A stretch of 64,000 bases of DNA from Stutzerimonas stutzeri (GTDB lineage Bacteria > Pseudomonadota > Gammaproteobacteria > Pseudomonadales > Pseudomonadaceae), in NCBI RefSeq assembly GCF_019090095.1, contig NZ_JAGQFP010000001.1, positions 1,798,001 to 1,862,000 of the forward strand, read 5' to 3'. Under the pieces are notes generated by a model. The model ran no database searches. It was given only the letters and a program-made list of their open reading frames with translations, and had not been told where the DNA came from. The position numbers were made by a program, and so were the translations under genes. This document shows positions 1 to 64,000 of the stretch, one piece after another; the first letter of the stretch is position 1, and every line of letters begins with the position of its first letter.

Positions 1-267
1 CTTGACGGTTTTGCCGGACGGGTACGGATCCTTGAACTCGAGACACTGGATATCGATCTTGCGCTTGACCAGACTCAACTTGAGGATTTCCAGCATCTGC
101 TCCAATTGAAAATCGGCATCGGCAGTTAGATGGACCGTGAGCTCCTTGAGCTCGAAGGTGCCTTTACCACGCAGGTCGTAACGGCGGTCCAGCTCCTTGA
201 TGGCATTGTCGACGGCGTTGGTGACTTCGTGCTTGTCCAGTTCGGACACCACGTCGAACGAGGGCAT
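1..267 (-). CDS. yajQ: YajQ family nucleotide-binding protein, 3' end outside window
   Basis: Only the first 89 codons are present; the gene runs leftward out of the window. The N terminus [15 protein letters not shown] and the later KGTFELKEL stretch are typical of YajQ (DUF520), a small cytosolic protein with two ferredoxin-like folds. Family members bind cyclic di-GMP or nucleotides, and some act as c-di-GMP effectors in pseudomonads and xanthomonads (family knowledge). The ATG at 265-267 is preceded on the minus strand by an AGGAGC-like ribosome binding site. It is divergent from a response regulator with a decayed diguanylate cyclase domain, so both neighbours touch c-di-GMP biology. Identity is confident; the C-terminal half cannot be inspected. 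Confidence 0.93.
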
Positions 268-410
268 GGGCTTGCTCCTATAAAAACGGCGCCATGGTGT
301 GACCCAGCGCGCTTAGCTTGACGGTTCAAATGGGCCATCATTATAACTGTTCAGGCCAATAGCGCCCGGCCAGCCGGCGCGAAGGCGATCTCCTTTCTCT
401 GAGCACATCA

Positions 411-2293
<1,883 letters not shown>

Positions 2294-2336
2294 GGCGCCG
2301 CTACCCTGCTGAAACACCCCTTCGCCTGTAGTCGCC

Positions 2337-4346
2337 ATGACCCTGCGCCAGCGCCTCGAAAACCTTCCGGTCGGCCGCAAGCTGCTGATCGCTCTGTTGG
2401 TACTGCTTGCGGCGGTGCTGCTGGTCTCCAATCTCGCCTTCATCAGCGCGGCCTACTGGATTTCGCGCCAGAGTGTCGCGCCGCAGGCCATGCACACGCT
2501 CGGCGCACTGCTGGCAACCCCCGAGCTGAGCAGCCGCGCCCTGGCATCCGAAGCCGCAGCCAACGAATTGCTGCAGAAGCTGAACGACTACGCCCCGTTG
2601 CGCGCCGCGGTGATCTATGACCACGACGGACGCCGCCTGGCGCAACTGTACCGCGGCGCCCCACTGGATCTGCCGCAACGGGTCAGCGATCTGCCGCTTT
2701 GGCAAAAGACCGAAATGCGCGCCAATGTACTGGTCGACCTGCCACGAACCGCGGGTCCGCCCGGCCATTTGCTGATCATCGCCAGCAGCGAACTGCCCGG
2801 TGCCTTCTACACCGGCACCCTGACCGCCAGCCTTGCCATTCTGCTGGTCAGCCTGCTGTTGTGGGTGCTGGTCGCCAGGCAGATACGCCGGCTGATCACA
2901 CACCCTATCCGCGATCTCGAAGCGCTCTCCCGTCAGGTCACGCGCGAAGAAAACTACTCGTTGCGGGCGACGTCGAGGAACCAGGACGAAATCGGGCGCC
3001 TGGCCGATGCGTTCAACACCATGCTGTCACGCATGGAAGCGCGGGAGCAGCAGCTCAAGCGCGCCCGCGACGACGCGCAGGACGCGTTCGACCATGCCCA
3101 GGGGCTGGCGGAGGAAACCCGGCACTCCAACCGTAAGCTCGAGCTGGAGGTCCAGGTTCGTAGCAAGATCGAGAAAAAGCTCACCGGCTTCCAGAACTAC
3201 CTGAACAGCATCATCGACTCGATGCCATCGGTGCTTATCGCCTTGGACGAACAGCTTTACGTGACCCAGTGGAACCAGCAGGCCAGCGCCCTCTCCGGCA
3301 CGTCCATCGACGATGCGCTGAATCAGCCGGTGTTCATCGCCTTCGAGCCGCTCAAGCCGTTCCTGACGCAGATTCGCCGCGCATCCGAGCGCCATCAGGT
3401 CGAGAAGGTCGAGCGGGTTACCTGGATCGTCAACGAGGAGCCCCGGCACTACGCCTTGACGCTCTACCCGCTGATGGGTGCGGGCGGACGCGGCGTGGTG
3501 ATTCGCATCGACGACATTACCGAGCGCATCAACATGGAGGAGATCATGGTGCAATCGGAGAAGATGCTCTCGGTGGGCAGTCTTGCCGCCGGCATGGCCC
3601 ACGAGATCAACAACCCGCTGGGCGCCATCTTGCATAACGCGCAGAACATTCGCCGTCGGCTGTCGCCGGACCTGGAGCGCAACCGCGAGGCCGCCGATGA
3701 AACCGGCGTCCGACTGGAGGCCGTGAATCAGTACCTTCAGCGACGGGAGATCCCACAACTGCTCGACGGCATTCAGCAGGCAGGCTCGCGCGCGGCGAAG
3801 ATCGTCAGTCACATGTTGAGCTTCAGCCGCCTCAGCAACCGGCAGTTGGCCGACTGCCAGCTCACCGTACTGATCGATCAGGCGCTCGAGATCGCGGGGA
3901 GCGACTTTGCCTTGATGGAGGGCTTCGACTTCCGCTCCATCGAGATCGTCCGCGACTTCGACCCGCAGGTAGACCGCGTGCCCTGCATCGGCAACGAGCT
4001 GGAGCAGGTTCTGCTCAATCTGCTGAAGAACGCCGCGCAGGCCATCCACCAGAAACCGGCGCGAGGCCGTGGTCAGATCATCCTGCGCACTCGACTGAAC
4101 CCGCCCTGGGCAGAGATACAGGTGGAAGACAATGGCGCCGGTATGCCCGAGCCGGTCCGCAAGCGTATCTTCGAGCCCTTTTTCACCACCAAGGAGGTGG
4201 GTCAGGGAACCGGCCTGGGTCTTTCCGTTTCGTATTTCATCATCACCAACAATCACAAGGGCCAGATGGAAGTTCACAGCCGACCGGACCAGGGAACCAC
4301 CTTCACCCTGCGCCTGCCGCTGACATCGGCCACCGACGCCAACTGA
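2337..4346 (+). CDS. Membrane sensor histidine kinase (HAMP-PAS-HisKA-HATPase)
   Basis: A 669-residue hybrid-free sensor kinase. Transmembrane helices lie at about 17-40 and 160-181, flanking a periplasmic sensor of about 120 residues. They are followed by a HAMP domain (about 180-232), a coiled coil rich in Arg/Glu (235-285) and a PAS domain (about 288-400). The HisKA box SLAAGMAHEINNPLGA puts the phospho-accepting His at 422. An HATPase_c domain has the N box NLLKNAAQAI, the G1 box DNGAGMP, the F box FEPFFTTK and the G2 box GTGLGLS. No receiver is fused; the natural partner is the receiver protein encoded two genes upstream (inference from the operon). The signal sensed cannot be read from sequence. 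Confidence 0.92.
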   Translation: MTLRQRLENLPVGRKLLIALLVLLAAVLLVSNLAFISAAYWISRQSVAPQAMHTLGALLATPELSSRALASEAAANELLQKLNDYAPLRAAVIYDHDGRRLAQLYRGAPLDLPQRVSDLPLWQKTEMRANVLVDLPRTAGPPGHLLIIASSELPGAFYTGTLTASLAILLVSLLLWVLVARQIRRLITHPIRDLEALSRQVTREENYSLRATSRNQDEIGRLADAFNTMLSRMEAREQQLKRARDDAQDAFDHAQGLAEETRHSNRKLELEVQVRSKIEKKLTGFQNYLNSIIDSMPSVLIALDEQLYVTQWNQQASALSGTSIDDALNQPVFIAFEPLKPFLTQIRRASERHQVEKVERVTWIVNEEPRHYALTLYPLMGAGGRGVVIRIDDITERINMEEIMVQSEKMLSVGSLAAGMAHEINNPLGAILHNAQNIRRRLSPDLERNREAADETGVRLEAVNQYLQRREIPQLLDGIQQAGSRAAKIVSHMLSFSRLSNRQLADCQLTVLIDQALEIAGSDFALMEGFDFRSIEIVRDFDPQVDRVPCIGNELEQVLLNLLKNAAQAIHQKPARGRGQIILRTRLNPPWAEIQVEDNGAGMPEPVRKRIFEPFFTTKEVGQGTGLGLSVSYFIITNNHKGQMEVHSRPDQGTTFTLRLPLTSATDAN

Positions 4347-4366
4347 CGCACAAGCAGGAACCACCG

Positions 4367-4954
4367 ATGGGCAATCGTTTATCGAAGATCTACACCCGTA
4401 CCGGAGACGCTGGGCAGACGGGGCTGGCGGACGGCCGCCGCGTCCCGAAGGATCATCCGCGGATCGAGGCCATGGGCGAGATCGATACGCTCAATAGCCA
4501 GCTGGGACTGTTGTTGGCCGAACTGGCCGAAGCGCAGGCTCGCTGGCCGCAACTGGCCGAGCTGATCGAGGTGCTGAGCCCTTGCCAACACCGCCTGTTC
4601 GATCTCGGCGGGGAACTGGCGATGCCCGATTATCAGGCCTTGGCCGATACCGAAGTGGCGCGCCTGGAGGCGGCAATCGATCACTGGAACCAGGAACTCG
4701 GGCCGCTCGAAGACTTCATCATGCCCGGCGGTACGCGCCTGATCGCCCTCGCCCATCTGTGCCGCAGCATGGCCCGCACCGCCGAGCGACGCTGTCAGCA
4801 GCTCAATGCCAGCGAACCGCTAAGGCCGGTGGGCCTGGCCTATCTCAATCGTCTGTCGGATCTGTTTTTCGTCGTAGCCCGTCTGATCGCACGCCGTCAG
4901 GGCTGCGCCGAGATCCTCTGGCACGCCGCCGATGCGCCCGACGCCAATGCCTGA
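4367..4954 (+). CDS. ATP:cob(I)alamin adenosyltransferase, PduO type
   Basis: The 195-residue protein opens with KIYTRTGDAGQTGLADG, the ATP-binding signature of PduO-type corrinoid adenosyltransferases. Later it has the conserved Arg-rich helix CRSMARTAERR (about 126-136), which contributes catalytic Arg and Glu residues. The enzyme transfers the 5'-deoxyadenosyl group from ATP to cob(I)alamin to make adenosylcobalamin. It lies 20 bases after the sensor kinase and overlaps the next gene, so it sits in the same transcript, although a direct link to two-component signalling is not obvious. The motif distinguishes it from the unrelated CobA/CobO type. Confidence 0.9.
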   Translation: MGNRLSKIYTRTGDAGQTGLADGRRVPKDHPRIEAMGEIDTLNSQLGLLLAELAEAQARWPQLAELIEVLSPCQHRLFDLGGELAMPDYQALADTEVARLEAAIDHWNQELGPLEDFIMPGGTRLIALAHLCRSMARTAERRCQQLNASEPLRPVGLAYLNRLSDLFFVVARLIARRQGCAEILWHAADAPDANA

Positions 4955-5975
4955 ACAGCGCACCGACCGGCGCGACACCATCCTTGACGGGCTGCACGCC
5001 GCCTGGGATGTATTCATCGTCGTGCTGGTGTGCATCAACCTGGCGCTGATCCTGTTCGACAGCCTGTTCATCGTGCCGCCCATCAACCAGGCGATCGCCA
5101 GCTGGCTGCCCGACCTGCACCAGCGTTACGAGGCGCTGATTCATCGCAACTTCCAGCTGATCGACCTCGGTTTCGTTGCGATATTCATCTTCGACGTCAT
5201 GCTTGGCTGGACCGTCGCGCTGTTCGAACGGCGCTACGCACGCTGGTTCTATTACCCCTTCGCGCATTGGTACGACGTGCTCGGCTGCATCCCGCTGAGC
5301 GGTTTTCGCTGGCTACGGGTATTGCGGATCAGCAGTTTGCTGTTTCGGCTGCAACGGCTGGGGCTGATCGACGTTCGTCAATGGGCGCTTTTCGGCGTAC
5401 TCCATCGGTACTATTCGCTCTTGCTCGAAGAACTCTCCGATCGAGTCATGGTTCGGCTGTTCAGCCGCATGCAGCAGGAGATTGGCGCTAGCGATGATCT
5501 GTCGCGAAGACTGCTGCAGGACGTGGTGAAGCCGCGCAAGGAGCGGCTGCTCAACGACCTTTCCCGTCGCCTGCAGGGCATGCTCGAAAGCGGCTATCGG
5601 GACAACCGTGGCGCCATCGAGGGCTACGTCGGCAGCTTGATTCACCAGGCGCTGGCCAACAACCCCGAGGTCAACCGCCTGCGCCGCCTGCCGCTGGGCG
5701 ACCGGGTCGCCAGTACCCTGGACGAGGCGCTCACGGATATTGCGGCACGCCTGCTGCAGGGTGCGATCGACGGACTGCAGGGCGCTCAGTTTCAACGACT
5801 GGCCCGCAGTCTGGCCGACGAATGCTTCGAGGCCTGGGTGTACCAGGACGAAAACACCGATCTGGCCCTGGAAGAGCTGCTGGTCGACGTTATCGAAGTG
5901 CTCAAACAACAGGTGCTCGATCGGCGCTGGAGCCGCTTCGTCGGGCCAATCGAGCCACCCGCACCGCCCGGCTGA
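4947..5975 (+). CDS. Predicted ion-channel-like membrane protein of unknown function
   Basis: Product of 342 residues, counted from the ATG at 4947, which overlaps the preceding stop by 8 bases; an in-frame ATG at 4932 is the alternative. The N-terminal third has about three to four hydrophobic helices (roughly 18-42, 72-95 and 103-125). An Arg-rich amphipathic helix with regularly spaced basic residues follows (FRWLRVLRISSLLFRLQRLG), resembling the S1-S4 voltage-sensor fold of ion transport proteins. No pore helix or selectivity filter follows. The C-terminal two thirds are soluble, mostly helical and charged. Homologues without assigned function occur in pseudomonads (memory). Role unknown. 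Confidence 0.72.
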   Translation: MPEQRTDRRDTILDGLHAAWDVFIVVLVCINLALILFDSLFIVPPINQAIASWLPDLHQRYEALIHRNFQLIDLGFVAIFIFDVMLGWTVALFERRYARWFYYPFAHWYDVLGCIPLSGFRWLRVLRISSLLFRLQRLGLIDVRQWALFGVLHRYYSLLLEELSDRVMVRLFSRMQQEIGASDDLSRRLLQDVVKPRKERLLNDLSRRLQGMLESGYRDNRGAIEGYVGSLIHQALANNPEVNRLRRLPLGDRVASTLDEALTDIAARLLQGAIDGLQGAQFQRLARSLADECFEAWVYQDENTDLALEELLVDVIEVLKQQVLDRRWSRFVGPIEPPAPPG

Positions 5976-5998
5976 TACCGTGGCGGAAATCACGAGGC

Positions 5999-6772
5999 CT
6001 AGGGGGAGCCCGCCGCGGCCGCACCGTGCTGCTGATCGATCCGCGCACCGACAACCATCTCGGTCGCCCAGTTGACCAGAATGTCCGTATAGGCCTTCTG
6101 ACAGGGTTCGTGAGTCAAGGCATGATCGGCGCCGAGGATGATGCGATGGGTCAACGAGTGCGTCTGGTGAAAGGCCGCTCGGTAACTCATGATCGTGCTG
6201 TGTGGGACCAGATGATCGTGCTCCGACTCGACGATCAGCACATCCCCGCGAAACGCGGCACAGGCGGCCAGTGCTCGGTTCTCTTCGGGGCTCACCCGGC
6301 GCCCGCGCAGCTGATTGAGCGTGTCCCGATCGAGCTGTCGCTTGGGTACGTCCCAATCCTCATCGCCGTAGAGCGCGGGTACCCGTAGAGCGAGCCATCT
6401 GATCGGCCGCAGCGTCGTGAGCAGCGCAGCCAGATACCCACCGTAGCTGGTTCCGACCACCGCGATCGCCGAAGGATCGATGTTCGGGTGTTGCACCAGC
6501 AAGTCATAAGCGGCCATCAAGTCGCGCAGGTTCTGCTCCCGCGTGACGGTCTGCTGTTGCGCCAGCGTCAGGGCGTGGCCACGCAAATCGAACGACAGGC
6601 AGATGCAGCCTAGCCCGGCGATCCCGCGAGCGCGCGCCAGGTCGCGCTCCTGGCTACCGCCCCAGCCGTGCACGAAGAGCACGCCTGGCAGCTTGGTCGG
6701 CGGCGACAGGAACGTGCCGGCGATGTGTTCGTCATCCACGAGGATGTCTACGCTTTCACTGTGGGTTGCCAT
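5999..6772 (-). CDS. Alpha/beta hydrolase (prolyl-oligopeptidase/dienelactone-like fold)
   Basis: A 257-residue cytosolic serine hydrolase. The oxyanion region VLFVHGWGGSQ lies near 30-41, the nucleophile elbow GTSYGG near 108-113, the acidic residue in VESEHDHLVP and the base in LGADHALTHEP. Together these form a complete Ser-Asp-His triad. There is no signal peptide. The substrate is unknown; related proteins are described as acyl-ester or acetyl-xylan-like hydrolases. The start overlaps the end of the DUF3182 gene by 17 bases, so the two are co-translated and probably act on a shared small-molecule or conjugate substrate (inference). Confidence 0.85.
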   Translation of the reverse strand: MATHSESVDILVDDEHIAGTFLSPPTKLPGVLFVHGWGGSQERDLARARGIAGLGCICLSFDLRGHALTLAQQQTVTREQNLRDLMAAYDLLVQHPNIDPSAIAVVGTSYGGYLAALLTTLRPIRWLALRVPALYGDEDWDVPKRQLDRDTLNQLRGRRVSPEENRALAACAAFRGDVLIVESEHDHLVPHSTIMSYRAAFHQTHSLTHRIILGADHALTHEPCQKAYTDILVNWATEMVVGARIDQQHGAAAAGSP

Positions 6773-7883
6773 GGTCCTCCACCATTGCGTATTTGGTTAT
6801 GAAACCGACGTCGGCGTCGTCGCCGCGAAACAGTACCGTTGCGCCGTCAGGCACCTGCACCTGGCCGTAGAGCTCGATCGATGAAGCGCGGATGACGGGC
6901 CCAGCCGTCCCTCGGGCGAACGCCTCCAGCGCCGCCACCTCGGCACTGCTGGCGCCGCCGATTCGCCAGGACTGCTCCAACACGCCGGAGCAAGCGCGCC
7001 CTTTGTCATCGATGCCTTGAGCAATGTCGTAATTGCGCCGCGACGCGAAGAAGTTGCGAAAACAGGTCGACGCCGCGTCGTCGTAGATCTGCGCCTGAGA
7101 AATGGCGAGGCGCGTCCTCTCGGGCAGATCCAGCCCCAGCAACGCGTCGAAATCGCCTTCGACGAGCAGGAGATCCGAACCGCCGTAGACAGTTTCGCCC
7201 CTGTTGTCCTGCGTCAGTCGCTGGGTGCCGTGATAGCTCAACGTTCGCCCTGCGACCCGGATCTGCCCCACGCTGAAGGTCGTTACGTGCTCCAGGTTCG
7301 CTTCGAGGACAAGCCCGTACTGCGCCAGCTCGGCTTCATCGACCTTTCCCAGTGCACGGTCGAGCGCCTGAACCGTGTCCACCCTTTCCTGGCCGCGTCC
7401 ACCGGTGGCGCGTACCGGTTTGACGCGTAACGCGCCCTCGTTCAGCAAGCGTCGCCCCGCTTCGCGCGCGTCTGCCAAGGAAAAAACACTGTAGCCGGGC
7501 AAGACGCTGCCCGTGACACGACGACCGAAATCGCGCGACCAACCGATGGGCGAATCCGCATCTGGACGCACCAGCGGATGAGTGATCGCCTTGGTTTCGA
7601 TGAAAGCCTGGGGCACCACGCCGCCAAACAGATCCCGCTCGCTTTCCACGCCGAGTCGACGCGCCACGTCCGCTCCGACAACGGTTCCGGAAGGGACGAA
7701 GTAGAGCTGCCGCGGGTAGCTGATGCCGCCGTCATACTCACCGAGGAAGGCCAGTCCTTGCAGGGCAGCCAGACGCTTGGCGAGCTGCTCGTGCACCGCC
7801 CTCTCGTGTTGCGGCTCGTTGGATCGGTTGCCAAGGGTGACGACGGCCCCTCGGGTATCCTGCGGCGTATCCGCACTCTTCAT
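6756..7883 (-). CDS. DUF3182 family protein, possible ATP-grasp-like enzyme
   Basis: About 375 residues from the ATG at 7883; an ATG 36 bases further upstream is possible but lacks family similarity. The sequence matches what I remember of the pseudomonad DUF3182 family, which often sits next to an alpha/beta hydrolase as here. The segment RVKPVRATGGRGQERV resembles the glycine-rich ATP-binding loop of ATP-grasp ligases, and acidic residues in the last third could bind metal (inference, remote). If correct, the pair would be a ligase and a hydrolase acting on the same bond type. There is no signal peptide or transmembrane segment. Function is not established. Confidence 0.75.
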   Translation of the reverse strand: MKSADTPQDTRGAVVTLGNRSNEPQHERAVHEQLAKRLAALQGLAFLGEYDGGISYPRQLYFVPSGTVVGADVARRLGVESERDLFGGVVPQAFIETKAITHPLVRPDADSPIGWSRDFGRRVTGSVLPGYSVFSLADAREAGRRLLNEGALRVKPVRATGGRGQERVDTVQALDRALGKVDEAELAQYGLVLEANLEHVTTFSVGQIRVAGRTLSYHGTQRLTQDNRGETVYGGSDLLLVEGDFDALLGLDLPERTRLAISQAQIYDDAASTCFRNFFASRRNYDIAQGIDDKGRACSGVLEQSWRIGGASSAEVAALEAFARGTAGPVIRASSIELYGQVQVPDGATVLFRGDDADVGFITKYAMVEDHGNPQ

Positions 7884-8058
7884 AGGTGGACTCGCTCCAT
7901 GGACTGCTGGTACTTGCACGACGAAGCGGTGTCGACGCGCTCTTCGCTCGTTGCCACCCGACCAAAGCGGATCCGGTGTATCGGATAGACCCCTGATTTA
8001 CGCTATCTATCCTTCCGCAACCCGGCTCGCCGCTGCCCAGCGCCAAACCACCGGAACG

Positions 8059-8096
8059 AAAAAGGGGGAGCCGACCTGCGTCGACTCCCCCTTTTT
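8059..8096. terminator. Bidirectional rho-independent terminator after ahpF
   Basis: A 12-bp GC-rich stem (8064-8075 with 8080-8091, one mismatch) closes a 4-base loop. It has five A residues on one side and five T residues on the other, so it can stop transcripts in both directions. It lies just downstream of the ahpF stop. Confidence 0.88.
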
Positions 8097-8109
8097 ATTC
8101 ACCCGCGCT

Positions 8110-9675
8110 TCAGTCGACGACCGAACTGCGGATCAGGTGATCGAAGGCGCTCAGCGAGGCCTTGGCCCCTTCGCCGACCGCGATGACGATCTGCTTGTAC
8201 GGTACCGTCGTGACGTCTCCGGCGGCGAAGATGCCCGGCAGCGAAGTCTCGCCACGCGCATCGACGATGATCTCGCCGCGCGAGGTCAGTTCTACCGTGC
8301 CCTTGAGCCAGTCGGAGTTCGGCAGCAGGCCGATCTGCACGAAGATGCCTTCCAGCTCCAGGCTGTGGAACTCGCTGGAGGTGCGGTCCTTGTAGGTCAG
8401 CCCGGTGACCTTCTGGCCGTCGCCGTGCACTTCGCTGGTCAGCGCGCTGGTGATGACGGTGACGTTCGGCAGGCTGTGGAGCTTCTTCTGCAGCACGGCA
8501 TCGGCGCGCAGCTGGCCATCGAACTCCAGCAGCGTGACCTGGGCAACGATACCGGCCAGGTCGATGGCCGCTTCGACACCGGAGTTGCCCCCGCCGATCA
8601 CCGCCACACGCTTGCCCTTGAACAGCGGGCCATCGCAGTGCGGGCAGTAGGCGACGCCACGGCCACGGTATTGCTGCTCGCCCGGCACGTTCATTTCACG
8701 CCAACGGGCACCGGTGGCAAGGATCAACGTCTTGGCCTTCAGCGAAGCGCCGTTCTCCAGCTTGATCTCATACAGACCGCCTTGACCCGAGGCTGGAATC
8801 AGCTGGGCGGCACGCTGCAGGTTCATGATGTCGACGTCGTATTCGCGCACGTGGTTTTCCAAGGCGCGGGCCAGTTTCGGGCCTTCGGTTTCGTTCACCG
8901 AGATGAAGTTCTCGATGGCCATGGTGTCCAGCACCTGACCGCCGAAGCGCTCAGCCGCGACGCCAGTACGAATCCCCTTACGCGCCGCATAGATAGCCGC
9001 CGCAGCGCCAGCCGGGCCACCGCCCACCACCAGCACGTCGAACGGCTCCTTGGCGCTGAGCTTCTCGGCGTCGCGCGCCGAAGCGCCGGTGTCGAGCTTG
9101 GCGAGAATCTCTTCTTCACCCATGCGGCCCTGGCCGAACAGCTCACCGTTGAGGTAGATGCTCGGCACGGACATGACCTGGCGAATCGTGACTTCTTCCT
9201 GAAACAGCGCACCGTCGATGGCGACGTGGTGGATGTTCGGGTTGAGCACGGCCATCAGGTTCAGCGCCTGGACCACGTCAGGACAGTTCTGGCACGACAG
9301 CGAGAAGTAGGTCTCGAAGCGGTACTCGCCGTCGAGGTTTCTGATCTGCTCGATGATCTCCGGCGCCGCCTTCGACGGATGCCCGCCAACCTGCAGCAGG
9401 GCCAGGACCAGCGAGGTGAACTCATGGCCCATCGGAATGCCGGCGAAACGCAGGTCGATGTTGCCGCCGATGCGGTTGAGCGCGAACGACGGTTTGCGTA
9501 CGTCATTGCCGTCGGTGCGTAGGGTGATCTTGTCGCTGAGGCTGGTAATTTCTTCCAGCAGCTCGAGCATTTCCTGGGATTTTTCGCCCTCACCGAGGGA
9601 CGCGACGATCTCGAACGGCTGGGTGACCTTTTCCAGGTAGGTTTTCAGTTGCGCTTTGAGATTGGTGTCCAACAT
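8110..9675 (-). CDS. ahpF: Alkyl hydroperoxide reductase subunit F (flavoprotein)
   Basis: AhpF (521 residues, normal length) uses NADH through FAD and two disulfide centres to re-reduce AhpC. Domains in order are a tandem thioredoxin-like N terminus with the redox pair C128/C131 (SCQNCPD), the FAD-binding loop [12 protein letters not shown] near 216-227, the second redox centre C344/C347 in AYCPHCDGP, an NADPH/NADH-type Rossmann loop [12 protein letters not shown] near 359-370, and the late FAD motif GIFAAGDVT. It lies downstream of ahpC in the same direction but is separated by 241 bases containing a strong terminator, so it needs read-through or its own promoter. Confidence 0.97.
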
Positions 9676-9712
9676 GAGCAGCGACTCCCAACTTGCAAAA
9701 TTCGGTTAATAA

Positions 9713-9741
9713 AACGCCCGGACGGTTCGCGCCCGGGCGTT
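9713..9741 (-). terminator. Rho-independent terminator between ahpC and ahpF
   Basis: Read on the minus strand, a perfect 9-bp stem (9733-9741 with 9713-9721) is followed by GTTTTATT. It lies about 175 bases after the ahpC stop and 37 bases before the ahpF start, so it would limit co-transcription and favour excess AhpC over AhpF. Confidence 0.85.
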
Positions 9742-9779
9742 TGGCGGTCGAAAGCCAATCGCTGGCTTACCGACACTAC

Positions 9780-9905
9780 AAAACGGATCAGAAAGCGTCA
9801 CGAGCGACGCCAAACAAGGCGAGATCAGGCGAGGCCGAAGCCTTTACGAGCTGTACATGACGAGCCCGAGCCTGATCTCAACGCAGCATTAGCGAGCGAG
9901 TCGCT
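9780..9905. repeat. Intergenic sequence with a long inverted repeat, possible degenerate dispersed repeat
   Basis: The ahpC-ahpF spacer contains a perfect 10-bp inverted repeat, GAGATCAGGC at 9821-9830 and GCCTGATCTC at 9870-9879. The stretch ACGCCAAACAAGGC ahead of it and ACGCAG after it recur in similar order in the pth-ychF spacer (39328-39402). It may be a decayed family of short dispersed repeats; a genome-wide comparison would decide. Confidence 0.35.
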
Positions 9906-9916
9906 TTCCGGCCGTT

Positions 9917-10480
9917 TTAGATCTTGCCGACCAGGTCCAGCGACGGAGCCAGGGTCTTCTCGCCTTCTTTCCACTTCGCCGGGCAGACTTCGCCCGGATG
10001 CGCGGCGGTGTACTGAGCAGCTTTCAGCTTGCGCAGGGTCTCGCCGACGTCACGCGCGATTTCGTTGGAGTGGATTTCCAGGGTCTTGATCTGGCCTTCC
10101 GGGTTGATGATGAAGGTACCGCGCAGCGCCAGGCCTTCTTCGGCGATGTGTACGCCGAACGCGTTGGTCAGCTGATGAGTCGGATCACCGATCAGCGGGA
10201 ACTGGGCCTTGCCGACAGCCGGCGAGGTTTCGTGCCAGACCTTGTGCGAGAAGTGAGTGTCGGTGGTGACGATGTACACTTCGGCGCCGGCCTTCTGGAA
10301 CTCGGCGTAGTTGTTGGCCGCGTCTTCGATTTCGGTCGGGCAGTTGAAGGTGAAGGCTGCCGGCATGAAGATCAGTACCGACCACTTGCCCTTCAGGGAT
10401 TCTTCGGTGACTTCGATGAACTTGCCGTTGTGGAAAGCGTTGACCTTGAACGGCTGGATTTGGGTGTTGATCAGAGACAT
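9917..10480 (-). CDS. ahpC: Alkyl hydroperoxide reductase subunit C (peroxiredoxin)
   Basis: A typical 2-Cys peroxiredoxin of 187 residues that reduces hydrogen peroxide, organic hydroperoxides and peroxynitrite in the cytosol. The peroxidatic cysteine is C47 in FTFNCPTEIED and the resolving cysteine is C166 in GEVCPAKW. The GTFIINPEG strand is also typical. The start is preceded on the minus strand by AAGGAGC. A 24-bp near-palindrome with ATAG/CTAT ends lies about 80-105 bases upstream and may be the peroxide-responsive operator. AhpF, encoded downstream, is its reductase. The start and full length agree with Pseudomonas AhpC as I remember it. Confidence 0.97.
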   Translation of the reverse strand: MSLINTQIQPFKVNAFHNGKFIEVTEESLKGKWSVLIFMPAAFTFNCPTEIEDAANNYAEFQKAGAEVYIVTTDTHFSHKVWHETSPAVGKAQFPLIGDPTHQLTNAFGVHIAEEGLALRGTFIINPEGQIKTLEIHSNEIARDVGETLRKLKAAQYTAAHPGEVCPAKWKEGEKTLAPSLDLVGKI

Positions 10481-10562
10481 CTGCTAGCTCCTTCAGGGGT
10501 TCAGAAATTTAACGGGGCCTACGATAACGCAGCTGGCCGCATGCGGTTAATTGATTAAGGGA

Positions 10563-10586
10563 ATAGGGAAAATTAGTTTTCTCTAT
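10563..10586. promoter_or_regulatory. Near-palindromic operator candidate upstream of ahpC
   Basis: ATAGGGAAAATTAGTTTTCTCTAT is a 24-bp dyad with four mismatched positions between the two strands, placed 83-106 bases before ahpC. The ATAG and CTAT ends recall OxyR half-sites, but the internal spacing does not fit the four-box OxyR consensus, so the regulator is uncertain. Confidence 0.35.
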
Positions 10587-10631
10587 CGAAGCCTTACATC
10601 GCGAGCGACCTGTGCCATCGACCGGCATTCG

Positions 10632-11582
10632 TCACGCAGGTTCAGCAGGCCATAGCGCCCTTATCGCCGCCACGCCCTGTGCACCCGCCTGACGCGCCGC
10701 GGGCAGATGCGCTGGGGTCATTCCACCGAGCAAGAAAGCCGGTTGGTTGAATCCCCGCAGCAGTTCCGTCACCCGCGACCACCCCAGCGGAGAGGCTTCA
10801 GGGTGCGTCGGGGTCGGCAGGACCGGCGACAATGTGACGAAATCTACTCCCAACGCCGTGGCCATGGCCAGTTCTTCGGCATCGTGACAGGACGCTGCGA
10901 GCCATCGCTTGGCCGGCAATGGGCGATCCAGCTCGGCATGCTGCCGCAATTGCCCGGACGTCAGGTGCCAGCCCGCAGCCGGAAAATCGTCCGCCCAATC
11001 CAACGGCCCCTTGAGCATGAGCCGAGCCCGCCCGGCGCATAAGGCCAGGGTGTCAGCCGCCAGCGCTCGATAGTCAGCCTGCGACAGTGACGATGCGCGC
11101 AGCTGGACCAGGCGGATACCGACGTCCAGCGCTTGCGTCAGCCCGTTCAGAATCTGCCGCGGGGAAGCCCCATCGGGTGTGATCAGATAGCGATCCGGCA
11201 GGCGCGCCGCGGCGACGATCGGCCGATTCGCCGCCGGGAAGCGGTACGTTGGCAACTGTTCCGACGCGACCCAGGCCAGCGGTTGGCCTTCGGCGCCGTG
11301 TGGCTCGCCGGAGAATGCCAGCACCTCCCAGACATCCAGCAGGACGTGCTTGTCCGGGTAATCGTGGCGCACCTGGATCAGCGGCCGCGCAGTCGTCACC
11401 TCGATACCGAGCTCTTCGCGCAACTCCCGGGCGAGCGCGACCTCGACCGCCTCGCCCTCTTCCACCTTGCCGCCCGGGAATTCCCACAACCCGCCCTGGT
11501 GCTTGTCGAGCGGTCGCTTGGCGATCAGGACGAGCCCCTCAGCAGAGCGGATAACGGCGGCGGCGACGTGGATTCGAGTCAA
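10632..11582 (-). CDS. Nudix hydrolase (MutT-like) fused to a thiamine-phosphate-synthase-like domain
   Basis: A 316-residue fusion. Residues 1-125 form a MutT-type Nudix hydrolase with a complete box (GGKVEEGEAVEVALARELRE, starting near 37), expected to remove oxidised nucleotides such as 8-oxo-dGTP. Residues about 130-316 form a TIM-barrel ThiE/TenI-like domain (VRLVQLRAS near the start, GVDFVTLSPVLPTPTHP and LGGMTPAHLP later). Such fusions are common in gammaproteobacteria next to argJ and secA. Whether the second half makes thiamine phosphate is unproven; several active-site positions of true ThiE look altered, so it may be a TenI-like regulatory or repair domain (inference). Confidence 0.88.
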   Translation of the reverse strand: MTRIHVAAAVIRSAEGLVLIAKRPLDKHQGGLWEFPGGKVEEGEAVEVALARELREELGIEVTTARPLIQVRHDYPDKHVLLDVWEVLAFSGEPHGAEGQPLAWVASEQLPTYRFPAANRPIVAAARLPDRYLITPDGASPRQILNGLTQALDVGIRLVQLRASSLSQADYRALAADTLALCAGRARLMLKGPLDWADDFPAAGWHLTSGQLRQHAELDRPLPAKRWLAASCHDAEELAMATALGVDFVTLSPVLPTPTHPEASPLGWSRVTELLRGFNQPAFLLGGMTPAHLPAARQAGAQGVAAIRALWPAEPA

Positions 11583-11666
11583 GGATGGGTCCTAGAGCTG
11601 AAGGCGAGTTCCGGCGACGCTGGTCGGCCATTTCCGGTTATTCAGCGTCGCTCGTCGAGCAGTTTC

Positions 11667-12884
11667 TCAGGTGCGATATTCGGCATTGATCCGCACGTAC
11701 TCATGCGACAGATCAGTGGTCCAAATGGTCTCGCTGCAATCGCCGCGTCCCAGTTCGATACGGATACCGATTTCCTCGCGGGCCATCACCGCGGCGCCCT
11801 GTTCTTCCGTGTAGCTGGGCGATCGACCGCCCCGGCTGGCGATGCACACCTCGCCCAGATAGACATCGATCAAGCCGACATCGAGCTCGGGCACACCCGC
11901 GCGACCCACTGCGGCCAGGATCCGCCCCCAGTTCGGGTCAGAGGCGAACAGCGCGGTCTTGATCAGGGGCGAGTGCGCAACGGCATAGGCCACATCGAGG
12001 CACTCCTGATGATTCTTGCCGCCGTTGACCATGACGGTGACGAACTTGGTCGCGCCCTCGCCGTCGCGAACGATGGACTGCGCCACCTCCATGCTGACCT
12101 CGAACACGGCCTGCTTGAGCTTTTCGAACAGCTCGCCGCTGGCCTCGGTGATTTCAGCGAGTGCCGCCTTGCCGGTAGCGACCAGCATGCAGCAGTCGTT
12201 GGTGGAGGTATCACCGTCGATGGTGATGCGGTTGAACGACTTGTTCGCCGCATCACGCAACAGATCCTGCAGGACCGGCTGGGCCACCTTGGCATCCGTG
12301 GCGATATAGCCGAGCATCGTGGCCATGTTCGGGCGAATCATGCCCGCGCCTTTGGAAATACCGGTCACGGTTACCGTGACACCGTCGTGCTGGAACTGGC
12401 GGCTCGCACCCTTGGGCAGCGTATCGGTAGTCATGATGCCGGTTGCCGCTTCGGCCCAGTGGTTCTCATCCAGGTCCGCTACGGCCGCAGGCAGCGCGGC
12501 CTCGATCTTCTCGACCGGCAGCAGCTCACCGATCACGCCGGTGGAGAACGGCAGGACGGCGCTTTCGTCGCAACCGACCAGTTTTGCGAGACTGGCGCAA
12601 CTGCGCGTGGCCGCCTGCATGCCCGGTTCACCGGTACCGGCGTTGGCATTGCCCGTGTTGGTCAGCAAATAGCGAACCGTGCCCTGGGCCCGCTGCTTGG
12701 CCAAGATCACCGGAGCGGCGCAAAACGCATTCAGAGTGAATACGCCGGCAACGGTCGAGCCTTCGGCACAGCGCATCACCACGACATCCTTGCGCCCCGG
12801 CCGCTTGATGCCGGCCGAAGCGATGCCGAGTTCGAAACCGGGGACAGGATGCAGAGTAGGTAAGGGACCAAGACCGACAGCCAT
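11667..12884 (-). CDS. argJ: Bifunctional ornithine acetyltransferase / N-acetylglutamate synthase
   Basis: ArgJ recycles the acetyl group from N-acetylornithine to glutamate in arginine synthesis and can also use acetyl-CoA. The 405-residue precursor self-cleaves. The expected site [14 protein letters not shown] is present, making T189 the new N-terminal nucleophile of the beta chain. Other conserved parts are NTGNANAGTG near 76-85 and [11 protein letters not shown] after the cleavage site, with the conserved C-terminal end RINAEYRT. It lies just downstream of secA in the same direction, separated by a terminator, the order I remember from P. aeruginosa. Confidence 0.96.
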
Positions 12885-12938
12885 TGATGCACTCCTTGAG
12901 GACGACTGGATGGCCTTCGGCCACCAAAAAACGGGGAG

Positions 12939-12973
12939 AAAAACGCCGCGAGCGGCTAAGCCGGTCGCGGCGT
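12939..12973 (-). terminator. Rho-independent terminator after secA
   Basis: On the minus strand a 9-bp stem (12965-12973 with 12943-12951), with an additional inner stem GGCT/AGCC, is followed by a run of T. It sits 23 bases after the secA stop and 55 bases before argJ. Confidence 0.88.
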
Positions 12974-12995
12974 GGGGCGTATCGGGCGGCTCAGG

Positions 12996-15734
<2,739 letters not shown>

Positions 15735-16048
15735 ATCGACAAAGACTTCCATGCTGGGGATGGAGGCACGGCCGCAGGGCCACCACGGCTGCGTGCAAAG
15801 GGGGCATTCTACTCGGAAACGTCGGGGAGGAAAGGTGCCTACTGCGCAGCTACGGCGGGCAGCGATGCGATGGCGGTTCCGACCCGGCAGTCATCCTCGG
15901 GCCCCGCACCATCAAATCGCCACCCCACTCGCCGCCATGGCACGCCCGCTTCGCGATGAACCGTCGGATGCATTGGGCCGCGCCGTCGTCATGAGCAGAG
16001 GGGGGCATCTGCTACCATACCGACTCATCACTCAGTCGGGTTTCCACC
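15735..16048. other. Divergent secA-dciA intergenic region
   Basis: This stretch of 314 bases has no convincing gene. It must hold the secA promoter (leftward) and the promoter of dciA (rightward). No strong hairpin or recognised operator was seen. Confidence 0.5.
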
Positions 16049-16510
16049 ATGTCGTTGCGCCCCCTGCCAGCCAAAGCCCCTGCTTCGCTGCTGCGCGAGG
16101 CAAAACCATTGAAGGCGCTGTTCGGCGAAGCACGGCGGCTCGACCGGCTGCAGCAGCTGGTCGAGACCCAACTGCAACCCGCTGCGCGAGAGTATTGCCG
16201 AGTGGCTTCATGGCGCGACGGCACCCTGCTGCTGATCGTTACCGATGGTCACTGGGCAACCCGCCTGCGCTATCAGCAACGCAGGCTGCAACGCCAGCTG
16301 CAGGCCATGGATGAATTCAGGGGTCTGACCCGGATCCAGTTCAAGGTGCAGCCCCCCGAGGCGCCGCGACACAAGCCCGGACCGGCCCCGGCGTTATCGG
16401 CGCGCGCGGCCGATAACCTTCATGAAACCGCACAGGGCATCGCCGACCCTAGACTGAAGGCCGCGCTCGAACGACTCGCCCGGCATGCCCGTCCTGCCGA
16501 CGAGCACTGA
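16049..16510 (+). CDS. dciA: DciA-like protein (DUF721), replicative helicase loader
   Basis: A 153-residue basic protein. The first 100 residues match the DUF721/DciA domain: an N-terminal helix with LKALFGEARRLDRLQ, then a KH-like core with LLIVTDGHWATRLRYQQRRLQRQL. A Pro/Ala-rich linker and a short helical tail (LKAALERLARHA) follow. DciA proteins interact with DnaB helicase and replace DnaC-type loaders in most bacteria (family knowledge). In pseudomonads the DUF721 gene lies next to secA, as here. The assignment rests on domain and context; the C-terminal part is poorly conserved in this family. Confidence 0.82.
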   Translation: MSLRPLPAKAPASLLREAKPLKALFGEARRLDRLQQLVETQLQPAAREYCRVASWRDGTLLLIVTDGHWATRLRYQQRRLQRQLQAMDEFRGLTRIQFKVQPPEAPRHKPGPAPALSARAADNLHETAQGIADPRLKAALERLARHARPADEH

Positions 16511-16627
16511 TCGCCCTCGCTGCTTCGGACGGTCGAGGATGCAACCGGTGTGGGCGGACAGTAGGATGGTAGCGAGCCCACCGAGGAGCGAAGTATCGAT
16601 GCCTACCCATTCAAGCGGCCACTCGCC

Positions 16628-17092
16628 ATGCTGATCGGAGCCTTGCTGCTCGTCTGCTGGGTAATCCTGGTGATTCGTTATCCCTTTCGAGCCGTTCCGA
16701 TTTCGCTGGGTGCGCTGCTCGGGCTTGGACTGGTCGCTGCCTGGGTGGCTTGGCAGGAACAGCGCGAGGAACACCTGCTCGCTCGGCTTGAGCTCAGCCT
16801 GGCCTACGCACCCACCGCTTGCCCGGCTGCGCAGCCACTTCGCATTGTGCTCGTCAATCACAGCTCGAGCGCTCTGCGGAGTCTGCGCTGGGACGTCGCC
16901 GCCTACTCGCCCGGGTCCAGCCTGAATCTGGTGACCTCGAATTACGACGCGCCGCGGTATCTGGGCCCCGGCGATCTGCAACCCGGTCAGCGTTGGGAGT
17001 CCTGCGCCCCCTTACCGCCCCTGCGTGCGGGCTACCGCAGCAGTAGCCTGGAGTTTCGCGCCGAGCGGCTTCAGGGCCATTTCGTTGACTGA
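16628..17092 (+). CDS. Small membrane-anchored protein of unknown function
   Basis: A 154-residue protein. It has two hydrophobic helices at about 2-18 and 24-42, then a periplasmic domain of about 110 residues rich in beta strands (LRIVLVNHSSSALRSLRWDVAAY, LGPGDLQPGQRWESCAPLPPL). The fold of the soluble part looks like a small immunoglobulin-like beta sandwich (inference). Similar proteins in pseudomonads carry the vague name multidrug transporter, for which I see no support: it is too small and lacks transport motifs. The start is the ATG at 16628. Neighbouring genes give no functional hint. Confidence 0.7.
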   Translation: MLIGALLLVCWVILVIRYPFRAVPISLGALLGLGLVAAWVAWQEQREEHLLARLELSLAYAPTACPAAQPLRIVLVNHSSSALRSLRWDVAAYSPGSSLNLVTSNYDAPRYLGPGDLQPGQRWESCAPLPPLRAGYRSSSLEFRAERLQGHFVD

Positions 17093-17142
17093 AGTGGCCA
17101 ACTGACACATAGCGCTTTTCATTCAGCTTCGAACACCATAAG

Positions 17143-17158
17143 CTGTATAAACAACCAG
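17143..17158. promoter_or_regulatory. LexA-box-like sequence upstream of yebG
   Basis: CTGTATAAACAACCAG fits the CTGT-N8-ACAG SOS box with one mismatch in the right arm. It lies 28 bases before the yebG start, a suitable place for repression. It agrees with the known LexA control of yebG in enterobacteria. Confidence 0.7.
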
Positions 17159-17186
17159 TATTCATTCAATTGAGCCGAGGTGGTAG

Positions 17187-17459
17187 ATGGCCGTCGAAGT
17201 GGTATACCGCAGCAGCCGGGACCTGGAGCGTTTGTTCATGGATAAAGCCGAAGCCGATCGTCACGACAAGATGCTGGAGTTGGCGGAAGCGTTGGCCTCA
17301 GCGCTGCACAAGGCAGCCCCATCGCTGAGTGAACAACAAGCCGATGACCTGGGTATTTTCATGGCCAGACACCGCGATCTGTTTGCCAAAGCGTTCAAGA
17401 ACAACCCCGAAGCCCTGGCGGAACTGCCGCTCTCGAGCGAAGCGTCGGAGCCGCGCTAG
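17187..17459 (+). CDS. yebG: YebG family DNA-damage-inducible protein
   Basis: A 90-residue protein starting MAVEVVYRSSRD, followed by DKAEADRHDKMLELAEAL and QADDLGIFMARHRDLFAKAF, the pattern of YebG. In E. coli YebG is LexA-regulated and induced by DNA damage; its biochemical role is unknown (family knowledge). A near-consensus LexA box lies 28 bases upstream here and a GAGGTGG ribosome binding site precedes the ATG at 17187. It is a single-gene transcription unit by appearance. Confidence 0.88.
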   Translation: MAVEVVYRSSRDLERLFMDKAEADRHDKMLELAEALASALHKAAPSLSEQQADDLGIFMARHRDLFAKAFKNNPEALAELPLSSEASEPR

Positions 17460-17535
17460 CTTCCTGAGCGGCCTGCTTCGTTTTGCCGCAGGGCGCGCGC
17501 CAAACGGGCGAAACTAGTTAATCGCCACCCGGTCC

Positions 17536-17554
17536 ATTGGTTGGGTCAACCAAT
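17536..17554. promoter_or_regulatory. Perfect dyad just before the DUF3509 gene
   Basis: ATTGGTTGGGTCAACCAAT is a perfect 8-bp inverted repeat around GGT, ending 13 bases before the start codon at 17568. It could be a protein operator or an RNA hairpin that hides the ribosome binding site. Confidence 0.5.
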
Positions 17555-17567
17555 CAGGTACGCGGCG

Positions 17568-17837
17568 ATGGACAGTCCATTCAAGAAGATCAGCGATGTA
17601 TTTCAGCCAGAGTACAACGTCAATTTCAGCATCGAGAAACCTGACGGCAGCATTCTGCTGACCTTGACCGATGCGACAGGGGTCGCGGTAAAGCGCTTCA
17701 TCAGCACCAATCAATGGCGCGACCAGCAGCAGCTAGAGCGGTTGATTACCAGTCTGCAGTTCAGTCTCGCCATCGAACGCGGTGGGCACGCCAGCACTTA
17801 CCGGCTGACCAAGCACTCACATTCCCCTATCCACTGA
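17568..17837 (+). CDS. DUF3509 family small protein
   Basis: About 89 residues from the ATG at 17568 (MDSPFKKISDVF); an ATG 27 bases upstream would place the dyad inside the gene and does not fit the family N terminus I remember. The segments FSIEKPDGSILLTLTD and ERLITSLQFSLAIERG are typical of DUF3509, a pseudomonad-restricted family of unknown function. There are no cysteines, signal peptide or membrane segments. It is preceded by a perfect inverted repeat in the leader, suggesting specific regulation. It converges on the LuxR-type regulator downstream. Confidence 0.8.
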   Translation: MDSPFKKISDVFQPEYNVNFSIEKPDGSILLTLTDATGVAVKRFISTNQWRDQQQLERLITSLQFSLAIERGGHASTYRLTKHSHSPIH

Positions 17838-17865
17838 AGCCACTCGCCTTGCTAGCGGTGGCTTC
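17836..17865. terminator. Hairpin between convergent DUF3509 and luxR-type genes
   Basis: GAAGCCAC (17836-17843) pairs with GTGGCTTC (17858-17865), with a further CGC/GCG pairing inside. There is no T run, so it is a weak or rho-dependent terminator candidate. Confidence 0.45.
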
Positions 17866-17974
17866 AACGCCTACGGCCGGTAGCACGCCCTGTCCGCCAT
17901 CGCTGCGAGGCGCCCTGCACTTCGCTCCGCCTCGCTGCAACGTGGCGCCTCCTTTCCAGCGACTCGCCAGCTGT

Positions 17975-20596
17975 TCATAACCAGGCCAGCGCCTTGGCAC
18001 GCGCTACCGCCTGCGTCCGCCTGGCCACGCCCAGTTTGGTATTGATTCGGCGGGCATGGGTCTTGACCGTGTGCAACGAAATGAACAGCTGCTCGGCGAT
18101 TTCCTGATTCGAACAACCCTGGGCGATAAGACGCAGCACCGTGAGCTCGCGATTACTCAGAATCACCTCGTCAGCCGCGTTCAGCGACTCGTCGGGCTCA
18201 CGTTCGAAGTGGTGCAGCCGATCGCGAAGGCTTTCCCCCTTGCCAGCAGGCAGGACGCTGGCCAGCCATTGCGGTTGGCGATGCTGCAATTCATACAACG
18301 GCTTGATCAGATGCTGCCGTGCCGCCTCGCCAAGCGCCTTGCGCAACTCCAGCTCAGCTTCCTCATGCCGGCCATCCATGTGCAGGGCCTCGGCTAATGT
18401 GAAGCGGCATTCACACGCCAGCCCCAACCGTTGCGAACGGAGATTCTGTTCGATCAGTTCTCGCAGCGTATCGATGGCCAACGCAAAGCGGCCTGAGAGT
18501 AGATCAACCACAGCGAGGTAGCGCTGAACCCGCGGAAGCAGTTCGTAAAACCCCGACGGTGCCAGGTAGGTATGCCCCTCATACAGCTCCAGTACCTGTA
18601 TGAACACGGTCCTGGCTTTTTTCAGTTGCCCCTGATGCAACCAGGTCAGCCCTGTTATCAATTGCAGAATGCCGCGGAACCGCGCCTCGGGCATATGTCG
18701 CCACTGCGTCAGGCGCTCGGCTTCGCGTAACCAATGATAAGCCGTCGGAAATTCCTGGTTGCGGGCAGCCAGCTCTGCCAAGCCGGCATAGCCGAAGAAC
18801 ATGTAGGAATCGCCGCAGGTCTCGGTCTCGACTCGTCCCTGCTGGTAGGCTTCCCGAGCCGGCTCGTCGAGCCCCTGATACGCCAGAAGATGCCCGCGCA
18901 GCAGTTTCAGCCGGCCGATGATCGGGCTATGGGCAACACTGTCGCGTAACACCAGCAGCGACTCTTCGAGCACGCCAACGGCGCGCTCGAATTCTCCGGT
19001 GATCTCCAGCAACTGAATGCGATCGACGTTCAGCATGGCCTCATACAACACGCTGCCCTTGAGCCGTGCCAGCTTCATGCCCTCGCTGTTGTAGCGCTGC
19101 GCCAGTTCCAGCTGGTTCTCGGCCATCGCCTGCTGAGTCAGCGCCTGATAGCACAGCACCCGTTGTGCCCAGGCGTGATCGGACAGCACCTCCAGCGCCT
19201 GAAGGCAGTAGCTTCGCGCCTCCGGCTCTCCGCGTAATCGTGCGATAAAGCCGCGCAGGGCTTGCCATTGAGCAAGTAGCTGCGCCTGGCGTCGAGCATC
19301 GGGCTGCGGGAAGAATTTAGCCAGCCCCGCGAGGCATTCATCCGCTTCATCGAGCCGGGCTGAAATGATCAACGCCCAGCCATGCAAAACGATCAAGCGC
19401 GTGGTGCTGTTGAATAGATCCTGCGGTAACTCGCTGCGCCATTTCATGAAGTGAGAGACGTTATCGCCGATAAGCAACTGCTCCTGCCCGTAGCGCTGCA
19501 GGAAATTGGCTGCAACCTCGGGCTGCCCTGCCCACAACGCATGCTCGACCGCCTCGCGCATTTCACCGCGGTTGGCGAACCACTGACAGGCACGAAGATG
19601 GGTCTGTGTGGGCGATATGGCTTCGGGCATCCGTCGCAGCATCGACGCCAGCGGATGCCATAGACGAAACCATTCCCCGCAGTTATCGATCTGGCGGATG
19701 AACAACTGGAACGTCTTGAGCACGTCGAGGATGTTGTTTCCGATCCCATCGAGCACATGTTCGCAAAGCTGCGCTGAAAAGCGCGGCATGCGAGCCAACG
19801 CGAACAATGCGCGACGCACCTCTTCGCTCTGTCCCTCGAGCACTTCGCGCTGAACGTAATCGCGCAGCAAAGGCGTCCCCGCCACCAAGCGCTCACGCAC
19901 CGCCTGCTCGTTCGCGTTCAGCAACAGAAGACTGACACCGGCCAGCCAACCTTCACTGCCGACCAGCAACTGCTTGAACGTATCGTCGGCAAGTTCGAGG
20001 CGATGAGCCTTGAGCAATTGGCTGAGCTCACCGGCCGTCAATGCCAGCGCCTCGGCCTCGAGCTCATACAGATCCCCTTGCAGCAGCAGCCGAGGCAGCT
20101 TCCAGGCGGGTTGCCGGCGACTGCTCACCCACCAGCAGACGGTCTCGGGACCTCTTTCGAGCAGCAAATCGAGGCATGCATCGAAGTGTGCAGCGGTTTC
20201 TCTCGGATAGTCGTCCAGCATGATCCAAAGCGGCCGCGGGAACTCATGCAGCAGGTTGACCAGATCTTGCTGAACGTCGCCACTGGCGACGGGCGCCGTA
20301 TTGAGCAGCCGGCTGAGCTGTGAATAAAGCGCTTCGGCGGAATAGGACCGGCCGCCCAGATCGAGCCAAACGAGATGGGTATCGGCCGGTACCAGACGTG
20401 CGCACTCATTCATCAACACGCTCTTGCCGAACCCCGCCGGAGCGCAGATCAAACGCAGCCGACAGCGGGCCTCGAGCAAGGCATCGACGAGTCGCGGCCG
20501 CGGTACGTGCAACGGGGGAAGACGCGGAATCGTGGCAACCTGAACCTGCGCGGCGGCTTCTGTGCTGAGGACACCAGGGTTGAAGCGTACGGACAT
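17975..20596 (-). CDS. MalT-like LuxR family transcriptional regulator (large ATP-binding type)
   Basis: An 873-residue regulator counted from the ATG at 20596; an in-frame ATG 159 bases upstream is less likely because the extension is not protein-like. Near the N terminus is a STAND/NACHT-type ATPase with Walker A CAPAGFGKSVLM and Walker B-like WIMLDDYPRE. The middle is a long helical TPR-like sensor region. The last 65 residues are a LuxR helix-turn-helix (LSNRELTVLRLIAQGCSNQEIAEQLF, then LHTVKTHARRINTKLG). Such proteins act as ligand-responsive activators. It lies immediately downstream of the DUF1302/DUF1329 genes, the probable target (inference). The inducer is unknown. Confidence 0.9.
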   Translation of the reverse strand: MSVRFNPGVLSTEAAAQVQVATIPRLPPLHVPRPRLVDALLEARCRLRLICAPAGFGKSVLMNECARLVPADTHLVWLDLGGRSYSAEALYSQLSRLLNTAPVASGDVQQDLVNLLHEFPRPLWIMLDDYPRETAAHFDACLDLLLERGPETVCWWVSSRRQPAWKLPRLLLQGDLYELEAEALALTAGELSQLLKAHRLELADDTFKQLLVGSEGWLAGVSLLLLNANEQAVRERLVAGTPLLRDYVQREVLEGQSEEVRRALFALARMPRFSAQLCEHVLDGIGNNILDVLKTFQLFIRQIDNCGEWFRLWHPLASMLRRMPEAISPTQTHLRACQWFANRGEMREAVEHALWAGQPEVAANFLQRYGQEQLLIGDNVSHFMKWRSELPQDLFNSTTRLIVLHGWALIISARLDEADECLAGLAKFFPQPDARRQAQLLAQWQALRGFIARLRGEPEARSYCLQALEVLSDHAWAQRVLCYQALTQQAMAENQLELAQRYNSEGMKLARLKGSVLYEAMLNVDRIQLLEITGEFERAVGVLEESLLVLRDSVAHSPIIGRLKLLRGHLLAYQGLDEPAREAYQQGRVETETCGDSYMFFGYAGLAELAARNQEFPTAYHWLREAERLTQWRHMPEARFRGILQLITGLTWLHQGQLKKARTVFIQVLELYEGHTYLAPSGFYELLPRVQRYLAVVDLLSGRFALAIDTLRELIEQNLRSQRLGLACECRFTLAEALHMDGRHEEAELELRKALGEAARQHLIKPLYELQHRQPQWLASVLPAGKGESLRDRLHHFEREPDESLNAADEVILSNRELTVLRLIAQGCSNQEIAEQLFISLHTVKTHARRINTKLGVARRTQAVARAKALAWL

Positions 20597-20867
20597 AGCG
20601 AGGTTTCTCTTATTCGTATCAATCCATCGAGAACGCGTTGAGCACAGCGGTGTGAACCCGCTCCATGCACAAACTTGAACCGTACCGATACCTGTACGCG
20701 ACCACAACCTGCACGATGCCGCCGCGTTTGTCGACTGTTGCAACGCCTTCAGCACGCCAGAACCGATACCCGGCGCCCCTACTGGCTAAAAAGTATCATC
20801 CTGCGCGGCAGGCGAAAAAAAAAGGCGGCCAATTGGCCGCCTTATTCATCAAGTGGATGTCAGTCGA
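20597..20867. other. Intergenic region between the DUF1329 gene and its probable regulator
   Basis: The 271 bases hold the regulator's promoter side and the terminator of the DUF1329 gene at 20815-20841. I see no gene in it. Confidence 0.5.
20815..20841 (-). terminator. Rho-independent terminator after the DUF1302-DUF1329 operon
   Basis: A perfect palindrome GGCGGCCAATTGGCCGCC (20824-20841) is followed on the minus strand by nine T residues, 27 bases after the DUF1329 stop. It is a textbook terminator. Confidence 0.93.
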
Positions 20868-22229
20868 TCAACGCACCCCGGCGTTACGCAGCGCAGCGGG
20901 GGTGAAGTCCCGAGCCGAGGCCTTATAGCCGAACTCGTGGGCTTTCTCTTCGTTGCTCATGCCGATTGCGATATAGCGACCGGAAATCACGTCGTAGAGC
21001 GCTTCGAACGCATAGGCTGGGACCTTGTGCTGGTAGTACTGCAGCAGATGTGCCTCACCTACACGCCACAGCTGGCCACGTCCGTCGTATAGCTCGGATT
21101 CGGCGATCTGCCAGGTATCCTCGTCCACATAGAAACGACGCTTGGCGTAGATATTACGTTCACCATCCTTCAGGTTGGCTTCGATCTCCCATACGCGGTG
21201 CAGTTCGTAGCGAGCCAGATCCTGATTGACATGACCTGCCTTGAGGATATCGCTGTACTTCACATCGCTGGAGTTGATATCGAAGCTATTGTACGGGATG
21301 TATACCTCTTTCTTGCCCACCAGCTTCCAGTCGTAACGATCCGGTGCTCCGCTGAACATATCGAAGTTGTCGGTCGTGCGCATGCCATCTGCTGCGGTGC
21401 CCGGACCGTCGTATGCCACTTGCGGAGCACGACGCACGCGACGCTGACCGGCGTTGTAGATCCAGGCCTGACGCGGCTCTTTCACCTGATCCAGCGAGTC
21501 ATGCACCAGCAGTACGTTACCGGCCAGACGCGAGGGAGCCGTTACACGCTGCTTGAAGAACAGTAGCGCGTTCTTGGCGCGTTCCGGATCCAGATCCGTC
21601 ATGTCGCTCGGAAAGGCCACTTCGTCTTCGAAGTGCACGAGGGTGTAACTGCCGTTGGTCTGCGGAGTGGCCTGCACGATGTTACGGCGTACGTTGCCCC
21701 CACGGTAACGGGTGATGTGGTTCCAGATCACCTCCAGACCGTTTTTCGGGATCGGGAAAGCGTAGTAGCGGCTGTCGGCGAAGTTTTCGACGCCATTACC
21801 CCCACCCACCAACTCGACATTCAAGGCGCTTTTCTTCGCGGCCTCGTAAATCCGATCCGGCACGGCCGCACTGCGGTGTGTCGGGAATACCCTGATCTTG
21901 TACGTCTCTGGATAGCGCTTGAACATCGCCTGCTGCCCAGCGGTCAACTTGTCCTTGTACTGGTCGGCGTTCTGGGCCGTGATGACAAACTTGGGCTGCT
22001 CAGCCTTGAACGGATTGGTGACATGGCCGTCGTTCAGCGGTGCGGCATCGGTGGACAGTCCGCCAGTCCATTCAGGGATGCTGCCATCGGCGTTTCCTGC
22101 TTTCTCGGCGCCCAGCGGAGTCAACGAATTGCCAAGTTTGGCGGCTTCTTCCGGGGACACAGCAGCCATGACGCTGCTTGCAAGCAGCGAAAGGGCCAAG
22201 ACGCTGAATAGTTTTCTTGTTGTTTTCAT
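20868..22229 (-). CDS. DUF1329 family periplasmic/outer-membrane-associated protein
   Basis: About 453 residues from the ATG at 22229. A clear signal peptide (MKTTRKLFSVLALSLLASSVMA) is followed by VSPEEAAKLGNSLTPLGAEKAG and the family motif IPEWTGGL. The rest is beta-rich with repeated Tyr/Trp/Asp segments (RYDWKLVGKKEVYIPYNS, KRRFYVDEDTWQIAESELYDGRG). The fold resembles LolA/LolB-type lipoprotein carriers according to my memory of family notes. DUF1329 proteins nearly always pair with DUF1302 proteins, as here, in operons linked to hydrophobic-compound uptake, esterase or RND exporter genes. The precise role is unknown. It is cotranscribed with the upstream DUF1302 gene and ends at a strong terminator. 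Confidence 0.9.
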   Translation of the reverse strand: MKTTRKLFSVLALSLLASSVMAAVSPEEAAKLGNSLTPLGAEKAGNADGSIPEWTGGLSTDAAPLNDGHVTNPFKAEQPKFVITAQNADQYKDKLTAGQQAMFKRYPETYKIRVFPTHRSAAVPDRIYEAAKKSALNVELVGGGNGVENFADSRYYAFPIPKNGLEVIWNHITRYRGGNVRRNIVQATPQTNGSYTLVHFEDEVAFPSDMTDLDPERAKNALLFFKQRVTAPSRLAGNVLLVHDSLDQVKEPRQAWIYNAGQRRVRRAPQVAYDGPGTAADGMRTTDNFDMFSGAPDRYDWKLVGKKEVYIPYNSFDINSSDVKYSDILKAGHVNQDLARYELHRVWEIEANLKDGERNIYAKRRFYVDEDTWQIAESELYDGRGQLWRVGEAHLLQYYQHKVPAYAFEALYDVISGRYIAIGMSNEEKAHEFGYKASARDFTPAALRNAGVR

Positions 22230-22332
22230 ACGCTTCCAGTTCCTCTTGATCTTGTTTTGGTCGCAGGCTCGCATGAAGCTTGTCGCGCGGCGGAGCACAC
22301 CGGCTCCGCACAGCGCCTCTAATGCGGCCTCC

Positions 22333-24204
22333 TTAGAAGTTCACGCCTACGCTCAGCGCGAGGAAGTCACGGTCGACCAGGGTGTTGTAGTCCCCACCGA
22401 AGAAGTCGGTGTACGACAGGCTGGCGGTGTAGCTGTTCTGATAGACGGCATCGACGCCGACGCTTACAGCTTTGGAACCTTCGTTGAACAAGCCGTTCGG
22501 GCCATAGCCATGAACGTCGTGGGAGAAGGAGACGTTTGGCGTCAGGTTCACACCGGCGAATACGTTGCTGTAGTCAGCCAGAGCGCGGAGACGGTAGCCC
22601 CAGGAGTTGGCGGTCACAAAACCGTCATTCCCATACTCCGGCGTGTCGAGACCGTAGATCGAATCACGACCGTAGCGAAGGTCGCTTTTGCTCTCGAGGC
22701 CGCCAACGTGAGCAAAGCCAACCTCACCGACGACCGTGACACGTCCAGCGCCAAGCACCTGATCGAAGAAGTGCGTGAAGGTCGTCTGGATCTGAGTCAC
22801 TTCCTTACGGTTGTAGCCCTTGTGCTCCGCACCCGCCTGACCGATTGCACCGGCTATGTCACCCGCGCCGATCGCTGCACCGATTCCGGTTGCAAGCAAG
22901 CCCGTGGTGTAGGTCGAGTTGAGCGACACGGGAAGGTTGGGTCTGTAGCTGATTTCGCCGGACCATGCCGTACCGGTAGGCAGGGTCGTAGCGAAGCTGG
23001 CGCCGTACAGACGGATGTCTTCCGGGTATTCAAGGAAGTACTCACCGTTGCTCAACAGCGCAGGAGATGCCAGCGCACCGAAAGCAGCGCCCGAGGGCAG
23101 CGGACCACCCGGCGACGGCGTGCCCAGCAAGCCCAGCAGTGCGCCAATCTCAGCGGCCGATGCGTTCTTATAACCCACGGTCGGCGTACGGCTGTGGTAG
23201 TTCATGAAATACAGACCGTATTCAGCCGCATCGGCCAACCAGCGGAAGGCCATGCCGTACTGACCGGAGTCGCGCGCATCCCGGTCGCCACCGCGAGGAA
23301 CGGTCACGCCTTCAGGCCCGATGGTTATACCCAGATCATCCAGGCCGGCGTAGTAATCCTGGCCAAGAATCGCATTCAATTGCTCGATCGTAGCGCCAGC
23401 CCCGAGGATGCCGTCACGCTGCGCGGCCGACAGCACGGTGTAATTGTCATCGCAACCATCGGCGGCCACGTCGTTACTAGCGAAGAACGTTCCGCAGTTG
23501 TCGATGATGGTCTGGTCCCACTCCAACTGATAGAAGGCCTCCATGCTGAGGCGATCAGTCAGGCTTTGAGACACATAAAGCATGTTGACCGGAATCAGAC
23601 CTTCCTTGATTTCAGCGCCGGGACGGCGGAAGGCTGCCGCATCGAGTGGGTTGATCGAGTTGATCGAGTTGCCGATAAAGGTACTCTCACCCCAACTGAC
23701 CACTTGCTTACCAAGTCGGACAGTGCCTGGCAGGTCGCCCAGGTAATAGTTGTGGTAAAGAAACGCATCGAGAATCTGCGCGCCGGAGGACTGCGCAGCT
23801 TCCTTGCGATTGCTGTCGCTGATGTCCTTGAACAGACGATGCTCGTCCTTCAGCTCGAAGTCATACCAGTATTTGCCGCGAATGAAGGCACCGCTGTCGC
23901 CGTAGCGCAGCTCGAGGTCATGGATGCCCTTGAAAATCTTGGAGAATGTCTCGCCTTTTTTGAAGTTCAAACGACCATCGTCCCCGGTCTGGGTGTAGCC
24001 AGTACCGCCGTTGGCGCTACCCACCAGATCCATGTCCCGATCAGTCGTTGACCAGCTAGCGCCGATCGACATGGACGAATCCAGTTGGCCTTCAATTTCC
24101 CCGATATTGAACGTGACCGCATAAGCCGGTGCGACAGACCCCAGTGCAATGGCGAGAGCCAATGTCTTGGGCTGGAAGATTCCTTGCCTTGTTGTTTTTG
24201 TCAT
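22333..24204 (-). CDS. DUF1302 family outer-membrane protein
   Basis: About 623 residues from the ATG at 24204. The signal peptide (TLALAIALGSVAPAYA, with an N-terminal basic stretch) precedes the family opening VTFNIGEIEGQLDSSMSIGASW. Alternating hydrophobic strands and the C-terminal end DRDFLALSVGVNF, terminating in phenylalanine, fit an outer-membrane beta barrel recognised by BamA. A central Gly/Ala-rich stretch near 390-420 could be a loop or plug. DUF1302 with DUF1329 is a recurrent pair believed to handle hydrophobic substrates (inference from family context). It is first in the two-gene operon; the likely regulator is the downstream MalT-like LuxR protein. Confidence 0.9.
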   Translation of the reverse strand: MTKTTRQGIFQPKTLALAIALGSVAPAYAVTFNIGEIEGQLDSSMSIGASWSTTDRDMDLVGSANGGTGYTQTGDDGRLNFKKGETFSKIFKGIHDLELRYGDSGAFIRGKYWYDFELKDEHRLFKDISDSNRKEAAQSSGAQILDAFLYHNYYLGDLPGTVRLGKQVVSWGESTFIGNSINSINPLDAAAFRRPGAEIKEGLIPVNMLYVSQSLTDRLSMEAFYQLEWDQTIIDNCGTFFASNDVAADGCDDNYTVLSAAQRDGILGAGATIEQLNAILGQDYYAGLDDLGITIGPEGVTVPRGGDRDARDSGQYGMAFRWLADAAEYGLYFMNYHSRTPTVGYKNASAAEIGALLGLLGTPSPGGPLPSGAAFGALASPALLSNGEYFLEYPEDIRLYGASFATTLPTGTAWSGEISYRPNLPVSLNSTYTTGLLATGIGAAIGAGDIAGAIGQAGAEHKGYNRKEVTQIQTTFTHFFDQVLGAGRVTVVGEVGFAHVGGLESKSDLRYGRDSIYGLDTPEYGNDGFVTANSWGYRLRALADYSNVFAGVNLTPNVSFSHDVHGYGPNGLFNEGSKAVSVGVDAVYQNSYTASLSYTDFFGGDYNTLVDRDFLALSVGVNF

Positions 24205-24702
24205 GAGGCGCTCCTGGTTGGTTCGAAGTACGCTCCACCCTAACGACACGGCCGCAGAGGGTTAAGCGCACTAAGGTTTGATTTGTTTTGTAATCCTTAA
24301 GTATGAATAGCCTTCCCGCCACTGGGCTGCGGCAAACATAGATTGTTCACGCCGCAACCCCGAAGCGAAGCTACGGGAGAGCTTAGCCGTCGACAGGATT
24401 GGCGCAACCCCCGAGATAGAGCCGCCGCGACACCGTTGGCGATAATTTGGGTGGAGACGGACCGCAAAGGCTGCCGTCAAGCTCGAATGCCAGCCGCTAG
24501 CCACTCGACGACTGCGACGCGCGGGCCGACCGTACGGAAACGAGGCGTTACCGAGTTGGTTCACGTGAGACGAAACGAAACAGTTCCGGAGGAAGGCGTG
24601 CTATCTGCGGCCTAAAGCCTTGGATCGGCGACATGAGCGCGCTCCCGAGCCCCTGCGATCGGAGCGGCGAACCAGGACGAGTCAAGCGACCGAGAATGAA
24701 AT
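24205..24702. other. Long gene-free region upstream of the DUF1302 operon
   Basis: About 500 bases without a convincing gene. The DUF1302-proximal part (24240-24310) is AT-rich and probably contains the operon promoter. A 90-codon open stretch at 24343-24615 on the plus strand lacks a ribosome binding site and has Arg/Thr-rich composition typical of chance reading frames. Confidence 0.45.
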
Positions 24703-24729
24703 GACCGCGCGATGGGTTGCCGCGCGGTC
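24703..24729 (-). terminator. Terminator after hpt
   Basis: A 9-bp stem GACCGCGCG/CGCGCGGTC (24703-24711 with 24721-24729) is followed on the minus strand by ATTTCATT, 54 bases beyond the hpt stop. Confidence 0.75.
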
Positions 24730-24782
24730 AAGCCGGCGGGCCGAGCAGCATCAGCCCGAAGCCCGCGAAGATGAGGTGTTTG

Positions 24783-25340
24783 CTACATGCCTTTAACGGC
24801 GTAGATGCCTGGGGCGTTCCGCCAGTAGCCCTTGTAGTCCATGCCATAGCCGAACACATAGCGATCGATGCAACTGAGCCCTGCGTAGTCAGCCTTCAGG
24901 TCCGGACGGGCCTTGCGCTGATGATCCTTGTCGACCAATACGGCTGTATGCACGGCGGCAGCACCAGCGTGCCGGCAGAAATCGATGATCGCGCCCAGCG
25001 TGTGCCCTTCATCCAGAATGTCGTCGATGATCAGCACATCGCGATCAATGAAGGAAATCTCGGGTTTGGCCTTCCAGAACAGCTCACCACCGCTTGTCTC
25101 GTTACGGTAACGGGTAGCGTGCAGATAGGAGAGCTCCAGCGGGAAGTTCAGCTTTGGCACCAGCTTGCCTGAAAAAATCAGCCCGCCGTTCATGACGCAG
25201 AACACGACGGGATTGCGCTCCCCCAGGTCCGCATTGATTTTTGCAGCCATCGCATCGATTGCCGCTTCGACCTCGGCTTCGGCATAAAGACAATCGGCTT
25301 CGGCCATGATCTGGCGGATATGTGCGAGATCGACGGACAT
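24783..25340 (-). CDS. hpt: Hypoxanthine(-guanine) phosphoribosyltransferase
   Basis: A 185-residue type I phosphoribosyltransferase that converts hypoxanthine or guanine with PRPP to IMP or GMP. The PRPP motif is DVLIIDDILDEGHTLGAI; the upstream loop VMNGGLIFSGKL and downstream KADYAGLSCIDRYVFGYGMDYKGYWRNAPGIYAV match the family. I chose the ATG at 25340, which gives MSVDLAHIRQIM and the normal length; a longer reading frame to 25391 lacks similarity. It is divergent from upp, so purine and pyrimidine salvage share an upstream region. Confidence 0.94.
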   Translation of the reverse strand: MSVDLAHIRQIMAEADCLYAEAEVEAAIDAMAAKINADLGERNPVVFCVMNGGLIFSGKLVPKLNFPLELSYLHATRYRNETSGGELFWKAKPEISFIDRDVLIIDDILDEGHTLGAIIDFCRHAGAAAVHTAVLVDKDHQRKARPDLKADYAGLSCIDRYVFGYGMDYKGYWRNAPGIYAVKGM

Positions 25341-25515
25341 GGCGATGCTCCAAACAGAGTGATGATTCAAGCAGCTCGTAGGGCTACCCACAAAATAAGG
25401 GGCGCGACGATACCGATGCAGCCCTTGTCAGGGCAAGCCCCGTTTGACGCTTCAATAGCCGCTCTCAGCCCGATGCATTAATCTACGCCGGTTTATTCGA
25501 CCGCCGGAGCCGTCC

Positions 25516-26154
25516 ATGACCGTTAGAGAGATTCGCCATCCGCTGATTCGCCACAAACTTGGACTGATGCGCCGCGCAGATATCAGCACCAAGAATTTTC
25601 GCGAGCTGGCGCAAGAGGTCGGCTCGATCCTGACATACGAAGCAACGCGAGACCTGCCGCTGGAAAACTACAGCATCGACGGCTGGTGCGGCCCAGTGCA
25701 GGTCGAGAAAATATCCGGCAAGAAGATTACCGTGGTCCCCATCCTGCGGGCAGGCATCGGCATGCTGGATGGCGTGCTCAGCCTGATACCCGGCGCCAAG
25801 GTCAGCGCGGTGGGTATTGCACGCAATGAAGAAACCCTGCAAGCACACACCTACCTCGAGCGACTGGTCGACGATCTCGATCAGCGCCTGGCCATGATCA
25901 TCGATCCGATGCTTGCGACCGGCGGCTCCATGGTGGCGGCGATCGACATGCTGAAAAAAGCCGGCTGCAAGGAGATCCGTGCGCTGGTCCTGGTTGCAGC
26001 CCCGGAAGGCATACAGGCGGTGGAGAAGGCCCACCCGGACGTGATCATCTACACCGCATCGATCGACGATCATCTTGATGAAAACGGCTACATCGTGCCC
26101 GGTCTGGGCGATGCCGGGGACAAGATCTTCGGCACCAAGCAGAAGGACGTCTGA
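25516..26154 (+). CDS. upp: Uracil phosphoribosyltransferase
   Basis: A 212-residue enzyme that makes UMP from uracil and PRPP. It opens [19 protein letters not shown] and contains the PRPP-binding [17 protein letters not shown] and the uracil-binding C-terminal [18 protein letters not shown]. The length and motifs are canonical. The stop is followed 2 bases later by the uraA start, so uptake and phosphoribosylation of uracil are coupled in one transcript. Confidence 0.97.
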
Positions 26155-26156
26155 GC

Positions 26157-27419
26157 ATGTCGCAACCCATGGAGGAGCCGCTCGGGCGCCAGGTACTGGC
26201 CGGCGCACAGATGCTGTTCGTGGCGTTCGGCGCGCTGGTGCTCATGCCGCTGATCACGGGCATGGACCCCAATGTCGCGCTGTTCACCGCCGGCCTCGGC
26301 ACCCTGCTGTTCCAGCTGGTTACCAAACGTCAGGTACCGGTTTTCCTCGCGTCCAGCTTTGCGTTTATCGCACCGATCATCGCCGCCAAGGGCGAATTCG
26401 GCCTACCCGCCGTACTCGGCGGGGTCATGGCGGCCGGTATCGTCTACATGGTGCTCGGCTTCGCGGTTCGCCTTAAAGGCCCCGGGTTCATCGACAAGCT
26501 GTTACCACCCGTCGTCATTGCGCCGGTGATCATTTCCATCGGCCTGGCCCTTTCGCCGGTGGCAGTGAACATGGCGATGGGCAAGGCGGGAGATGGCAGT
26601 GCCCAGCTGGTTCCGTACGCGACGGCGATGCTGATCTCCATGCCCGCCCTGCTGACGACATTGCTCGTCGCCGTGTTGGGTAAAGGCCTGTTCCGGCTGG
26701 TTCCCATTCTCGCGGGCGTTGCGGTTGGATACGGACTGTCGCTGGCGTTTGGCGTCGTGGATACCACCGGTATCGTGGCAGCACCCTGGCTGGCACTACC
26801 GAACTTCGTTGCGCCGGAGTTCCACTGGGGCGCCATCCTGTTCATGGTGCCGGTGGCACTGGCACCTGCGATCGAGCACATCGGCGGGGTAGTGGCCATC
26901 GGTGGCGTGACGGGGAATAACTTCATCAAGAAGCCCGGCTTGCACCGCACGCTGCTGGGCGATGGCCTGGCAACCTCGGCCGCCGGTCTGTTTGGCGGCC
27001 CGCCCAACACCACCTACGCCGAGGTGACCGGCGCGGTCATGCTGACCAAGAATTACAACCCGAAGGTCATGACCTGGGCGGCAATCTTCGCCATCGTCCT
27101 GGCCTTCATCGGCAAGTTCGGCGCGGGCCTGCTGAGCATCCCAGTGCCGGTCATGGGCGGCATCCTGTGCTTGCTGTTCGGCTCGATCGCGGTGGTCGGC
27201 CTGAGCACATTGATTCGTCATCAGGTGGACCTCTCCGAGGCACGCAACCTGATCATCGTCTCGGTGACGCTGGTGTTCGGGATCGGCGGCATGGCTTTCG
27301 GCTACGGTGAATTCAGCCTGTCGGGCATCTCGCTGTGCGCCATCATCGCGCTGACGCTCAACCTCCTGCTGCCGGGCGGCGACGGCTGGAAGAACAAGCA
27401 GCTCGACGAGAACAGCTGA
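26157..27419 (+). CDS. uraA: Uracil:proton symporter (NCS2 family)
   Basis: A 420-residue inner-membrane permease with about 14 hydrophobic segments. It has the NCS2 features: QMLFVAFGALVLMPLITGMDP near the N terminus, VALAPAIEHIGGVVAIGGVTGNNF with the substrate-binding Glu, and GGPPNTTYAEVTGAVMLTKNYNPKVM with the signature motif. It imports uracil for Upp, whose gene ends 2 bases upstream. A hairpin follows the stop. Confidence 0.94.
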   Translation: MSQPMEEPLGRQVLAGAQMLFVAFGALVLMPLITGMDPNVALFTAGLGTLLFQLVTKRQVPVFLASSFAFIAPIIAAKGEFGLPAVLGGVMAAGIVYMVLGFAVRLKGPGFIDKLLPPVVIAPVIISIGLALSPVAVNMAMGKAGDGSAQLVPYATAMLISMPALLTTLLVAVLGKGLFRLVPILAGVAVGYGLSLAFGVVDTTGIVAAPWLALPNFVAPEFHWGAILFMVPVALAPAIEHIGGVVAIGGVTGNNFIKKPGLHRTLLGDGLATSAAGLFGGPPNTTYAEVTGAVMLTKNYNPKVMTWAAIFAIVLAFIGKFGAGLLSIPVPVMGGILCLLFGSIAVVGLSTLIRHQVDLSEARNLIIVSVTLVFGIGGMAFGYGEFSLSGISLCAIIALTLNLLLPGGDGWKNKQLDENS

Positions 27420-27425
27420 CGGTAA

Positions 27426-27450
27426 CCGCCAGCACGGCTCGTGCTGGCGG
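27426..27450 (+). terminator. Terminator-like hairpin after uraA
   Basis: An 11-bp perfect stem (27426-27436 with 27440-27450) around GCT lies 7 bases after the uraA stop. It lacks a T run, so termination may be weak or rho-assisted. Confidence 0.6.
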
Positions 27451-27511
27451 CTCACCCCTCGATAACGCAAGCGCTACAGCCATCTCCGGCCCTGACGCGT
27501 AGACTGCGGGA

Positions 27512-27832
27512 ATGACCTACCCCGCGATCCCCCACCATCAGCTAGCGAACGACCGCGTCAGCTGCTCGACCTGCGCGGCCTGCTGCTGCCGGCTCGAAGT
27601 ACTCCTGCTCACCGACACCGGCGTACCCAAGCGTTTCATTGACGAGGACGCCTGGGGTGGCCAAGTCATGCGCCGCCTGGACGATGGCTGGTGTGCAGCG
27701 CTCGATCGAGACAGCATGCGCTGTTCCATCTACGCGCAGCGACCGCTGATCTGTCGGGAGTTCGAGCTGGGTTCGGAAGACTGCCTGGAAGAGCGAAAGG
27801 GCTCGGCGACAGCCTATCTGGAAGAACGCTGA
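27512..27832 (+). CDS. YkgJ family cysteine cluster protein
   Basis: A 106-residue protein with the CxxCxxCC cluster (SCSTCAACCCRLE, about 18-30) and a later pattern DRDSMRCSIYAQRPLICREFELGSEDC. This is the arrangement of Fe-S/zinc-binding YkgJ (UPF0153) proteins. In the family these cysteines are thought to bind a metal or Fe-S cluster; the function is unknown. It is a single gene by appearance, convergent with pagL and separated from it by a hairpin that overlaps the stop codon. Confidence 0.88.
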   Translation: MTYPAIPHHQLANDRVSCSTCAACCCRLEVLLLTDTGVPKRFIDEDAWGGQVMRRLDDGWCAALDRDSMRCSIYAQRPLICREFELGSEDCLEERKGSATAYLEER

Positions 27833-27853
27833 CGGCGGTAGATCGCCGTCAGC
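27828..27853. terminator. Bidirectional hairpin between ykgJ-like gene and pagL
   Basis: GCTGACGGCG (27828-27837) pairs perfectly with CGCCGTCAGC (27844-27853), overlapping the stop codon at 27830. It sits between two convergent genes. Confidence 0.6.
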
Positions 27854-27868
27854 CATAGCGCCAATCGC

Positions 27869-28387
27869 TTAGAACGACGCCCGGTAATGCACCGCGTAGC
27901 TCTCGATGCCATCGTTGGGATTCTTGAGTCCGGCGTTGGAGTAATGAATCGCGCGGATGCCGATCTCATGCCCACCCGCGAATCGCAGCCCGGCGCCCAA
28001 GCGATCTTCGAACTGGAACGACGAACCCAGGTCGTTGCCCTCGATTTCAGTGTTTTCGAATGCTGCAACACCGACGCCCAACTCCACATAGGGCTTCACC
28101 GAGTCGCCCGCGAACTCGTACACGAATACCGGAGCCAGCGAGATGCTGTGGTTGCTGGACGTCTCGTCACCTTCCCAATAGGTGTAACCGGCATCCCAGT
28201 AACCGGTCACCCGACCGACGCTGGTCTCGAACCAGCTGCGATTGAAATCGAATTGCGCGCCGAGGCGATAGGTCATGGTCGACTCGCCAGTCCGGCCCAC
28301 GGCCGCAGTCAGATCCAGCGCCTGCGCGGTCGCTACCTGACCCAGCGAAACAGCCAGAACGGCAGCGAGAGAGATCAGTTTTTTCAT
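27869..28387 (-). CDS. pagL: Lipid A 3-O-deacylase
   Basis: A 172-residue outer-membrane beta-barrel enzyme that removes the 3-O-linked acyl chain from lipid A. I start it at 28387, which gives a signal peptide (MKKLISLAAVLAVSLGQVATAQA). The C-terminal catalytic signature AIHYSNAG, followed by GIESY, carries the His, Ser and Glu of the PagL active site. It ends in Phe after alternating strands (YAVHYRASF), as outer-membrane barrels do. It lies between the murI operon and the ykgJ-like gene. Modified lipid A lowers TLR4 signalling (family knowledge). Confidence 0.92.
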   Translation of the reverse strand: MKKLISLAAVLAVSLGQVATAQALDLTAAVGRTGESTMTYRLGAQFDFNRSWFETSVGRVTGYWDAGYTYWEGDETSSNHSISLAPVFVYEFAGDSVKPYVELGVGVAAFENTEIEGNDLGSSFQFEDRLGAGLRFAGGHEIGIRAIHYSNAGLKNPNDGIESYAVHYRASF

Positions 28388-28472
28388 TCCAAATTTCCTT
28401 ATCGAAAGGTGGCATCGCTTGTTGTTTTCGAGCATTGACTCAAATACAGAAAGCTGGCGCAGCGGGGAGTTC

Positions 28473-29264
28473 CTAGTCAGGACAGGCTTCAACCACTCCG
28501 TTTTCCCCCCAAAGTATAGGCAATACATCAGCTAATCGGCGGGGATCGCCGCTACTCCAGAAGTGCGCAGTCATCGCGCCCTCGCCGAGCTGGTCTCGTG
28601 CCGCAAGAACCGTTTCGAGATGCCTCGCCACCGCCGCTCCGGTGTCGACCAGCGTGACCGTCGAAGGCAGTAACTTGGTCAGTAGCGGTTTGAGGAACGG
28701 ATAATGGGTGCAGCCGAGGATCAGCGTATCGCAGCCCTGATCGATCAGGGGCTGCACAAAGCCGAGTAGCAATGTGCGTGTCGCTTCGGTGTCGAGCGCT
28801 CCCGCTTCGACACACTCCACAAGCCCAGGGCACGGCTGGGTGATGACGCGCACATCACTGGCGAAACGATCCAGCAAAGCCGCGAACCTCGCGCTTTTCA
28901 ACGTACCTGTCGTGGCCAACACGCCCACCACGCCGCTGCGGGTGGCCCGGGCTGCCGGTTTCACCGCGGGCTCCATCCCCACCAGCGGGACATCAGGATA
29001 CAGTTCGCGAAGCTCGGCCACCGCTGCGGCGGTCGCCGTGTTGCAGGCCAGGACGAGTGCCTTGGCACCCTGCCCCAACAAGAAACCGGCGATTGTCCGA
29101 CAACGTGCGCGGATGTACTCCGGGCTTTTTTCGCCGTAAGGAACATGGCCGCTGTCGGCCAGATAAAGCAACGACTCCCGGGGTAGCCGCGCACGAATCT
29201 CACGCAGCACGGAGAGCCCCCCGACCCCGGAGTCAAAGACGCCGATCGGCGCATTGTCAGCCAT
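28473..29264 (-). CDS. murI: Glutamate racemase
   Basis: A 263-residue cytosolic enzyme that supplies D-glutamate for peptidoglycan. The N terminus [16 protein letters not shown] is characteristic, with the two catalytic cysteines in LACNTATA (about 74) and LGCTHYPF (about 186). The start overlaps the moeB-like stop by 8 bases, placing it last in the hemA-prfA-prmC-moeB-murI transcript. Confidence 0.95.
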
Positions 29265-30012
29265 GGCTGCTACCGCAGACCGTGCAGCCCGGGTCCCGCT
29301 TGACCCTGAGCTCGCGGAAACGCGTCGACAGCGCGTCGACCAGAAGCAGACGCCCGATCAGCGGCTCGCCGAAGCCGGCAAGCAACTTCAGCGCTTCGAG
29401 CGCCTGCAGGCTACCCACCATACCGACGACCGGCCCGAGCACACCCGCCTCGCTGCACGTCAGTTCGGCCTCGCTGCCATGGCCGTACAGACAGTGATAG
29501 CAAGGGCTGGTCGGGACGCGCGGATCGAATACCGAAAGCTGCCCCTCCAGGCGTATCGCAGCACCGCTCACCAAGGGGACTTGCGCAGCGACGCAGGCCG
29601 CGTTGACGGCCTCACGGACGGCGAAGTTATCCGTGCAGTCGAGGACCAGATCCACCGCGGCCACCGCAGCACCCAGGATATCGACATCCATGGCCGAGCG
29701 ATGCGGCACGAGCGTGATCGAAGGATTAAGCAGCGACAGCCGAGCCATCGCCGAATCCACTTTCGACGTGCCGACCGAAGCTGAATCGTGCAACACCTGC
29801 CGCTGCAGATTGGTCAGGTCGACCGTATCGAAGTCCGCCAGGTGCAGCTCACCAACGCCGGCCGCCGCCAGATACAGCGCCACCGGCGAGCCCAGCCCAC
29901 CCAGCCCGACGATCAGCACCCGGCTCTGCTTGAGCTTGAGCTGGCCCTCGATATCGACCTGTTTCAGCAAGATCTGCCGGCTGTAACGCAGCAGCTCGTC
30001 ATCGCTCAGCAT
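29257..30012 (-). CDS. moeB: Molybdopterin-synthase adenylyltransferase / ThiF-MoeB family E1-like enzyme
   Basis: A 251-residue HesA/MoeB/ThiF protein from the ATG at 30012. It has the nucleotide loop [23 protein letters not shown], the Arg/Asn-containing NLQRQVLH, the DCTDNF motif, the zinc pairs CYHCLYG and CTVCGSS, and the C-terminal [11 protein letters not shown]. It adenylates the C-terminal Gly-Gly of a ubiquitin-like sulfur carrier (MoaD, possibly ThiS). It is cotranscribed with prmC upstream (22-base gap) and murI downstream (overlap). Confidence 0.92.
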
Positions 30013-30034
30013 GTCGCTCTCCTGGATGATGAAA

Positions 30035-30862
30035 TCATGGCCGGCAACCGAGGCTGATACGCTCGTGGCCGCCAAGATCGGTGCGAGTCTGGACATCGGT
30101 AAACCCGCTCGCGACGAGCAGCTCTCGCACCGCCGCGGCTTGGTCGTATCCGTGCTCCAACAAGAGCCAACCGGCACTGGTCAGATGCTCCGGGGCGCAG
30201 GCGATGATCTGACGAATATCGTCCAGACCGTCATCACCCGCCACCAACGCGCTGCTCGGCTCGAAGCGCACGTCCCCCTCGTGAAGATGTGGATCGTGCG
30301 CCGGGATATAGGGTGGATTACTGACAATGAGCGCAAAGCGCTGCCCATCCAGCGCTGAAAACCACCGACTCTCGCAAAACACCGCGTTACCGAGATGCAA
30401 CCGCTGGGCGTTGCGCGCCGCCAGCGCGACCGCTTCGGCAACGCGATCGACGCCGGTCACTCGCCAGGCCGGACGTTCATGCGCCAGTGCCAGGGCAATC
30501 GCGCCAGTGCCGGTCCCCAGATCCAGAATGTCAGCCGGTGTCGCTGGCAAGAGCTGTAACGCGGTTTCCACCAGCAGCTCGGTGTCCGGCCTCGGGATCA
30601 AGGTGTGCGGGGCGACCTCGAGTTCAAGGCTCCAGAAGCCCTGGCGGCCCAGTATGTAGGCCACCGGTTCACCGCGCCGACGCCGCGCCAGGTCAGCGAC
30701 GAAGCGCGCCTCGCACTCTGCAGGCACCTCCCGCTCAGGCCAGGTACGCAGATAGCTGGCCGGCTTGCCCAGCGCAGCCGCCAGGAGCCATTCGGCATCT
30801 AGCTTGGCGGACGGTGACTCCGACAGAACGGCAGTACGAAGCAATGATTCGATGGTGGCCAT
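30035..30862 (-). CDS. prmC: Protein-(glutamine-N5) methyltransferase, release factor specific
   Basis: A 275-residue AdoMet enzyme that methylates the GGQ glutamine of release factors RF1 and RF2. An N-terminal helical domain is followed by the Rossmann AdoMet motif DILDLGTGTGAIALALA and the substrate motif VSNPPYIP. It lies downstream of prfA, which encodes one of its substrates, in the same direction with a gap of 113 bases. The start is the ATG at 30860-30862, preceded on the minus strand by GAAGCGCC. Confidence 0.95.
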   Translation of the reverse strand: MATIESLLRTAVLSESPSAKLDAEWLLAAALGKPASYLRTWPEREVPAECEARFVADLARRRRGEPVAYILGRQGFWSLELEVAPHTLIPRPDTELLVETALQLLPATPADILDLGTGTGAIALALAHERPAWRVTGVDRVAEAVALAARNAQRLHLGNAVFCESRWFSALDGQRFALIVSNPPYIPAHDPHLHEGDVRFEPSSALVAGDDGLDDIRQIIACAPEHLTSAGWLLLEHGYDQAAAVRELLVASGFTDVQTRTDLGGHERISLGCRP

Positions 30863-30975
30863 GATGGCGCTTCCGTAGGGGCCCGGCGGCGGCAGATGCG
30901 GCCTGCCGGGATCAAGTCAGTATGGTCAACGGAGGGAGATGAACGGGGCCCGGCACCGTCACTCACGAGCCCCGG

Positions 30976-32058
30976 TCAATCCCCCAGTGCCGCCAGCTGG
31001 TCCGCCTGGTATTCCTGCAGCAGCGGCTCGATCACCTGCTCGACTGCGCCTCCGATCACTTCATTGAGCGAATAAAGGGTCAGGTTGATACGGTGATCGG
31101 TGACCCGCCCCTGCGGAAAATTGTAGGTACGGATGCGTTCGGAGCGATCGCCCGAGCCGACCAGCAACTTGCGCGTATCGGAGATTTCCTTGTGGGCCGC
31201 GCTGTCCTGCACGTCCTGCAGCTTGGCGGCCAGCCAGGCCATGGCACGAGCGCGGTTCTTGTGTTGCGAGCGCTCTTCCTGGCACTCCACCACGATGCCG
31301 CTGGGCAAGTGGGTTATGCGCACCGCCGAGTCGGTTTTATTGATGTGCTGGCCACCGGCACCGGAAGCCCGGTAGGTGTCGACGCGCAAGTCGGCCGGGT
31401 TGATCTCGATGGCGATCTGCTCATCCGGCTCCGGCAATACCGCAACGGTGCAGGCCGACGTATGGATACGCCCCTGGGATTCGGTTTCCGGGACGCGCTG
31501 CACGCGATGCGCGCCAGATTCGAACTTGAGCTTGGCAAAGACGTTGTCGCCTTCGACGCGCGAGATGACTTCCTTATAGCCGCCGTGCTCGCCAGGGCTC
31601 TCGGACAGGATCTCGACACGCCAGCCCTGCCGCTCGGCATAACGTGAATACATCCGAAACAGGTCGCCGGAGAAGATCGCCGCCTCGTCACCACCGGTAC
31701 CGGCGCGGATTTCGAGAAAGACGTTGCGGCCGTCCTTGGGATCCTTGGGCAGCAGCATGCGCTGCAGCCGAGCCTCGATCTCTTCGAGCTTCGTGCGGGT
31801 TTCAGCGACCTCTTCCTCCGCCATTTCGCGAACGTCCGGGTCACTGTCCTTGAGCAAAGCCTGCGCACCTTCCAGATCGGATTGCAGCTTGAGGAATTCG
31901 CGGTAGGTGGCGATGACTGGTTCAACCTCGGCGTATTCGCGCGAATACGCGCGGAAACGCGTCTGGTCGCTGATGACCTCGGCATCGCCGAGCAGCGCCG
32001 TCAGTTCTTCGAAGCGGTCCTGCAGGATATCGAGTTTGTTGAGCAGAGACGCTTTCAT
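30976..32058 (-). CDS. prfA: Peptide chain release factor 1
   Basis: RF1 (360 residues) ends translation at UAA and UAG. It has the GGQ peptidyl-hydrolysis motif at 235-237 ([10 protein letters not shown]) and the stop-codon recognition tripeptide P-E-T at 190-192 in [14 protein letters not shown]. The start overlaps the hemA stop by 4 bases, giving coupled translation. The modifying enzyme PrmC is encoded next. Confidence 0.97.
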
Positions 32059-33320
32059 GTTTTGTCCGTACTGTCCAAGGCGAACAGCTCCTGAACGATG
32101 CCCAGGGCTTCTATGCGCCCTTCGGCGGAAAGTTTTTTCAGCTGAACGCTGGGTGCGTGTAGCAGTTTGTTGGTCAGTCCGCGGGCCAACTGAGCCAGTG
32201 CATCCTCGGCGGTCCCACCATTGGCCAGCAACCGCTGGGCCTTGAGAATCTCCTCATCGCGGATCCGCTCGGCTTGTTGACGATAAGCCTTGAGCACGTC
32301 CACCGCCGCGAGCTCGCGCAAGCGCGCCATGAATTCGTCGGTACCGGCAGCGACCAGCTCTTCGGCCGCCTGCGCCGCGCCCTGGCGGCTCTTGAGGTTT
32401 TCCGCGACGACTTCATGCAGATCATCCACCGTATAGAGGTAGACGTCGTCCAGTTCTCCGACCTGCGCCTCGATGTCGCGCGGCACGGCGATGTCGACCA
32501 TGAACATCGGCTTGTGCTTGCGCTTTTTCAGCGCCTGCTCGACCGCCCCCTTGCCGAGGATCGGCAACTGGCTGGCCGTCGAACTGATGACGATGTCGCT
32601 GCTGTAGAGCTCGTGCGGGATGTCGGCAAGCAGGATCGCATGAGCACCGAACTGCTCGGCCAGCGCGCTGGCACGCTCGAGCGTACGGTTGGCGACCACG
32701 ATGCGCTTGACGCCCTGCTCGTGCAGATGGCGAGCGACCAGCGTGATGGTTTCCCCGGCCCCGATCAGCAAGGCCTGGCTGCGATGCAGGTTGGCGAAGA
32801 TTTGCTTGGCCAGGCTGACCGCGGCAAAGGCCACCGAAACCGGGTTTTCGCCGATCGCCGTATCAGTGCGGACGGTCTTGGCCGTGCTGAACGTTGCCTG
32901 AAACAGCCGCCCCAACAGCGGGCCGACGCTGCCGGCCTCCCGCGCCACGGCGTAAGCGGACTTCATCTGCCCAAGGATCTGCGGCTCGCCCAACACCATC
33001 GAGTCCAACCCCGAAGCCACACGCATCATGTGCTGCACGGCCTGCTCATCGATATGCACGTAGGCGCAGGCCTTGAGGTCGTCCAAGCTCAGCCGGTGGT
33101 AGTTGGCCAACCAGGCCAGTACCGCGTCGGCCTCGATCTGCTCCTGCTCCAGGTACAGCTCGCTGCGGTTGCAGGTCGACAGGATCGCCGCTTCGCGCGT
33201 CGGCGTAACACGACACAACTGCTGCAGCGCTTCGACCATTTGCTCGGGCGTGAAGGCAACACGCTCGCGCACATCCACCGATGCGGTCTTGTGATTAATG
33301 CCAAGCGCGATGAAAGCCAT
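32055..33320 (-). CDS. hemA: Glutamyl-tRNA reductase
   Basis: A 421-residue enzyme that reduces glutamyl-tRNA to glutamate-1-semialdehyde, the first step of C5-pathway tetrapyrrole synthesis. The N terminus [20 protein letters not shown] and catalytic Cys50 in [11 protein letters not shown] are diagnostic, followed by the NADPH-binding domain ([16 protein letters not shown]) and a C-terminal dimerisation helix. It is the first gene of the leftward operon and divergent from the TPR lipoprotein-lolB-ispE operon, the usual pseudomonad arrangement. Confidence 0.97.
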
Positions 33321-33504
33321 GCAGGGTCGCTGATTCGAAAAACGGAGCGCGCGATTCTCCTACTTCGCCTGCTCCAGAACAACCGTTGCCGGTCATTGTC
33401 TGTACCCTGATCAAGTGATCTATCCGCATCGCAATGCCACCCCCATGGGCTTGCCTGATAGCTTGTGTCATCATGCCGCGACCGCAGACAGCCTTATATT
33501 CCCT

Positions 33505-35232
33505 ATGAAAAAACTCCTCGTCTTCAGCGCCGTGCTGCTTCTCGGTGGCTGCCAAAGCTTCATGCAGAGCGCTCCCGACAGCGGCCCGCCCGTCGAGGAG
33601 GCTACGCCGGAAACGGCCAAAAGCGGCCCCAGCGAGTACGGCTCGTTCAGCGGCGACACGCTTTACGCTTTGCTGGTGGCTGAACTCGCGGGACAGCGCA
33701 ATCGCTTCGATATCGCCTTGGGCAATTATGTCCAGCAGGCCAATGCAACCCAGGACGCGGGGGTGGCCGAGCGCGGCTTCCGTATTGCCGAATACCTTGG
33801 TGCCGACCAAGCGGCACTGGACACGGCGCTGATCTGGGCGAACAACGCACCGGACAACCTCGACGCCCAGCGTGCCGCCGCCGTGCAGCTGGCGCGCGCC
33901 GGCCGCTACGAGGAATCGCTGGCGTTCATGGAGAAGGTTCTCCAGGGACAAGGCGACACGCACTTCGACTTTCTGGCCCTCTCGGCGGCCGAAACCGATC
34001 CGGACACGCGAACCGGCTTGCTCAAGAGCTTCGATCAGCTGTTGGCCAAGCATCCGGACAACCCTCAGCTCAAATTCGGCAAGGCCGTGCTGCTGCAACA
34101 GGATGGCCATCCAGAGGAAGCACTAGCGCTACTCGAAGAGCAACCGGCACGGGAACAGGAGATTCCGTCGATCCTGCTGCAGGCTCGGCTGCTGCAGATG
34201 CTCGAGCGCAGCAAGGAAGCCCTGCCCCTGCTCGAGAAAAGCCTGCGCCAGCACCCCGAAGACAAGCGCCTGCGGCTGACTTATGCCCGTCTACTGGTCG
34301 AGCAGGACCGTCTCGACGAGGCCATGGGCGAGTTCGCCACACTGGTTCAGCAGCATCCGGGCGACGACGACCTGCGCTTCTCGATGGCACTGGTGTGCCT
34401 CGAAGCACAGGCCTGGCGCGAAGCGATCGTATACCTGGAAGAGCTGATCGAGCGCGGCAGTCACCTTGACGCCGCGAACTTCAATCTCGGCCGCGCCTAC
34501 CGCGAGCTGGGCCAGCATGAAAAGGCGCTCGCCGCATTCGCCAAGGTCGGCCCGGGTAACGAATATCTTCCGGCAAAGCTGATGCAGGCCGAGCTGCTGT
34601 TTTCCCTGCAGCGCAACCAGGAGGCATCGCAGTTGCTGACCAGCGCCCGCGAAGAGCAGCCCGATTACGCGATCCAGCTTTATCTCATCGAGATCGAAGC
34701 ACTATCCAACCAGGGACAGACCGAAGCCGCGTGGCAGCGGTCAGAGCAGGCGCTGGAGCAGTTCCCCGAGGACCTCAACCTGCTCTATACCCGGGCGATG
34801 ATCGCCGAAAAGCGTGGCGACCTGGCGCAATTGGAACAAGACCTCAGATTCATCATCGAACGCGAGCCCGACAATGCCATGGCGATCAATGCGCTGGGCT
34901 ACACCTTGGCTGACCGCACCGACCGATACGATGAGGCTCTGGCGCTCATCGAGCAGGCCTACCAGATCAATCCCGATGATGCCGCCATCCTCGACAGCCT
35001 GGGCTGGGTCAATTATCGCCTGGGCAATTTGCAGGAGGCCGAAACCCAACTACGCAAGGCCTACCAGCGCTTTGCCGATCACGAGATTGCCGCTCACCTC
35101 GGCGAGGTGCTCTGGGCCGCTGGCGAACAGCGCGAAGCGCGTCGCATCTGGAGCGAAGCGCTCAAGCAGCAACCGGATAGCGAGGTCCTGCGAGAAACCA
35201 TCAAACGCCTGACCGGCTCGGAGAAACCCTGA
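33505..35232 (+). CDS. Tetratricopeptide-repeat lipoprotein
   Basis: A 575-residue protein from the ATG at 33505, with a lipoprotein signal peptide (LVFSAVLLLGGC, lipidated Cys near 15). The rest consists of about 12 or more TPR helical pairs, for example AALDTALIWANNAPDNLDAQ, LRLTYARLLVEQDRLDEAM and the late block AMAINALGYTLADRTDRYDEA. It is probably anchored to the outer membrane facing the periplasm and mediates protein contacts. The gene between hemA and lolB in pseudomonads encodes such a protein; no specific role is established to my knowledge. It is 3 bases ahead of lolB, so co-translation is likely. Confidence 0.88.
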   Translation: MKKLLVFSAVLLLGGCQSFMQSAPDSGPPVEEATPETAKSGPSEYGSFSGDTLYALLVAELAGQRNRFDIALGNYVQQANATQDAGVAERGFRIAEYLGADQAALDTALIWANNAPDNLDAQRAAAVQLARAGRYEESLAFMEKVLQGQGDTHFDFLALSAAETDPDTRTGLLKSFDQLLAKHPDNPQLKFGKAVLLQQDGHPEEALALLEEQPAREQEIPSILLQARLLQMLERSKEALPLLEKSLRQHPEDKRLRLTYARLLVEQDRLDEAMGEFATLVQQHPGDDDLRFSMALVCLEAQAWREAIVYLEELIERGSHLDAANFNLGRAYRELGQHEKALAAFAKVGPGNEYLPAKLMQAELLFSLQRNQEASQLLTSAREEQPDYAIQLYLIEIEALSNQGQTEAAWQRSEQALEQFPEDLNLLYTRAMIAEKRGDLAQLEQDLRFIIEREPDNAMAINALGYTLADRTDRYDEALALIEQAYQINPDDAAILDSLGWVNYRLGNLQEAETQLRKAYQRFADHEIAAHLGEVLWAAGEQREARRIWSEALKQQPDSEVLRETIKRLTGSEKP

Positions 35233-35235
35233 CCC

Positions 35236-35856
35236 ATGAAGCTGATGCGCAACCTGCTGGCGCCCACCCTCGCCGTGCTACTGGCTGGCTGTGCCGGCCT
35301 CGCTCCCCAGGAGACCGTTGAGGGCCCGGGTAACGCCCAGGACTGGAAAACGCACAAAGCACAGATCAGCGAGATCGACGGCTGGCAGATCAACGGCAAG
35401 ATCGGCATTCGCGCCCCGCAGGATTCGGGCAGCGGCACCCTGTTCTGGTTGCAGCGCCAGGATTATTTCGACATTCGTCTCTCCGGCCCGCTGGGGCGTG
35501 GCGCCACGCGCCTGACCGGTCGCCCCGATGCGGTCGCGCTGGAAGTGGCAGGCCAGGGGCGCTTCGAGGCCGAGTCACCGGAAGCCCTGGTGGAAAGCCA
35601 GCTCGGCTGGCAATTGCCGGTTTCGAACCTGCTCTGGTGGATACGTGGCCTGCCCGCCCCGGACAGCCGTAGCCGAGTCGCCCTGGATGGCAACGGCCGT
35701 CTCGCCCATCTCCAGCAGGACGGCTGGGACGTGCAGTACCTTGGCTACAGCGATGAGAACGGCTTCGCCCTGCCATCGCGCATCAAACTGGCAGGCCGCG
35801 ACCTGCAGATCACGCTGGTGGTCAAGGACTGGCAACCACGCCGGCTCGGCCACTGA
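35236..35856 (+). CDS. lolB: Outer-membrane lipoprotein receptor LolB
   Basis: A 206-residue lipoprotein with lipobox VLLAGC (Cys near 19). A LolB fold follows: the conserved [43 protein letters not shown], and a late LRIKLAG-like strand ([20 protein letters not shown]). It receives lipoproteins from LolA and inserts them in the outer membrane. It lies between the TPR lipoprotein and ispE, overlapping the ispE start by one base. The position and length match the gammaproteobacterial gene. Confidence 0.93.
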
Positions 35857-36716
35857 TGCGCAGCCTGACCTTGCCGGCCCCGGCGAAACTCAATCTGATG
35901 CTGCACATCCTCGGCCGTCGCGACGATGGCTACCACGACCTGCAGACGCTGTTCCAGTTTCTCGACCATGGTGACGAGCTCAGCTTCGCGCCGCGCACCG
36001 ACGGGAAGATCCAGCTGCATACCGATTTGCCTGGCGTCGATCACGACAGCAACCTGATCGTGCGCGCCGCTCGCCTGCTGCAACGCCATAGCGGCTGCGC
36101 GCTGGGTGCCGATATCGAGCTGATCAAGCGCCTGCCCATGGGCGGCGGCATCGGTGGCGGCAGCTCCGACGCAGCCACGACCTTGCTGGGGCTCGATCAT
36201 CTCTGGCAAACCCACCTTGGCGAGGAGCGGCTGGCCGAGATCGGCCTGTCGCTGGGCGCAGATGTCCCGGTCTTCGTCCGCGGCCGTGCGGCCTTCGCCG
36301 AAGGCGTCGGCGAACGCCTGCAACCGGTCGAACTCAGCGAGCCCTGGTTCCTCGTAATCGCTCCGCAAGTCTCTGTTAGTACAGCGGAAATATTTTCCGA
36401 CCCAGAGTTGACACGCAATACCCCGGCCATTACAGTTCGCAGCCTTCTTGCAGGGGGCGGTCGTAACGACTGTCAGCCGGTGGTCGAGAAGCGTTATCCG
36501 GAAGTCCGTAACGCTTTGAGCTTGTTGAACAATTTTGTTCCAGCAAGAATGACCGGCACTGGAGCTTGTGTGTTTGGGAGCTTCCCAAACAAAGGTGAGG
36601 CTGATAAAGTTTGCCGCCAACTTCCAGCCGATTTACCAGCTTTCGTAGCTCAAGGCCGCAACATTTCGATGCTGCACCGAAGGCTCGCGCAACTGGCGCA
36701 GGAAGTGAGTAGCTAG
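35856..36716 (+). CDS. ispE: 4-diphosphocytidyl-2-C-methyl-D-erythritol kinase
   Basis: A 286-residue GHMP kinase of the MEP isoprenoid pathway. The N terminus [25 protein letters not shown] and the ATP loop [21 protein letters not shown] are diagnostic; the C-terminal segment [12 protein letters not shown] is the third GHMP motif. The start overlaps lolB by one base (TGATG). Odd point: the last third, from about 36370, has visibly lower GC and different codon choice than the first two thirds, which hints at a recombination junction, yet the frame and motifs are intact. Confidence 0.95.
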
Positions 36717-36733
36717 ATCAGGTTGTACATTAC

Positions 36734-36808
36734 AGGGGCGTCGCCAAGCGGTAAGGCAGCAGGTTTTGATCCTGCCATGCGTTGGTTCGAATCCAGCCGC
36801 CCCTGCCA
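36734..36808 (+). tRNA. tRNA-Gln (UUG), copy 1
   Basis: A 75-nt cloverleaf with encoded CCA. The acceptor arms AGGGGCG and CGCCCCT pair, the anticodon stem GCAGG/CCTGC frames TTTTGAT with anticodon TTG at 36766-36768, and the T arm has GTTGG TTCGAAT CCAGC. It lies 17 bases after ispE and is identical to the second copy. Confidence 0.97.
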
Positions 36809-36857
36809 TAACCTCTCGAGGTTAGTACAACAGCAAGCACATTGAGATTGACTCTAC

Positions 36858-36932
36858 AGGGGCGTCGCCAAGCGGTAAGGCAGCAGGTTTTGATCCTGCC
36901 ATGCGTTGGTTCGAATCCAGCCGCCCCTGCCA
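36858..36932 (+). tRNA. tRNA-Gln (UUG), copy 2
   Basis: It is identical over 75 nt to copy 1, spaced 124 bases start to start, with the same TAC just before it. The tandem pair lies between ispE and prs, where P. aeruginosa also has tRNA-Gln (memory). Confidence 0.97.
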
Positions 36933-37015
36933 AACATCACGAGAGCTGTTCAAAATGCCTGGCCTTTTGAACAGCTTTTTGTTTCATCGGATCCACCCTC
37001 AGGCAGGTACTGCGC

Positions 37016-37957
37016 GTGTCCAAGATGATGGTCTTCACGGGGAACGCCAACCCCGACCTGGCCCGGCGTGTCGTACGTCAGCTGCACATCCCTCTCGGTG
37101 ACGCCTACGTCGGCAAATTCTCCGACGGCGAGATCAGTGTCGAAATCAACGAGAACGTTCGCGGCAAGGACGTCTTTCTGATTCAACCGACCTGTGCCCC
37201 CACCAACGACAATCTGATGGAACTGGTTGTGATGGCAGACGCCTTCCGCCGGTCCTCCGCCACCCGTATCACAGCCGTCATTCCGTACTTTGGCTACGCC
37301 CGTCAGGATCGCCGTCCGCGCTCCGCACGTGTGCCGATCAGCGCCAAAGTCGTGGCCGACATGCTCGATGTGGTGGGCGTCAACCGCGTTCTCACGGTCG
37401 ATCTGCACGCCGATCAGATCCAGGGCTTCTTCGACATGCCCGTGGACAACATCTACGGCTCGCCGGTCCTGGTCGATGACATCCAGGCTCAACGCTTCGA
37501 GAACCTGATGATCGTCTCCCCCGACATCGGTGGTGTGGTGCGTGCTCGCGCCGTCGCCAAGTCGCTGGGTGTGGATCTGGCGATCATCGACAAGCGTCGT
37601 CCGAAGGCCAACCAGTCCGAAGTGATGCACATCATCGGTGATATCGAAGGCCGTACCTGCATCCTCGTCGATGACATGGTCGATACCGCCGGTACCCTGT
37701 GCCACGCCGCCACGGCTCTGAAAGACCATGGCGCTGCCAAGGTCTATGCGTATTGCACACACCCCATCCTGTCCGGCCGCGCCATCGAGAACATCGACGG
37801 CTCGGTCCTCGACGAGCTGGTGGTGACCAATACCATTCCGCTGTCCGCAGCGGCCCAAGCTTGTACACGTATTCGCCAGTTGGACATCGCGCCAATGGTG
37901 GCTGAAGCGGTTCGCCGCATCAGCAATGCTGAATCGATCAGTGCGATGTTCCGCTAA
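37016..37957 (+). CDS. prs: Ribose-phosphate pyrophosphokinase
   Basis: A 313-residue enzyme that makes PRPP from ribose-5-phosphate and ATP, feeding purine, pyrimidine, histidine and tryptophan synthesis and the salvage enzymes Hpt and Upp encoded elsewhere in this window. It begins [19 protein letters not shown] from a GTG at 37016. It contains [33 protein letters not shown] and the PRPP loop [19 protein letters not shown] strong terminator follows. The two tRNA-Gln genes lie just upstream and probably share the transcript or its promoter region. Confidence 0.97.
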
Positions 37958-37993
37958 GCCCAGCGCTTAGCCCTTCGCGCAGAACGAAAATGT

Positions 37994-38017
37994 GCCCCGC
38001 CTCGTGCGGGGCTTTTT
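37994..38017 (+). terminator. Rho-independent terminator after prs
   Basis: GCCCCGC (37994-38000) pairs with GCGGGGC (38006-38012) around CTCGT, followed by five T residues. Confidence 0.93.
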
Positions 38018-38081
38018 GCCCAACCGCCCGGTAGCGCTGGTCGCGAGCGTTTCGGGTGCGTTGTTATCCTGGAGAAACACA

Positions 38082-38699
38082 ATGACTGATTTCACCCTGA
38101 ATGCCCAAGTGCGTTCCGACCTGGGGAAAGGTGCGAGCCGCCGCCTGCGTCGTAACGCTAGCCTCGTCCCGGCCGTCATCTACGGTGGCGACAAGGCCCC
38201 GCAATCCATCAGCCTGCTGGCCAAAGACCTGGCCAAGATGCTGGAAAACGAAGCCTCTTTCAGCCACGTGCTGACCCTGAACGTCGACGGCCAGAACGAA
38301 TCCGTTCTGATCAAGGCGCTGCAGCGCCATCCGGCCAAGAGCTTCGTCCTGCACGCCGACTTCGTCCGCGTCGTTGAAGGCCACAAGCTGACCGCTACCG
38401 TTCCGCTGCACTTCATCAACCAGGAAACCTCGGTTGGCGTGAAGCAGCAGGGTGGCGAAATCCTGCACAACATCAACGAAGTCGAAGTGACCTGCATGCC
38501 GCAGGATCTGCCTGAGTTCATCGAAGTCGACATGGCCAATGTCGAGATCGGCCAGGTAGTGCACATGACCGACCTGAAACTGCCGAAAGGCGTTCAGCTG
38601 GTCTCGCTGGCACACGGCAGTGACCTGCCGGTTGCCAACGTTCACGCGCCTCGCGTGAACAAGGAAGACACTCCGAAAGAAGAAGGCGCTGCCGAGTAA
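38082..38699 (+). CDS. rplY: 50S ribosomal protein L25 (general stress protein Ctc type)
   Basis: A 205-residue long-form L25/Ctc protein from the ATG at 38082, preceded by CTGGAGAAA. Residues 1-95 form the 5S-rRNA-binding L25 domain ([23 protein letters not shown]). Residues 96-190 form the extra TL5/Ctc beta domain ([22 protein letters not shown]), and the tail is acidic. It follows the prs terminator and precedes pth, the usual pseudomonad arrangement. Confidence 0.96.
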
Positions 38700-38733
38700 T
38701 CCACTCGTCATCACCTGAGGAAGGGCCTCTGTC

Positions 38734-39318
38734 GTGACTGCCGTCAAACTGATCGTCGGCCTGGGTAATCCAGGCCCTGAATACGACCAGACCCGGCATA
38801 ACGCAGGGGCCCTTTTCGTTGAGCGTCTGGCTGCCCACAAGGGCGTCAATCTCAGCGTAGATCGCAAGTATTTCGGCCTGGTCGGCAAATTTCGCCATCA
38901 GGACGAGGACGTCCGCCTGTTGATTCCCACCACCTATATGAACCGCAGCGGTCAAGCGGTGGCGGCACTGGCCGGATTCTTCCGTATTCCTCCCGAGTCC
39001 ATCCTGGCCGCCCACGATGAACTCGACATGCCCCCCGGCATCGCCAAGCTCAAGCAGGGCGGCGGCCATGGCGGGCATAACGGGCTTCGCGACATCATCG
39101 CCAAGCTTGGCAATCAGGCCAATTTCTACCGCCTGCGTCTGGGCATCGGCCATCCGGGCCACAGCAGCCTGGTGACCGGTTATGTACTGGGCCGCGCACC
39201 TCAAGCCGAGCGCGACAAGCTGGACGCCAGCATCGATTTCACCCTCGACGTGCTACCCGACATTCTCGCCGGGGACTGGACGCGCGCGATGCAGCGTCTG
39301 CACAGCCAGAAGGCCTGA
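38734..39318 (+). CDS. pth: Peptidyl-tRNA hydrolase
   Basis: A 194-residue enzyme that releases tRNA from stalled peptidyl-tRNA. It contains [20 protein letters not shown] with the catalytic His, [10 protein letters not shown] and [31 protein letters not shown]. Translation starts at a GTG (38734) with AGGAAGG upstream; no ATG fits the conserved N terminus. It sits 34 bases after rplY. Confidence 0.96.
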
Positions 39319-39454
39319 TCGAGCTCGACGCAGAAACGCAAGACAAGGCAACGGCTAAGCGGGGACTGCATATAGCGCATCACGAAGCCGTTTAAACGCA
39401 GTTTGGCAACGCAGGCAGCGCAGAGCTGCCAGCCAACACCGAGGCAAAGACACC
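39319..39454. repeat. pth-ychF spacer, possible relative of the ahpC-ahpF intergenic repeat
   Basis: ACGCAAGACAAGGC (39331-39344) and ACGCAG (39397-39402) occur in the same order as in 9811-9886. Similarity is partial and was judged by eye only. Confidence 0.3.
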
Positions 39455-40555
<1,101 letters not shown>

Positions 40556-40605
40556 GCAACGCGGACGGCTCAGCACAGCGCGAGCACTCCAAAGACGAAA
40601 CATCG

Positions 40606-40638
40606 AAAGGCCGTGCTAATGCGCGGCCTTTTCGTTTT
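40606..40638 (+). terminator. Rho-independent terminator after ychF
   Basis: AAAGGCCG (40606-40613) pairs with CGGCCTTT (40624-40631) and is followed by CGTTTT. It closes the conserved housekeeping block; accessory genes follow. Confidence 0.8.
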
Positions 40639-40758
40639 CAGCGCGCTTGATCAGGCAGGGCAAGAGAACCGGGCCATAATCAATCACAGCCCTCGATAGC
40701 ACGGACGCTCATAACCGGAGTGGCCCTCCAATCAGGAAGGCATTCATCGGAGATCGTC

Positions 40759-41994
40759 ATGCGCAACCTCGATCCGCTTGCCCTAGCTGTAGTTGCTGCC
40801 ATATCCCTGCCCGTCATCGCAGACCAGAATTCCATCGACGTCGATCAGTCCGGTGTCTCGCTAACGGCTACGGTCACGCAAACCGGAGGCGCTGACAACA
40901 CGATTTCGATCGTCCAGAGTGGCGCGGCAAACGAAGCGGTTTCACACCAGCTAAGCGGCTTGGGAGACTCTATTAATCAGTATCAACAGAGCAGCTCCAA
41001 CTACAGCGAAGCGCGTCAGTCGACCACCACCATGGCGGGCGCCATCACCAGCAATAGGATCCTGCAGCACCAGGCAGAGGGTAGCGGCAATATCGCAACT
41101 GCCCGTCAGGCTGACTCAACCGCAAGTGTCATATCCCAAGGCCAACATGGCACCTCGAACGTAGCGGAGGGCACACAATCAGGCTCGACCAATGCAGAGA
41201 TCTACCAGCTGCAGGTAGGCGATACAAACGCTGCCATCGCGAACCAGTCAAACGCCGAAGCCAAATCCAGCAGTAGCCAGTACGGTCGCGAAAACGTAAG
41301 CACCACCCTCCAGAACGACACCTTAGGTGACACGGCCTATGTTTGGCAGGACGGCACCGCCAACATCGCCACTATCAGACAGGACACGGGTAGCGTTTCC
41401 GATGCCACGATTCTGTCCTTCGGTGCAGGCAACTCGGCGACCGTGATTCAGTTATCTGCCATCGCCTCGAATGCCACCGTTGAAAGCGCTGGCAACGATA
41501 ACAGTACGACGGTTACCCAGTCCGACATCTTGATGAAATTAACGAGCGAGCAGCGTGGCGACCGGAACCGGCTCGCAGCGAGCCAAGGCGGCCGACAGAA
41601 CACAGCGGCTGCATCACAGGCCGGCAATGACAATGTTATCGAGCTGACCCAAGCAGGCAGGGACAGCAGTATTGCGGTAGCGCAAACCGGCGACCTCAAC
41701 ACGGCGAGCCTCTCGCAGCACGGCATTGGAAACGAATTGAGTGCGGTGACGGCCGGGAATGACAACAGCATCCTGACCGTTCAGGTTGGGGCGGGCGAGA
41801 TAAACGAACTGGACCTTGAGCAGAACGGGGACAGCAACATCATCCAGGCCTCGCAAACCAATGAGGGCAACTACGCGCTCATCAGCCAAACCGGCACTTC
41901 AAATACCTCGGACGTTTCGCAGCAGGGCGCCGGAGACCATGCCCGCATTCTCCAGAGCGGCGCCTCTAACGCGGCGCAAGTGCTGCAGCGCTAG
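40759..41994 (+). CDS. Orphan curlin-repeat (amyloid-like) secreted protein
   Basis: About 411 residues from the ATG at 40759, which has GGAG 8 bases upstream. A signal peptide (about 1-22, ending LPVIA) is followed almost entirely by imperfect repeats of about 20-25 residues with the curlin pattern Q-x-G-x2-N-x-A and a second Gln five residues later. Examples are SQAGNDNVIELTQ, AQTGDLNTASLSQ and LQSGASNAAQVLQ. Such repeats stack as beta solenoids in CsgA/CsgB amyloids. The composition is rich in Gln, Asn, Ser, Thr, Gly and Ala, with no cysteines seen. No csgE, csgF or csgG-like gene is in the window, so a secretion partner would have to lie elsewhere. Function: probable extracellular matrix or adhesin protein (inference). 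Confidence 0.8.
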   Translation: MRNLDPLALAVVAAISLPVIADQNSIDVDQSGVSLTATVTQTGGADNTISIVQSGAANEAVSHQLSGLGDSINQYQQSSSNYSEARQSTTTMAGAITSNRILQHQAEGSGNIATARQADSTASVISQGQHGTSNVAEGTQSGSTNAEIYQLQVGDTNAAIANQSNAEAKSSSSQYGRENVSTTLQNDTLGDTAYVWQDGTANIATIRQDTGSVSDATILSFGAGNSATVIQLSAIASNATVESAGNDNSTTVTQSDILMKLTSEQRGDRNRLAASQGGRQNTAAASQAGNDNVIELTQAGRDSSIAVAQTGDLNTASLSQHGIGNELSAVTAGNDNSILTVQVGAGEINELDLEQNGDSNIIQASQTNEGNYALISQTGTSNTSDVSQQGAGDHARILQSGASNAAQVLQR

Positions 41995-42192
41995 AGCAGC
42001 TTGTCGCCATCAGCCGCGTCCACTCTCGGCGTCAAGGCCTGTTGAGGATCAGCCCGACGCGCTGAAACGCCATGCCAGCGCCGAGCCTCAGCCATTTGTC
42101 TGACGACCGGCACGCAATCAAGCCATCCAGTGGGGAATATTCGCCCCGCTTATGCGGTCGGAACAGGCAGACTTGCCGACGCCGGAGCCGTG

Positions 42193-42891
42193 ATGAACAG
42201 CCTCACCGAACCCTTGATTCAGCATCTCGACGACACCTTTTTCGACCGGGACGCGCAAATCGTCGCCCAGGATCTCCTAGGCACCGTGATTCGGCACTGC
42301 GTCGATGGGATGTGGTTGTCGGCGCGCATCATCGAGACCGAGGCCTATTACGTCGACGAGAAGGCCAGCCACTCATCACTGGGCTACAGTCCGTCGCGAC
42401 GCGCCATGTTCATGCCCGCCGGCCATCTGTACCTCTATTACTCACGTGGCGGCGACTCACTCAACTTCAGCGTACAGGGCGAAGGCAACGCGGTCTGCAT
42501 CAAGGCCGGCTACCCTTGGGTCGATTCGCTGTCGTGCGAGGCTTCCATCGAGCGCATGCGCAGCAACAGCCCAGCCGCCGCCGGCGGCCCTCGCCCCCTG
42601 ACCCGCCTGTGCTCGGGCCAGACGCTGCTGTGCAAGGCGCTGGGACTGACGGTTACCCAATGGAACGCGCAACGCATGGACCCGACCCGCCTGCGCGTGG
42701 ATGACATCGGCGCGCGCCCTGACATCATCCAGACGACGCGCTTGGGCATTCCAACCGGCCGCGACGAGCACCTGCCCTACCGCTTCGTCGATGCAGGCTT
42801 CGCCGCGCACTGCACGCGTAATCCGCTGCGCCGTGGCCAGCTGGAAGGACAGGACTATCATTTGCTGCGCCGCGAACTGCTCGCCAGTTGA
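42193..42891 (+). CDS. DNA-3-methyladenine glycosylase (AAG/MPG family)
   Basis: A 232-residue base-excision-repair enzyme that removes alkylated purines. From the ATG at 42193 it has the AAG landmarks: AQDLLGTVIRH, the catalytic-Glu region ARIIETEAYY (EAY motif), FMPAGHLYLYYSRGG, NFSVQGEGNAVCIKAGYP and RLCSGQTLLCKALGL. Family members include E. coli-unrelated bacterial AAG proteins and human MPG. An upstream in-frame ATG at 42130 lacks similarity. It stands between the curlin-like gene and the export locus; a terminator follows about 130 bases later. Confidence 0.93.
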   Translation: MNSLTEPLIQHLDDTFFDRDAQIVAQDLLGTVIRHCVDGMWLSARIIETEAYYVDEKASHSSLGYSPSRRAMFMPAGHLYLYYSRGGDSLNFSVQGEGNAVCIKAGYPWVDSLSCEASIERMRSNSPAAAGGPRPLTRLCSGQTLLCKALGLTVTQWNAQRMDPTRLRVDDIGARPDIIQTTRLGIPTGRDEHLPYRFVDAGFAAHCTRNPLRRGQLEGQDYHLLRRELLAS

Positions 42892-43019
42892 GACACCGCT
42901 GCACCCTGTCGGATCTTGTCGTGCAACGCCAAGGCGAATTCGCCTGCTCGCAGGTTGCGTAGCGGTACTCGCCTGGCGCCAGTGACGTGCCTGATGCCGA
43001 CCAGCCTGAAGGTCGACAT
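42858..43019 (-). CDS. Possible small protein, unsupported by homology
   Basis: A 53-codon reading frame with protein-like composition in its first half (LVGIRHVTGARRVPLRNL). It lies antisense to the glycosylase 3' end and under the plus-strand terminator. No clear ribosome binding site precedes it. An extension to 43082 would overlap the TolC-type gene's 3' end. It is listed only because the sequence looks less random than other short frames here. Confidence 0.2.
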   Translation of the reverse strand: MSTFRLVGIRHVTGARRVPLRNLRAGEFALALHDKIRQGAAVSQLASSSRRSK

Positions 43020-43020
43020 C

Positions 43021-43043
43021 AGGGCCACGATAGTGGCCCTTTT
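43021..43043 (+). terminator. Rho-independent terminator downstream of the glycosylase gene
   Basis: AGGGCCAC (43021-43028) pairs perfectly with GTGGCCCT (43033-43040) around GATA, followed by TTT. It also separates the glycosylase from the convergent TolC-type gene. Confidence 0.8.
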
Positions 43044-43060
43044 GGGCCTGTCCAGACGGC

Positions 43061-44548
43061 TTAAAGCATACCGCCCTGCCACTCCGCTTCGCGATTAGCC
43101 AAGGCCTGAGCGATGGCATCGACATCGTGGGACTCCAGCGCATCCGGCAGCGGATCCGAGCCTACGCTGGCGAACACCTGGCCATAGGCATTGCGTAGAT
43201 CGGCATACGCCAGATCGCGGCGCAAGTTCGCTTGCAACAAATTCAATTCGCCCTGAATCAATTCCAGCTCGCCGATCCCTTGAGCTTTGTGGCGATTGCG
43301 TAGCTGCTCGGCTATCTGCTGATCCAGTGCCGCCAGTTGCTGGCTCGTGGTGAATTCACGCTGAGCCTCCTGGAAGTTTGCATTGGCCACATAAAGCTGC
43401 GCCAGGATAGCCATCGACATCGCCTGTCGGCGCATCGTCACCACGTCCTCGCTGGCCTTGGCCACGTCGATAGCAGCGGGCGCCGAGAGCACATTGAACA
43501 GGTTCCAGGTAACTTTCACACCGTAATCGGCCCAGCTCTGATTAACCAGAAACGAGTTGCTGTCATAGTGCCCACCCAGCGAGAACTCCAGGCCAGGCAA
43601 CATGCGCAGCATCGCCTTGCGCGTTTCTGCCGCACCAATGCGCGCCTGGTAGTCCTGCTCACGCAGCTCAGGCCGGTTGACCAGCGCCTCCTGCTCGAGC
43701 ACCGTCATGTCCGTCGCCAGCTTCGGCATGGGGTAATCGGCGGCGGCTGGCGCTAGCTCGAACTGCGCCCCCATCGGTAGATTGATCAGCGCAGCCAGTT
43801 CCGTCTTGGCCAGAGATAAGGCTCGCCGCTGCTGTTCCAACTGACGAGTCGCTTCGATCAGGGAACGCTGGTAGCCGAGTGACTGGACCGGATCGCCAAT
43901 ACGCTGCTCGCTCATGCGCGCACTGTCCTGCCTGGCTTGATCGACGCGTGCCATTTGCTGGTCGATTTGAGCCAGAAGGCGATCGGCGGCCATGGCGCGC
44001 CAATATGCCGAACGCACGTCCTGGATGATGGTATGCAGCACTTTTCGCCGACGCTCCTGGACGATCAGACGTTGATCGCCCTGCTGTTTGGCACTGACGT
44101 AGCTGACGCCGAAGTCGAGCACGTTCCAGACCATCGTAAGGTCGCCGACCTCACGGTCGCGGTCCTGAGAGGTCGAGGGTTCCAGCGACTGGGTACCGGT
44201 GCGAATACTGCGGCTGCTGGATGCGCTGACGTTGTTGCGCCCGGCATAGCCGGCGTTCAGCGCCATGCGTGGCAGCATGTCGAGACGAGACAAATCGACC
44301 TGGCGTTCAGCCATGGCCTCTTCCATGACTTTCAGGCGCGCTTCCAGGTTGTACTTGACCGCGCGAGCCATAGCCTGGTGCAACGTCAAAGGCGCGGTCA
44401 GTGGTTCCTGCCCACTGAACATGCTGGCCAGATCAGCCTGAGCACGCTGCTCGCTGGCAGCACGCTCGATCGGCTGACTGGTCACAGCGCATCCCCCCAT
44501 GGCCGCAGCAAGCACACACACCGCCAGTACCTTGTATTCTTTTTTCAT
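43061..44548 (-). CDS. TolC-family outer-membrane efflux/secretion lipoprotein
   Basis: A 495-residue outer-membrane factor with a lipoprotein signal peptide (Cys20 after AAMGG). The two tandem OEP repeats are evident. The first is about 55-265, with LTLHQAMARAVKYNLEARL and a long coiled coil. The second is about 265-470, starting EQEALVNRPELREQDYQARIG, with FQEAQREFTTSQQLAALDQQIAEQLRNRHKAQGIGELELIQGE-type helices. It should trimerise into the outer-membrane exit duct for the adaptor and HlyD-type proteins encoded at 57510-61714. It is 47 bases downstream of the giant surface protein gene in the same direction, so the two are probably cotranscribed. Confidence 0.92.
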   Translation of the reverse strand: MKKEYKVLAVCVLAAAMGGCAVTSQPIERAASEQRAQADLASMFSGQEPLTAPLTLHQAMARAVKYNLEARLKVMEEAMAERQVDLSRLDMLPRMALNAGYAGRNNVSASSSRSIRTGTQSLEPSTSQDRDREVGDLTMVWNVLDFGVSYVSAKQQGDQRLIVQERRRKVLHTIIQDVRSAYWRAMAADRLLAQIDQQMARVDQARQDSARMSEQRIGDPVQSLGYQRSLIEATRQLEQQRRALSLAKTELAALINLPMGAQFELAPAAADYPMPKLATDMTVLEQEALVNRPELREQDYQARIGAAETRKAMLRMLPGLEFSLGGHYDSNSFLVNQSWADYGVKVTWNLFNVLSAPAAIDVAKASEDVVTMRRQAMSMAILAQLYVANANFQEAQREFTTSQQLAALDQQIAEQLRNRHKAQGIGELELIQGELNLLQANLRRDLAYADLRNAYGQVFASVGSDPLPDALESHDVDAIAQALANREAEWQGGML

Positions 44549-44595
44549 CCGTGGGCCGCCCCCAATCGCGGCTTGTGTTCTTGTAATCGGTTGAT

Positions 44596-47500
44596 TCAGG
44601 CCGCGGGAACCTTGTCAGCCCATTCGCCAAGGGCCTTGGCCAGTTGATCGATGCGCTGCCGCTCGTTTTCATGCAAGGTTTCGAGTTGCTGCCCCAGACT
44701 TGGAGCTCCCAGAAAGCCTTTCTCCTCTATCTCTACCCCATCTCTGCCAAAGAGGTCCCCCTCCCCTTGCCGAGGGACCAGGTTGCCGAACGCAGATGAC
44801 AATGTGCTGTTACCGAACACGCCGCCATCACCGCCGCCGAACCCCAGGAAGCCGACCCCGGTCCCATCGCCGAACGCCGAGGAACTGAATATCTGGGCCA
44901 GATAGCTAGGCGCCAGCGCCTGGTTCTGCAGAAATATGTTACCGATTGGCGGAATTCCCCCACCCAGACTTGGTGCTTCGAATAACGAAGGCGGTACCAG
45001 CGGCGGCATCAGCGCCGGTGGTGGCGGCACCGAGAGGGGTGGCGGCGACGAAACCGACGGGGTGATGACCGGAGCGGACGGCGTCGCGACGCGGAATTCC
45101 GGGTCGCCCGCATCCAAACCCGCTCTGATCTGTACGCCAGCCGTGCTGGGTATGCCGGCCAGGGCCAAGTTGGCATCGTTGCCGAGCGTATCGCTGAGGC
45201 TGCCGCCGTTGCTTTGAATGGTCGTCGCTACCGCGACGCCGGTCAGGTCGACCTGTCCCGGAGCAACGGTGTAGCTGAAAATCAGGGTATTGCCGCCGGA
45301 GCCCGACACATATTCGGCGAATACTGTCCCGCCGGTATCGAGCGTAATGGCGATACGCGGCGTACCACCGTTGGCATCAACCACCACCGCGTCGTCGAAG
45401 GTAACGGCGAACTCAAGCGTCTGCCCCGCCAGATAGGTCCCATTACTTGGCACCCTGACCGCAGCGACCGCCGGGCCGGTATTATCCGGCGCGTAGGTTT
45501 CCCCGCTGAGGCCGGAGGTCAGGTTGTTGCCCGCCTGATCCGTGATGCCGGTCCCTGAGCTATTCAAGTCGAGCCGCAAGGTGCCGTCTCCGGTAATCGA
45601 CCCGACGGTCACCTCATAGGTCTGCGCATCGATCCGTACGACTGACTGGACGGCCCCCGCGACCGTACCGGTGCCGACCAGCGTAAAGTCGGCCGCGTCG
45701 ACACCGGTCACCGCTTCGTTGAAGTGCAGCGTATAGCGGACGGAGTTGGCGGAGGTTGGCGTCGTATCGACCCGTATCAAACCCGAAGCGATCGGCGCCG
45801 TGGTATCCACCAACACACCGCTGGTTGCGCCTACCGCATTCAAGGTGAGATCGAGACCATTGCCGGCTGCGTCTCGGGTCGTTCCGCCGTTGAGGTCCAG
45901 AGCACTCACGGCGATGCCATCGCCGTCGGTGTCGCCCGCCTGCACGCTGTACTGGAAGACCAACGCGGTGCTGCCGGAGCCGGACACGTACGTCGCGTAA
46001 CGGGTCACGCCGCCGATATCCAATGCCAGTCGCGGAGTACCGCCGCCAGTATCGACCAGCACGGCCTCGCTGGCATTGACGGTGAAGTTCAACACATCGC
46101 CAGCGTTGTAGGCGCCACTGGCCGGAACCGATACCGACGCCACGGTCGGCGTGACCGCATCGACCAACACCCCACTGGTCGAACCGACGCCGTTGAGCGT
46201 AGTGCCGGCCCCGTTGCCTACCGCATCGCGCAGCGTGCCACCGTTGGTATCGAGCGTGCCGCCCACGGATATGCCGTTGCTGTCCAACTGGCCGCTCTGC
46301 ACCGTGTAGCGGAACACCAAGGCGCTGGTGCCCGAACCAGAGACATAACTGGCGTAGACGGTGCCGCCGGTGTCCAGGGTAATGGCCAGACGCGGCGTAC
46401 CGCCGCTGGTATCGACTAAAACCGCCTCACTGTAGTTGATGATGAAGTCCAGGTTCTGCCCGGCTACGTAAGTGCCGTTGGCCGGAACGGATACACTGCC
46501 AACCGACGGCACGTCGCGGTCAACGCTGTAAGCCTCGCCAGCCAAACCGCCGCCGATTGCGTTATCGGCAGTGTCAACGATCCCGGTACCGCTGTTATTG
46601 AGGTCGAGCCCAATGCTGCCGGTACCGCTCACGCCACTGACCAGCACGGCATACGTCCGGCCATCAATCTGTGTAACGGAGGTGATGCTGCCGCCGGCCG
46701 AGCCGCCAAGCACCAAGCTGAAGTCAGAGGCATCCACACCGGAGACATCTTCATCGAAGGTCACTTTGAAATTGAGCGAGCCCGCATTGCTTGGATTGGC
46801 GTCGATGCGCACGATACCGCTGGCCATCGGCGCCGTGGTATCCACCAACACACCGCTGGTTGCGCCTACCGAATTCAAGGTGAGATCGAGGCCATTGCCG
46901 GCTGCGTCGCGGGTCGTTCCGCCGTTGAGGTCAAGAGCACTCACGGCGATGCCATCGCCGTCGGTATCGCCCGCCTGCACGCTGTACTGGAAGACCAGCG
47001 CCGTGCTGCCGGAGCCGGACACGTACGTCGCGTAACGGGTCACGCCGCCGATATCCAATGCCAGTCGCGGAGTACCGCCGCCAGTATTGACCAGCACGGC
47101 CTCGCTGGCATTGACGGTGAAGTTCAACACATCGCCAGCGTTGTAGGCGCCACTGGCCGGAACCGATACCGACGCCACGGTCGGCGTGACCGCATCGACC
47201 AACACCCCACTGGTCGAACCGACGCCGTTGAGCGTAGTGCTAGCCCCATTGCCCACCGCATCGCGCAGCGTGCCACCGTTGGTATCGAGCGTGGTGCCGC
47301 CCACGGATATGCCGTTGCTATCCAGCTGGCCGCTCTGCACCGTGTAGCGGAACACCAAGGCGCTGGTGCCCGAACCGGAGACATAACTGGCGTAGACGGT
47401 GCCGCCGGTGTCCAGGGTAATAGCCAGACGCGGCGTACCGCCGCTGGTATCGACTAAAACCGCCTCACTGTAGTTGATGATGAAGTCCAGGTTCTGCCCG

Positions 47501-50500
47501 GCTACGTAAGTGCCGTTGGCAGGTACACTGACGGAGCCGGCGGTAGGTGCTACGCCGTCGACGATAATATCGTGCTGACCGGCAATCGAACTGGCCCCGC
47601 CAGTGACTGGCAAGGTCAAGACCGCATCGTCGTTGGTCGCACTGCGGATGGTCGCGCCGTTCAGCGACAGCGCGCCAGTCGATTGATAGTCGAGGTCGGC
47701 GGTCAAGTCCTCGGCCTGCACGGTATAGCTGAAGCTCAGCGTGTTGCTGCCGGAACCGGAAACATAGGTCGCCTGACGATCAGTAGCGCCGGTCTCCAGC
47801 AAGAGCGTCGGCGAGCCACCGGCGGTAATCACCGTAACCGCCTGGTCGAAGGTCATGGTCACGGTGATGACATCACCGATTTTGTAGCCACCATCTGGGT
47901 TGCTGACGTTCACCGAGGTGACGACCGGGTTCAGGCTGTTCACGCTGATCGCGATGGTGTCGGTATCCGTCTGGTTACCACCCGAGCCGGACAACCCTAG
48001 ATCATTAGTCGCTATCTGCAGTGAAGCCGGGCCGTTGTATCCGCCAGTGGGGCTGAAGACCATGCCATTCAACGCCAGGTTGATGTCGGCCACGCTCCCT
48101 TCGAAGGTCATAACGCTATTGGCAGTACCACTGCCCGTGATGAAACTCAGCCCGGCAGTACCCGACAGGGTGATCAGGCCATTGCTAGCGGTGAGCATCA
48201 CCCGAACGATGCCACCACCGACGTCCACATCGCTGATGGATACCTGGTTGCCATTACCGCTGGAGAAGACCAATAGGCTGTCTTGGTCCGTCGATTGGGC
48301 TGCGGGAATACTGTTGACCGGTGAATCGTTCACCGCGGTGACCGTCAGCGTGACCGTGGTGGAATCGCTCTGGGCCCCGCCGCTGCCAGCATTGCCACCG
48401 TCGTTGATGCCCACCGTGAGTACTACGTTGCTGGTGGCGTTGAGTGCGGTCTGGAAGCTCACCCCGCTGGCAGCAATGAACGCATTGATATCGGCGACGG
48501 TACCCGTCAGGGTCAGGCTGCCCGAGCCCGATCCCGCCACCGTCACACCCGATCCGCTGCTGGCCGATAGGGTACCGGAAGCCACCGAGAAGGTCCCAAC
48601 GACAATGCTGCTGCCGGCATCGACGTCAGCGAAGCTGATGCCGGTGAGGGCAGCGCTGACATCTTCCGCCACACCGATGGAAACCGGCGCAGTAATGACC
48701 GGCGCATCGTTGACCGCCGCGACCTGCAACGTGACGGTGTCGCTGTCGGTCTGGGCTCCGCCGCTGCCCGTGTTGCCGCCATCGTCGATTGCCACGGTCA
48801 GGATCACGTTGGCCGTAGCATTGGCCTCCGTGGTGAAGGCCAGGTTGTTACCCGCGATGAAGGCATTGATGTTGGCAACCGTGCCGGTCAAGGTCAGCGC
48901 GCTGCTGGTGCCACCGACAGTCACACCGCCGCCGCTGGTTGCGCTGAGCGTACCGCTGGCCACCGAGAAAGTGGCGGTGACGGTGCCACCGCCAGCATCG
49001 GTATCGCTGAAGCTGATGCCGGTCAACGCGCTGGCCGCATCCTCGGTCACGAGGATATTCGCCGGCACGCTGGCCACAGGTGCGTCGTTGACTGCGATAA
49101 CGCTGACCTGCTTGGTCGCCGTATTGCTGCTATCGCTGCCGTCATTGACCGTGAAGCTGATGGTGCGGTTGGCGGTGCCGGGCGTATCCGAGCTGTTGCT
49201 GTAGGTGACGCTGCGCAACGCGGCCTGCCATTGAGCAAGCATGGCAGTGCCGCCAGCCGACGTCAGGGTCAGCACGCCGGTGCCAGCGTTATAGCTGGCG
49301 CTGATGTTGCCCATGGTGCTGCCGTCGTTGACGAAGGCGAGCACATCTTGGCCGCTGGCGAAGCTGCCCGTGATGGCCACGGTGGCACTGGCTGACGTGG
49401 TGTTGTCCACATCGCTTAGCGTCAGGCCGCTGTCGATCACCGTGGCGCTGCCATCTTCCGTGAACGCGCTGGTACCGCCGGACGTTGTGACCACGGGTGC
49501 ATCGTTCACGGCGGTAACGGTTACCGAGATGGTGCCGTCGGCCGGGCCGGTGTTGGCGGCATCGCGGATGCGCGTGGTGATGATGAAGTTCTGGTCGTTG
49601 TTGGCCGAAGGGGCCAGCGCCACGGCGGCCAGCGCCGCGTTCACATCGGCCACCGAGCCGGTGACTGTCCATACGCCCGTGCCGGCGTTGTAGGTGGAGG
49701 TGGCCGAACCGAAGGTGCCGGTGGACAACGAGCCCGCTGCGGGATCGGACAGCGTGAGCGTGGCGGTGATGGTGTCGCCGGTGTCCACGTCGGTCACCAC
49801 GATATCGTCCAGCGCTACCACACTGCCGCCTTCGGTCGCGGCCTTGCTCTGGGTGAGATTGGTGGCGGTCGGCGCGTCGTTCACCGGCGTGACATCCAGC
49901 GTGATGGTGCCATCGGCCGGGCCGGTATTGGCAGCGTCGCGAATGCGCGTGGCGATGGCGACATCCTGATCCCAGTTCGCCACCGGCGTGAAAGCAACGG
50001 CTGCCAGCGCCGCGTTCACGTCGGCCACCGAGCCGGTGACCGACCACACGCCAGTGCCGGCGTTGTAGGAGGAGATGGCCGAGCCGAAGGTGCCGGTGGT
50101 CAAGGAGCCGGCCGATGTATTGTTTAGTGTCAGCGTCGCGGTAATGGTGTCGCCCCCATCGGCATCGCTAACCACGATATCGCCGATCGCCACGCTGCCA
50201 CCGGGATCCTCGGTATAGGTAACGGTCTGGTTCAGGTTGGTAGCCGTGGGGGGGGAGTTCGGGATGTAGTTGGTATCGGTAGTACCACCGGCCGTGGTGA
50301 GAATGGTGGAAATCGCCGTCCCTGCGGATCCGTTCATGCCTCCGGAAACGGCAGCAGCACCGCCAGCACCGCCAGCACCAACGTTACCGGACAAGCTGGA
50401 GACCGTTGAGCTATCCAGCTGCACCGTACCGCCGGCGTTCCAGATGGCGCCGACACCCGCACCACCATTGCCGCCATTACCGGTGCGCCCATAACCAGCC

Positions 50501-52134
50501 TGATAGCTGGATACCCCGCCGCCACCGCCACCGCCCGCCCCAAGGTTGTTGGTGATAGTGGAACTGGTAATCGTCAGGAGACCGGTGCTGGTGTTGTAGA
50601 TACCGCCCGTAGCTGCCGCTCCCCTGCCACCAGCCGCCGAGGCTCCCATACCACCACCGCCGCCGCCGATACTGGTGCTGCCATTGCTGGCGGTGCCACC
50701 CGCGCCACCCGCCGTGTAACCGGCGGTGTTACCTCCTCCGCTATAACTGCCGCCACTACCGCCACTGGCGTTCCCGCCTCTACCACCCGCAAAACTCGAC
50801 CCACCCGCACCGCTACCACCGGTAATACCCGAGGGTGCTGTGGCTCCAAAGGCGGTTCCTGGGCTGCCACCGCCCGTACCGCCCGCGGTAGAGCCAAAAC
50901 CACCGCCACCACCGCCGCCGCCAGCATAGTTACCGCCAACGTCACCACCACCGCCGCCACCACCCGAGGCCTTGTTGCCGATGATCGTGCTATTGCTGAT
51001 GGTCAGCACACCGCTGTTGTAGATGCCTGCACCCAAGCTATCAACGGCGTTTGCGGTTTCATTAGCACCGTTGCCGATGATCAATCCATTGGAAATCGTC
51101 AGGTTATCAATGGCCACAGCAGAGCCAGCGCCCGAGGTAGCGACACTCAGCACGCGCGCCAGATTGTTGCCGCTCAGGGTGAAGCCGCCGCCGACGATGC
51201 TCATGGTATGGCCGTCGGTAACGTTGATCGACAGGGTGTCAGCCGCTGAAGCGAAGGTGATATTGCCGGTGAGGGTGATCAGGTCATCAATGCCATCGGT
51301 GTTGCCCGTGGCGATCGCTGCCTTGAGCCCGGCGACGCTGTTAACGCTGGTAGTCACCAGTACGTGATCGTAGCTGTCGAGCTGGGAAAGGTTCAGCGCA
51401 TAACTGGCCGCTACGTCACCGGTGGTGATTTCCAAGTCCCAATCTGCGCCTTTGGCGCTACCACCAGTTCCGTCATCGGACGCAGCGATATCGGCCCCCG
51501 TCATGCTGGCCAGCTGCGATAAAAAAGCCTGCCCTTCGCTGCCCGCACCCACTTCGCAACCGTAGAGCAGGATGTCGCCATCCGTGGTCAGGGCCTCGCC
51601 GATGCTCTGCAGTTGGCTGCTGTAATCGCCGAGATTGCCTTCGAACAGTGGCGCGTTACCCAACAACAGCACCCCGGCGTCGCCGTGGGAAATGATATGG
51701 ATGGCGTCGATACCGCTACGGCCTGCCAGGGCATCGGCGATCTGCTGCACCCCATTCTGATCCGTGCTCAGCAACACCACTTCGGCATCCGGCGAAACGG
51801 ACTGCAGCAGGGCCTGGTAATCCGGCACACGCGTGTCGACGAAGACGATTTCCTTACGGCCGCCATCCGTATCCGGCACCAGGCCGGCATGAGAGCTGTC
51901 ACTGGCATCCTGGCTCGTTACCGTGCTGGTGGCATCGCCATGACTGTTGTCCGCGGAGTCATCGGCGCTCGGAACATCGCTGGCCACGGTGGCGGCAATG
52001 GCTCCGTCAAACATCATGCGCGGTTCGAGTGCACTCATCAGCGGATGTGGGCGCGACAGCCGATGCGCATTCGACGACTCGGACGACTGAGAGCTCTTAG
52101 GTGCCTCGGCCTGCTTGGATTTACCCCACCACAT
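44596..52134 (-). CDS. Giant surface protein: LEPRxMFD motif, DUF4347 domain, cadherin/Ig-like repeats
   Basis: A 2512-residue protein. Residues 1-35 are Ser-rich and polar, then ALEPRMMFDGA (35-45), an N-terminal targeting motif of very large proteins (LEPR-xLL class). DUF4347 spans about 95-250 and has IHIISHGDAG with H150 and LLYGCEVGAG with C193. A parallel-beta-like region leads to an extreme Gly-rich stretch (390-605). About six cadherin/VCBS-like units follow, each opening near VNDAP, then Ig-like units with the recurring ATYVSGSGSTALVF. A Pro-rich linker and a helical tail (QLETLHENERQRIDQLAKALG) end it. No RTX nonapeptides or cell-wall anchor were seen. It is probably an exported adhesin; the TolC-type gene follows and the sulfotransferase gene precedes it. 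Confidence 0.9.
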   Translation of the reverse strand: MWWGKSKQAEAPKSSQSSESSNAHRLSRPHPLMSALEPRMMFDGAIAATVASDVPSADDSADNSHGDATSTVTSQDASDSSHAGLVPDTDGGRKEIVFVDTRVPDYQALLQSVSPDAEVVLLSTDQNGVQQIADALAGRSGIDAIHIISHGDAGVLLLGNAPLFEGNLGDYSSQLQSIGEALTTDGDILLYGCEVGAGSEGQAFLSQLASMTGADIAASDDGTGGSAKGADWDLEITTGDVAASYALNLSQLDSYDHVLVTTSVNSVAGLKAAIATGNTDGIDDLITLTGNITFASAADTLSINVTDGHTMSIVGGGFTLSGNNLARVLSVATSGAGSAVAIDNLTISNGLIIGNGANETANAVDSLGAGIYNSGVLTISNSTIIGNKASGGGGGGGDVGGNYAGGGGGGGGFGSTAGGTGGGSPGTAFGATAPSGITGGSGAGGSSFAGGRGGNASGGSGGSYSGGGNTAGYTAGGAGGTASNGSTSIGGGGGGMGASAAGGRGAAATGGIYNTSTGLLTITSSTITNNLGAGGGGGGGVSSYQAGYGRTGNGGNGGAGVGAIWNAGGTVQLDSSTVSSLSGNVGAGGAGGAAAVSGGMNGSAGTAISTILTTAGGTTDTNYIPNSPPTATNLNQTVTYTEDPGGSVAIGDIVVSDADGGDTITATLTLNNTSAGSLTTGTFGSAISSYNAGTGVWSVTGSVADVNAALAAVAFTPVANWDQDVAIATRIRDAANTGPADGTITLDVTPVNDAPTATNLTQSKAATEGGSVVALDDIVVTDVDTGDTITATLTLSDPAAGSLSTGTFGSATSTYNAGTGVWTVTGSVADVNAALAAVALAPSANNDQNFIITTRIRDAANTGPADGTISVTVTAVNDAPVVTTSGGTSAFTEDGSATVIDSGLTLSDVDNTTSASATVAITGSFASGQDVLAFVNDGSTMGNISASYNAGTGVLTLTSAGGTAMLAQWQAALRSVTYSNSSDTPGTANRTISFTVNDGSDSSNTATKQVSVIAVNDAPVASVPANILVTEDAASALTGISFSDTDAGGGTVTATFSVASGTLSATSGGGVTVGGTSSALTLTGTVANINAFIAGNNLAFTTEANATANVILTVAIDDGGNTGSGGAQTDSDTVTLQVAAVNDAPVITAPVSIGVAEDVSAALTGISFADVDAGSSIVVGTFSVASGTLSASSGSGVTVAGSGSGSLTLTGTVADINAFIAASGVSFQTALNATSNVVLTVGINDGGNAGSGGAQSDSTTVTLTVTAVNDSPVNSIPAAQSTDQDSLLVFSSGNGNQVSISDVDVGGGIVRVMLTASNGLITLSGTAGLSFITGSGTANSVMTFEGSVADINLALNGMVFSPTGGYNGPASLQIATNDLGLSGSGGNQTDTDTIAISVNSLNPVVTSVNVSNPDGGYKIGDVITVTMTFDQAVTVITAGGSPTLLLETGATDRQATYVSGSGSNTLSFSYTVQAEDLTADLDYQSTGALSLNGATIRSATNDDAVLTLPVTGGASSIAGQHDIIVDGVAPTAGSVSVPANGTYVAGQNLDFIINYSEAVLVDTSGGTPRLAITLDTGGTVYASYVSGSGTSALVFRYTVQSGQLDSNGISVGGTTLDTNGGTLRDAVGNGASTTLNGVGSTSGVLVDAVTPTVASVSVPASGAYNAGDVLNFTVNASEAVLVNTGGGTPRLALDIGGVTRYATYVSGSGSTALVFQYSVQAGDTDGDGIAVSALDLNGGTTRDAAGNGLDLTLNSVGATSGVLVDTTAPMASGIVRIDANPSNAGSLNFKVTFDEDVSGVDASDFSLVLGGSAGGSITSVTQIDGRTYAVLVSGVSGTGSIGLDLNNSGTGIVDTADNAIGGGLAGEAYSVDRDVPSVGSVSVPANGTYVAGQNLDFIINYSEAVLVDTSGGTPRLAITLDTGGTVYASYVSGSGTSALVFRYTVQSGQLDSNGISVGGTLDTNGGTLRDAVGNGAGTTLNGVGSTSGVLVDAVTPTVASVSVPASGAYNAGDVLNFTVNASEAVLVDTGGGTPRLALDIGGVTRYATYVSGSGSTALVFQYSVQAGDTDGDGIAVSALDLNGGTTRDAAGNGLDLTLNAVGATSGVLVDTTAPIASGLIRVDTTPTSANSVRYTLHFNEAVTGVDAADFTLVGTGTVAGAVQSVVRIDAQTYEVTVGSITGDGTLRLDLNSSGTGITDQAGNNLTSGLSGETYAPDNTGPAVAAVRVPSNGTYLAGQTLEFAVTFDDAVVVDANGGTPRIAITLDTGGTVFAEYVSGSGGNTLIFSYTVAPGQVDLTGVAVATTIQSNGGSLSDTLGNDANLALAGIPSTAGVQIRAGLDAGDPEFRVATPSAPVITPSVSSPPPLSVPPPPALMPPLVPPSLFEAPSLGGGIPPIGNIFLQNQALAPSYLAQIFSSSAFGDGTGVGFLGFGGGDGGVFGNSTLSSAFGNLVPRQGEGDLFGRDGVEIEEKGFLGAPSLGQQLETLHENERQRIDQLAKALGEWADKVPAA
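45793..46482. repeat. Direct repeat copy B inside the giant surface-protein gene
   Basis: 690 bases nearly identical to 46828-47520, encoding two Ig-like units. The clearest difference is a missing codon relative to the other copy, plus a few substitutions. It is likely a recent duplication or a product of gene conversion. Confidence 0.9.
46828..47520. repeat. Direct repeat copy A inside the giant surface-protein gene
   Basis: 693 bases nearly identical to 45793-46482; start-to-start period 1035 bases (345 codons), so the frame is kept. The 345-base unit between the copies differs in sequence. Confidence 0.9.
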
Positions 52135-52194
52135 GATTCTGTCCCTCGAAATAATGGTGTCCAGACCGAACCTTTAGCCGGTCAAGCGTGCTTG

Positions 52195-53031
52195 CTATGG
52201 ATGCTTTGCGCTTTCCGCGACCCTGATCACATTGGCTTCACTGCTACGCGGGTCCTTCCAGAAGTCGAGCCCGGCGTATTGTTCGAACAGGTCGGGCGGC
52301 AGAATGGTGCGGCGCGCCTCCGCTTCCACCTTCGGCCGCACCTTGTGCAGCCCTCTCAAACCGAGGGCTTGGTCGAATTCGGGCGCGTCGTACTCGATAT
52401 GATCGAAGTCATGCTCGAACCAGGGCTCTCCGAGGAAATCGTAGACCAGGCGCAACACCTTCTCGGGCGTCGCCGCCAGCAGGTCGTACTCCACCAGCAG
52501 CAACGACTTGGCGTGCTCGCCGTAATAAGCATCCTTCAACGCCGCCCAGGCGAACCCGACCAGGCGGTTGCGCTGGGCCAGGGTATCGACGCGGCTATAG
52601 ACGGTATTGCGCTCGACATCGTCGCCGAACAGCTTGGTATGTTCGTAGGGATTGGCGCGATAGAGCCGCTCGATGCTATCCATCACCCAGGCGACATTAC
52701 GCACGCATGCGATCACCTTGGCCTGAGGGAACAGATCCATCAACGCGGGGAGCTTGGCGCACCATTGGCGGTTGGTGTCGAAGACGATACCCCTATCAGC
52801 CTGCTCGGCGTAGTAATTGCTGAACAACCCTGTCAGCAAACGCTTGCGCTGCGCCTGGGTGATAACGGGACCGAACTCGCTGCCGGCGCTGAACTGATTG
52901 AGCATCCCTGAAAACAGCGCTCCGACGGGGCTGGTCATGCCGGCATGAAAGCGCGGATTCTGCCTCAACAGCGCGGCCAGCAGCGTAGAGCCTGACCGGG
53001 GTAAACCCGAGATGAAATGAAACGTCGGCAC
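52195..53031 (-). CDS. PAPS-dependent sulfotransferase family protein
   Basis: A 278-residue cytosolic protein. The 5'-phosphosulfate-binding loop GLPRSGSTLL is at 9-18 (preceded by FHFIS). The segment KVIACVRNVAWVMDSIERLYR supplies the Arg and Ser of the 3'-phosphate site. The middle has LLVEYDLLAATPEKVLRLVYDFLGEPW, usual in Sulfotransfer_1/3 families. It resembles protein or tyrosine sulfotransferases more than steroid types (impression). Its partner APS kinase is divergently encoded 157 bases away and would supply PAPS. It lies directly upstream of the giant surface-protein gene. Substrate unknown; one of the exported proteins is the obvious candidate (inference). Confidence 0.88.
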   Translation of the reverse strand: MPTFHFISGLPRSGSTLLAALLRQNPRFHAGMTSPVGALFSGMLNQFSAGSEFGPVITQAQRKRLLTGLFSNYYAEQADRGIVFDTNRQWCAKLPALMDLFPQAKVIACVRNVAWVMDSIERLYRANPYEHTKLFGDDVERNTVYSRVDTLAQRNRLVGFAWAALKDAYYGEHAKSLLLVEYDLLAATPEKVLRLVYDFLGEPWFEHDFDHIEYDAPEFDQALGLRGLHKVRPKVEAEARRTILPPDLFEQYAGLDFWKDPRSSEANVIRVAESAKHP

Positions 53032-53188
53032 TACCTGCTCTCTTTCTTATTCCATTAATCGCCTAATCGTAGCCGCGGTATTTGATACTTACCAGCGCAT
53101 AGAGATAAGTTCCGTCTCGGAAAAAAAATAAATCGACTGCCCGGTCTTCAGGTAGTCCGCCATCGTCCCCAGCACGAGACCCTTTGCT

Positions 53189-53842
53189 ATGTCATTGGAT
53201 GGACCGTCCAACGCTCCCGACCGTCAGCAACGCGAAGCACGTCACGGTCATCGCGGGAGCGCCATCTTGCTGACCGGATTGCCCGCTGCCGGTAAATCGA
53301 CGCTGGCCCATGCCTTGGAAGCACGGCTTTTCGCGCATGGCGGGCAGTGTCTGGTGCTCGATGGCGACCAACTGCGCGCCGGGCTCAGTCGCGACCTGGG
53401 TTTCAGCGAAAACGAGCGTGAAGAGAACCTGCGCCGCGCCGCGGAAGTAGCCGCCCTGCTGGTAAATGCGGGGATGATCGTGGTTATGGCCATGATCGCC
53501 CCACTGGCGAGGCATCGGCAGCTCTTGGCCGAGCGGCTGGGCGCCGATTACCGCGAGGTCTGGTGCTGCGCCTCGCTGCGCAACTGTGAGCACCGCGACC
53601 CCAAGGGCCACTACGCCCTGGCCAGGGCCGGGAAACTCCCGGGTTTTACCGGCATCTCTGCCCCGTATGAACCACCGCAAGCCCCGGCACTGACACTCGA
53701 TTGCGACAAGTGCAGTGTGGCGGACAATGTCGAGCGGCTGCTGCAGTGGATGACCAGCGAAGGACTACTCGGCTCGCTCATGCAGCCACGCGATGGCGCC
53801 AGTTTTGACAGGGACGGTGCGAAGCGCATCTGCGAAGGCTAG
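53189..53842 (+). CDS. cysC: Adenylylsulfate (APS) kinase
   Basis: A 217-residue kinase that makes PAPS from APS and ATP. Walker A is GLPAAGKST at 30-38. The APS-binding stretch is VLDGDQLRAGLSRDLGFSENEREENLRR, and the late RDPKGHYALARAGKLPGFTGISAPYEPP is also canonical. Odd point: the catalytic or phospho-Ser position of FISP-type motifs reads A104 (AMIAP), and the usual DGDN is DGDQ. Activity may still be normal, because that Ser is not strictly required in all APS kinases. It is divergent from the sulfotransferase, so it looks like a dedicated PAPS supply, separate from assimilatory sulfate metabolism. Confidence 0.9.
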   Translation: MSLDGPSNAPDRQQREARHGHRGSAILLTGLPAAGKSTLAHALEARLFAHGGQCLVLDGDQLRAGLSRDLGFSENEREENLRRAAEVAALLVNAGMIVVMAMIAPLARHRQLLAERLGADYREVWCCASLRNCEHRDPKGHYALARAGKLPGFTGISAPYEPPQAPALTLDCDKCSVADNVERLLQWMTSEGLLGSLMQPRDGASFDRDGAKRICEG

Positions 53843-54056
53843 CCGAACAGCGCAATAGCGAAGCCCTACGAAGATCCCGCACGGCCCGCGCAACCCCAGC
53901 ACGCTTCGCCGTAACAAGCACCGGGCTTTAGCCGAACGTTTACTTCTTCGACATTTCAACTAAAACTCTCCGAGCGTCGCTTCAGTGTGCCACTACGATG
54001 GCCGCGGGAGATGTCGCCCTTCATGCAGGTGACCATCCAGAACCAGGAGTAGATTC
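53843..54056. other. Spacer upstream of the collar-protein gene
   Basis: The 214 bases have lower GC in the middle (53930-53975) and probably contain the promoter of the collar-protein gene. I see no hairpin terminator or gene. Confidence 0.4.
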
Positions 54057-54605
54057 ATGGAAGTATTTATCGGCACCATTCAACCCTTCGCCTTCAACTT
54101 CGCACCACGCGGCTGGGCATTGTGTAACGGCCAGACCATGTCGATTGCCCAAAACACCGCGATGTTCTCGCTGCTGGGGACCATCTATGGTGGCAACGGG
54201 CAAACCACCTTCAACCTGCCCGACCTGCAAGGGCGTATGCCCATCGGCATGGGCCAGGGGCCAGGGTTGCCGCTCCATAACATCGGTGAGGCCTCGGGCT
54301 CGCCCTCGACGGTGCTGACCAGCGGTCAGCTACCTACGCACACCCACGCCGTGCAGGTACAAGTGGGCGGCGCGGCGTCCAATCCCGCTCTCGCCCCCAG
54401 CGCGACCAATCAATTTCTCGGCGCCTCTATCGGCGGTTCCCCGGCGGCTGCAGCCATCTGGTCGGACACCCTATCCTCGCCGGTCACCATGGGTGGCGCA
54501 CAGGCTGGTCTGGCCGGCAACAGCCAGCCGGTGGATATCATGAACCCCTACCTGGCATTGAACTTCAGCATCGCCATTCTGGGAATATTCCCTTCGCGCA
54601 ATTAA
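54057..54605 (+). CDS. Phage-tail-collar-domain protein (MdpB-like)
   Basis: A 182-residue protein made of a phage tail collar domain: WALCNGQTMSIAQNTAMFSLLGTIYGGNG, then TFNLPDLQGRMPIGMGQGPG, a variable middle and LALNFSIAILGIFPSRN. This size and sequence fit the microcystin-dependent-protein (MdpB) group, which is chromosomal and often found without any phage. No tail, capsid or integrase genes are near, so it is not part of a prophage. No classical signal peptide is visible, which agrees with export by the neighbouring non-Sec-like apparatus (inference). The RBS CAGGAG precedes the ATG at 54057. Confidence 0.9.
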   Translation: MEVFIGTIQPFAFNFAPRGWALCNGQTMSIAQNTAMFSLLGTIYGGNGQTTFNLPDLQGRMPIGMGQGPGLPLHNIGEASGSPSTVLTSGQLPTHTHAVQVQVGGAASNPALAPSATNQFLGASIGGSPAAAAIWSDTLSSPVTMGGAQAGLAGNSQPVDIMNPYLALNFSIAILGIFPSRN

Positions 54606-54836
54606 GCAGGCGGTCAAAAATCGACCTGCGCGGCCCTTCTTAAAGCGAGAGGCGTTAGGACAGGCTCCTGTGCGAGCAGGTCGCTGCTTAGCCCACTGTT
54701 GCGGGGCCGCTCTGTCATCTCGGCTCACGGCTACGCCGTTCGGCGGACTGCCAAGCCGGCCGAGCTGACTCGCCTGAATGGACTGACGCGGCGTCTTGCG
54801 CCGTCCATCACCACCGAACGTCTGAAGGAAAAAAAG

Positions 54837-55157
54837 ATGCTGAACCTCATCAGCGCGGAGCATTTTCTCCAACTGCAAGGCCAGGTCTGCGAGTTCGCCG
54901 CGGATACGGGTGAAACACTGTTGCTCCGGGTAGACTCGGTCAATCTGAAGCCCAACGCCCGCATGCCCAGTGCCTCGGCGGAAACGCGCGTGCCGTTCTC
55001 GGTCGGGCTGACTGCCATGCAGCCAACCGGATTCATGGACGGCAGCTGCACGGTAGAGCTGCCGCAACTGGGCCGAGTCTCGCAGTTGATGGTGTTGCGC
55101 GAAGCGGCGCTGGATCGTGACCCCACGCAGCACTATTTCCAGATTCTGTTCAACTGA
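54837..55157 (+). CDS. Small beta-rich protein of the DUF6916 type
   Basis: A 106-residue protein from the ATG at 54837 (AAGGA ribosome binding site 7-11 bases upstream). It reads MLNLISAEHFLQLQGQVCEF, then RVPFSVGLTAMQPTG, GSCTVELPQLGRVSQLMVL and the ending HYFQILFN. This resembles the DUF6916 family that accompanies collar-domain genes (memory, moderate certainty). It looks like a compact beta protein of about 12 kDa without signal peptide. It is convergent with the GNAT gene, overlapping 8 bases. Function unknown. Confidence 0.75.
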   Translation: MLNLISAEHFLQLQGQVCEFAADTGETLLLRVDSVNLKPNARMPSASAETRVPFSVGLTAMQPTGFMDGSCTVELPQLGRVSQLMVLREAALDRDPTQHYFQILFN

Positions 55158-55653
55158 GCGCAACCGAGGGATACCAGACCAGGCGGTCGGCCACCGGCTG
55201 GGTCTCCTCGACCCGGAAGCCCAACTCCAGATATAGCCGCCTGGCCTCCACATTGTTGCGCCACACCACGACCGCAACCGGGCTGGCGACTTGTTGCGCC
55301 GCGCGCTGTACGCCCCGCAGGACGATCTTCCCGTAACCCCGCCCGCGCACGGCGGGAATCAGCGCGAGGTAGATCAGGCGCACCTCGTTATGACCGAAAT
55401 CGACCGTTACCGCGCCAATCGTCGAGCCGGCTTTTTCGATAACCAAATGCATGGCATTGGGGTAATGGGCGCCCATTCCCGCTTGCTGCACCTGATATTG
55501 GTTGGCGACCACGGTATCAATCAGTTCGGCTTCGCCATCGATCCATTGCAAATCCGCCCGGCTCGATTGATACAGGCGTTGTAGAAAAGGCTCATCGCTC
55601 GGCCTGGCCGGACGCATACCGATACCGTCCGCCAGGGATGAAAGATCGCTCAT
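55150..55653 (-). CDS. GNAT family N-acetyltransferase
   Basis: A 167-residue protein from the ATG at 55653. It carries the GNAT acetyl-CoA fold: MRPARPSDEPFLQRLYQSSR at the start, motif A VRLIYLALIPAVRGRGYGKIVLRGV with the Q/RxxGxG/A loop, and motif B NNVEARRLYLELGFRVEE. The likely substrate is a protein N terminus or amine in the same locus; this cannot be read from sequence. It is last in the leftward operon that begins at 61714 and follows the second sulfotransferase-like gene by 22 bases. Confidence 0.9.
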   Translation of the reverse strand: MSDLSSLADGIGMRPARPSDEPFLQRLYQSSRADLQWIDGEAELIDTVVANQYQVQQAGMGAHYPNAMHLVIEKAGSTIGAVTVDFGHNEVRLIYLALIPAVRGRGYGKIVLRGVQRAAQQVASPVAVVVWRNNVEARRLYLELGFRVEETQPVADRLVWYPSVALS

Positions 55654-55675
55654 GCAACACTCCTTATTAGCGCGC

Positions 55676-56668
55676 TTAACCCAGCTGCCGCAGACGCAGC
55701 GCCTCGAGGTCCTGATAGGGCTCCGCAGCCCAGCGACTGACCGCCTCACGCAACGACGCACAAGCGCCGTCACGCTTACCCTGGCCATCCGCGACAAAGA
55801 CCTGCTCCGGCCGTTTGGCGTTTTGCCCACTGCTCGCCAGGGCCGCGGCGACCTGAGCGGCATCGAGTCCGAACAGCGTGCGCAACCTGCCGTCCAGCGC
55901 CATTGGCAGCTCGTTGTAATTGAGTAGCAGACCGCCATATTGACGATGCAGATCGACAGCGGTTTGCAGGAGCCGACCGAGGCGACGAGCAATGAAGGCC
56001 TCGCGCGGCGTCGATGGTTCGCCCGCCAGGTTCAGCGGCGACTCGCCAATCAAGCCAGGCACCATATGCATGCCCGGCTGTTGCCAATGCGAGGCCGCGA
56101 TTTCCAGCGGGTCGCGGTAGAGGAACAACCAGGGCGTATCGGGAAAGCAGCGACGGAGCAGCGGCAGCTCATAAAGATTCCAGGCATCCAGCTTGACCAC
56201 CAGGTGTGACGCTCGAGCATTACGACGCTGGCCCAGCGCCGAGAGCATGGCGCGAACAGCCGCGTGCTGCTCAGCACCCTGCAGCTCGCTGCGGTAATGC
56301 GCGCGCAGCAACTGATCCAGCGGCGGCGGTTCGGACAGCACGATGTGTGTATCGAGCCGCGCCAGCATCTGCGCCAGCAGGGTCGAGCCACAGCGCGACG
56401 CGTGAAAGACGAACGCAGTGGGCATCAGACCCGGGCTCGCCGCCTGCCAGTCGAGAAGCGCCGCCAATGGCGTATCGCGACGAAACGCCTGATTGAACGG
56501 CAATCGCAGCGCCAGATCCACCTCATCGCGATAGAACGGCTGGGTCAATTGCTGCTCGCCAAACCAGCACCAGTCGACACGCCATTCGCCGTCGCCTGGC
56601 CAGGCCCTGATCGGCAACCAGCCGTGCATCTCGTCGACCGCCTGCGGAGCAACCGTCAGGCTCGCCAT
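55676..56668 (-). CDS. Second sulfotransferase-like P-loop protein
   Basis: A 330-residue protein from the ATG at 56668. Residues 1-80 are a beta-rich N-terminal extension. The PAPS-type P-loop FVFHASRCGSTLLAQML begins near 86, and FPDTPWLFLYRDPLEIAASHWQQ gives the Arg/Ser 3'-phosphate site. It ends with a helical segment (CASLREAVSRWAAEPYQDLEALR). It differs clearly from the sulfotransferase at 52195. It overlaps the upstream hydroxylase gene by 13 bases, so both are coupled. Sulfotransferase chemistry is probable but unproven; a P-loop kinase-like role is the alternative. Confidence 0.82.
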   Translation of the reverse strand: MASLTVAPQAVDEMHGWLPIRAWPGDGEWRVDWCWFGEQQLTQPFYRDEVDLALRLPFNQAFRRDTPLAALLDWQAASPGLMPTAFVFHASRCGSTLLAQMLARLDTHIVLSEPPPLDQLLRAHYRSELQGAEQHAAVRAMLSALGQRRNARASHLVVKLDAWNLYELPLLRRCFPDTPWLFLYRDPLEIAASHWQQPGMHMVPGLIGESPLNLAGEPSTPREAFIARRLGRLLQTAVDLHRQYGGLLLNYNELPMALDGRLRTLFGLDAAQVAAALASSGQNAKRPEQVFVADGQGKRDGACASLREAVSRWAAEPYQDLEALRLRQLG

Positions 56669-57456
56669 AACGCAGCCCACTCGCTCCTGCCCTGACGCAT
56701 CGCCGCACGAACGTCAGCCGCAGAAAACTCCAACCCCAACTCCGCCCCCAGCTTAAGTGTCGCCTCGATGAATTCCCCCTTGTCGGTCAGGGTACGCAGG
56801 CGCTGCGCCAGATCGGCATCGCGCGCGATGATTCGGCGCAAGCGTGCGAATGCCTGCATCGCCGCACTGGGTTGCAGCACGGGTGTGGTTGCCTGGCCCT
56901 CGACGATTGCTCGCAACAGCCATGCCTGCGGCAAACAGTCGAGCACCAGGTGAACGCGTGGCGAGTCGCTGGGGTTGGTCACACGATGCGGGCGGGACAG
57001 ATCGAGAAACCAGCACTCACCTGGCCGCATCGGTACCTGCAGGCCGTCGAGCAGAAACTCGACCCCCGTTGGGCTGAGCAGCGGGATATGCAGACGAAGA
57101 TCGCTGCCGGGCAGGCCCAGATCGTGGTCACAATGTTCCTGGATCGCCGACCCCGGCCCCAGGCGTAGCAGGCGCGCGCTGCGCAGCGAAGCTTGAAAGT
57201 GGCCGAGCACCTCGTGCCAAGCGGGCTCATCCCGCCACCAGGCACTGCGACGTGGGGCGCCACGCCCAGGCGCGAGCGGCAGGGGCGCATCCTCGGGGCT
57301 GATCAACGCCACTCCGCTCCAGTCGCCCTGATAGTAGGTGCTGTTGAAATGCGCTTGCCAGGCATCAACCGGTATCCGCTGCAACGCTTCGAGCAGCGGC
57401 GGCATCTCGCAGCGAAGGGACAAGCGCGAACAGAGCGGTAGCGGGCTGTCAGCCAT
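56656..57456 (-). CDS. Aspartyl/asparaginyl beta-hydroxylase-like protein with Nif11-like C terminus
   Basis: A 266-residue protein from the ATG at 57456. Residues about 40-180 form a cupin-type Asp/Asn beta-hydroxylase domain: LRLGPGSAIQEHCDHD supplies His108 and Asp110, LRLHIPLL the co-substrate strand, PHRVTNPS the second iron His157, and RVHLVLD Arg167 for 2-oxoglutarate. Residues about 200-256 (AFARLRRIIARDADLAQRL, then FIEATLKLGAELGLEFSAAD) look like the Nif11 leader-peptide fold of RiPP precursors. That similarity is by eye. The enzyme would hydroxylate an Asp or Asn of a protein partner. It sits between the M50 protease gene and the sulfotransferase-like gene. Confidence 0.85.
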   Translation of the reverse strand: MADSPLPLCSRLSLRCEMPPLLEALQRIPVDAWQAHFNSTYYQGDWSGVALISPEDAPLPLAPGRGAPRRSAWWRDEPAWHEVLGHFQASLRSARLLRLGPGSAIQEHCDHDLGLPGSDLRLHIPLLSPTGVEFLLDGLQVPMRPGECWFLDLSRPHRVTNPSDSPRVHLVLDCLPQAWLLRAIVEGQATTPVLQPSAAMQAFARLRRIIARDADLAQRLRTLTDKGEFIEATLKLGAELGLEFSAADVRAAMRQGRSEWAALWRA

Positions 57457-57509
57457 GCCAGTTTCCTTGGTTGAGTGGTATCGGCAGCAGCGCCGCCGAC
57501 CGATCCGAT

Positions 57510-59609
57510 CTAGAACCCACTTTCCCTCACCCCCAGCGCCGCCATCCGACGCCAAATGGCGCCCAGGATGGATTCTCCCCTCCCCTCCAGCACCACCACG
57601 CCCAACAGCGATTGCCGTGGCGCCGCCCGCTCGTTCCGCGGCACCAGGCGTACGCCATATTGCGCCTGCTGCGGCTCGGGCCGTTGCTGGGCATCGCGGC
57701 GCACCGCAATGGGACCGCCCTGATCCGAAGCCAGGGCTGGCTGATCCAGATAAGCGGAGCCGGTCACATCCACCTCGGTCAAACGCACCGGCACGCCAGG
57801 TAACCAGGGATCGGCACTGGCGATGAACCGCCCCTGCGCGCCTGCCTCGATGCGCCATAGCGACTCCTCGGCCAAGTAGCCGCGCAAGCGCGTTCGCTCC
57901 TCGACCACCCGCACCAGCGTTTGCTGCGGCGACAACCAGCGACCCGCCGCCAAGTCCGCCGGCAGGTCTCGCACCACGCCGTCGTGCGAGGCGCGCAGCT
58001 GCAAACGCTCACGCTGCGCAGCCAAGCCACGGTATTCGGCCACCGCTTCGGCCAGATGCTGCTCGAGGATGGCGCTGTCTGCCACCGTCTCGCTACGCCC
58101 CGCCTGACGCCGTAACTGCAATTGCAGAATGTCGATCTCGCTGCGCACGATCTGCTGACGCGAATCGAGATCCGGCGACTCCAGCTCCAGCAGCAGGTCG
58201 CCACTGCGCACCGTCTGGCCGTCGTGTACATGGAGCTGCTTCAGCCGCGCAGGGAGCGGCGCGTGCAGCGCGCTGACCCGGCTCGCCTCGAGCATCGCAG
58301 GGATTTCCACGGTGCTCCGCCAGGGCACCAGCAACACCACCAGCACGCCCAGCAGTGCAGCTCCGACGAGCAGCGCGCGTGCCGGTTGCGCCTGCGCGCG
58401 TCGCCGCCACCACTCCTGCAGCTCGCGCCAGATCGGCAGGCCGATGAACCAGGTCAGCTCTACCAGCATGAGGAACACGCCCAATAGTTTGAAGAACATG
58501 TGGTACACGGCCAGGGCGATACCCAGGAACAAAGCCGCCCGCCATAACCAGGCGCCATAGCCCCAAATCAGTAGCTTGCGCCGCAGCGCGGGCGGCCAGG
58601 ATTCCGGCGCCGGCTCGCCGTAGCCGAAAAAGGCTTCGCGCAGCCGCCAGCGGCACAGGGCGAACGCACGTGCCTGCAAGTTCTCCACATCCCAGAGATC
58701 GCTGAGCAGGAAATAGCCATCGAAACGCATAAAAGGGTTGAGGTTGACCGCCACCGTGGTGATCCAGGTGGCGCTGGCGAGCATGAACACAGCGCTACGC
58801 AGCGCTCCGTCCGGCAACAATGACCAGGCCAGCAACGCGACACAGGCCAACAGCAGCTCGGCCAGCACACCGCCGGCACCGATGAGCAACCGGGAACGGC
58901 GATCGTTGACCCGCCAGGCATCGCTGACATCGGTGTAGAACAGCGGGAACATCACCATGAACGCCAGGCCCATGCTCTGCACGCGACATCCGGCGCGCTT
59001 GGCCATATAGGCATGGCCGAACTCGTGGCAGAGTTTGGCGAACACCAGCGCTACGCCGAAGGCCAGCGCGCCGCCCAGGCTGAACAGATGCGGAAAGGTG
59101 GCGATGAACCGCTGCCAGTCGCGCGCAACCAGGAACACCCCGAAGGCCAGCAACACGGGAAGACCATAGCGCAACAGACCTGGGCCGTAACGCCTGAGCC
59201 AGGGCCAGGTCCGGTCGAGAAAGGCATCCGGTCGCCACAGCGGAATACGAAAGAACAGGTATTGGTGCAGCAGGCTTTTCCAGAAGCCCTGACGCTGCGA
59301 CGCCGCCTTCGACGCAAAGCTGCCGCGCTGCTCGGCATCCTGAGCGACGATCAGGTCATGGCCACGCAGGAAGCGCAGCATTTCCTCCAAGTCCGACGCG
59401 TCCAGGGGTTCGCCAGCATCGAGGTTGGCGGCACGCAATACTTGCCCGGCGTCGCCCAGCGTCCAATGGCGCAACAGCCGCATCGCACTAGCGCCCAGTT
59501 TGAAGTAACGCCCGCGCAGCGGGTCGGCCAAGGTCCATTGCGGCGCACCGTCGCGCGCCGGAGCGGCCGTGGACAATTGCAGATCGGGACGCAACGCCGG
59601 TAACTGCAT
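57510..59609 (-). CDS. M50 site-2 protease fused to HlyD-type arm, with PqqD-like N terminus
   Basis: A 699-residue inner-membrane protein. Residues 25-90 look like a PqqD/RRE-type winged helix (WTLADPLRGRYFKLG). Several transmembrane helices from about 145 hold the zinc motif HEFGH (195-199) and the second site NLNPFMRFDGYF (289-300, Asp297), a complete site-2 protease pair. A final membrane helix (about 425-443) leads to a periplasmic arm with a lipoyl-like VSALHAPLPARLKQLHVHDG, a coiled coil (about 495-560) and a beta-barrel part. Such M50-HlyD fusions occur in export operons lacking an ABC ATPase. It abuts the upstream HlyD gene without spacer. Confidence 0.9.
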   Translation of the reverse strand: MQLPALRPDLQLSTAAPARDGAPQWTLADPLRGRYFKLGASAMRLLRHWTLGDAGQVLRAANLDAGEPLDASDLEEMLRFLRGHDLIVAQDAEQRGSFASKAASQRQGFWKSLLHQYLFFRIPLWRPDAFLDRTWPWLRRYGPGLLRYGLPVLLAFGVFLVARDWQRFIATFPHLFSLGGALAFGVALVFAKLCHEFGHAYMAKRAGCRVQSMGLAFMVMFPLFYTDVSDAWRVNDRRSRLLIGAGGVLAELLLACVALLAWSLLPDGALRSAVFMLASATWITTVAVNLNPFMRFDGYFLLSDLWDVENLQARAFALCRWRLREAFFGYGEPAPESWPPALRRKLLIWGYGAWLWRAALFLGIALAVYHMFFKLLGVFLMLVELTWFIGLPIWRELQEWWRRRAQAQPARALLVGAALLGVLVVLLVPWRSTVEIPAMLEASRVSALHAPLPARLKQLHVHDGQTVRSGDLLLELESPDLDSRQQIVRSEIDILQLQLRRQAGRSETVADSAILEQHLAEAVAEYRGLAAQRERLQLRASHDGVVRDLPADLAAGRWLSPQQTLVRVVEERTRLRGYLAEESLWRIEAGAQGRFIASADPWLPGVPVRLTEVDVTGSAYLDQPALASDQGGPIAVRRDAQQRPEPQQAQYGVRLVPRNERAAPRQSLLGVVVLEGRGESILGAIWRRMAALGVRESGF

Positions 59610-60929
59610 CTACAGCCCCACTGTCTGGCGCAACGCCGCCAATGGTCGGCGCAGCAGATAGAGGGCCAACGGGCCCCGCTCTCCATACAACTTCGCCGTG
59701 CCGCGCAGGCCAATGCGCGGTGGCGCCCGCTCGAATTCGGCGTCCAGACGATAGGCCAGGTGGCCGCCGGCTACGGCCTGCGGCTCATAGGCCAGGCGCT
59801 GCAGCCGGGCGCTATGCCGGTGCAGGGGATCGCTGTCGAGAAACAAGGCAACCTCACCGCCCGGCTCGAAGGCCAGCACATCCGCCACGGCCAGATCGAT
59901 ACGAAGCTCGGCCTGCTTTGGATCGGCCACCACCATCAGCCGTTCGCCGGTCTGCACCGGCAAACCGGTCCAACGCTGGGCATCGGCGAATACCGCGATG
60001 CCGTCGCGCTCGGCCTTGACCTCGGTGCGTGCCAGCAGCTCGCGGGCATAGTCGCGCTCGGCGCGTTTCTGCGCCACGCGGGCGGTGAACAGATCGATGC
60101 GCGCCCCCGACTCGGCGTCGCTGAATGCCCGCTGCGCATTGGCACGCAACTCTGCCTCGGCAACCTGCAAGCTGCGCTCGGCGACGTCCGCCTGCGCCTT
60201 GATGCTGGTGGCATCGAAACGCACCAGTACGTCGCCCTGCTTCACCGCCTGATTGGGTTTGACCAGAAACTCGGCGATCACGCCATCGAGCGGCGCGGCG
60301 ACCACCTGACCGTCGAGGGGCACCACTTCGGCCGGCGCCAGTACGGACTGGCGCACCGGTAGCAGCAACAGCGCCAGAACCGCCGCCACCGCCATCGCGA
60401 CCTTGCGCCGCGGCCAGCGCAGCCGCCAGGGCTTGCGTGGTTGCAGCGATTGCCAGGCATGGCTGTAACAATCGCCGAGCTGCACCAGCAGCGCCTGTTC
60501 CGCGCCGCTCCAGGGCCGCTCGCGGGCAATCCACAAGCCGCCGTAGGGCTTTTGCTGATGGTCGACCAGGGGCAACCAGAACACCGCCTCCGCCGACAGG
60601 CTTCGCCAGTCGGACTGAACCTGCGCATTCAACGTGTCGGCGGTTACCACTTGCGGTTTGTCCAGGCGCCCCTGGGCGAGCAACTGGCCGGTGGCGTTCT
60701 CGACAAAGGCGACGAAGGGCGCATGAGGCTCGACCACGCTGACCGCCGTCAGCGCCCGTACTCGCCCGGCGATCAGCAATGCCGCATGGCGGTAGCCGAA
60801 CAACGCTTGGGCGTCGTTGACCAGGGCGTAGGCCAGGCCATCGATATCACGCGCCGCACGGGCCTGCCGCTCAAGGCTGAGAAATTCGGCGAATAGCCGC
60901 TCGGTCGGGTGTTGCTGAGCAGCCGTCAT
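59610..60929 (-). CDS. HlyD-family membrane fusion protein with cytosolic GAF-like domain
   Basis: A 439-residue protein. Residues about 30-160 are a cytosolic GAF-like domain (AYALVNDAQALFGYRHAALLIAG, then WLPLVDHQQKPYGGLWIARERPW). A single transmembrane helix is at 176-192. The periplasmic HlyD part contains a biotinyl-lipoyl half-motif VVAAPLDGVIAEFLVKPNQAVKQGDVLVRFDA (205-236), a coiled coil and its partner half DGIAVFADAQRW. The domain order is unusual, because most HlyD proteins have only a short cytosolic tail. It would link a cytosolic signal or cargo to the periplasmic channel (inference). It overlaps the upstream adaptor gene by 4 bases. Confidence 0.88.
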   Translation of the reverse strand: MTAAQQHPTERLFAEFLSLERQARAARDIDGLAYALVNDAQALFGYRHAALLIAGRVRALTAVSVVEPHAPFVAFVENATGQLLAQGRLDKPQVVTADTLNAQVQSDWRSLSAEAVFWLPLVDHQQKPYGGLWIARERPWSGAEQALLVQLGDCYSHAWQSLQPRKPWRLRWPRRKVAMAVAAVLALLLLPVRQSVLAPAEVVPLDGQVVAAPLDGVIAEFLVKPNQAVKQGDVLVRFDATSIKAQADVAERSLQVAEAELRANAQRAFSDAESGARIDLFTARVAQKRAERDYARELLARTEVKAERDGIAVFADAQRWTGLPVQTGERLMVVADPKQAELRIDLAVADVLAFEPGGEVALFLDSDPLHRHSARLQRLAYEPQAVAGGHLAYRLDAEFERAPPRIGLRGTAKLYGERGPLALYLLRRPLAALRQTVGL

Positions 60930-61714
60930 GGCGCCCCCTCGAACTGCGCGCTACCGCTCATTCCCGCCAACAGACCGCTGGCATCCGCAGGCAACGCCGC
61001 GATCAGCAGCAATGTCTGGCTGCCCTCATCGATGCGTGCCCCCAGGCGCTTGACCTCGGCCTGCAACGGCTTCCCGGTCTCATCCGGGACGAAGATGAAA
61101 CGCTGCCCGGGTTTGAGCGTGGCCAGCCAGCGCGACGGCACCAGCAGATGGATTTCCAGCGTGCGGTTATCCACGACTTCCAACATCGGCGTCCCGCTGG
61201 CCACGCTTTCGTGGGGCTGCACGCGACGCTGCACCACCTGGCCGTCGAACGGCGCCGCGACGCTGCAACGCTTGACCTGGACGCGATAGACCTGCGCCTC
61301 GGCCTCGGCCTGTGCTCGGCGTGCCTCGGCCAGACTGACCTCGAAGCGACCGACCGAATTCAGCGCTGCCAGTTGCTTCTTGTGCGCCAGCTCCTCGCTC
61401 GCCGCCCGCGCCGCGGCCTGCATGGCGTTGAGCTGCGCCTGGTAGGCGCTACAGTCGAAACGCACCAGCACGTCACCTTTGTGAAATGGCTGCCCCTCGG
61501 CAAAGGGCATCTCGATGATCCGCCCCGCCAGTTCACTGGCCAACACCGCCTGATCGCGCGCGCGCAGCACTCCGCGTGCCTGGCGTTCAGCCGCGATCGC
61601 GGGCGCATCGATATCTGTCGACAGCAACGGCTCTTCGGCCCGCAATGACGTAGCGCAGGCCAGCACGACCAGCGTCAGTAGGGAACGGCGAAAACGCACT
61701 GACTTGCGCCGCAT
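60926..61714 (-). CDS. Periplasmic adaptor protein (RND/HlyD type)
   Basis: A 262-residue protein from the ATG at 61714. The signal peptide (SLLTLVVLACATSLRAEE) is followed by a lipoyl-type half-motif GVLRARDQAVLASELAGRIIEM, then a short coiled coil (YQAQLNAMQAAARAASEELAHKK) and the second half RCSVAAPFDGQVVQRRVQPHESV. A beta-barrel domain ends it. It is shorter than usual RND adaptors and lacks a membrane helix beyond the signal. It probably bridges the HlyD-type inner-membrane proteins to the TolC-type duct. It is the first gene of the six-gene leftward operon, with no pump gene such as an RND transporter alongside. Confidence 0.9.
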   Translation of the reverse strand: MRRKSVRFRRSLLTLVVLACATSLRAEEPLLSTDIDAPAIAAERQARGVLRARDQAVLASELAGRIIEMPFAEGQPFHKGDVLVRFDCSAYQAQLNAMQAAARAASEELAHKKQLAALNSVGRFEVSLAEARRAQAEAEAQVYRVQVKRCSVAAPFDGQVVQRRVQPHESVASGTPMLEVVDNRTLEIHLLVPSRWLATLKPGQRFIFVPDETGKPLQAEVKRLGARIDEGSQTLLLIAALPADASGLLAGMSGSAQFEGAP

Positions 61715-61940
61715 AGTGCACTCCTTGCATGGTGGTCGAGGCAGTCTAAGCCAGAAGCGCGCCTGAAAGAATCGGCCAAAGCCGAGCAGGCGCGATCGTC
61801 CCATGGCATCGCGCACGAGCAGCAGCGAACCGCTCGGCGCGCGAGTAAAGCTCGCGCGCAATAAAGAAGCTGAGGCAACGACCCGCTATGGCGCAAGCCG
61901 CAGGCCAGGCGACCCCGGCTCGCAGGGCGCCGGGAGATAG
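61715..61940. other. Promoter side of the export operon
   Basis: The 226 bases between the adaptor gene and the metallophosphoesterase gene must hold the operon promoter. I saw no recognisable operator or terminator. Confidence 0.4.
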
Positions 61941-63056
61941 CTAGGTGGCCCTGACCAGACGAATCCGCGTGATCTCCGACGGTGCGCCGAAGCGCAGCGG
62001 CGGTCCCCAATAGCCGGTGCCGCGACTGATGTAGATCTGCATGTCGCCGAGGCGCTGCAGCCCGGCCACCCACGGTTGCTGCCAGCGCACGAAATGCATC
62101 CAGGGCCAGAACTGGCCGCCGTGCGTATGCCCCGACAGTTGCAGGTCGCAGCCCACCTCCACTGCCGCCGTTGCCGAACGTGGCTGGTGCGCCAGCAGGA
62201 TGCGCGGCACGTCGACGGGCGCGCCGGCGAACGCGGCGGCTGGGTCGCTTCGATGGCTCGGCCGGAACAGTTCAGCCGAGTAGTCGGCGATGCCTGCCAG
62301 TACCAGCCGGGCGTCACCATGCTCGAGCAGGACATGGCGGTTGAGCAACACTTGCATGCCCAACCGCTCGAACTCGGCGATCCAGCTATCGGCACCGGAG
62401 TAATACTCGTGGTTGCCAGTGACCACGTAGGTGCCATGAACCGAACTCAGGCGGCCAAGCGGGGCGATGTCATCAGCCAGCTCGGCGACGCTGCCGTCCA
62501 CCAGGTCGCCCGTGATCACGATCAGATCCGGCGAGAGGCCGTTGACCCGTCGGGTGATCGCATCGATATAGCCCTGCTTGATCGTCGGGCCGACGTGGAT
62601 ATCGCTGAGCTGCACGATGCTGAATCCGTCCAGGCCGGCCGGCAGCGCTCGCACGGCGATAACGCGCTCGACCAGCCGAGCGGTTCTGCGTGCATTGATC
62701 AGCCCGAACAGCGTCACCGCCAGCACGGCGGCGACAACCGCCAGCGCCGACCCCCGCGTCACCGCTGCCGACTCCCAGCCCAGCAACGACGCCACGACCA
62801 ACGCAAATGCACGCAGCAGCGAGAACACCGCCAGGCTGGAAAAGATCCCCATGGCCAGCAAGCCGGACCACGCCAGCAGCGCATTACCCGCGCCTCGCAC
62901 CAGCACGCCATAGCGCATCAGCACAGCCGACAGCACCAGATAGGCCCAGGCCAGCGCACTGCCAAGTGGGCCGAGCGCAAGCGCGGGTATCAGCGTTATG
63001 CCAACGAACACATGCAGGCCGATCAACAGCAGCCCGGCCAGTAAGCGCCTGTTCAT
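61941..63056 (-). CDS. Membrane-bound metallophosphoesterase (YkuE-like)
   Basis: A 371-residue protein with four hydrophobic helices in the first 125 residues. A calcineurin-like phosphoesterase domain follows: QLSDIHVG, VITGDLVDGSV, YVVTGNHEYYSG, LLAHQPR and LSGHTHGGQFWP supply the Asp/His/Asn metal ligands. Family members of this shape act on UDP-diacylglucosamine, nucleotides or other phosphoesters; the actual substrate is unknown. It is leftward, 226 bases beyond the export operon start, so it is probably separate from it. Confidence 0.92.
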   Translation of the reverse strand: MNRRLLAGLLLIGLHVFVGITLIPALALGPLGSALAWAYLVLSAVLMRYGVLVRGAGNALLAWSGLLAMGIFSSLAVFSLLRAFALVVASLLGWESAAVTRGSALAVVAAVLAVTLFGLINARRTARLVERVIAVRALPAGLDGFSIVQLSDIHVGPTIKQGYIDAITRRVNGLSPDLIVITGDLVDGSVAELADDIAPLGRLSSVHGTYVVTGNHEYYSGADSWIAEFERLGMQVLLNRHVLLEHGDARLVLAGIADYSAELFRPSHRSDPAAAFAGAPVDVPRILLAHQPRSATAAVEVGCDLQLSGHTHGGQFWPWMHFVRWQQPWVAGLQRLGDMQIYISRGTGYWGPPLRFGAPSEITRIRLVRAT

Positions 63057-63337
63057 GCACGACGTCTCTTTTTTCAGAAAGGGAAAAACCCGTGCACTGC
63101 CCGGTCAACCACGATGGCGAGGGGCGCGCAGGGTATGCAGGTGACGGCACCGGGTGGAGCGTTGGTGCGCCGCGATGATGGCACACAAACCAGCCGACGC
63201 TGCAGCGGCTTGACTCATATCCACTGCACGCTTGACGCCTCCACGAGCAGTCATTCCGGGATGCGGTTACAAGATGTCTTCGACAGTAGCAACAGGTCGA
63301 GCGCGTCGGCCGCCGTGCAGCCGACGCGTACTGGCCG
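63057..63337. other. Gene-free spacer
   Basis: The 281 bases between the metallophosphoesterase start and the small acidic gene show nothing convincing apart from the probable phosphoesterase promoter. Confidence 0.4.
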
Positions 63338-63532
63338 CTACATCACGCCAGGGTCGGGTATCGGATCCGGGGGCGGTGGCTCCTTCTCCAGATTTTCGAG
63401 CACCTCGTCGGGCAGCGTATCGCCGTCGTCCAGCTCGGTATCGCTTTCGGCGTCATCCAGGTCGTTCAGCGGGGATTCGTCTGCCAACCAGGGATACAGC
63501 GGCGGATCACTGGGTAGGGTTGTACTGAGCAT
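63338..63532 (-). CDS. Small acidic protein of unknown function
   Basis: A 64-residue protein from the ATG at 63532, preceded on the minus strand by a strong AGGAGG ribosome binding site. The sequence MLSTTLPSDPPLYPWLADES continues into an Asp/Glu/Pro-rich stretch (NDLDDAESDTELDDGDTL). It is probably intrinsically disordered and has no cysteines or signal peptide. I recognise no family. The good ribosome binding site and biased composition support translation. Confidence 0.6.
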   Translation of the reverse strand: MLSTTLPSDPPLYPWLADESPLNDLDDAESDTELDDGDTLPDEVLENLEKEPPPPDPIPDPGVM

Positions 63533-63627
63533 GGGGACCTCCTCGCAGGTGTGCCAGTTGGTTAGGCAGGCCGCGGCGGGCATGGTTCGCCCCGGTCGTC
63601 CCTTGCCGGTTTAGCGCGCCCGCCCGC

Positions 63628-64000
63628 CTAGCGCACCCAGGTCTGCTCGCTCAGACACTCGCTCAGGTAGTCGAGAAAACAGGTGATGCGCGCGGCCAGC
63701 GCAGTGTTGCGGTAGTACACCGCGTGGATCGGCTGCAGCACCTCGGTATTCGCCGCGGCCAGCACCTCGACCAGCGTCCCCTCGGCGCGATCGCGTGCGG
63801 TCATGAGGTCCGACAGACAGGCGATGCCCTGCCCGGCCAGCGCCAGATGGCGCACAGTCTCGCCGCTCGATGCCCACAGGCTCGGCACGATGGGCCAGCT
63901 CTCGCCCAGCGGATGGCGCAGTGGCCAATGATTGAGGCTCTCCGGCTGGGTGAAGCCGATCAGGCTGTGCATCGCCAGGTCCTCGACCTGCTGCGGCATG
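63628..64000 (-). CDS. LysR-family transcriptional regulator, C-terminal part (5' end outside window)
   Basis: The visible part (about 124 codons) is the end of a LysR substrate-binding domain: HSLIGFTQPESLNHWPLRHP, GETVRHLALAGQGIACLSDLMTARD and the ending HAVYYRNTALAARITCFLDYLSECL. The helix-turn-helix lies beyond the window edge. The ligand is unknown. Confidence 0.9.
   Translation of the reverse strand, partial: MPQQVEDLAMHSLIGFTQPESLNHWPLRHPLGESWPIVPSLWASSGETVRHLALAGQGIACLSDLMTARDRAEGTLVEVLAAANTEVLQPIHAVYYRNTALAARITCFLDYLSECLSEQTWVR

Follow-up and report, generated by a model that had tools for sequence, protein, structure and literature searches.

A gene block of Stutzerimonas stutzeri that looks like an undescribed machine for moving enormous proteins to the Gram-negative surface

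How might a surface protein of 2512 residues leave a Gram-negative cell if its neighbours include three HlyD-type proteins and a TolC-type channel, but no pump? This question is raised by positions 43,061 to 61,714 of the window, by which we mean the whole 64,000-nucleotide stretch of the Stutzerimonas stutzeri genome that was analysed. In type I secretion (T1SS) of giant adhesins, a giant repetitive substrate is served by a HlyD-type adaptor, a TolC-type channel and an ABC ATPase. LapA/LapEBC and SiiE are systems of this kind (excerpts of PMC7716237 and PMC8277102). The module in the window shares with them the giant repetitive substrate, the adaptor, the channel and the arrangement in one locus. 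However, it has no ABC ATPase, three adaptor-type proteins, an M50 protease in the inner-membrane position and a substrate with a conserved N-terminal motif.

All genes named in the initial annotation are present, and Pfam and NCBIfam agree on most of their identities (Table 1). Both databases also uphold its claim of three HlyD-type arms without a pump: HlyD domains were found on three module proteins, and no ABC pump, RND pump or RTX domain was reported among the module proteins. An adaptor and a channel of the type I kind are therefore present in the module, whereas a type I ABC transporter and an RND inner-membrane pump are not. The second adaptor had been described as a GAF-HlyD protein; its HlyD domain stands, but the GAF label is unconfirmed because Pfam reports no GAF domain at E 0.001. 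Five genes of the window form the core, namely those for the TolC-like lipoprotein, the HlyD protein, the second HlyD-type adaptor, the M50-HlyD fusion and the giant with its N-terminal LEPRMMFDGA. This core recurs in the same company at loci from many families, and the cluster is therefore not due to chance. No description of the module was found in the open-access literature, a scope that excludes preprints and most subscription papers. We propose that the five core genes probably make up an exporter that spans both membranes and is dedicated to a single class of giant surface proteins, with M50-HlyD taking the place of the ABC pump.

Table 1. Features of the module, in window coordinates. 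Locus counts refer to the named set of 80 Pseudomonas-group loci.
Feature	Role	Position	Strand	Basis
TolC-type outer-membrane channel	core	43061..44548	-	lipoprotein signal at N-terminus MKKEYKVLAVCVLAAAMGGCAV; Pfam OEP 1.4e-40
Giant surface protein, 2512 aa	core, presumed cargo	44596..52134	-	DUF4347, cadherin-like, sub-threshold tandem-95 repeats
DUF4347 domain of giant	predicted caspase-like fold	51310..51867	-	1.1e-58; conserved His-Gly and Cys
LEPRMMFDGA motif, giant residues 36-45	presumed export leader	52000..52029	-	sequence; co-occurrence with M50-HlyD gene
Sulfotransferase 1	optional	52195..53031	-	Sulfotransfer_3 2e-17; 56/80 loci
APS kinase	optional	53189..53842	+	4.3e-50; 5/80 loci
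Collar-domain protein, no obvious signal peptide	optional	54057..54605	+	Collar 1.5e-28; 69/80 loci
DUF6916-like protein	optional	54837..55157	+	27.3 bits (cut-off 27); likely start 54837 from comparison; 52/80 loci
GNAT acetyltransferase	optional	55150..55653	-	6.2e-9; likely start 55653; in all 69 collar loci
Sulfotransferase-like protein 2	optional	55676..56668	-	25.8 bits (under cut-off 27); 13/80 loci, each with hydroxylase
Asp/Asn beta-hydroxylase-like protein	optional	56656..57456	-	1e-14; likely start 57456; 13/80 loci
M50 intramembrane metalloprotease-HlyD-type adaptor fusion	core	57510..59609	-	N-terminal bbbaaa domain resembles PqqD
HEFGH zinc-binding motif, M50 domain		59013..59027	-	sequence
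Second HlyD-type adaptor ('GAF-HlyD'), N-terminal domain of ~170 aa	core	59610..60929	-	HlyD_3 7.2e-14; 79/80 loci
Periplasmic adaptor, HlyD/RND-MFP family	core	60926..61714	-	RND_mfp 4.9e-38, over cut-off; 79/80 loci

The M50-HlyD fusion carries intact protease motifs. Its M50 domain scores 31.3 bits against a Pfam cut-off of 27.2, it has the HExxH and second zinc-site motifs that mark an M50 intramembrane metalloprotease, and the protease residues are invariant in 36 aligned sequences. Among NCBIfam profiles, the M50 part matches daptide_HExxH best (NF041824, 5e-44, below its curated cut-off), a likeness to the M50 proteases of RiPP pathways such as EpeP/YydH, which cut leaders. EpeP has been proposed to act in export too (excerpts of PMC10885120). 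Unlike these enzymes, the protein joins its M50 domain to HlyD in one chain, and its partners are TolC and a polypeptide thousands of residues long.

The M50-HlyD genes fall into branch A, to which the window's module belongs, and a divergent branch B. The N-terminal domain of M50-HlyD, some 90 residues long, shows a bbbaaa order in the predicted model. PqqD (Pfam PF05402) was over its cut-off on this N-terminus in four of the eight branch B genomes searched, and absent at that level from the other four. Nine isolated branch A N-termini gave no Pfam match to PqqD, and an hhalign comparison of the branch A N-terminus with PqqD was only suggestive (E 3.4e-4, probability 38%). A structure search with M50-HlyD returned match lists filled by the adaptor domain, so that the N-terminal and membrane parts were barely probed. 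It is possible, from these sequence likenesses, that the N-terminus is a PqqD/RRE-like leader-binding domain. Since a PqqD-like domain next to an M50 site resembles RiPP leader handling, the protease might instead free a short signal peptide from the N-terminus of the giant, with export a side issue; this is scarcely credible, as it accounts for neither the three HlyD arms nor TolC.

The distribution of the LEPR motif follows that of the protease gene. M50-HlyD was found in 72 of 299 sampled Pseudomonadota genomes, and a strict DNA pattern for the motif matched 36 of these 72 (the other 36 gave no match) versus none of the 227 genomes without the gene. With the NCBIfam profile LEPR-XLL over its cut-off in frames of at least 1000 codons, the counts were 49/72 and 1/227. 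The profile had no match over the cut-off in 14 of the 72 carriers, and reached it in 11 of the 227 other genomes, ten of these in short frames. Within the genus (56 genomes), full-length M50-HlyD occurs in 13 genomes at 15 loci; an independent DNA motif pattern matched the same 13 genomes in equal copy number, at most 16 kb from the M50-HlyD gene, and the window's own genome carries two modules. The 43 genus genomes without M50-HlyD contain no motif, once single matches in G031 and G060 are set aside as chance. The former lies near residue 280 of a 591-residue frame with NCBIfam matches to kinases and phosphatases; the latter is spelled by identical DNA letters at a similar place in a 584-residue frame. 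In the named set, a giant with the motif was present at 74 of 80 loci, and five of the six exceptions extend past the end of their stretch or contig. At L105 in this set, and at L048 and L259 in branch A, the M50 gene was found with no giant next to it. The M50-HlyD gene was also found on plasmids of E. coli, Citrobacter and Kosakonia.

The motif thus tracks the protease gene across giants of different make-up, and it is therefore likely, judging by sequence distribution, that the N-terminal LEPR motif is an export tag. The same tracking, over 299 genomes and differently built giants, bears on the notion that the module is a tripartite efflux pump or a peptide-processing unit and the giant merely a neighbour by descent. 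An RND_mfp profile match and MacA-like folds would fit such a unit, as would the RiPP-processing relatives of the M50 part, but no pump subunit is present and we regard this explanation as highly improbable.

The giant of the window resembles the LEPR-XLL proteins (NF012209, LEPR-8K) in its N-terminal motif, but it falls under the family cut-off of 17 bits, scoring 14.1 (16.3 in the genome search). The cut-off was passed by the giants of G002, G129, G133 and G200, two of them only with neighbours in frame, and branch B giants scored up to 37 bits. LEPR-XLL marks some of the longest open frames among the genomes sampled, and LExR-type motifs may also occur in Planctomycetes. A looser version of the motif stands at the start of 39 of 86 frames of at least 1000 residues, versus 1 of 1114 frames of 300 to 999 residues, in a set of 53 stretches of which 50 contain M50-HlyD. 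In 39 giants, the Kyte-Doolittle score of the most hydrophobic 11-residue stretch at the N-terminus ranged from 0.76 to 2.08, and by this measure the giants have no obvious Sec-type signal. LEPR-XLL is named, without a stated role, in excerpts of PMC10868602 and PMC9611531, and no exit route for LEPR-XLL giants is given in the open-access papers searched; here the motif is tied to a module for which we infer an export function.

As the initial annotation held, the window giant combines the LEPR motif with a DUF4347 domain. The predicted model of DUF4347 (pLDDT 94) gave matches to Tce1, CHAT and caspase, and the domain is by prediction a caspase-like (clan CD) fold with a His/Cys dyad. The His-Gly and Cys positions are present in 107 of 109 copies and invariant in 38 alignment rows, an alignment that leaves out two plasmid rows with the same invariant columns and also omits two divergent copies (the first copy of L235, without Cys, and L227/L228, without His-Gly). 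A PDB sequence search was headed by designed proteins matched over a short stretch, with Tce1 as the one useful row. The PDB title of Tce1 from P. aeruginosa (9qpe) names it a T6SS effector, and excerpts of PMC8262886 mention DUF4347 in connection with the T6SS protein PA0256, whereas in the giants described here the domain follows the motif. DUF4347 was rejected as a universal mark of the cargo: it is found in all 74 motif-bearing giants of the named set, but in only 26 of 39 in a wider set and in nine of the 13 genus carriers (absent from four).

Ordinary type I secretion of the giant would require an ABC gene elsewhere in the genome. The HlyD and TolC families are shared with T1SS, LssB-type ABC genes occur in six of the 13 genus carriers, and a C-terminal element, [LIVFMA]..QL, was found in 27 of 34 giants versus 113 of 694 control frames. 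Moreover, excerpts of PMC10868602 name LEPR-XLL in a giant from Vibrio whose C-terminus bears RTX/serralysin domains, as would be expected of a classical T1SS substrate; in the window giant, Pfam and NCBIfam report no RTX domain. However, no LssB-type ABC exceeded the cut-off in seven of the 13 carriers. In the window genome, with its two modules, five ABC exporters were found (MsbA, three MsbA-like proteins and one cyclic-peptide exporter), all nowhere near the type I cut-offs (LssB 693, HlyB 726, PrtD 510 bits), and no type I ABC transporter was found. The transporter there would have to be either an MsbA-like protein or an ABC exporter that the search overlooked, and for this genome the explanation was dropped as very unlikely. 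Together with the co-occurrence data, the result favours the conduit around a membrane protease envisaged in the initial annotation, in a form built from three HlyD-type arms and TolC and dedicated to the LEPR giant. The tracking of the protease gene by the motif, the caspase-like fold of DUF4347, the possible PqqD-like domain and the SecA-like branch go beyond what the initial annotation had noticed. The analogy then drawn with RaxABC is a loose one, because RaxB is an ABC transporter and the module has none.

No energy source is encoded in the branch A module. TolC accompanies 39 of the 42 modules of branch A but lies near none of the eight branch B loci, and a SecA-like ATPase adjoins seven of eight branch B genes versus none of 42 in branch A. 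Six of these branch B proteins carry the DEAD, cross-linking and P-loop domains of SecA, as accessory SecA ATPases do, and the alignment shows TGEGK and GRGTDI motifs, but the proteins differ in their length of ~670 residues, in having no reported SecA_SW domain and in being encoded beside M50-HlyD. A second SecA was rejected as the motor of the window's branch, since each of the 26 genus genomes searched, 13 that carry the module and 13 that lack it, has a single, housekeeping SecA.

These observations also touch on a two-step route, in which housekeeping Sec would move the giant over the inner membrane and M50-HlyD would only remove the leader and pass the giant to HlyD/TolC, making the module a maturation and outer-membrane step. 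Such a route would agree with the sole SecA being the housekeeping one, with the SecA-like ATPase that branch B brings along and with the known leader-removing activity of M50 enzymes (excerpts of PMC10885120). It fits poorly with a giant N-terminus that has no obvious Sec signal, and with the fused HlyD, which positions the protease at the conduit's base. We consider it unlikely, though far from negligible.

Under the dedicated-exporter reading that we prefer, the giant would carry no obvious Sec-type signal peptide; its N-terminus would instead hold a leader, LE[PQAS]Rxx[FL]D[GA]. This leader would be bound by the N-terminal (PqqD/RRE-like) domain of M50-HlyD and then cleaved at the zinc protease site that the same protein has within the membrane. 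The conduit to the cell surface would consist of TolC and the three HlyD-type adaptors, with M50-HlyD in the position that the ABC transporter holds in a type I system. Against this reading, M50 proteins are proteases and are not known as protein channels. The motor of branch B would likely be the SecA-like ATPase, and the simplest candidate for branch A would be housekeeping SecA/SecYEG. In many giants, the caspase-like DUF4347 behind the leader may cut a second time or control release.

The modification genes had initially been taken as a core half of the system. Counts over the 80 loci overturn this: the sulfotransferases, hydroxylase, acetyltransferase and collar proteins are optional cassettes, and their place in the core machine was rejected. 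The collar gene is missing from 11/80 loci and the acetyltransferase from 9/80, a few loci being incomplete; the acetyltransferase accompanies the collar at every collar locus (69/69), and the hydroxylase and sulfotransferase 2 form a pair. The co-occurrence in other genomes on which the initial annotation had staked its case holds for the core genes and the LEPR motif; the cassettes vary by locus. Two cassette labels sit at the margin: the DUF6916-like protein is barely over its cut-off, and the second sulfotransferase-like protein scores below its own (Table 1).

In outline, the block has the look of undescribed machinery for bringing enormous proteins to the Gram-negative surface. It may even represent a separate secretion class, a tentative proposal on which we lean slightly towards doubt, in which a RiPP-style leader-binding domain, fused to an intramembrane protease and a HlyD arm, replaces the ABC transporter in exporting LEPR giants of ~1,000 to >15,000 residues. 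One branch would have its own SecA-like motor, and M50-HlyD occurs in about a quarter of the sampled Pseudomonadota, besides the plasmids of the three enterobacterial genera. If true, LEPR-XLL giants would gain a named route with a simple cargo marker, and a membrane protease with a leader-binding domain could replace the expected ATP-driven pump. RiPP-type leader handling would be joined to protein secretion, and a secretion class would be added in many pseudomonads and on enterobacterial plasmids.

Of 551 named relatives, the 80 best were kept as the Pseudomonas-group set. Here the gene for M50-HlyD (an intramembrane metalloprotease fused to HlyD) was present in 80/80 loci. Each of the other two adaptors was found in 79, the single miss being a locus that begins at a contig end. 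The giant with its N-terminal motif was present in 74/80 loci. Three of the six lacking it (L089, L101, L130) stop shortly past the M50 gene and in two (L075, L077) the stretch runs out after inserted genes; at L105, from Pseudomonas nitroreducens TX1, the three adaptor/protease genes are present and no giant was found within 10 kb. TolC was found in 19/23 loci in which the giant frame ends inside the stretch. One of the four misses is a split frame; in the other three the giant ends ~100 bases or less before the stretch does.

The accompanying genes are variable: GNAT (71/80 loci), collar (69/80), sulfotransferase 1 (56/80), DUF6916 (52/80), PMT-type glycosyltransferase (32/80), sulfotransferase 2 and hydroxylase (13/80 each, in an identical set of loci) and APS kinase (5/80). 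GNAT accompanies collar in 69/69 collar loci. Because these genes vary, and four giant-bearing loci have none of the eight, the machine consists of the five core genes and the accessory genes are cassettes. The gene set listed at this locus in the initial annotation is real. Its reading, a conduit around a membrane protease exporting modified collar and adhesin proteins, holds for the core, but the modification half was too broad, as it drew in variable cassettes. No description of the module was found in the open-access texts searched. The PMT-type gene precedes sulfotransferase 1 in many of its loci, hinting that the giant may be glycosylated. Only 1/79 collar frames in the Pseudomonas group has a 12-residue stretch with mean hydropathy of at least 2.2 within its first 60 residues. 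Coordinates of individual features are tabulated below.

Coordinates of features in the window and in other loci and genomes
Feature	Location	Strand	Remark
Two tandem tRNA-Gln(ttg) genes	window 36734-36932		
424-aa protein, N/Q-G repeats curlin-like by eye	window 40720-41994	+	just before the module
Second module of the window's genome	G000:C1:1454292-1456385		has TolC, second adaptor and a giant beginning LEQRFVFDGA
PMT-type glycosyltransferase	L078:14553-16151		example preceding sulfotransferase 1
Three tandem collar proteins, starts signal-peptide-like by eye	L271:17128-19235		Kosakonia plasmid module
LEPR-XLL match inside a 19,427-codon open frame	G136:C115:112865		sampled genome

The N-terminal motif of the giant is a candidate cargo tag. 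In an evenly drawn sample of 299 Pseudomonadota genomes from 180 genera, M50-HlyD (threshold E 1e-30) was detected in 72 genomes and 41 genera. LEPR pattern matches occurred in 36/72 of these genomes and 0/227 of the others, LE[PAQ]R matches in 40/72 versus 6/227, and all pattern matches together in 43/72 versus 14/227. As an independent check, the 24-position NCBI LEPR-XLL profile scored above cut-off in 58/72 versus 11/227 of the same genomes, and in 49/72 versus 1/227 for frames of at least 1000 codons; the sampled genomes are related, so Fisher values for this association overstate independence. Across 53 fetched stretches, 50 of them with M50-HlyD, a slightly broader form of the motif opens 39/86 frames of at least 1000 aa and 1/1114 frames of 300-999 aa, shadow frames counted. 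A motif-opened frame of at least 1000 aa was found in 36/42 modules of branch A, the window's own. As for the exceptions, L046 and L054 start within a frame severed by the contig end, L052 is close to a contig start, and at L223/L224 the motif sits in a split frame; no such frame was seen at L048 or L259. A C-terminal [LIVFMA]..QL element occurred in 27/34 complete giants versus 113/694 control frames.

Within the genus, a nucleotide-level pattern encoding LE[P, A, Q or a few other residues]Rxx[FL]D[GA], applied blind to the M50 gene, gave 17 sites in 15 of 56 genomes, against 2 sites for a control pattern. The M50 profile gave 15 full-length loci in 13 of the same genomes. The motif lay within 16 kb of the M50 gene in 13/13 carriers, with two sites in each two-module genome. 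Around the remaining two sites, in genomes G031 and G060, no M50 gene was found. Both were dismissed as chance on this account, G031 also for a frame that matches kinases and phosphatases and G060 by its likeness to that frame in length and motif position.

LssB-type type I ABC genes scored above cut-off in 17/56 genus genomes and in 6/13 module carriers; none was found above cut-off in the other seven, which include the window's genome. ABC_membrane exporters were listed for these seven, and NCBIfam naming of the five in the window's genome gave MsbA, one cyclic-peptide exporter and three MsbA-like proteins that fall under every NCBIfam cut-off shown. With no LssB-type match above cut-off and all five exporters otherwise named, this genome therefore carries two modules without a type I ABC detectable by the searches used. 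DUF4347 was not found in its second module.

The module also occurs on plasmids. M50-HlyD matches were obtained by tblastn in 75 plasmid records, 51 covering at least 80% of the protein. The E. coli, Citrobacter and Kosakonia plasmid modules examined share the five core genes, arranged as giant, TolC, HlyD, second adaptor, M50-HlyD, and their giants begin LESRQLFDGA or LEPRMLFDGA, followed by DUF4347. The E. coli version was present in 24/5426 genomes, with 21/25 places plasmid-borne. ISKpn26 and IS1 insertion sequences flank the E. coli (L269) and Citrobacter (L270) plasmid modules, which suggests recent movement.

A second branch of M50-HlyD genes, branch B, scores lower (about 290-330 bits). 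Here a SecA-like ATPase directly adjoins the M50 gene in 7/8 fetched loci, versus 0/42 in branch A; six of the ATPases were checked with Pfam. Four of five branch B genomes searched carry an extra SecA-like gene (G082, G210, G306, G322) and G238 has none; each of the 26 genomes searched within the genus has a single SecA. TolC was not seen in the eight fetched branch B loci. In 13 lower-scoring loci, chosen for a LEPR-XLL match on the same contig, giant frames of 2,850 to 15,251 codons lie roughly 1.3 to 15.6 kb from the M50 gene. The Pfam model of PqqD, a leader-binding domain family, was run on 25 genomes, eight of them branch B. It scored above cut-off at the M50-HlyD N-terminus in 4/8 branch B genomes (G210, G228, G294, G306), and had no match on M50-HlyD of G095, G222 and G350 or on the G082 gene from the 1e-30 survey; in G082 it matches a 749-aa frame adjoining another SecA-like gene. 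No branch A protein in the 25 genomes matched, nor did nine isolated branch A N-termini. Alignment of the branch A N-terminus to PqqD with hhalign (E 3.4e-4, probability 38%) only suggests that the two are related.

For the M50 protease EpeP, a role in both cutting and export has been proposed (PMC10885120), and another study lists a DUF4347 protein among those that Burkholderia thailandensis raises in stationary phase (PMC12322963). Branch A modules encode no motor. For the module as a whole, we infer a function from sequence: the N-terminal domain of M50-HlyD would bind the leader, which would then be cleaved within the membrane, and HlyD arms together with TolC would form the conduit for the chain. 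The SecA-like ATPase of branch B may serve as a model of a possible motor.
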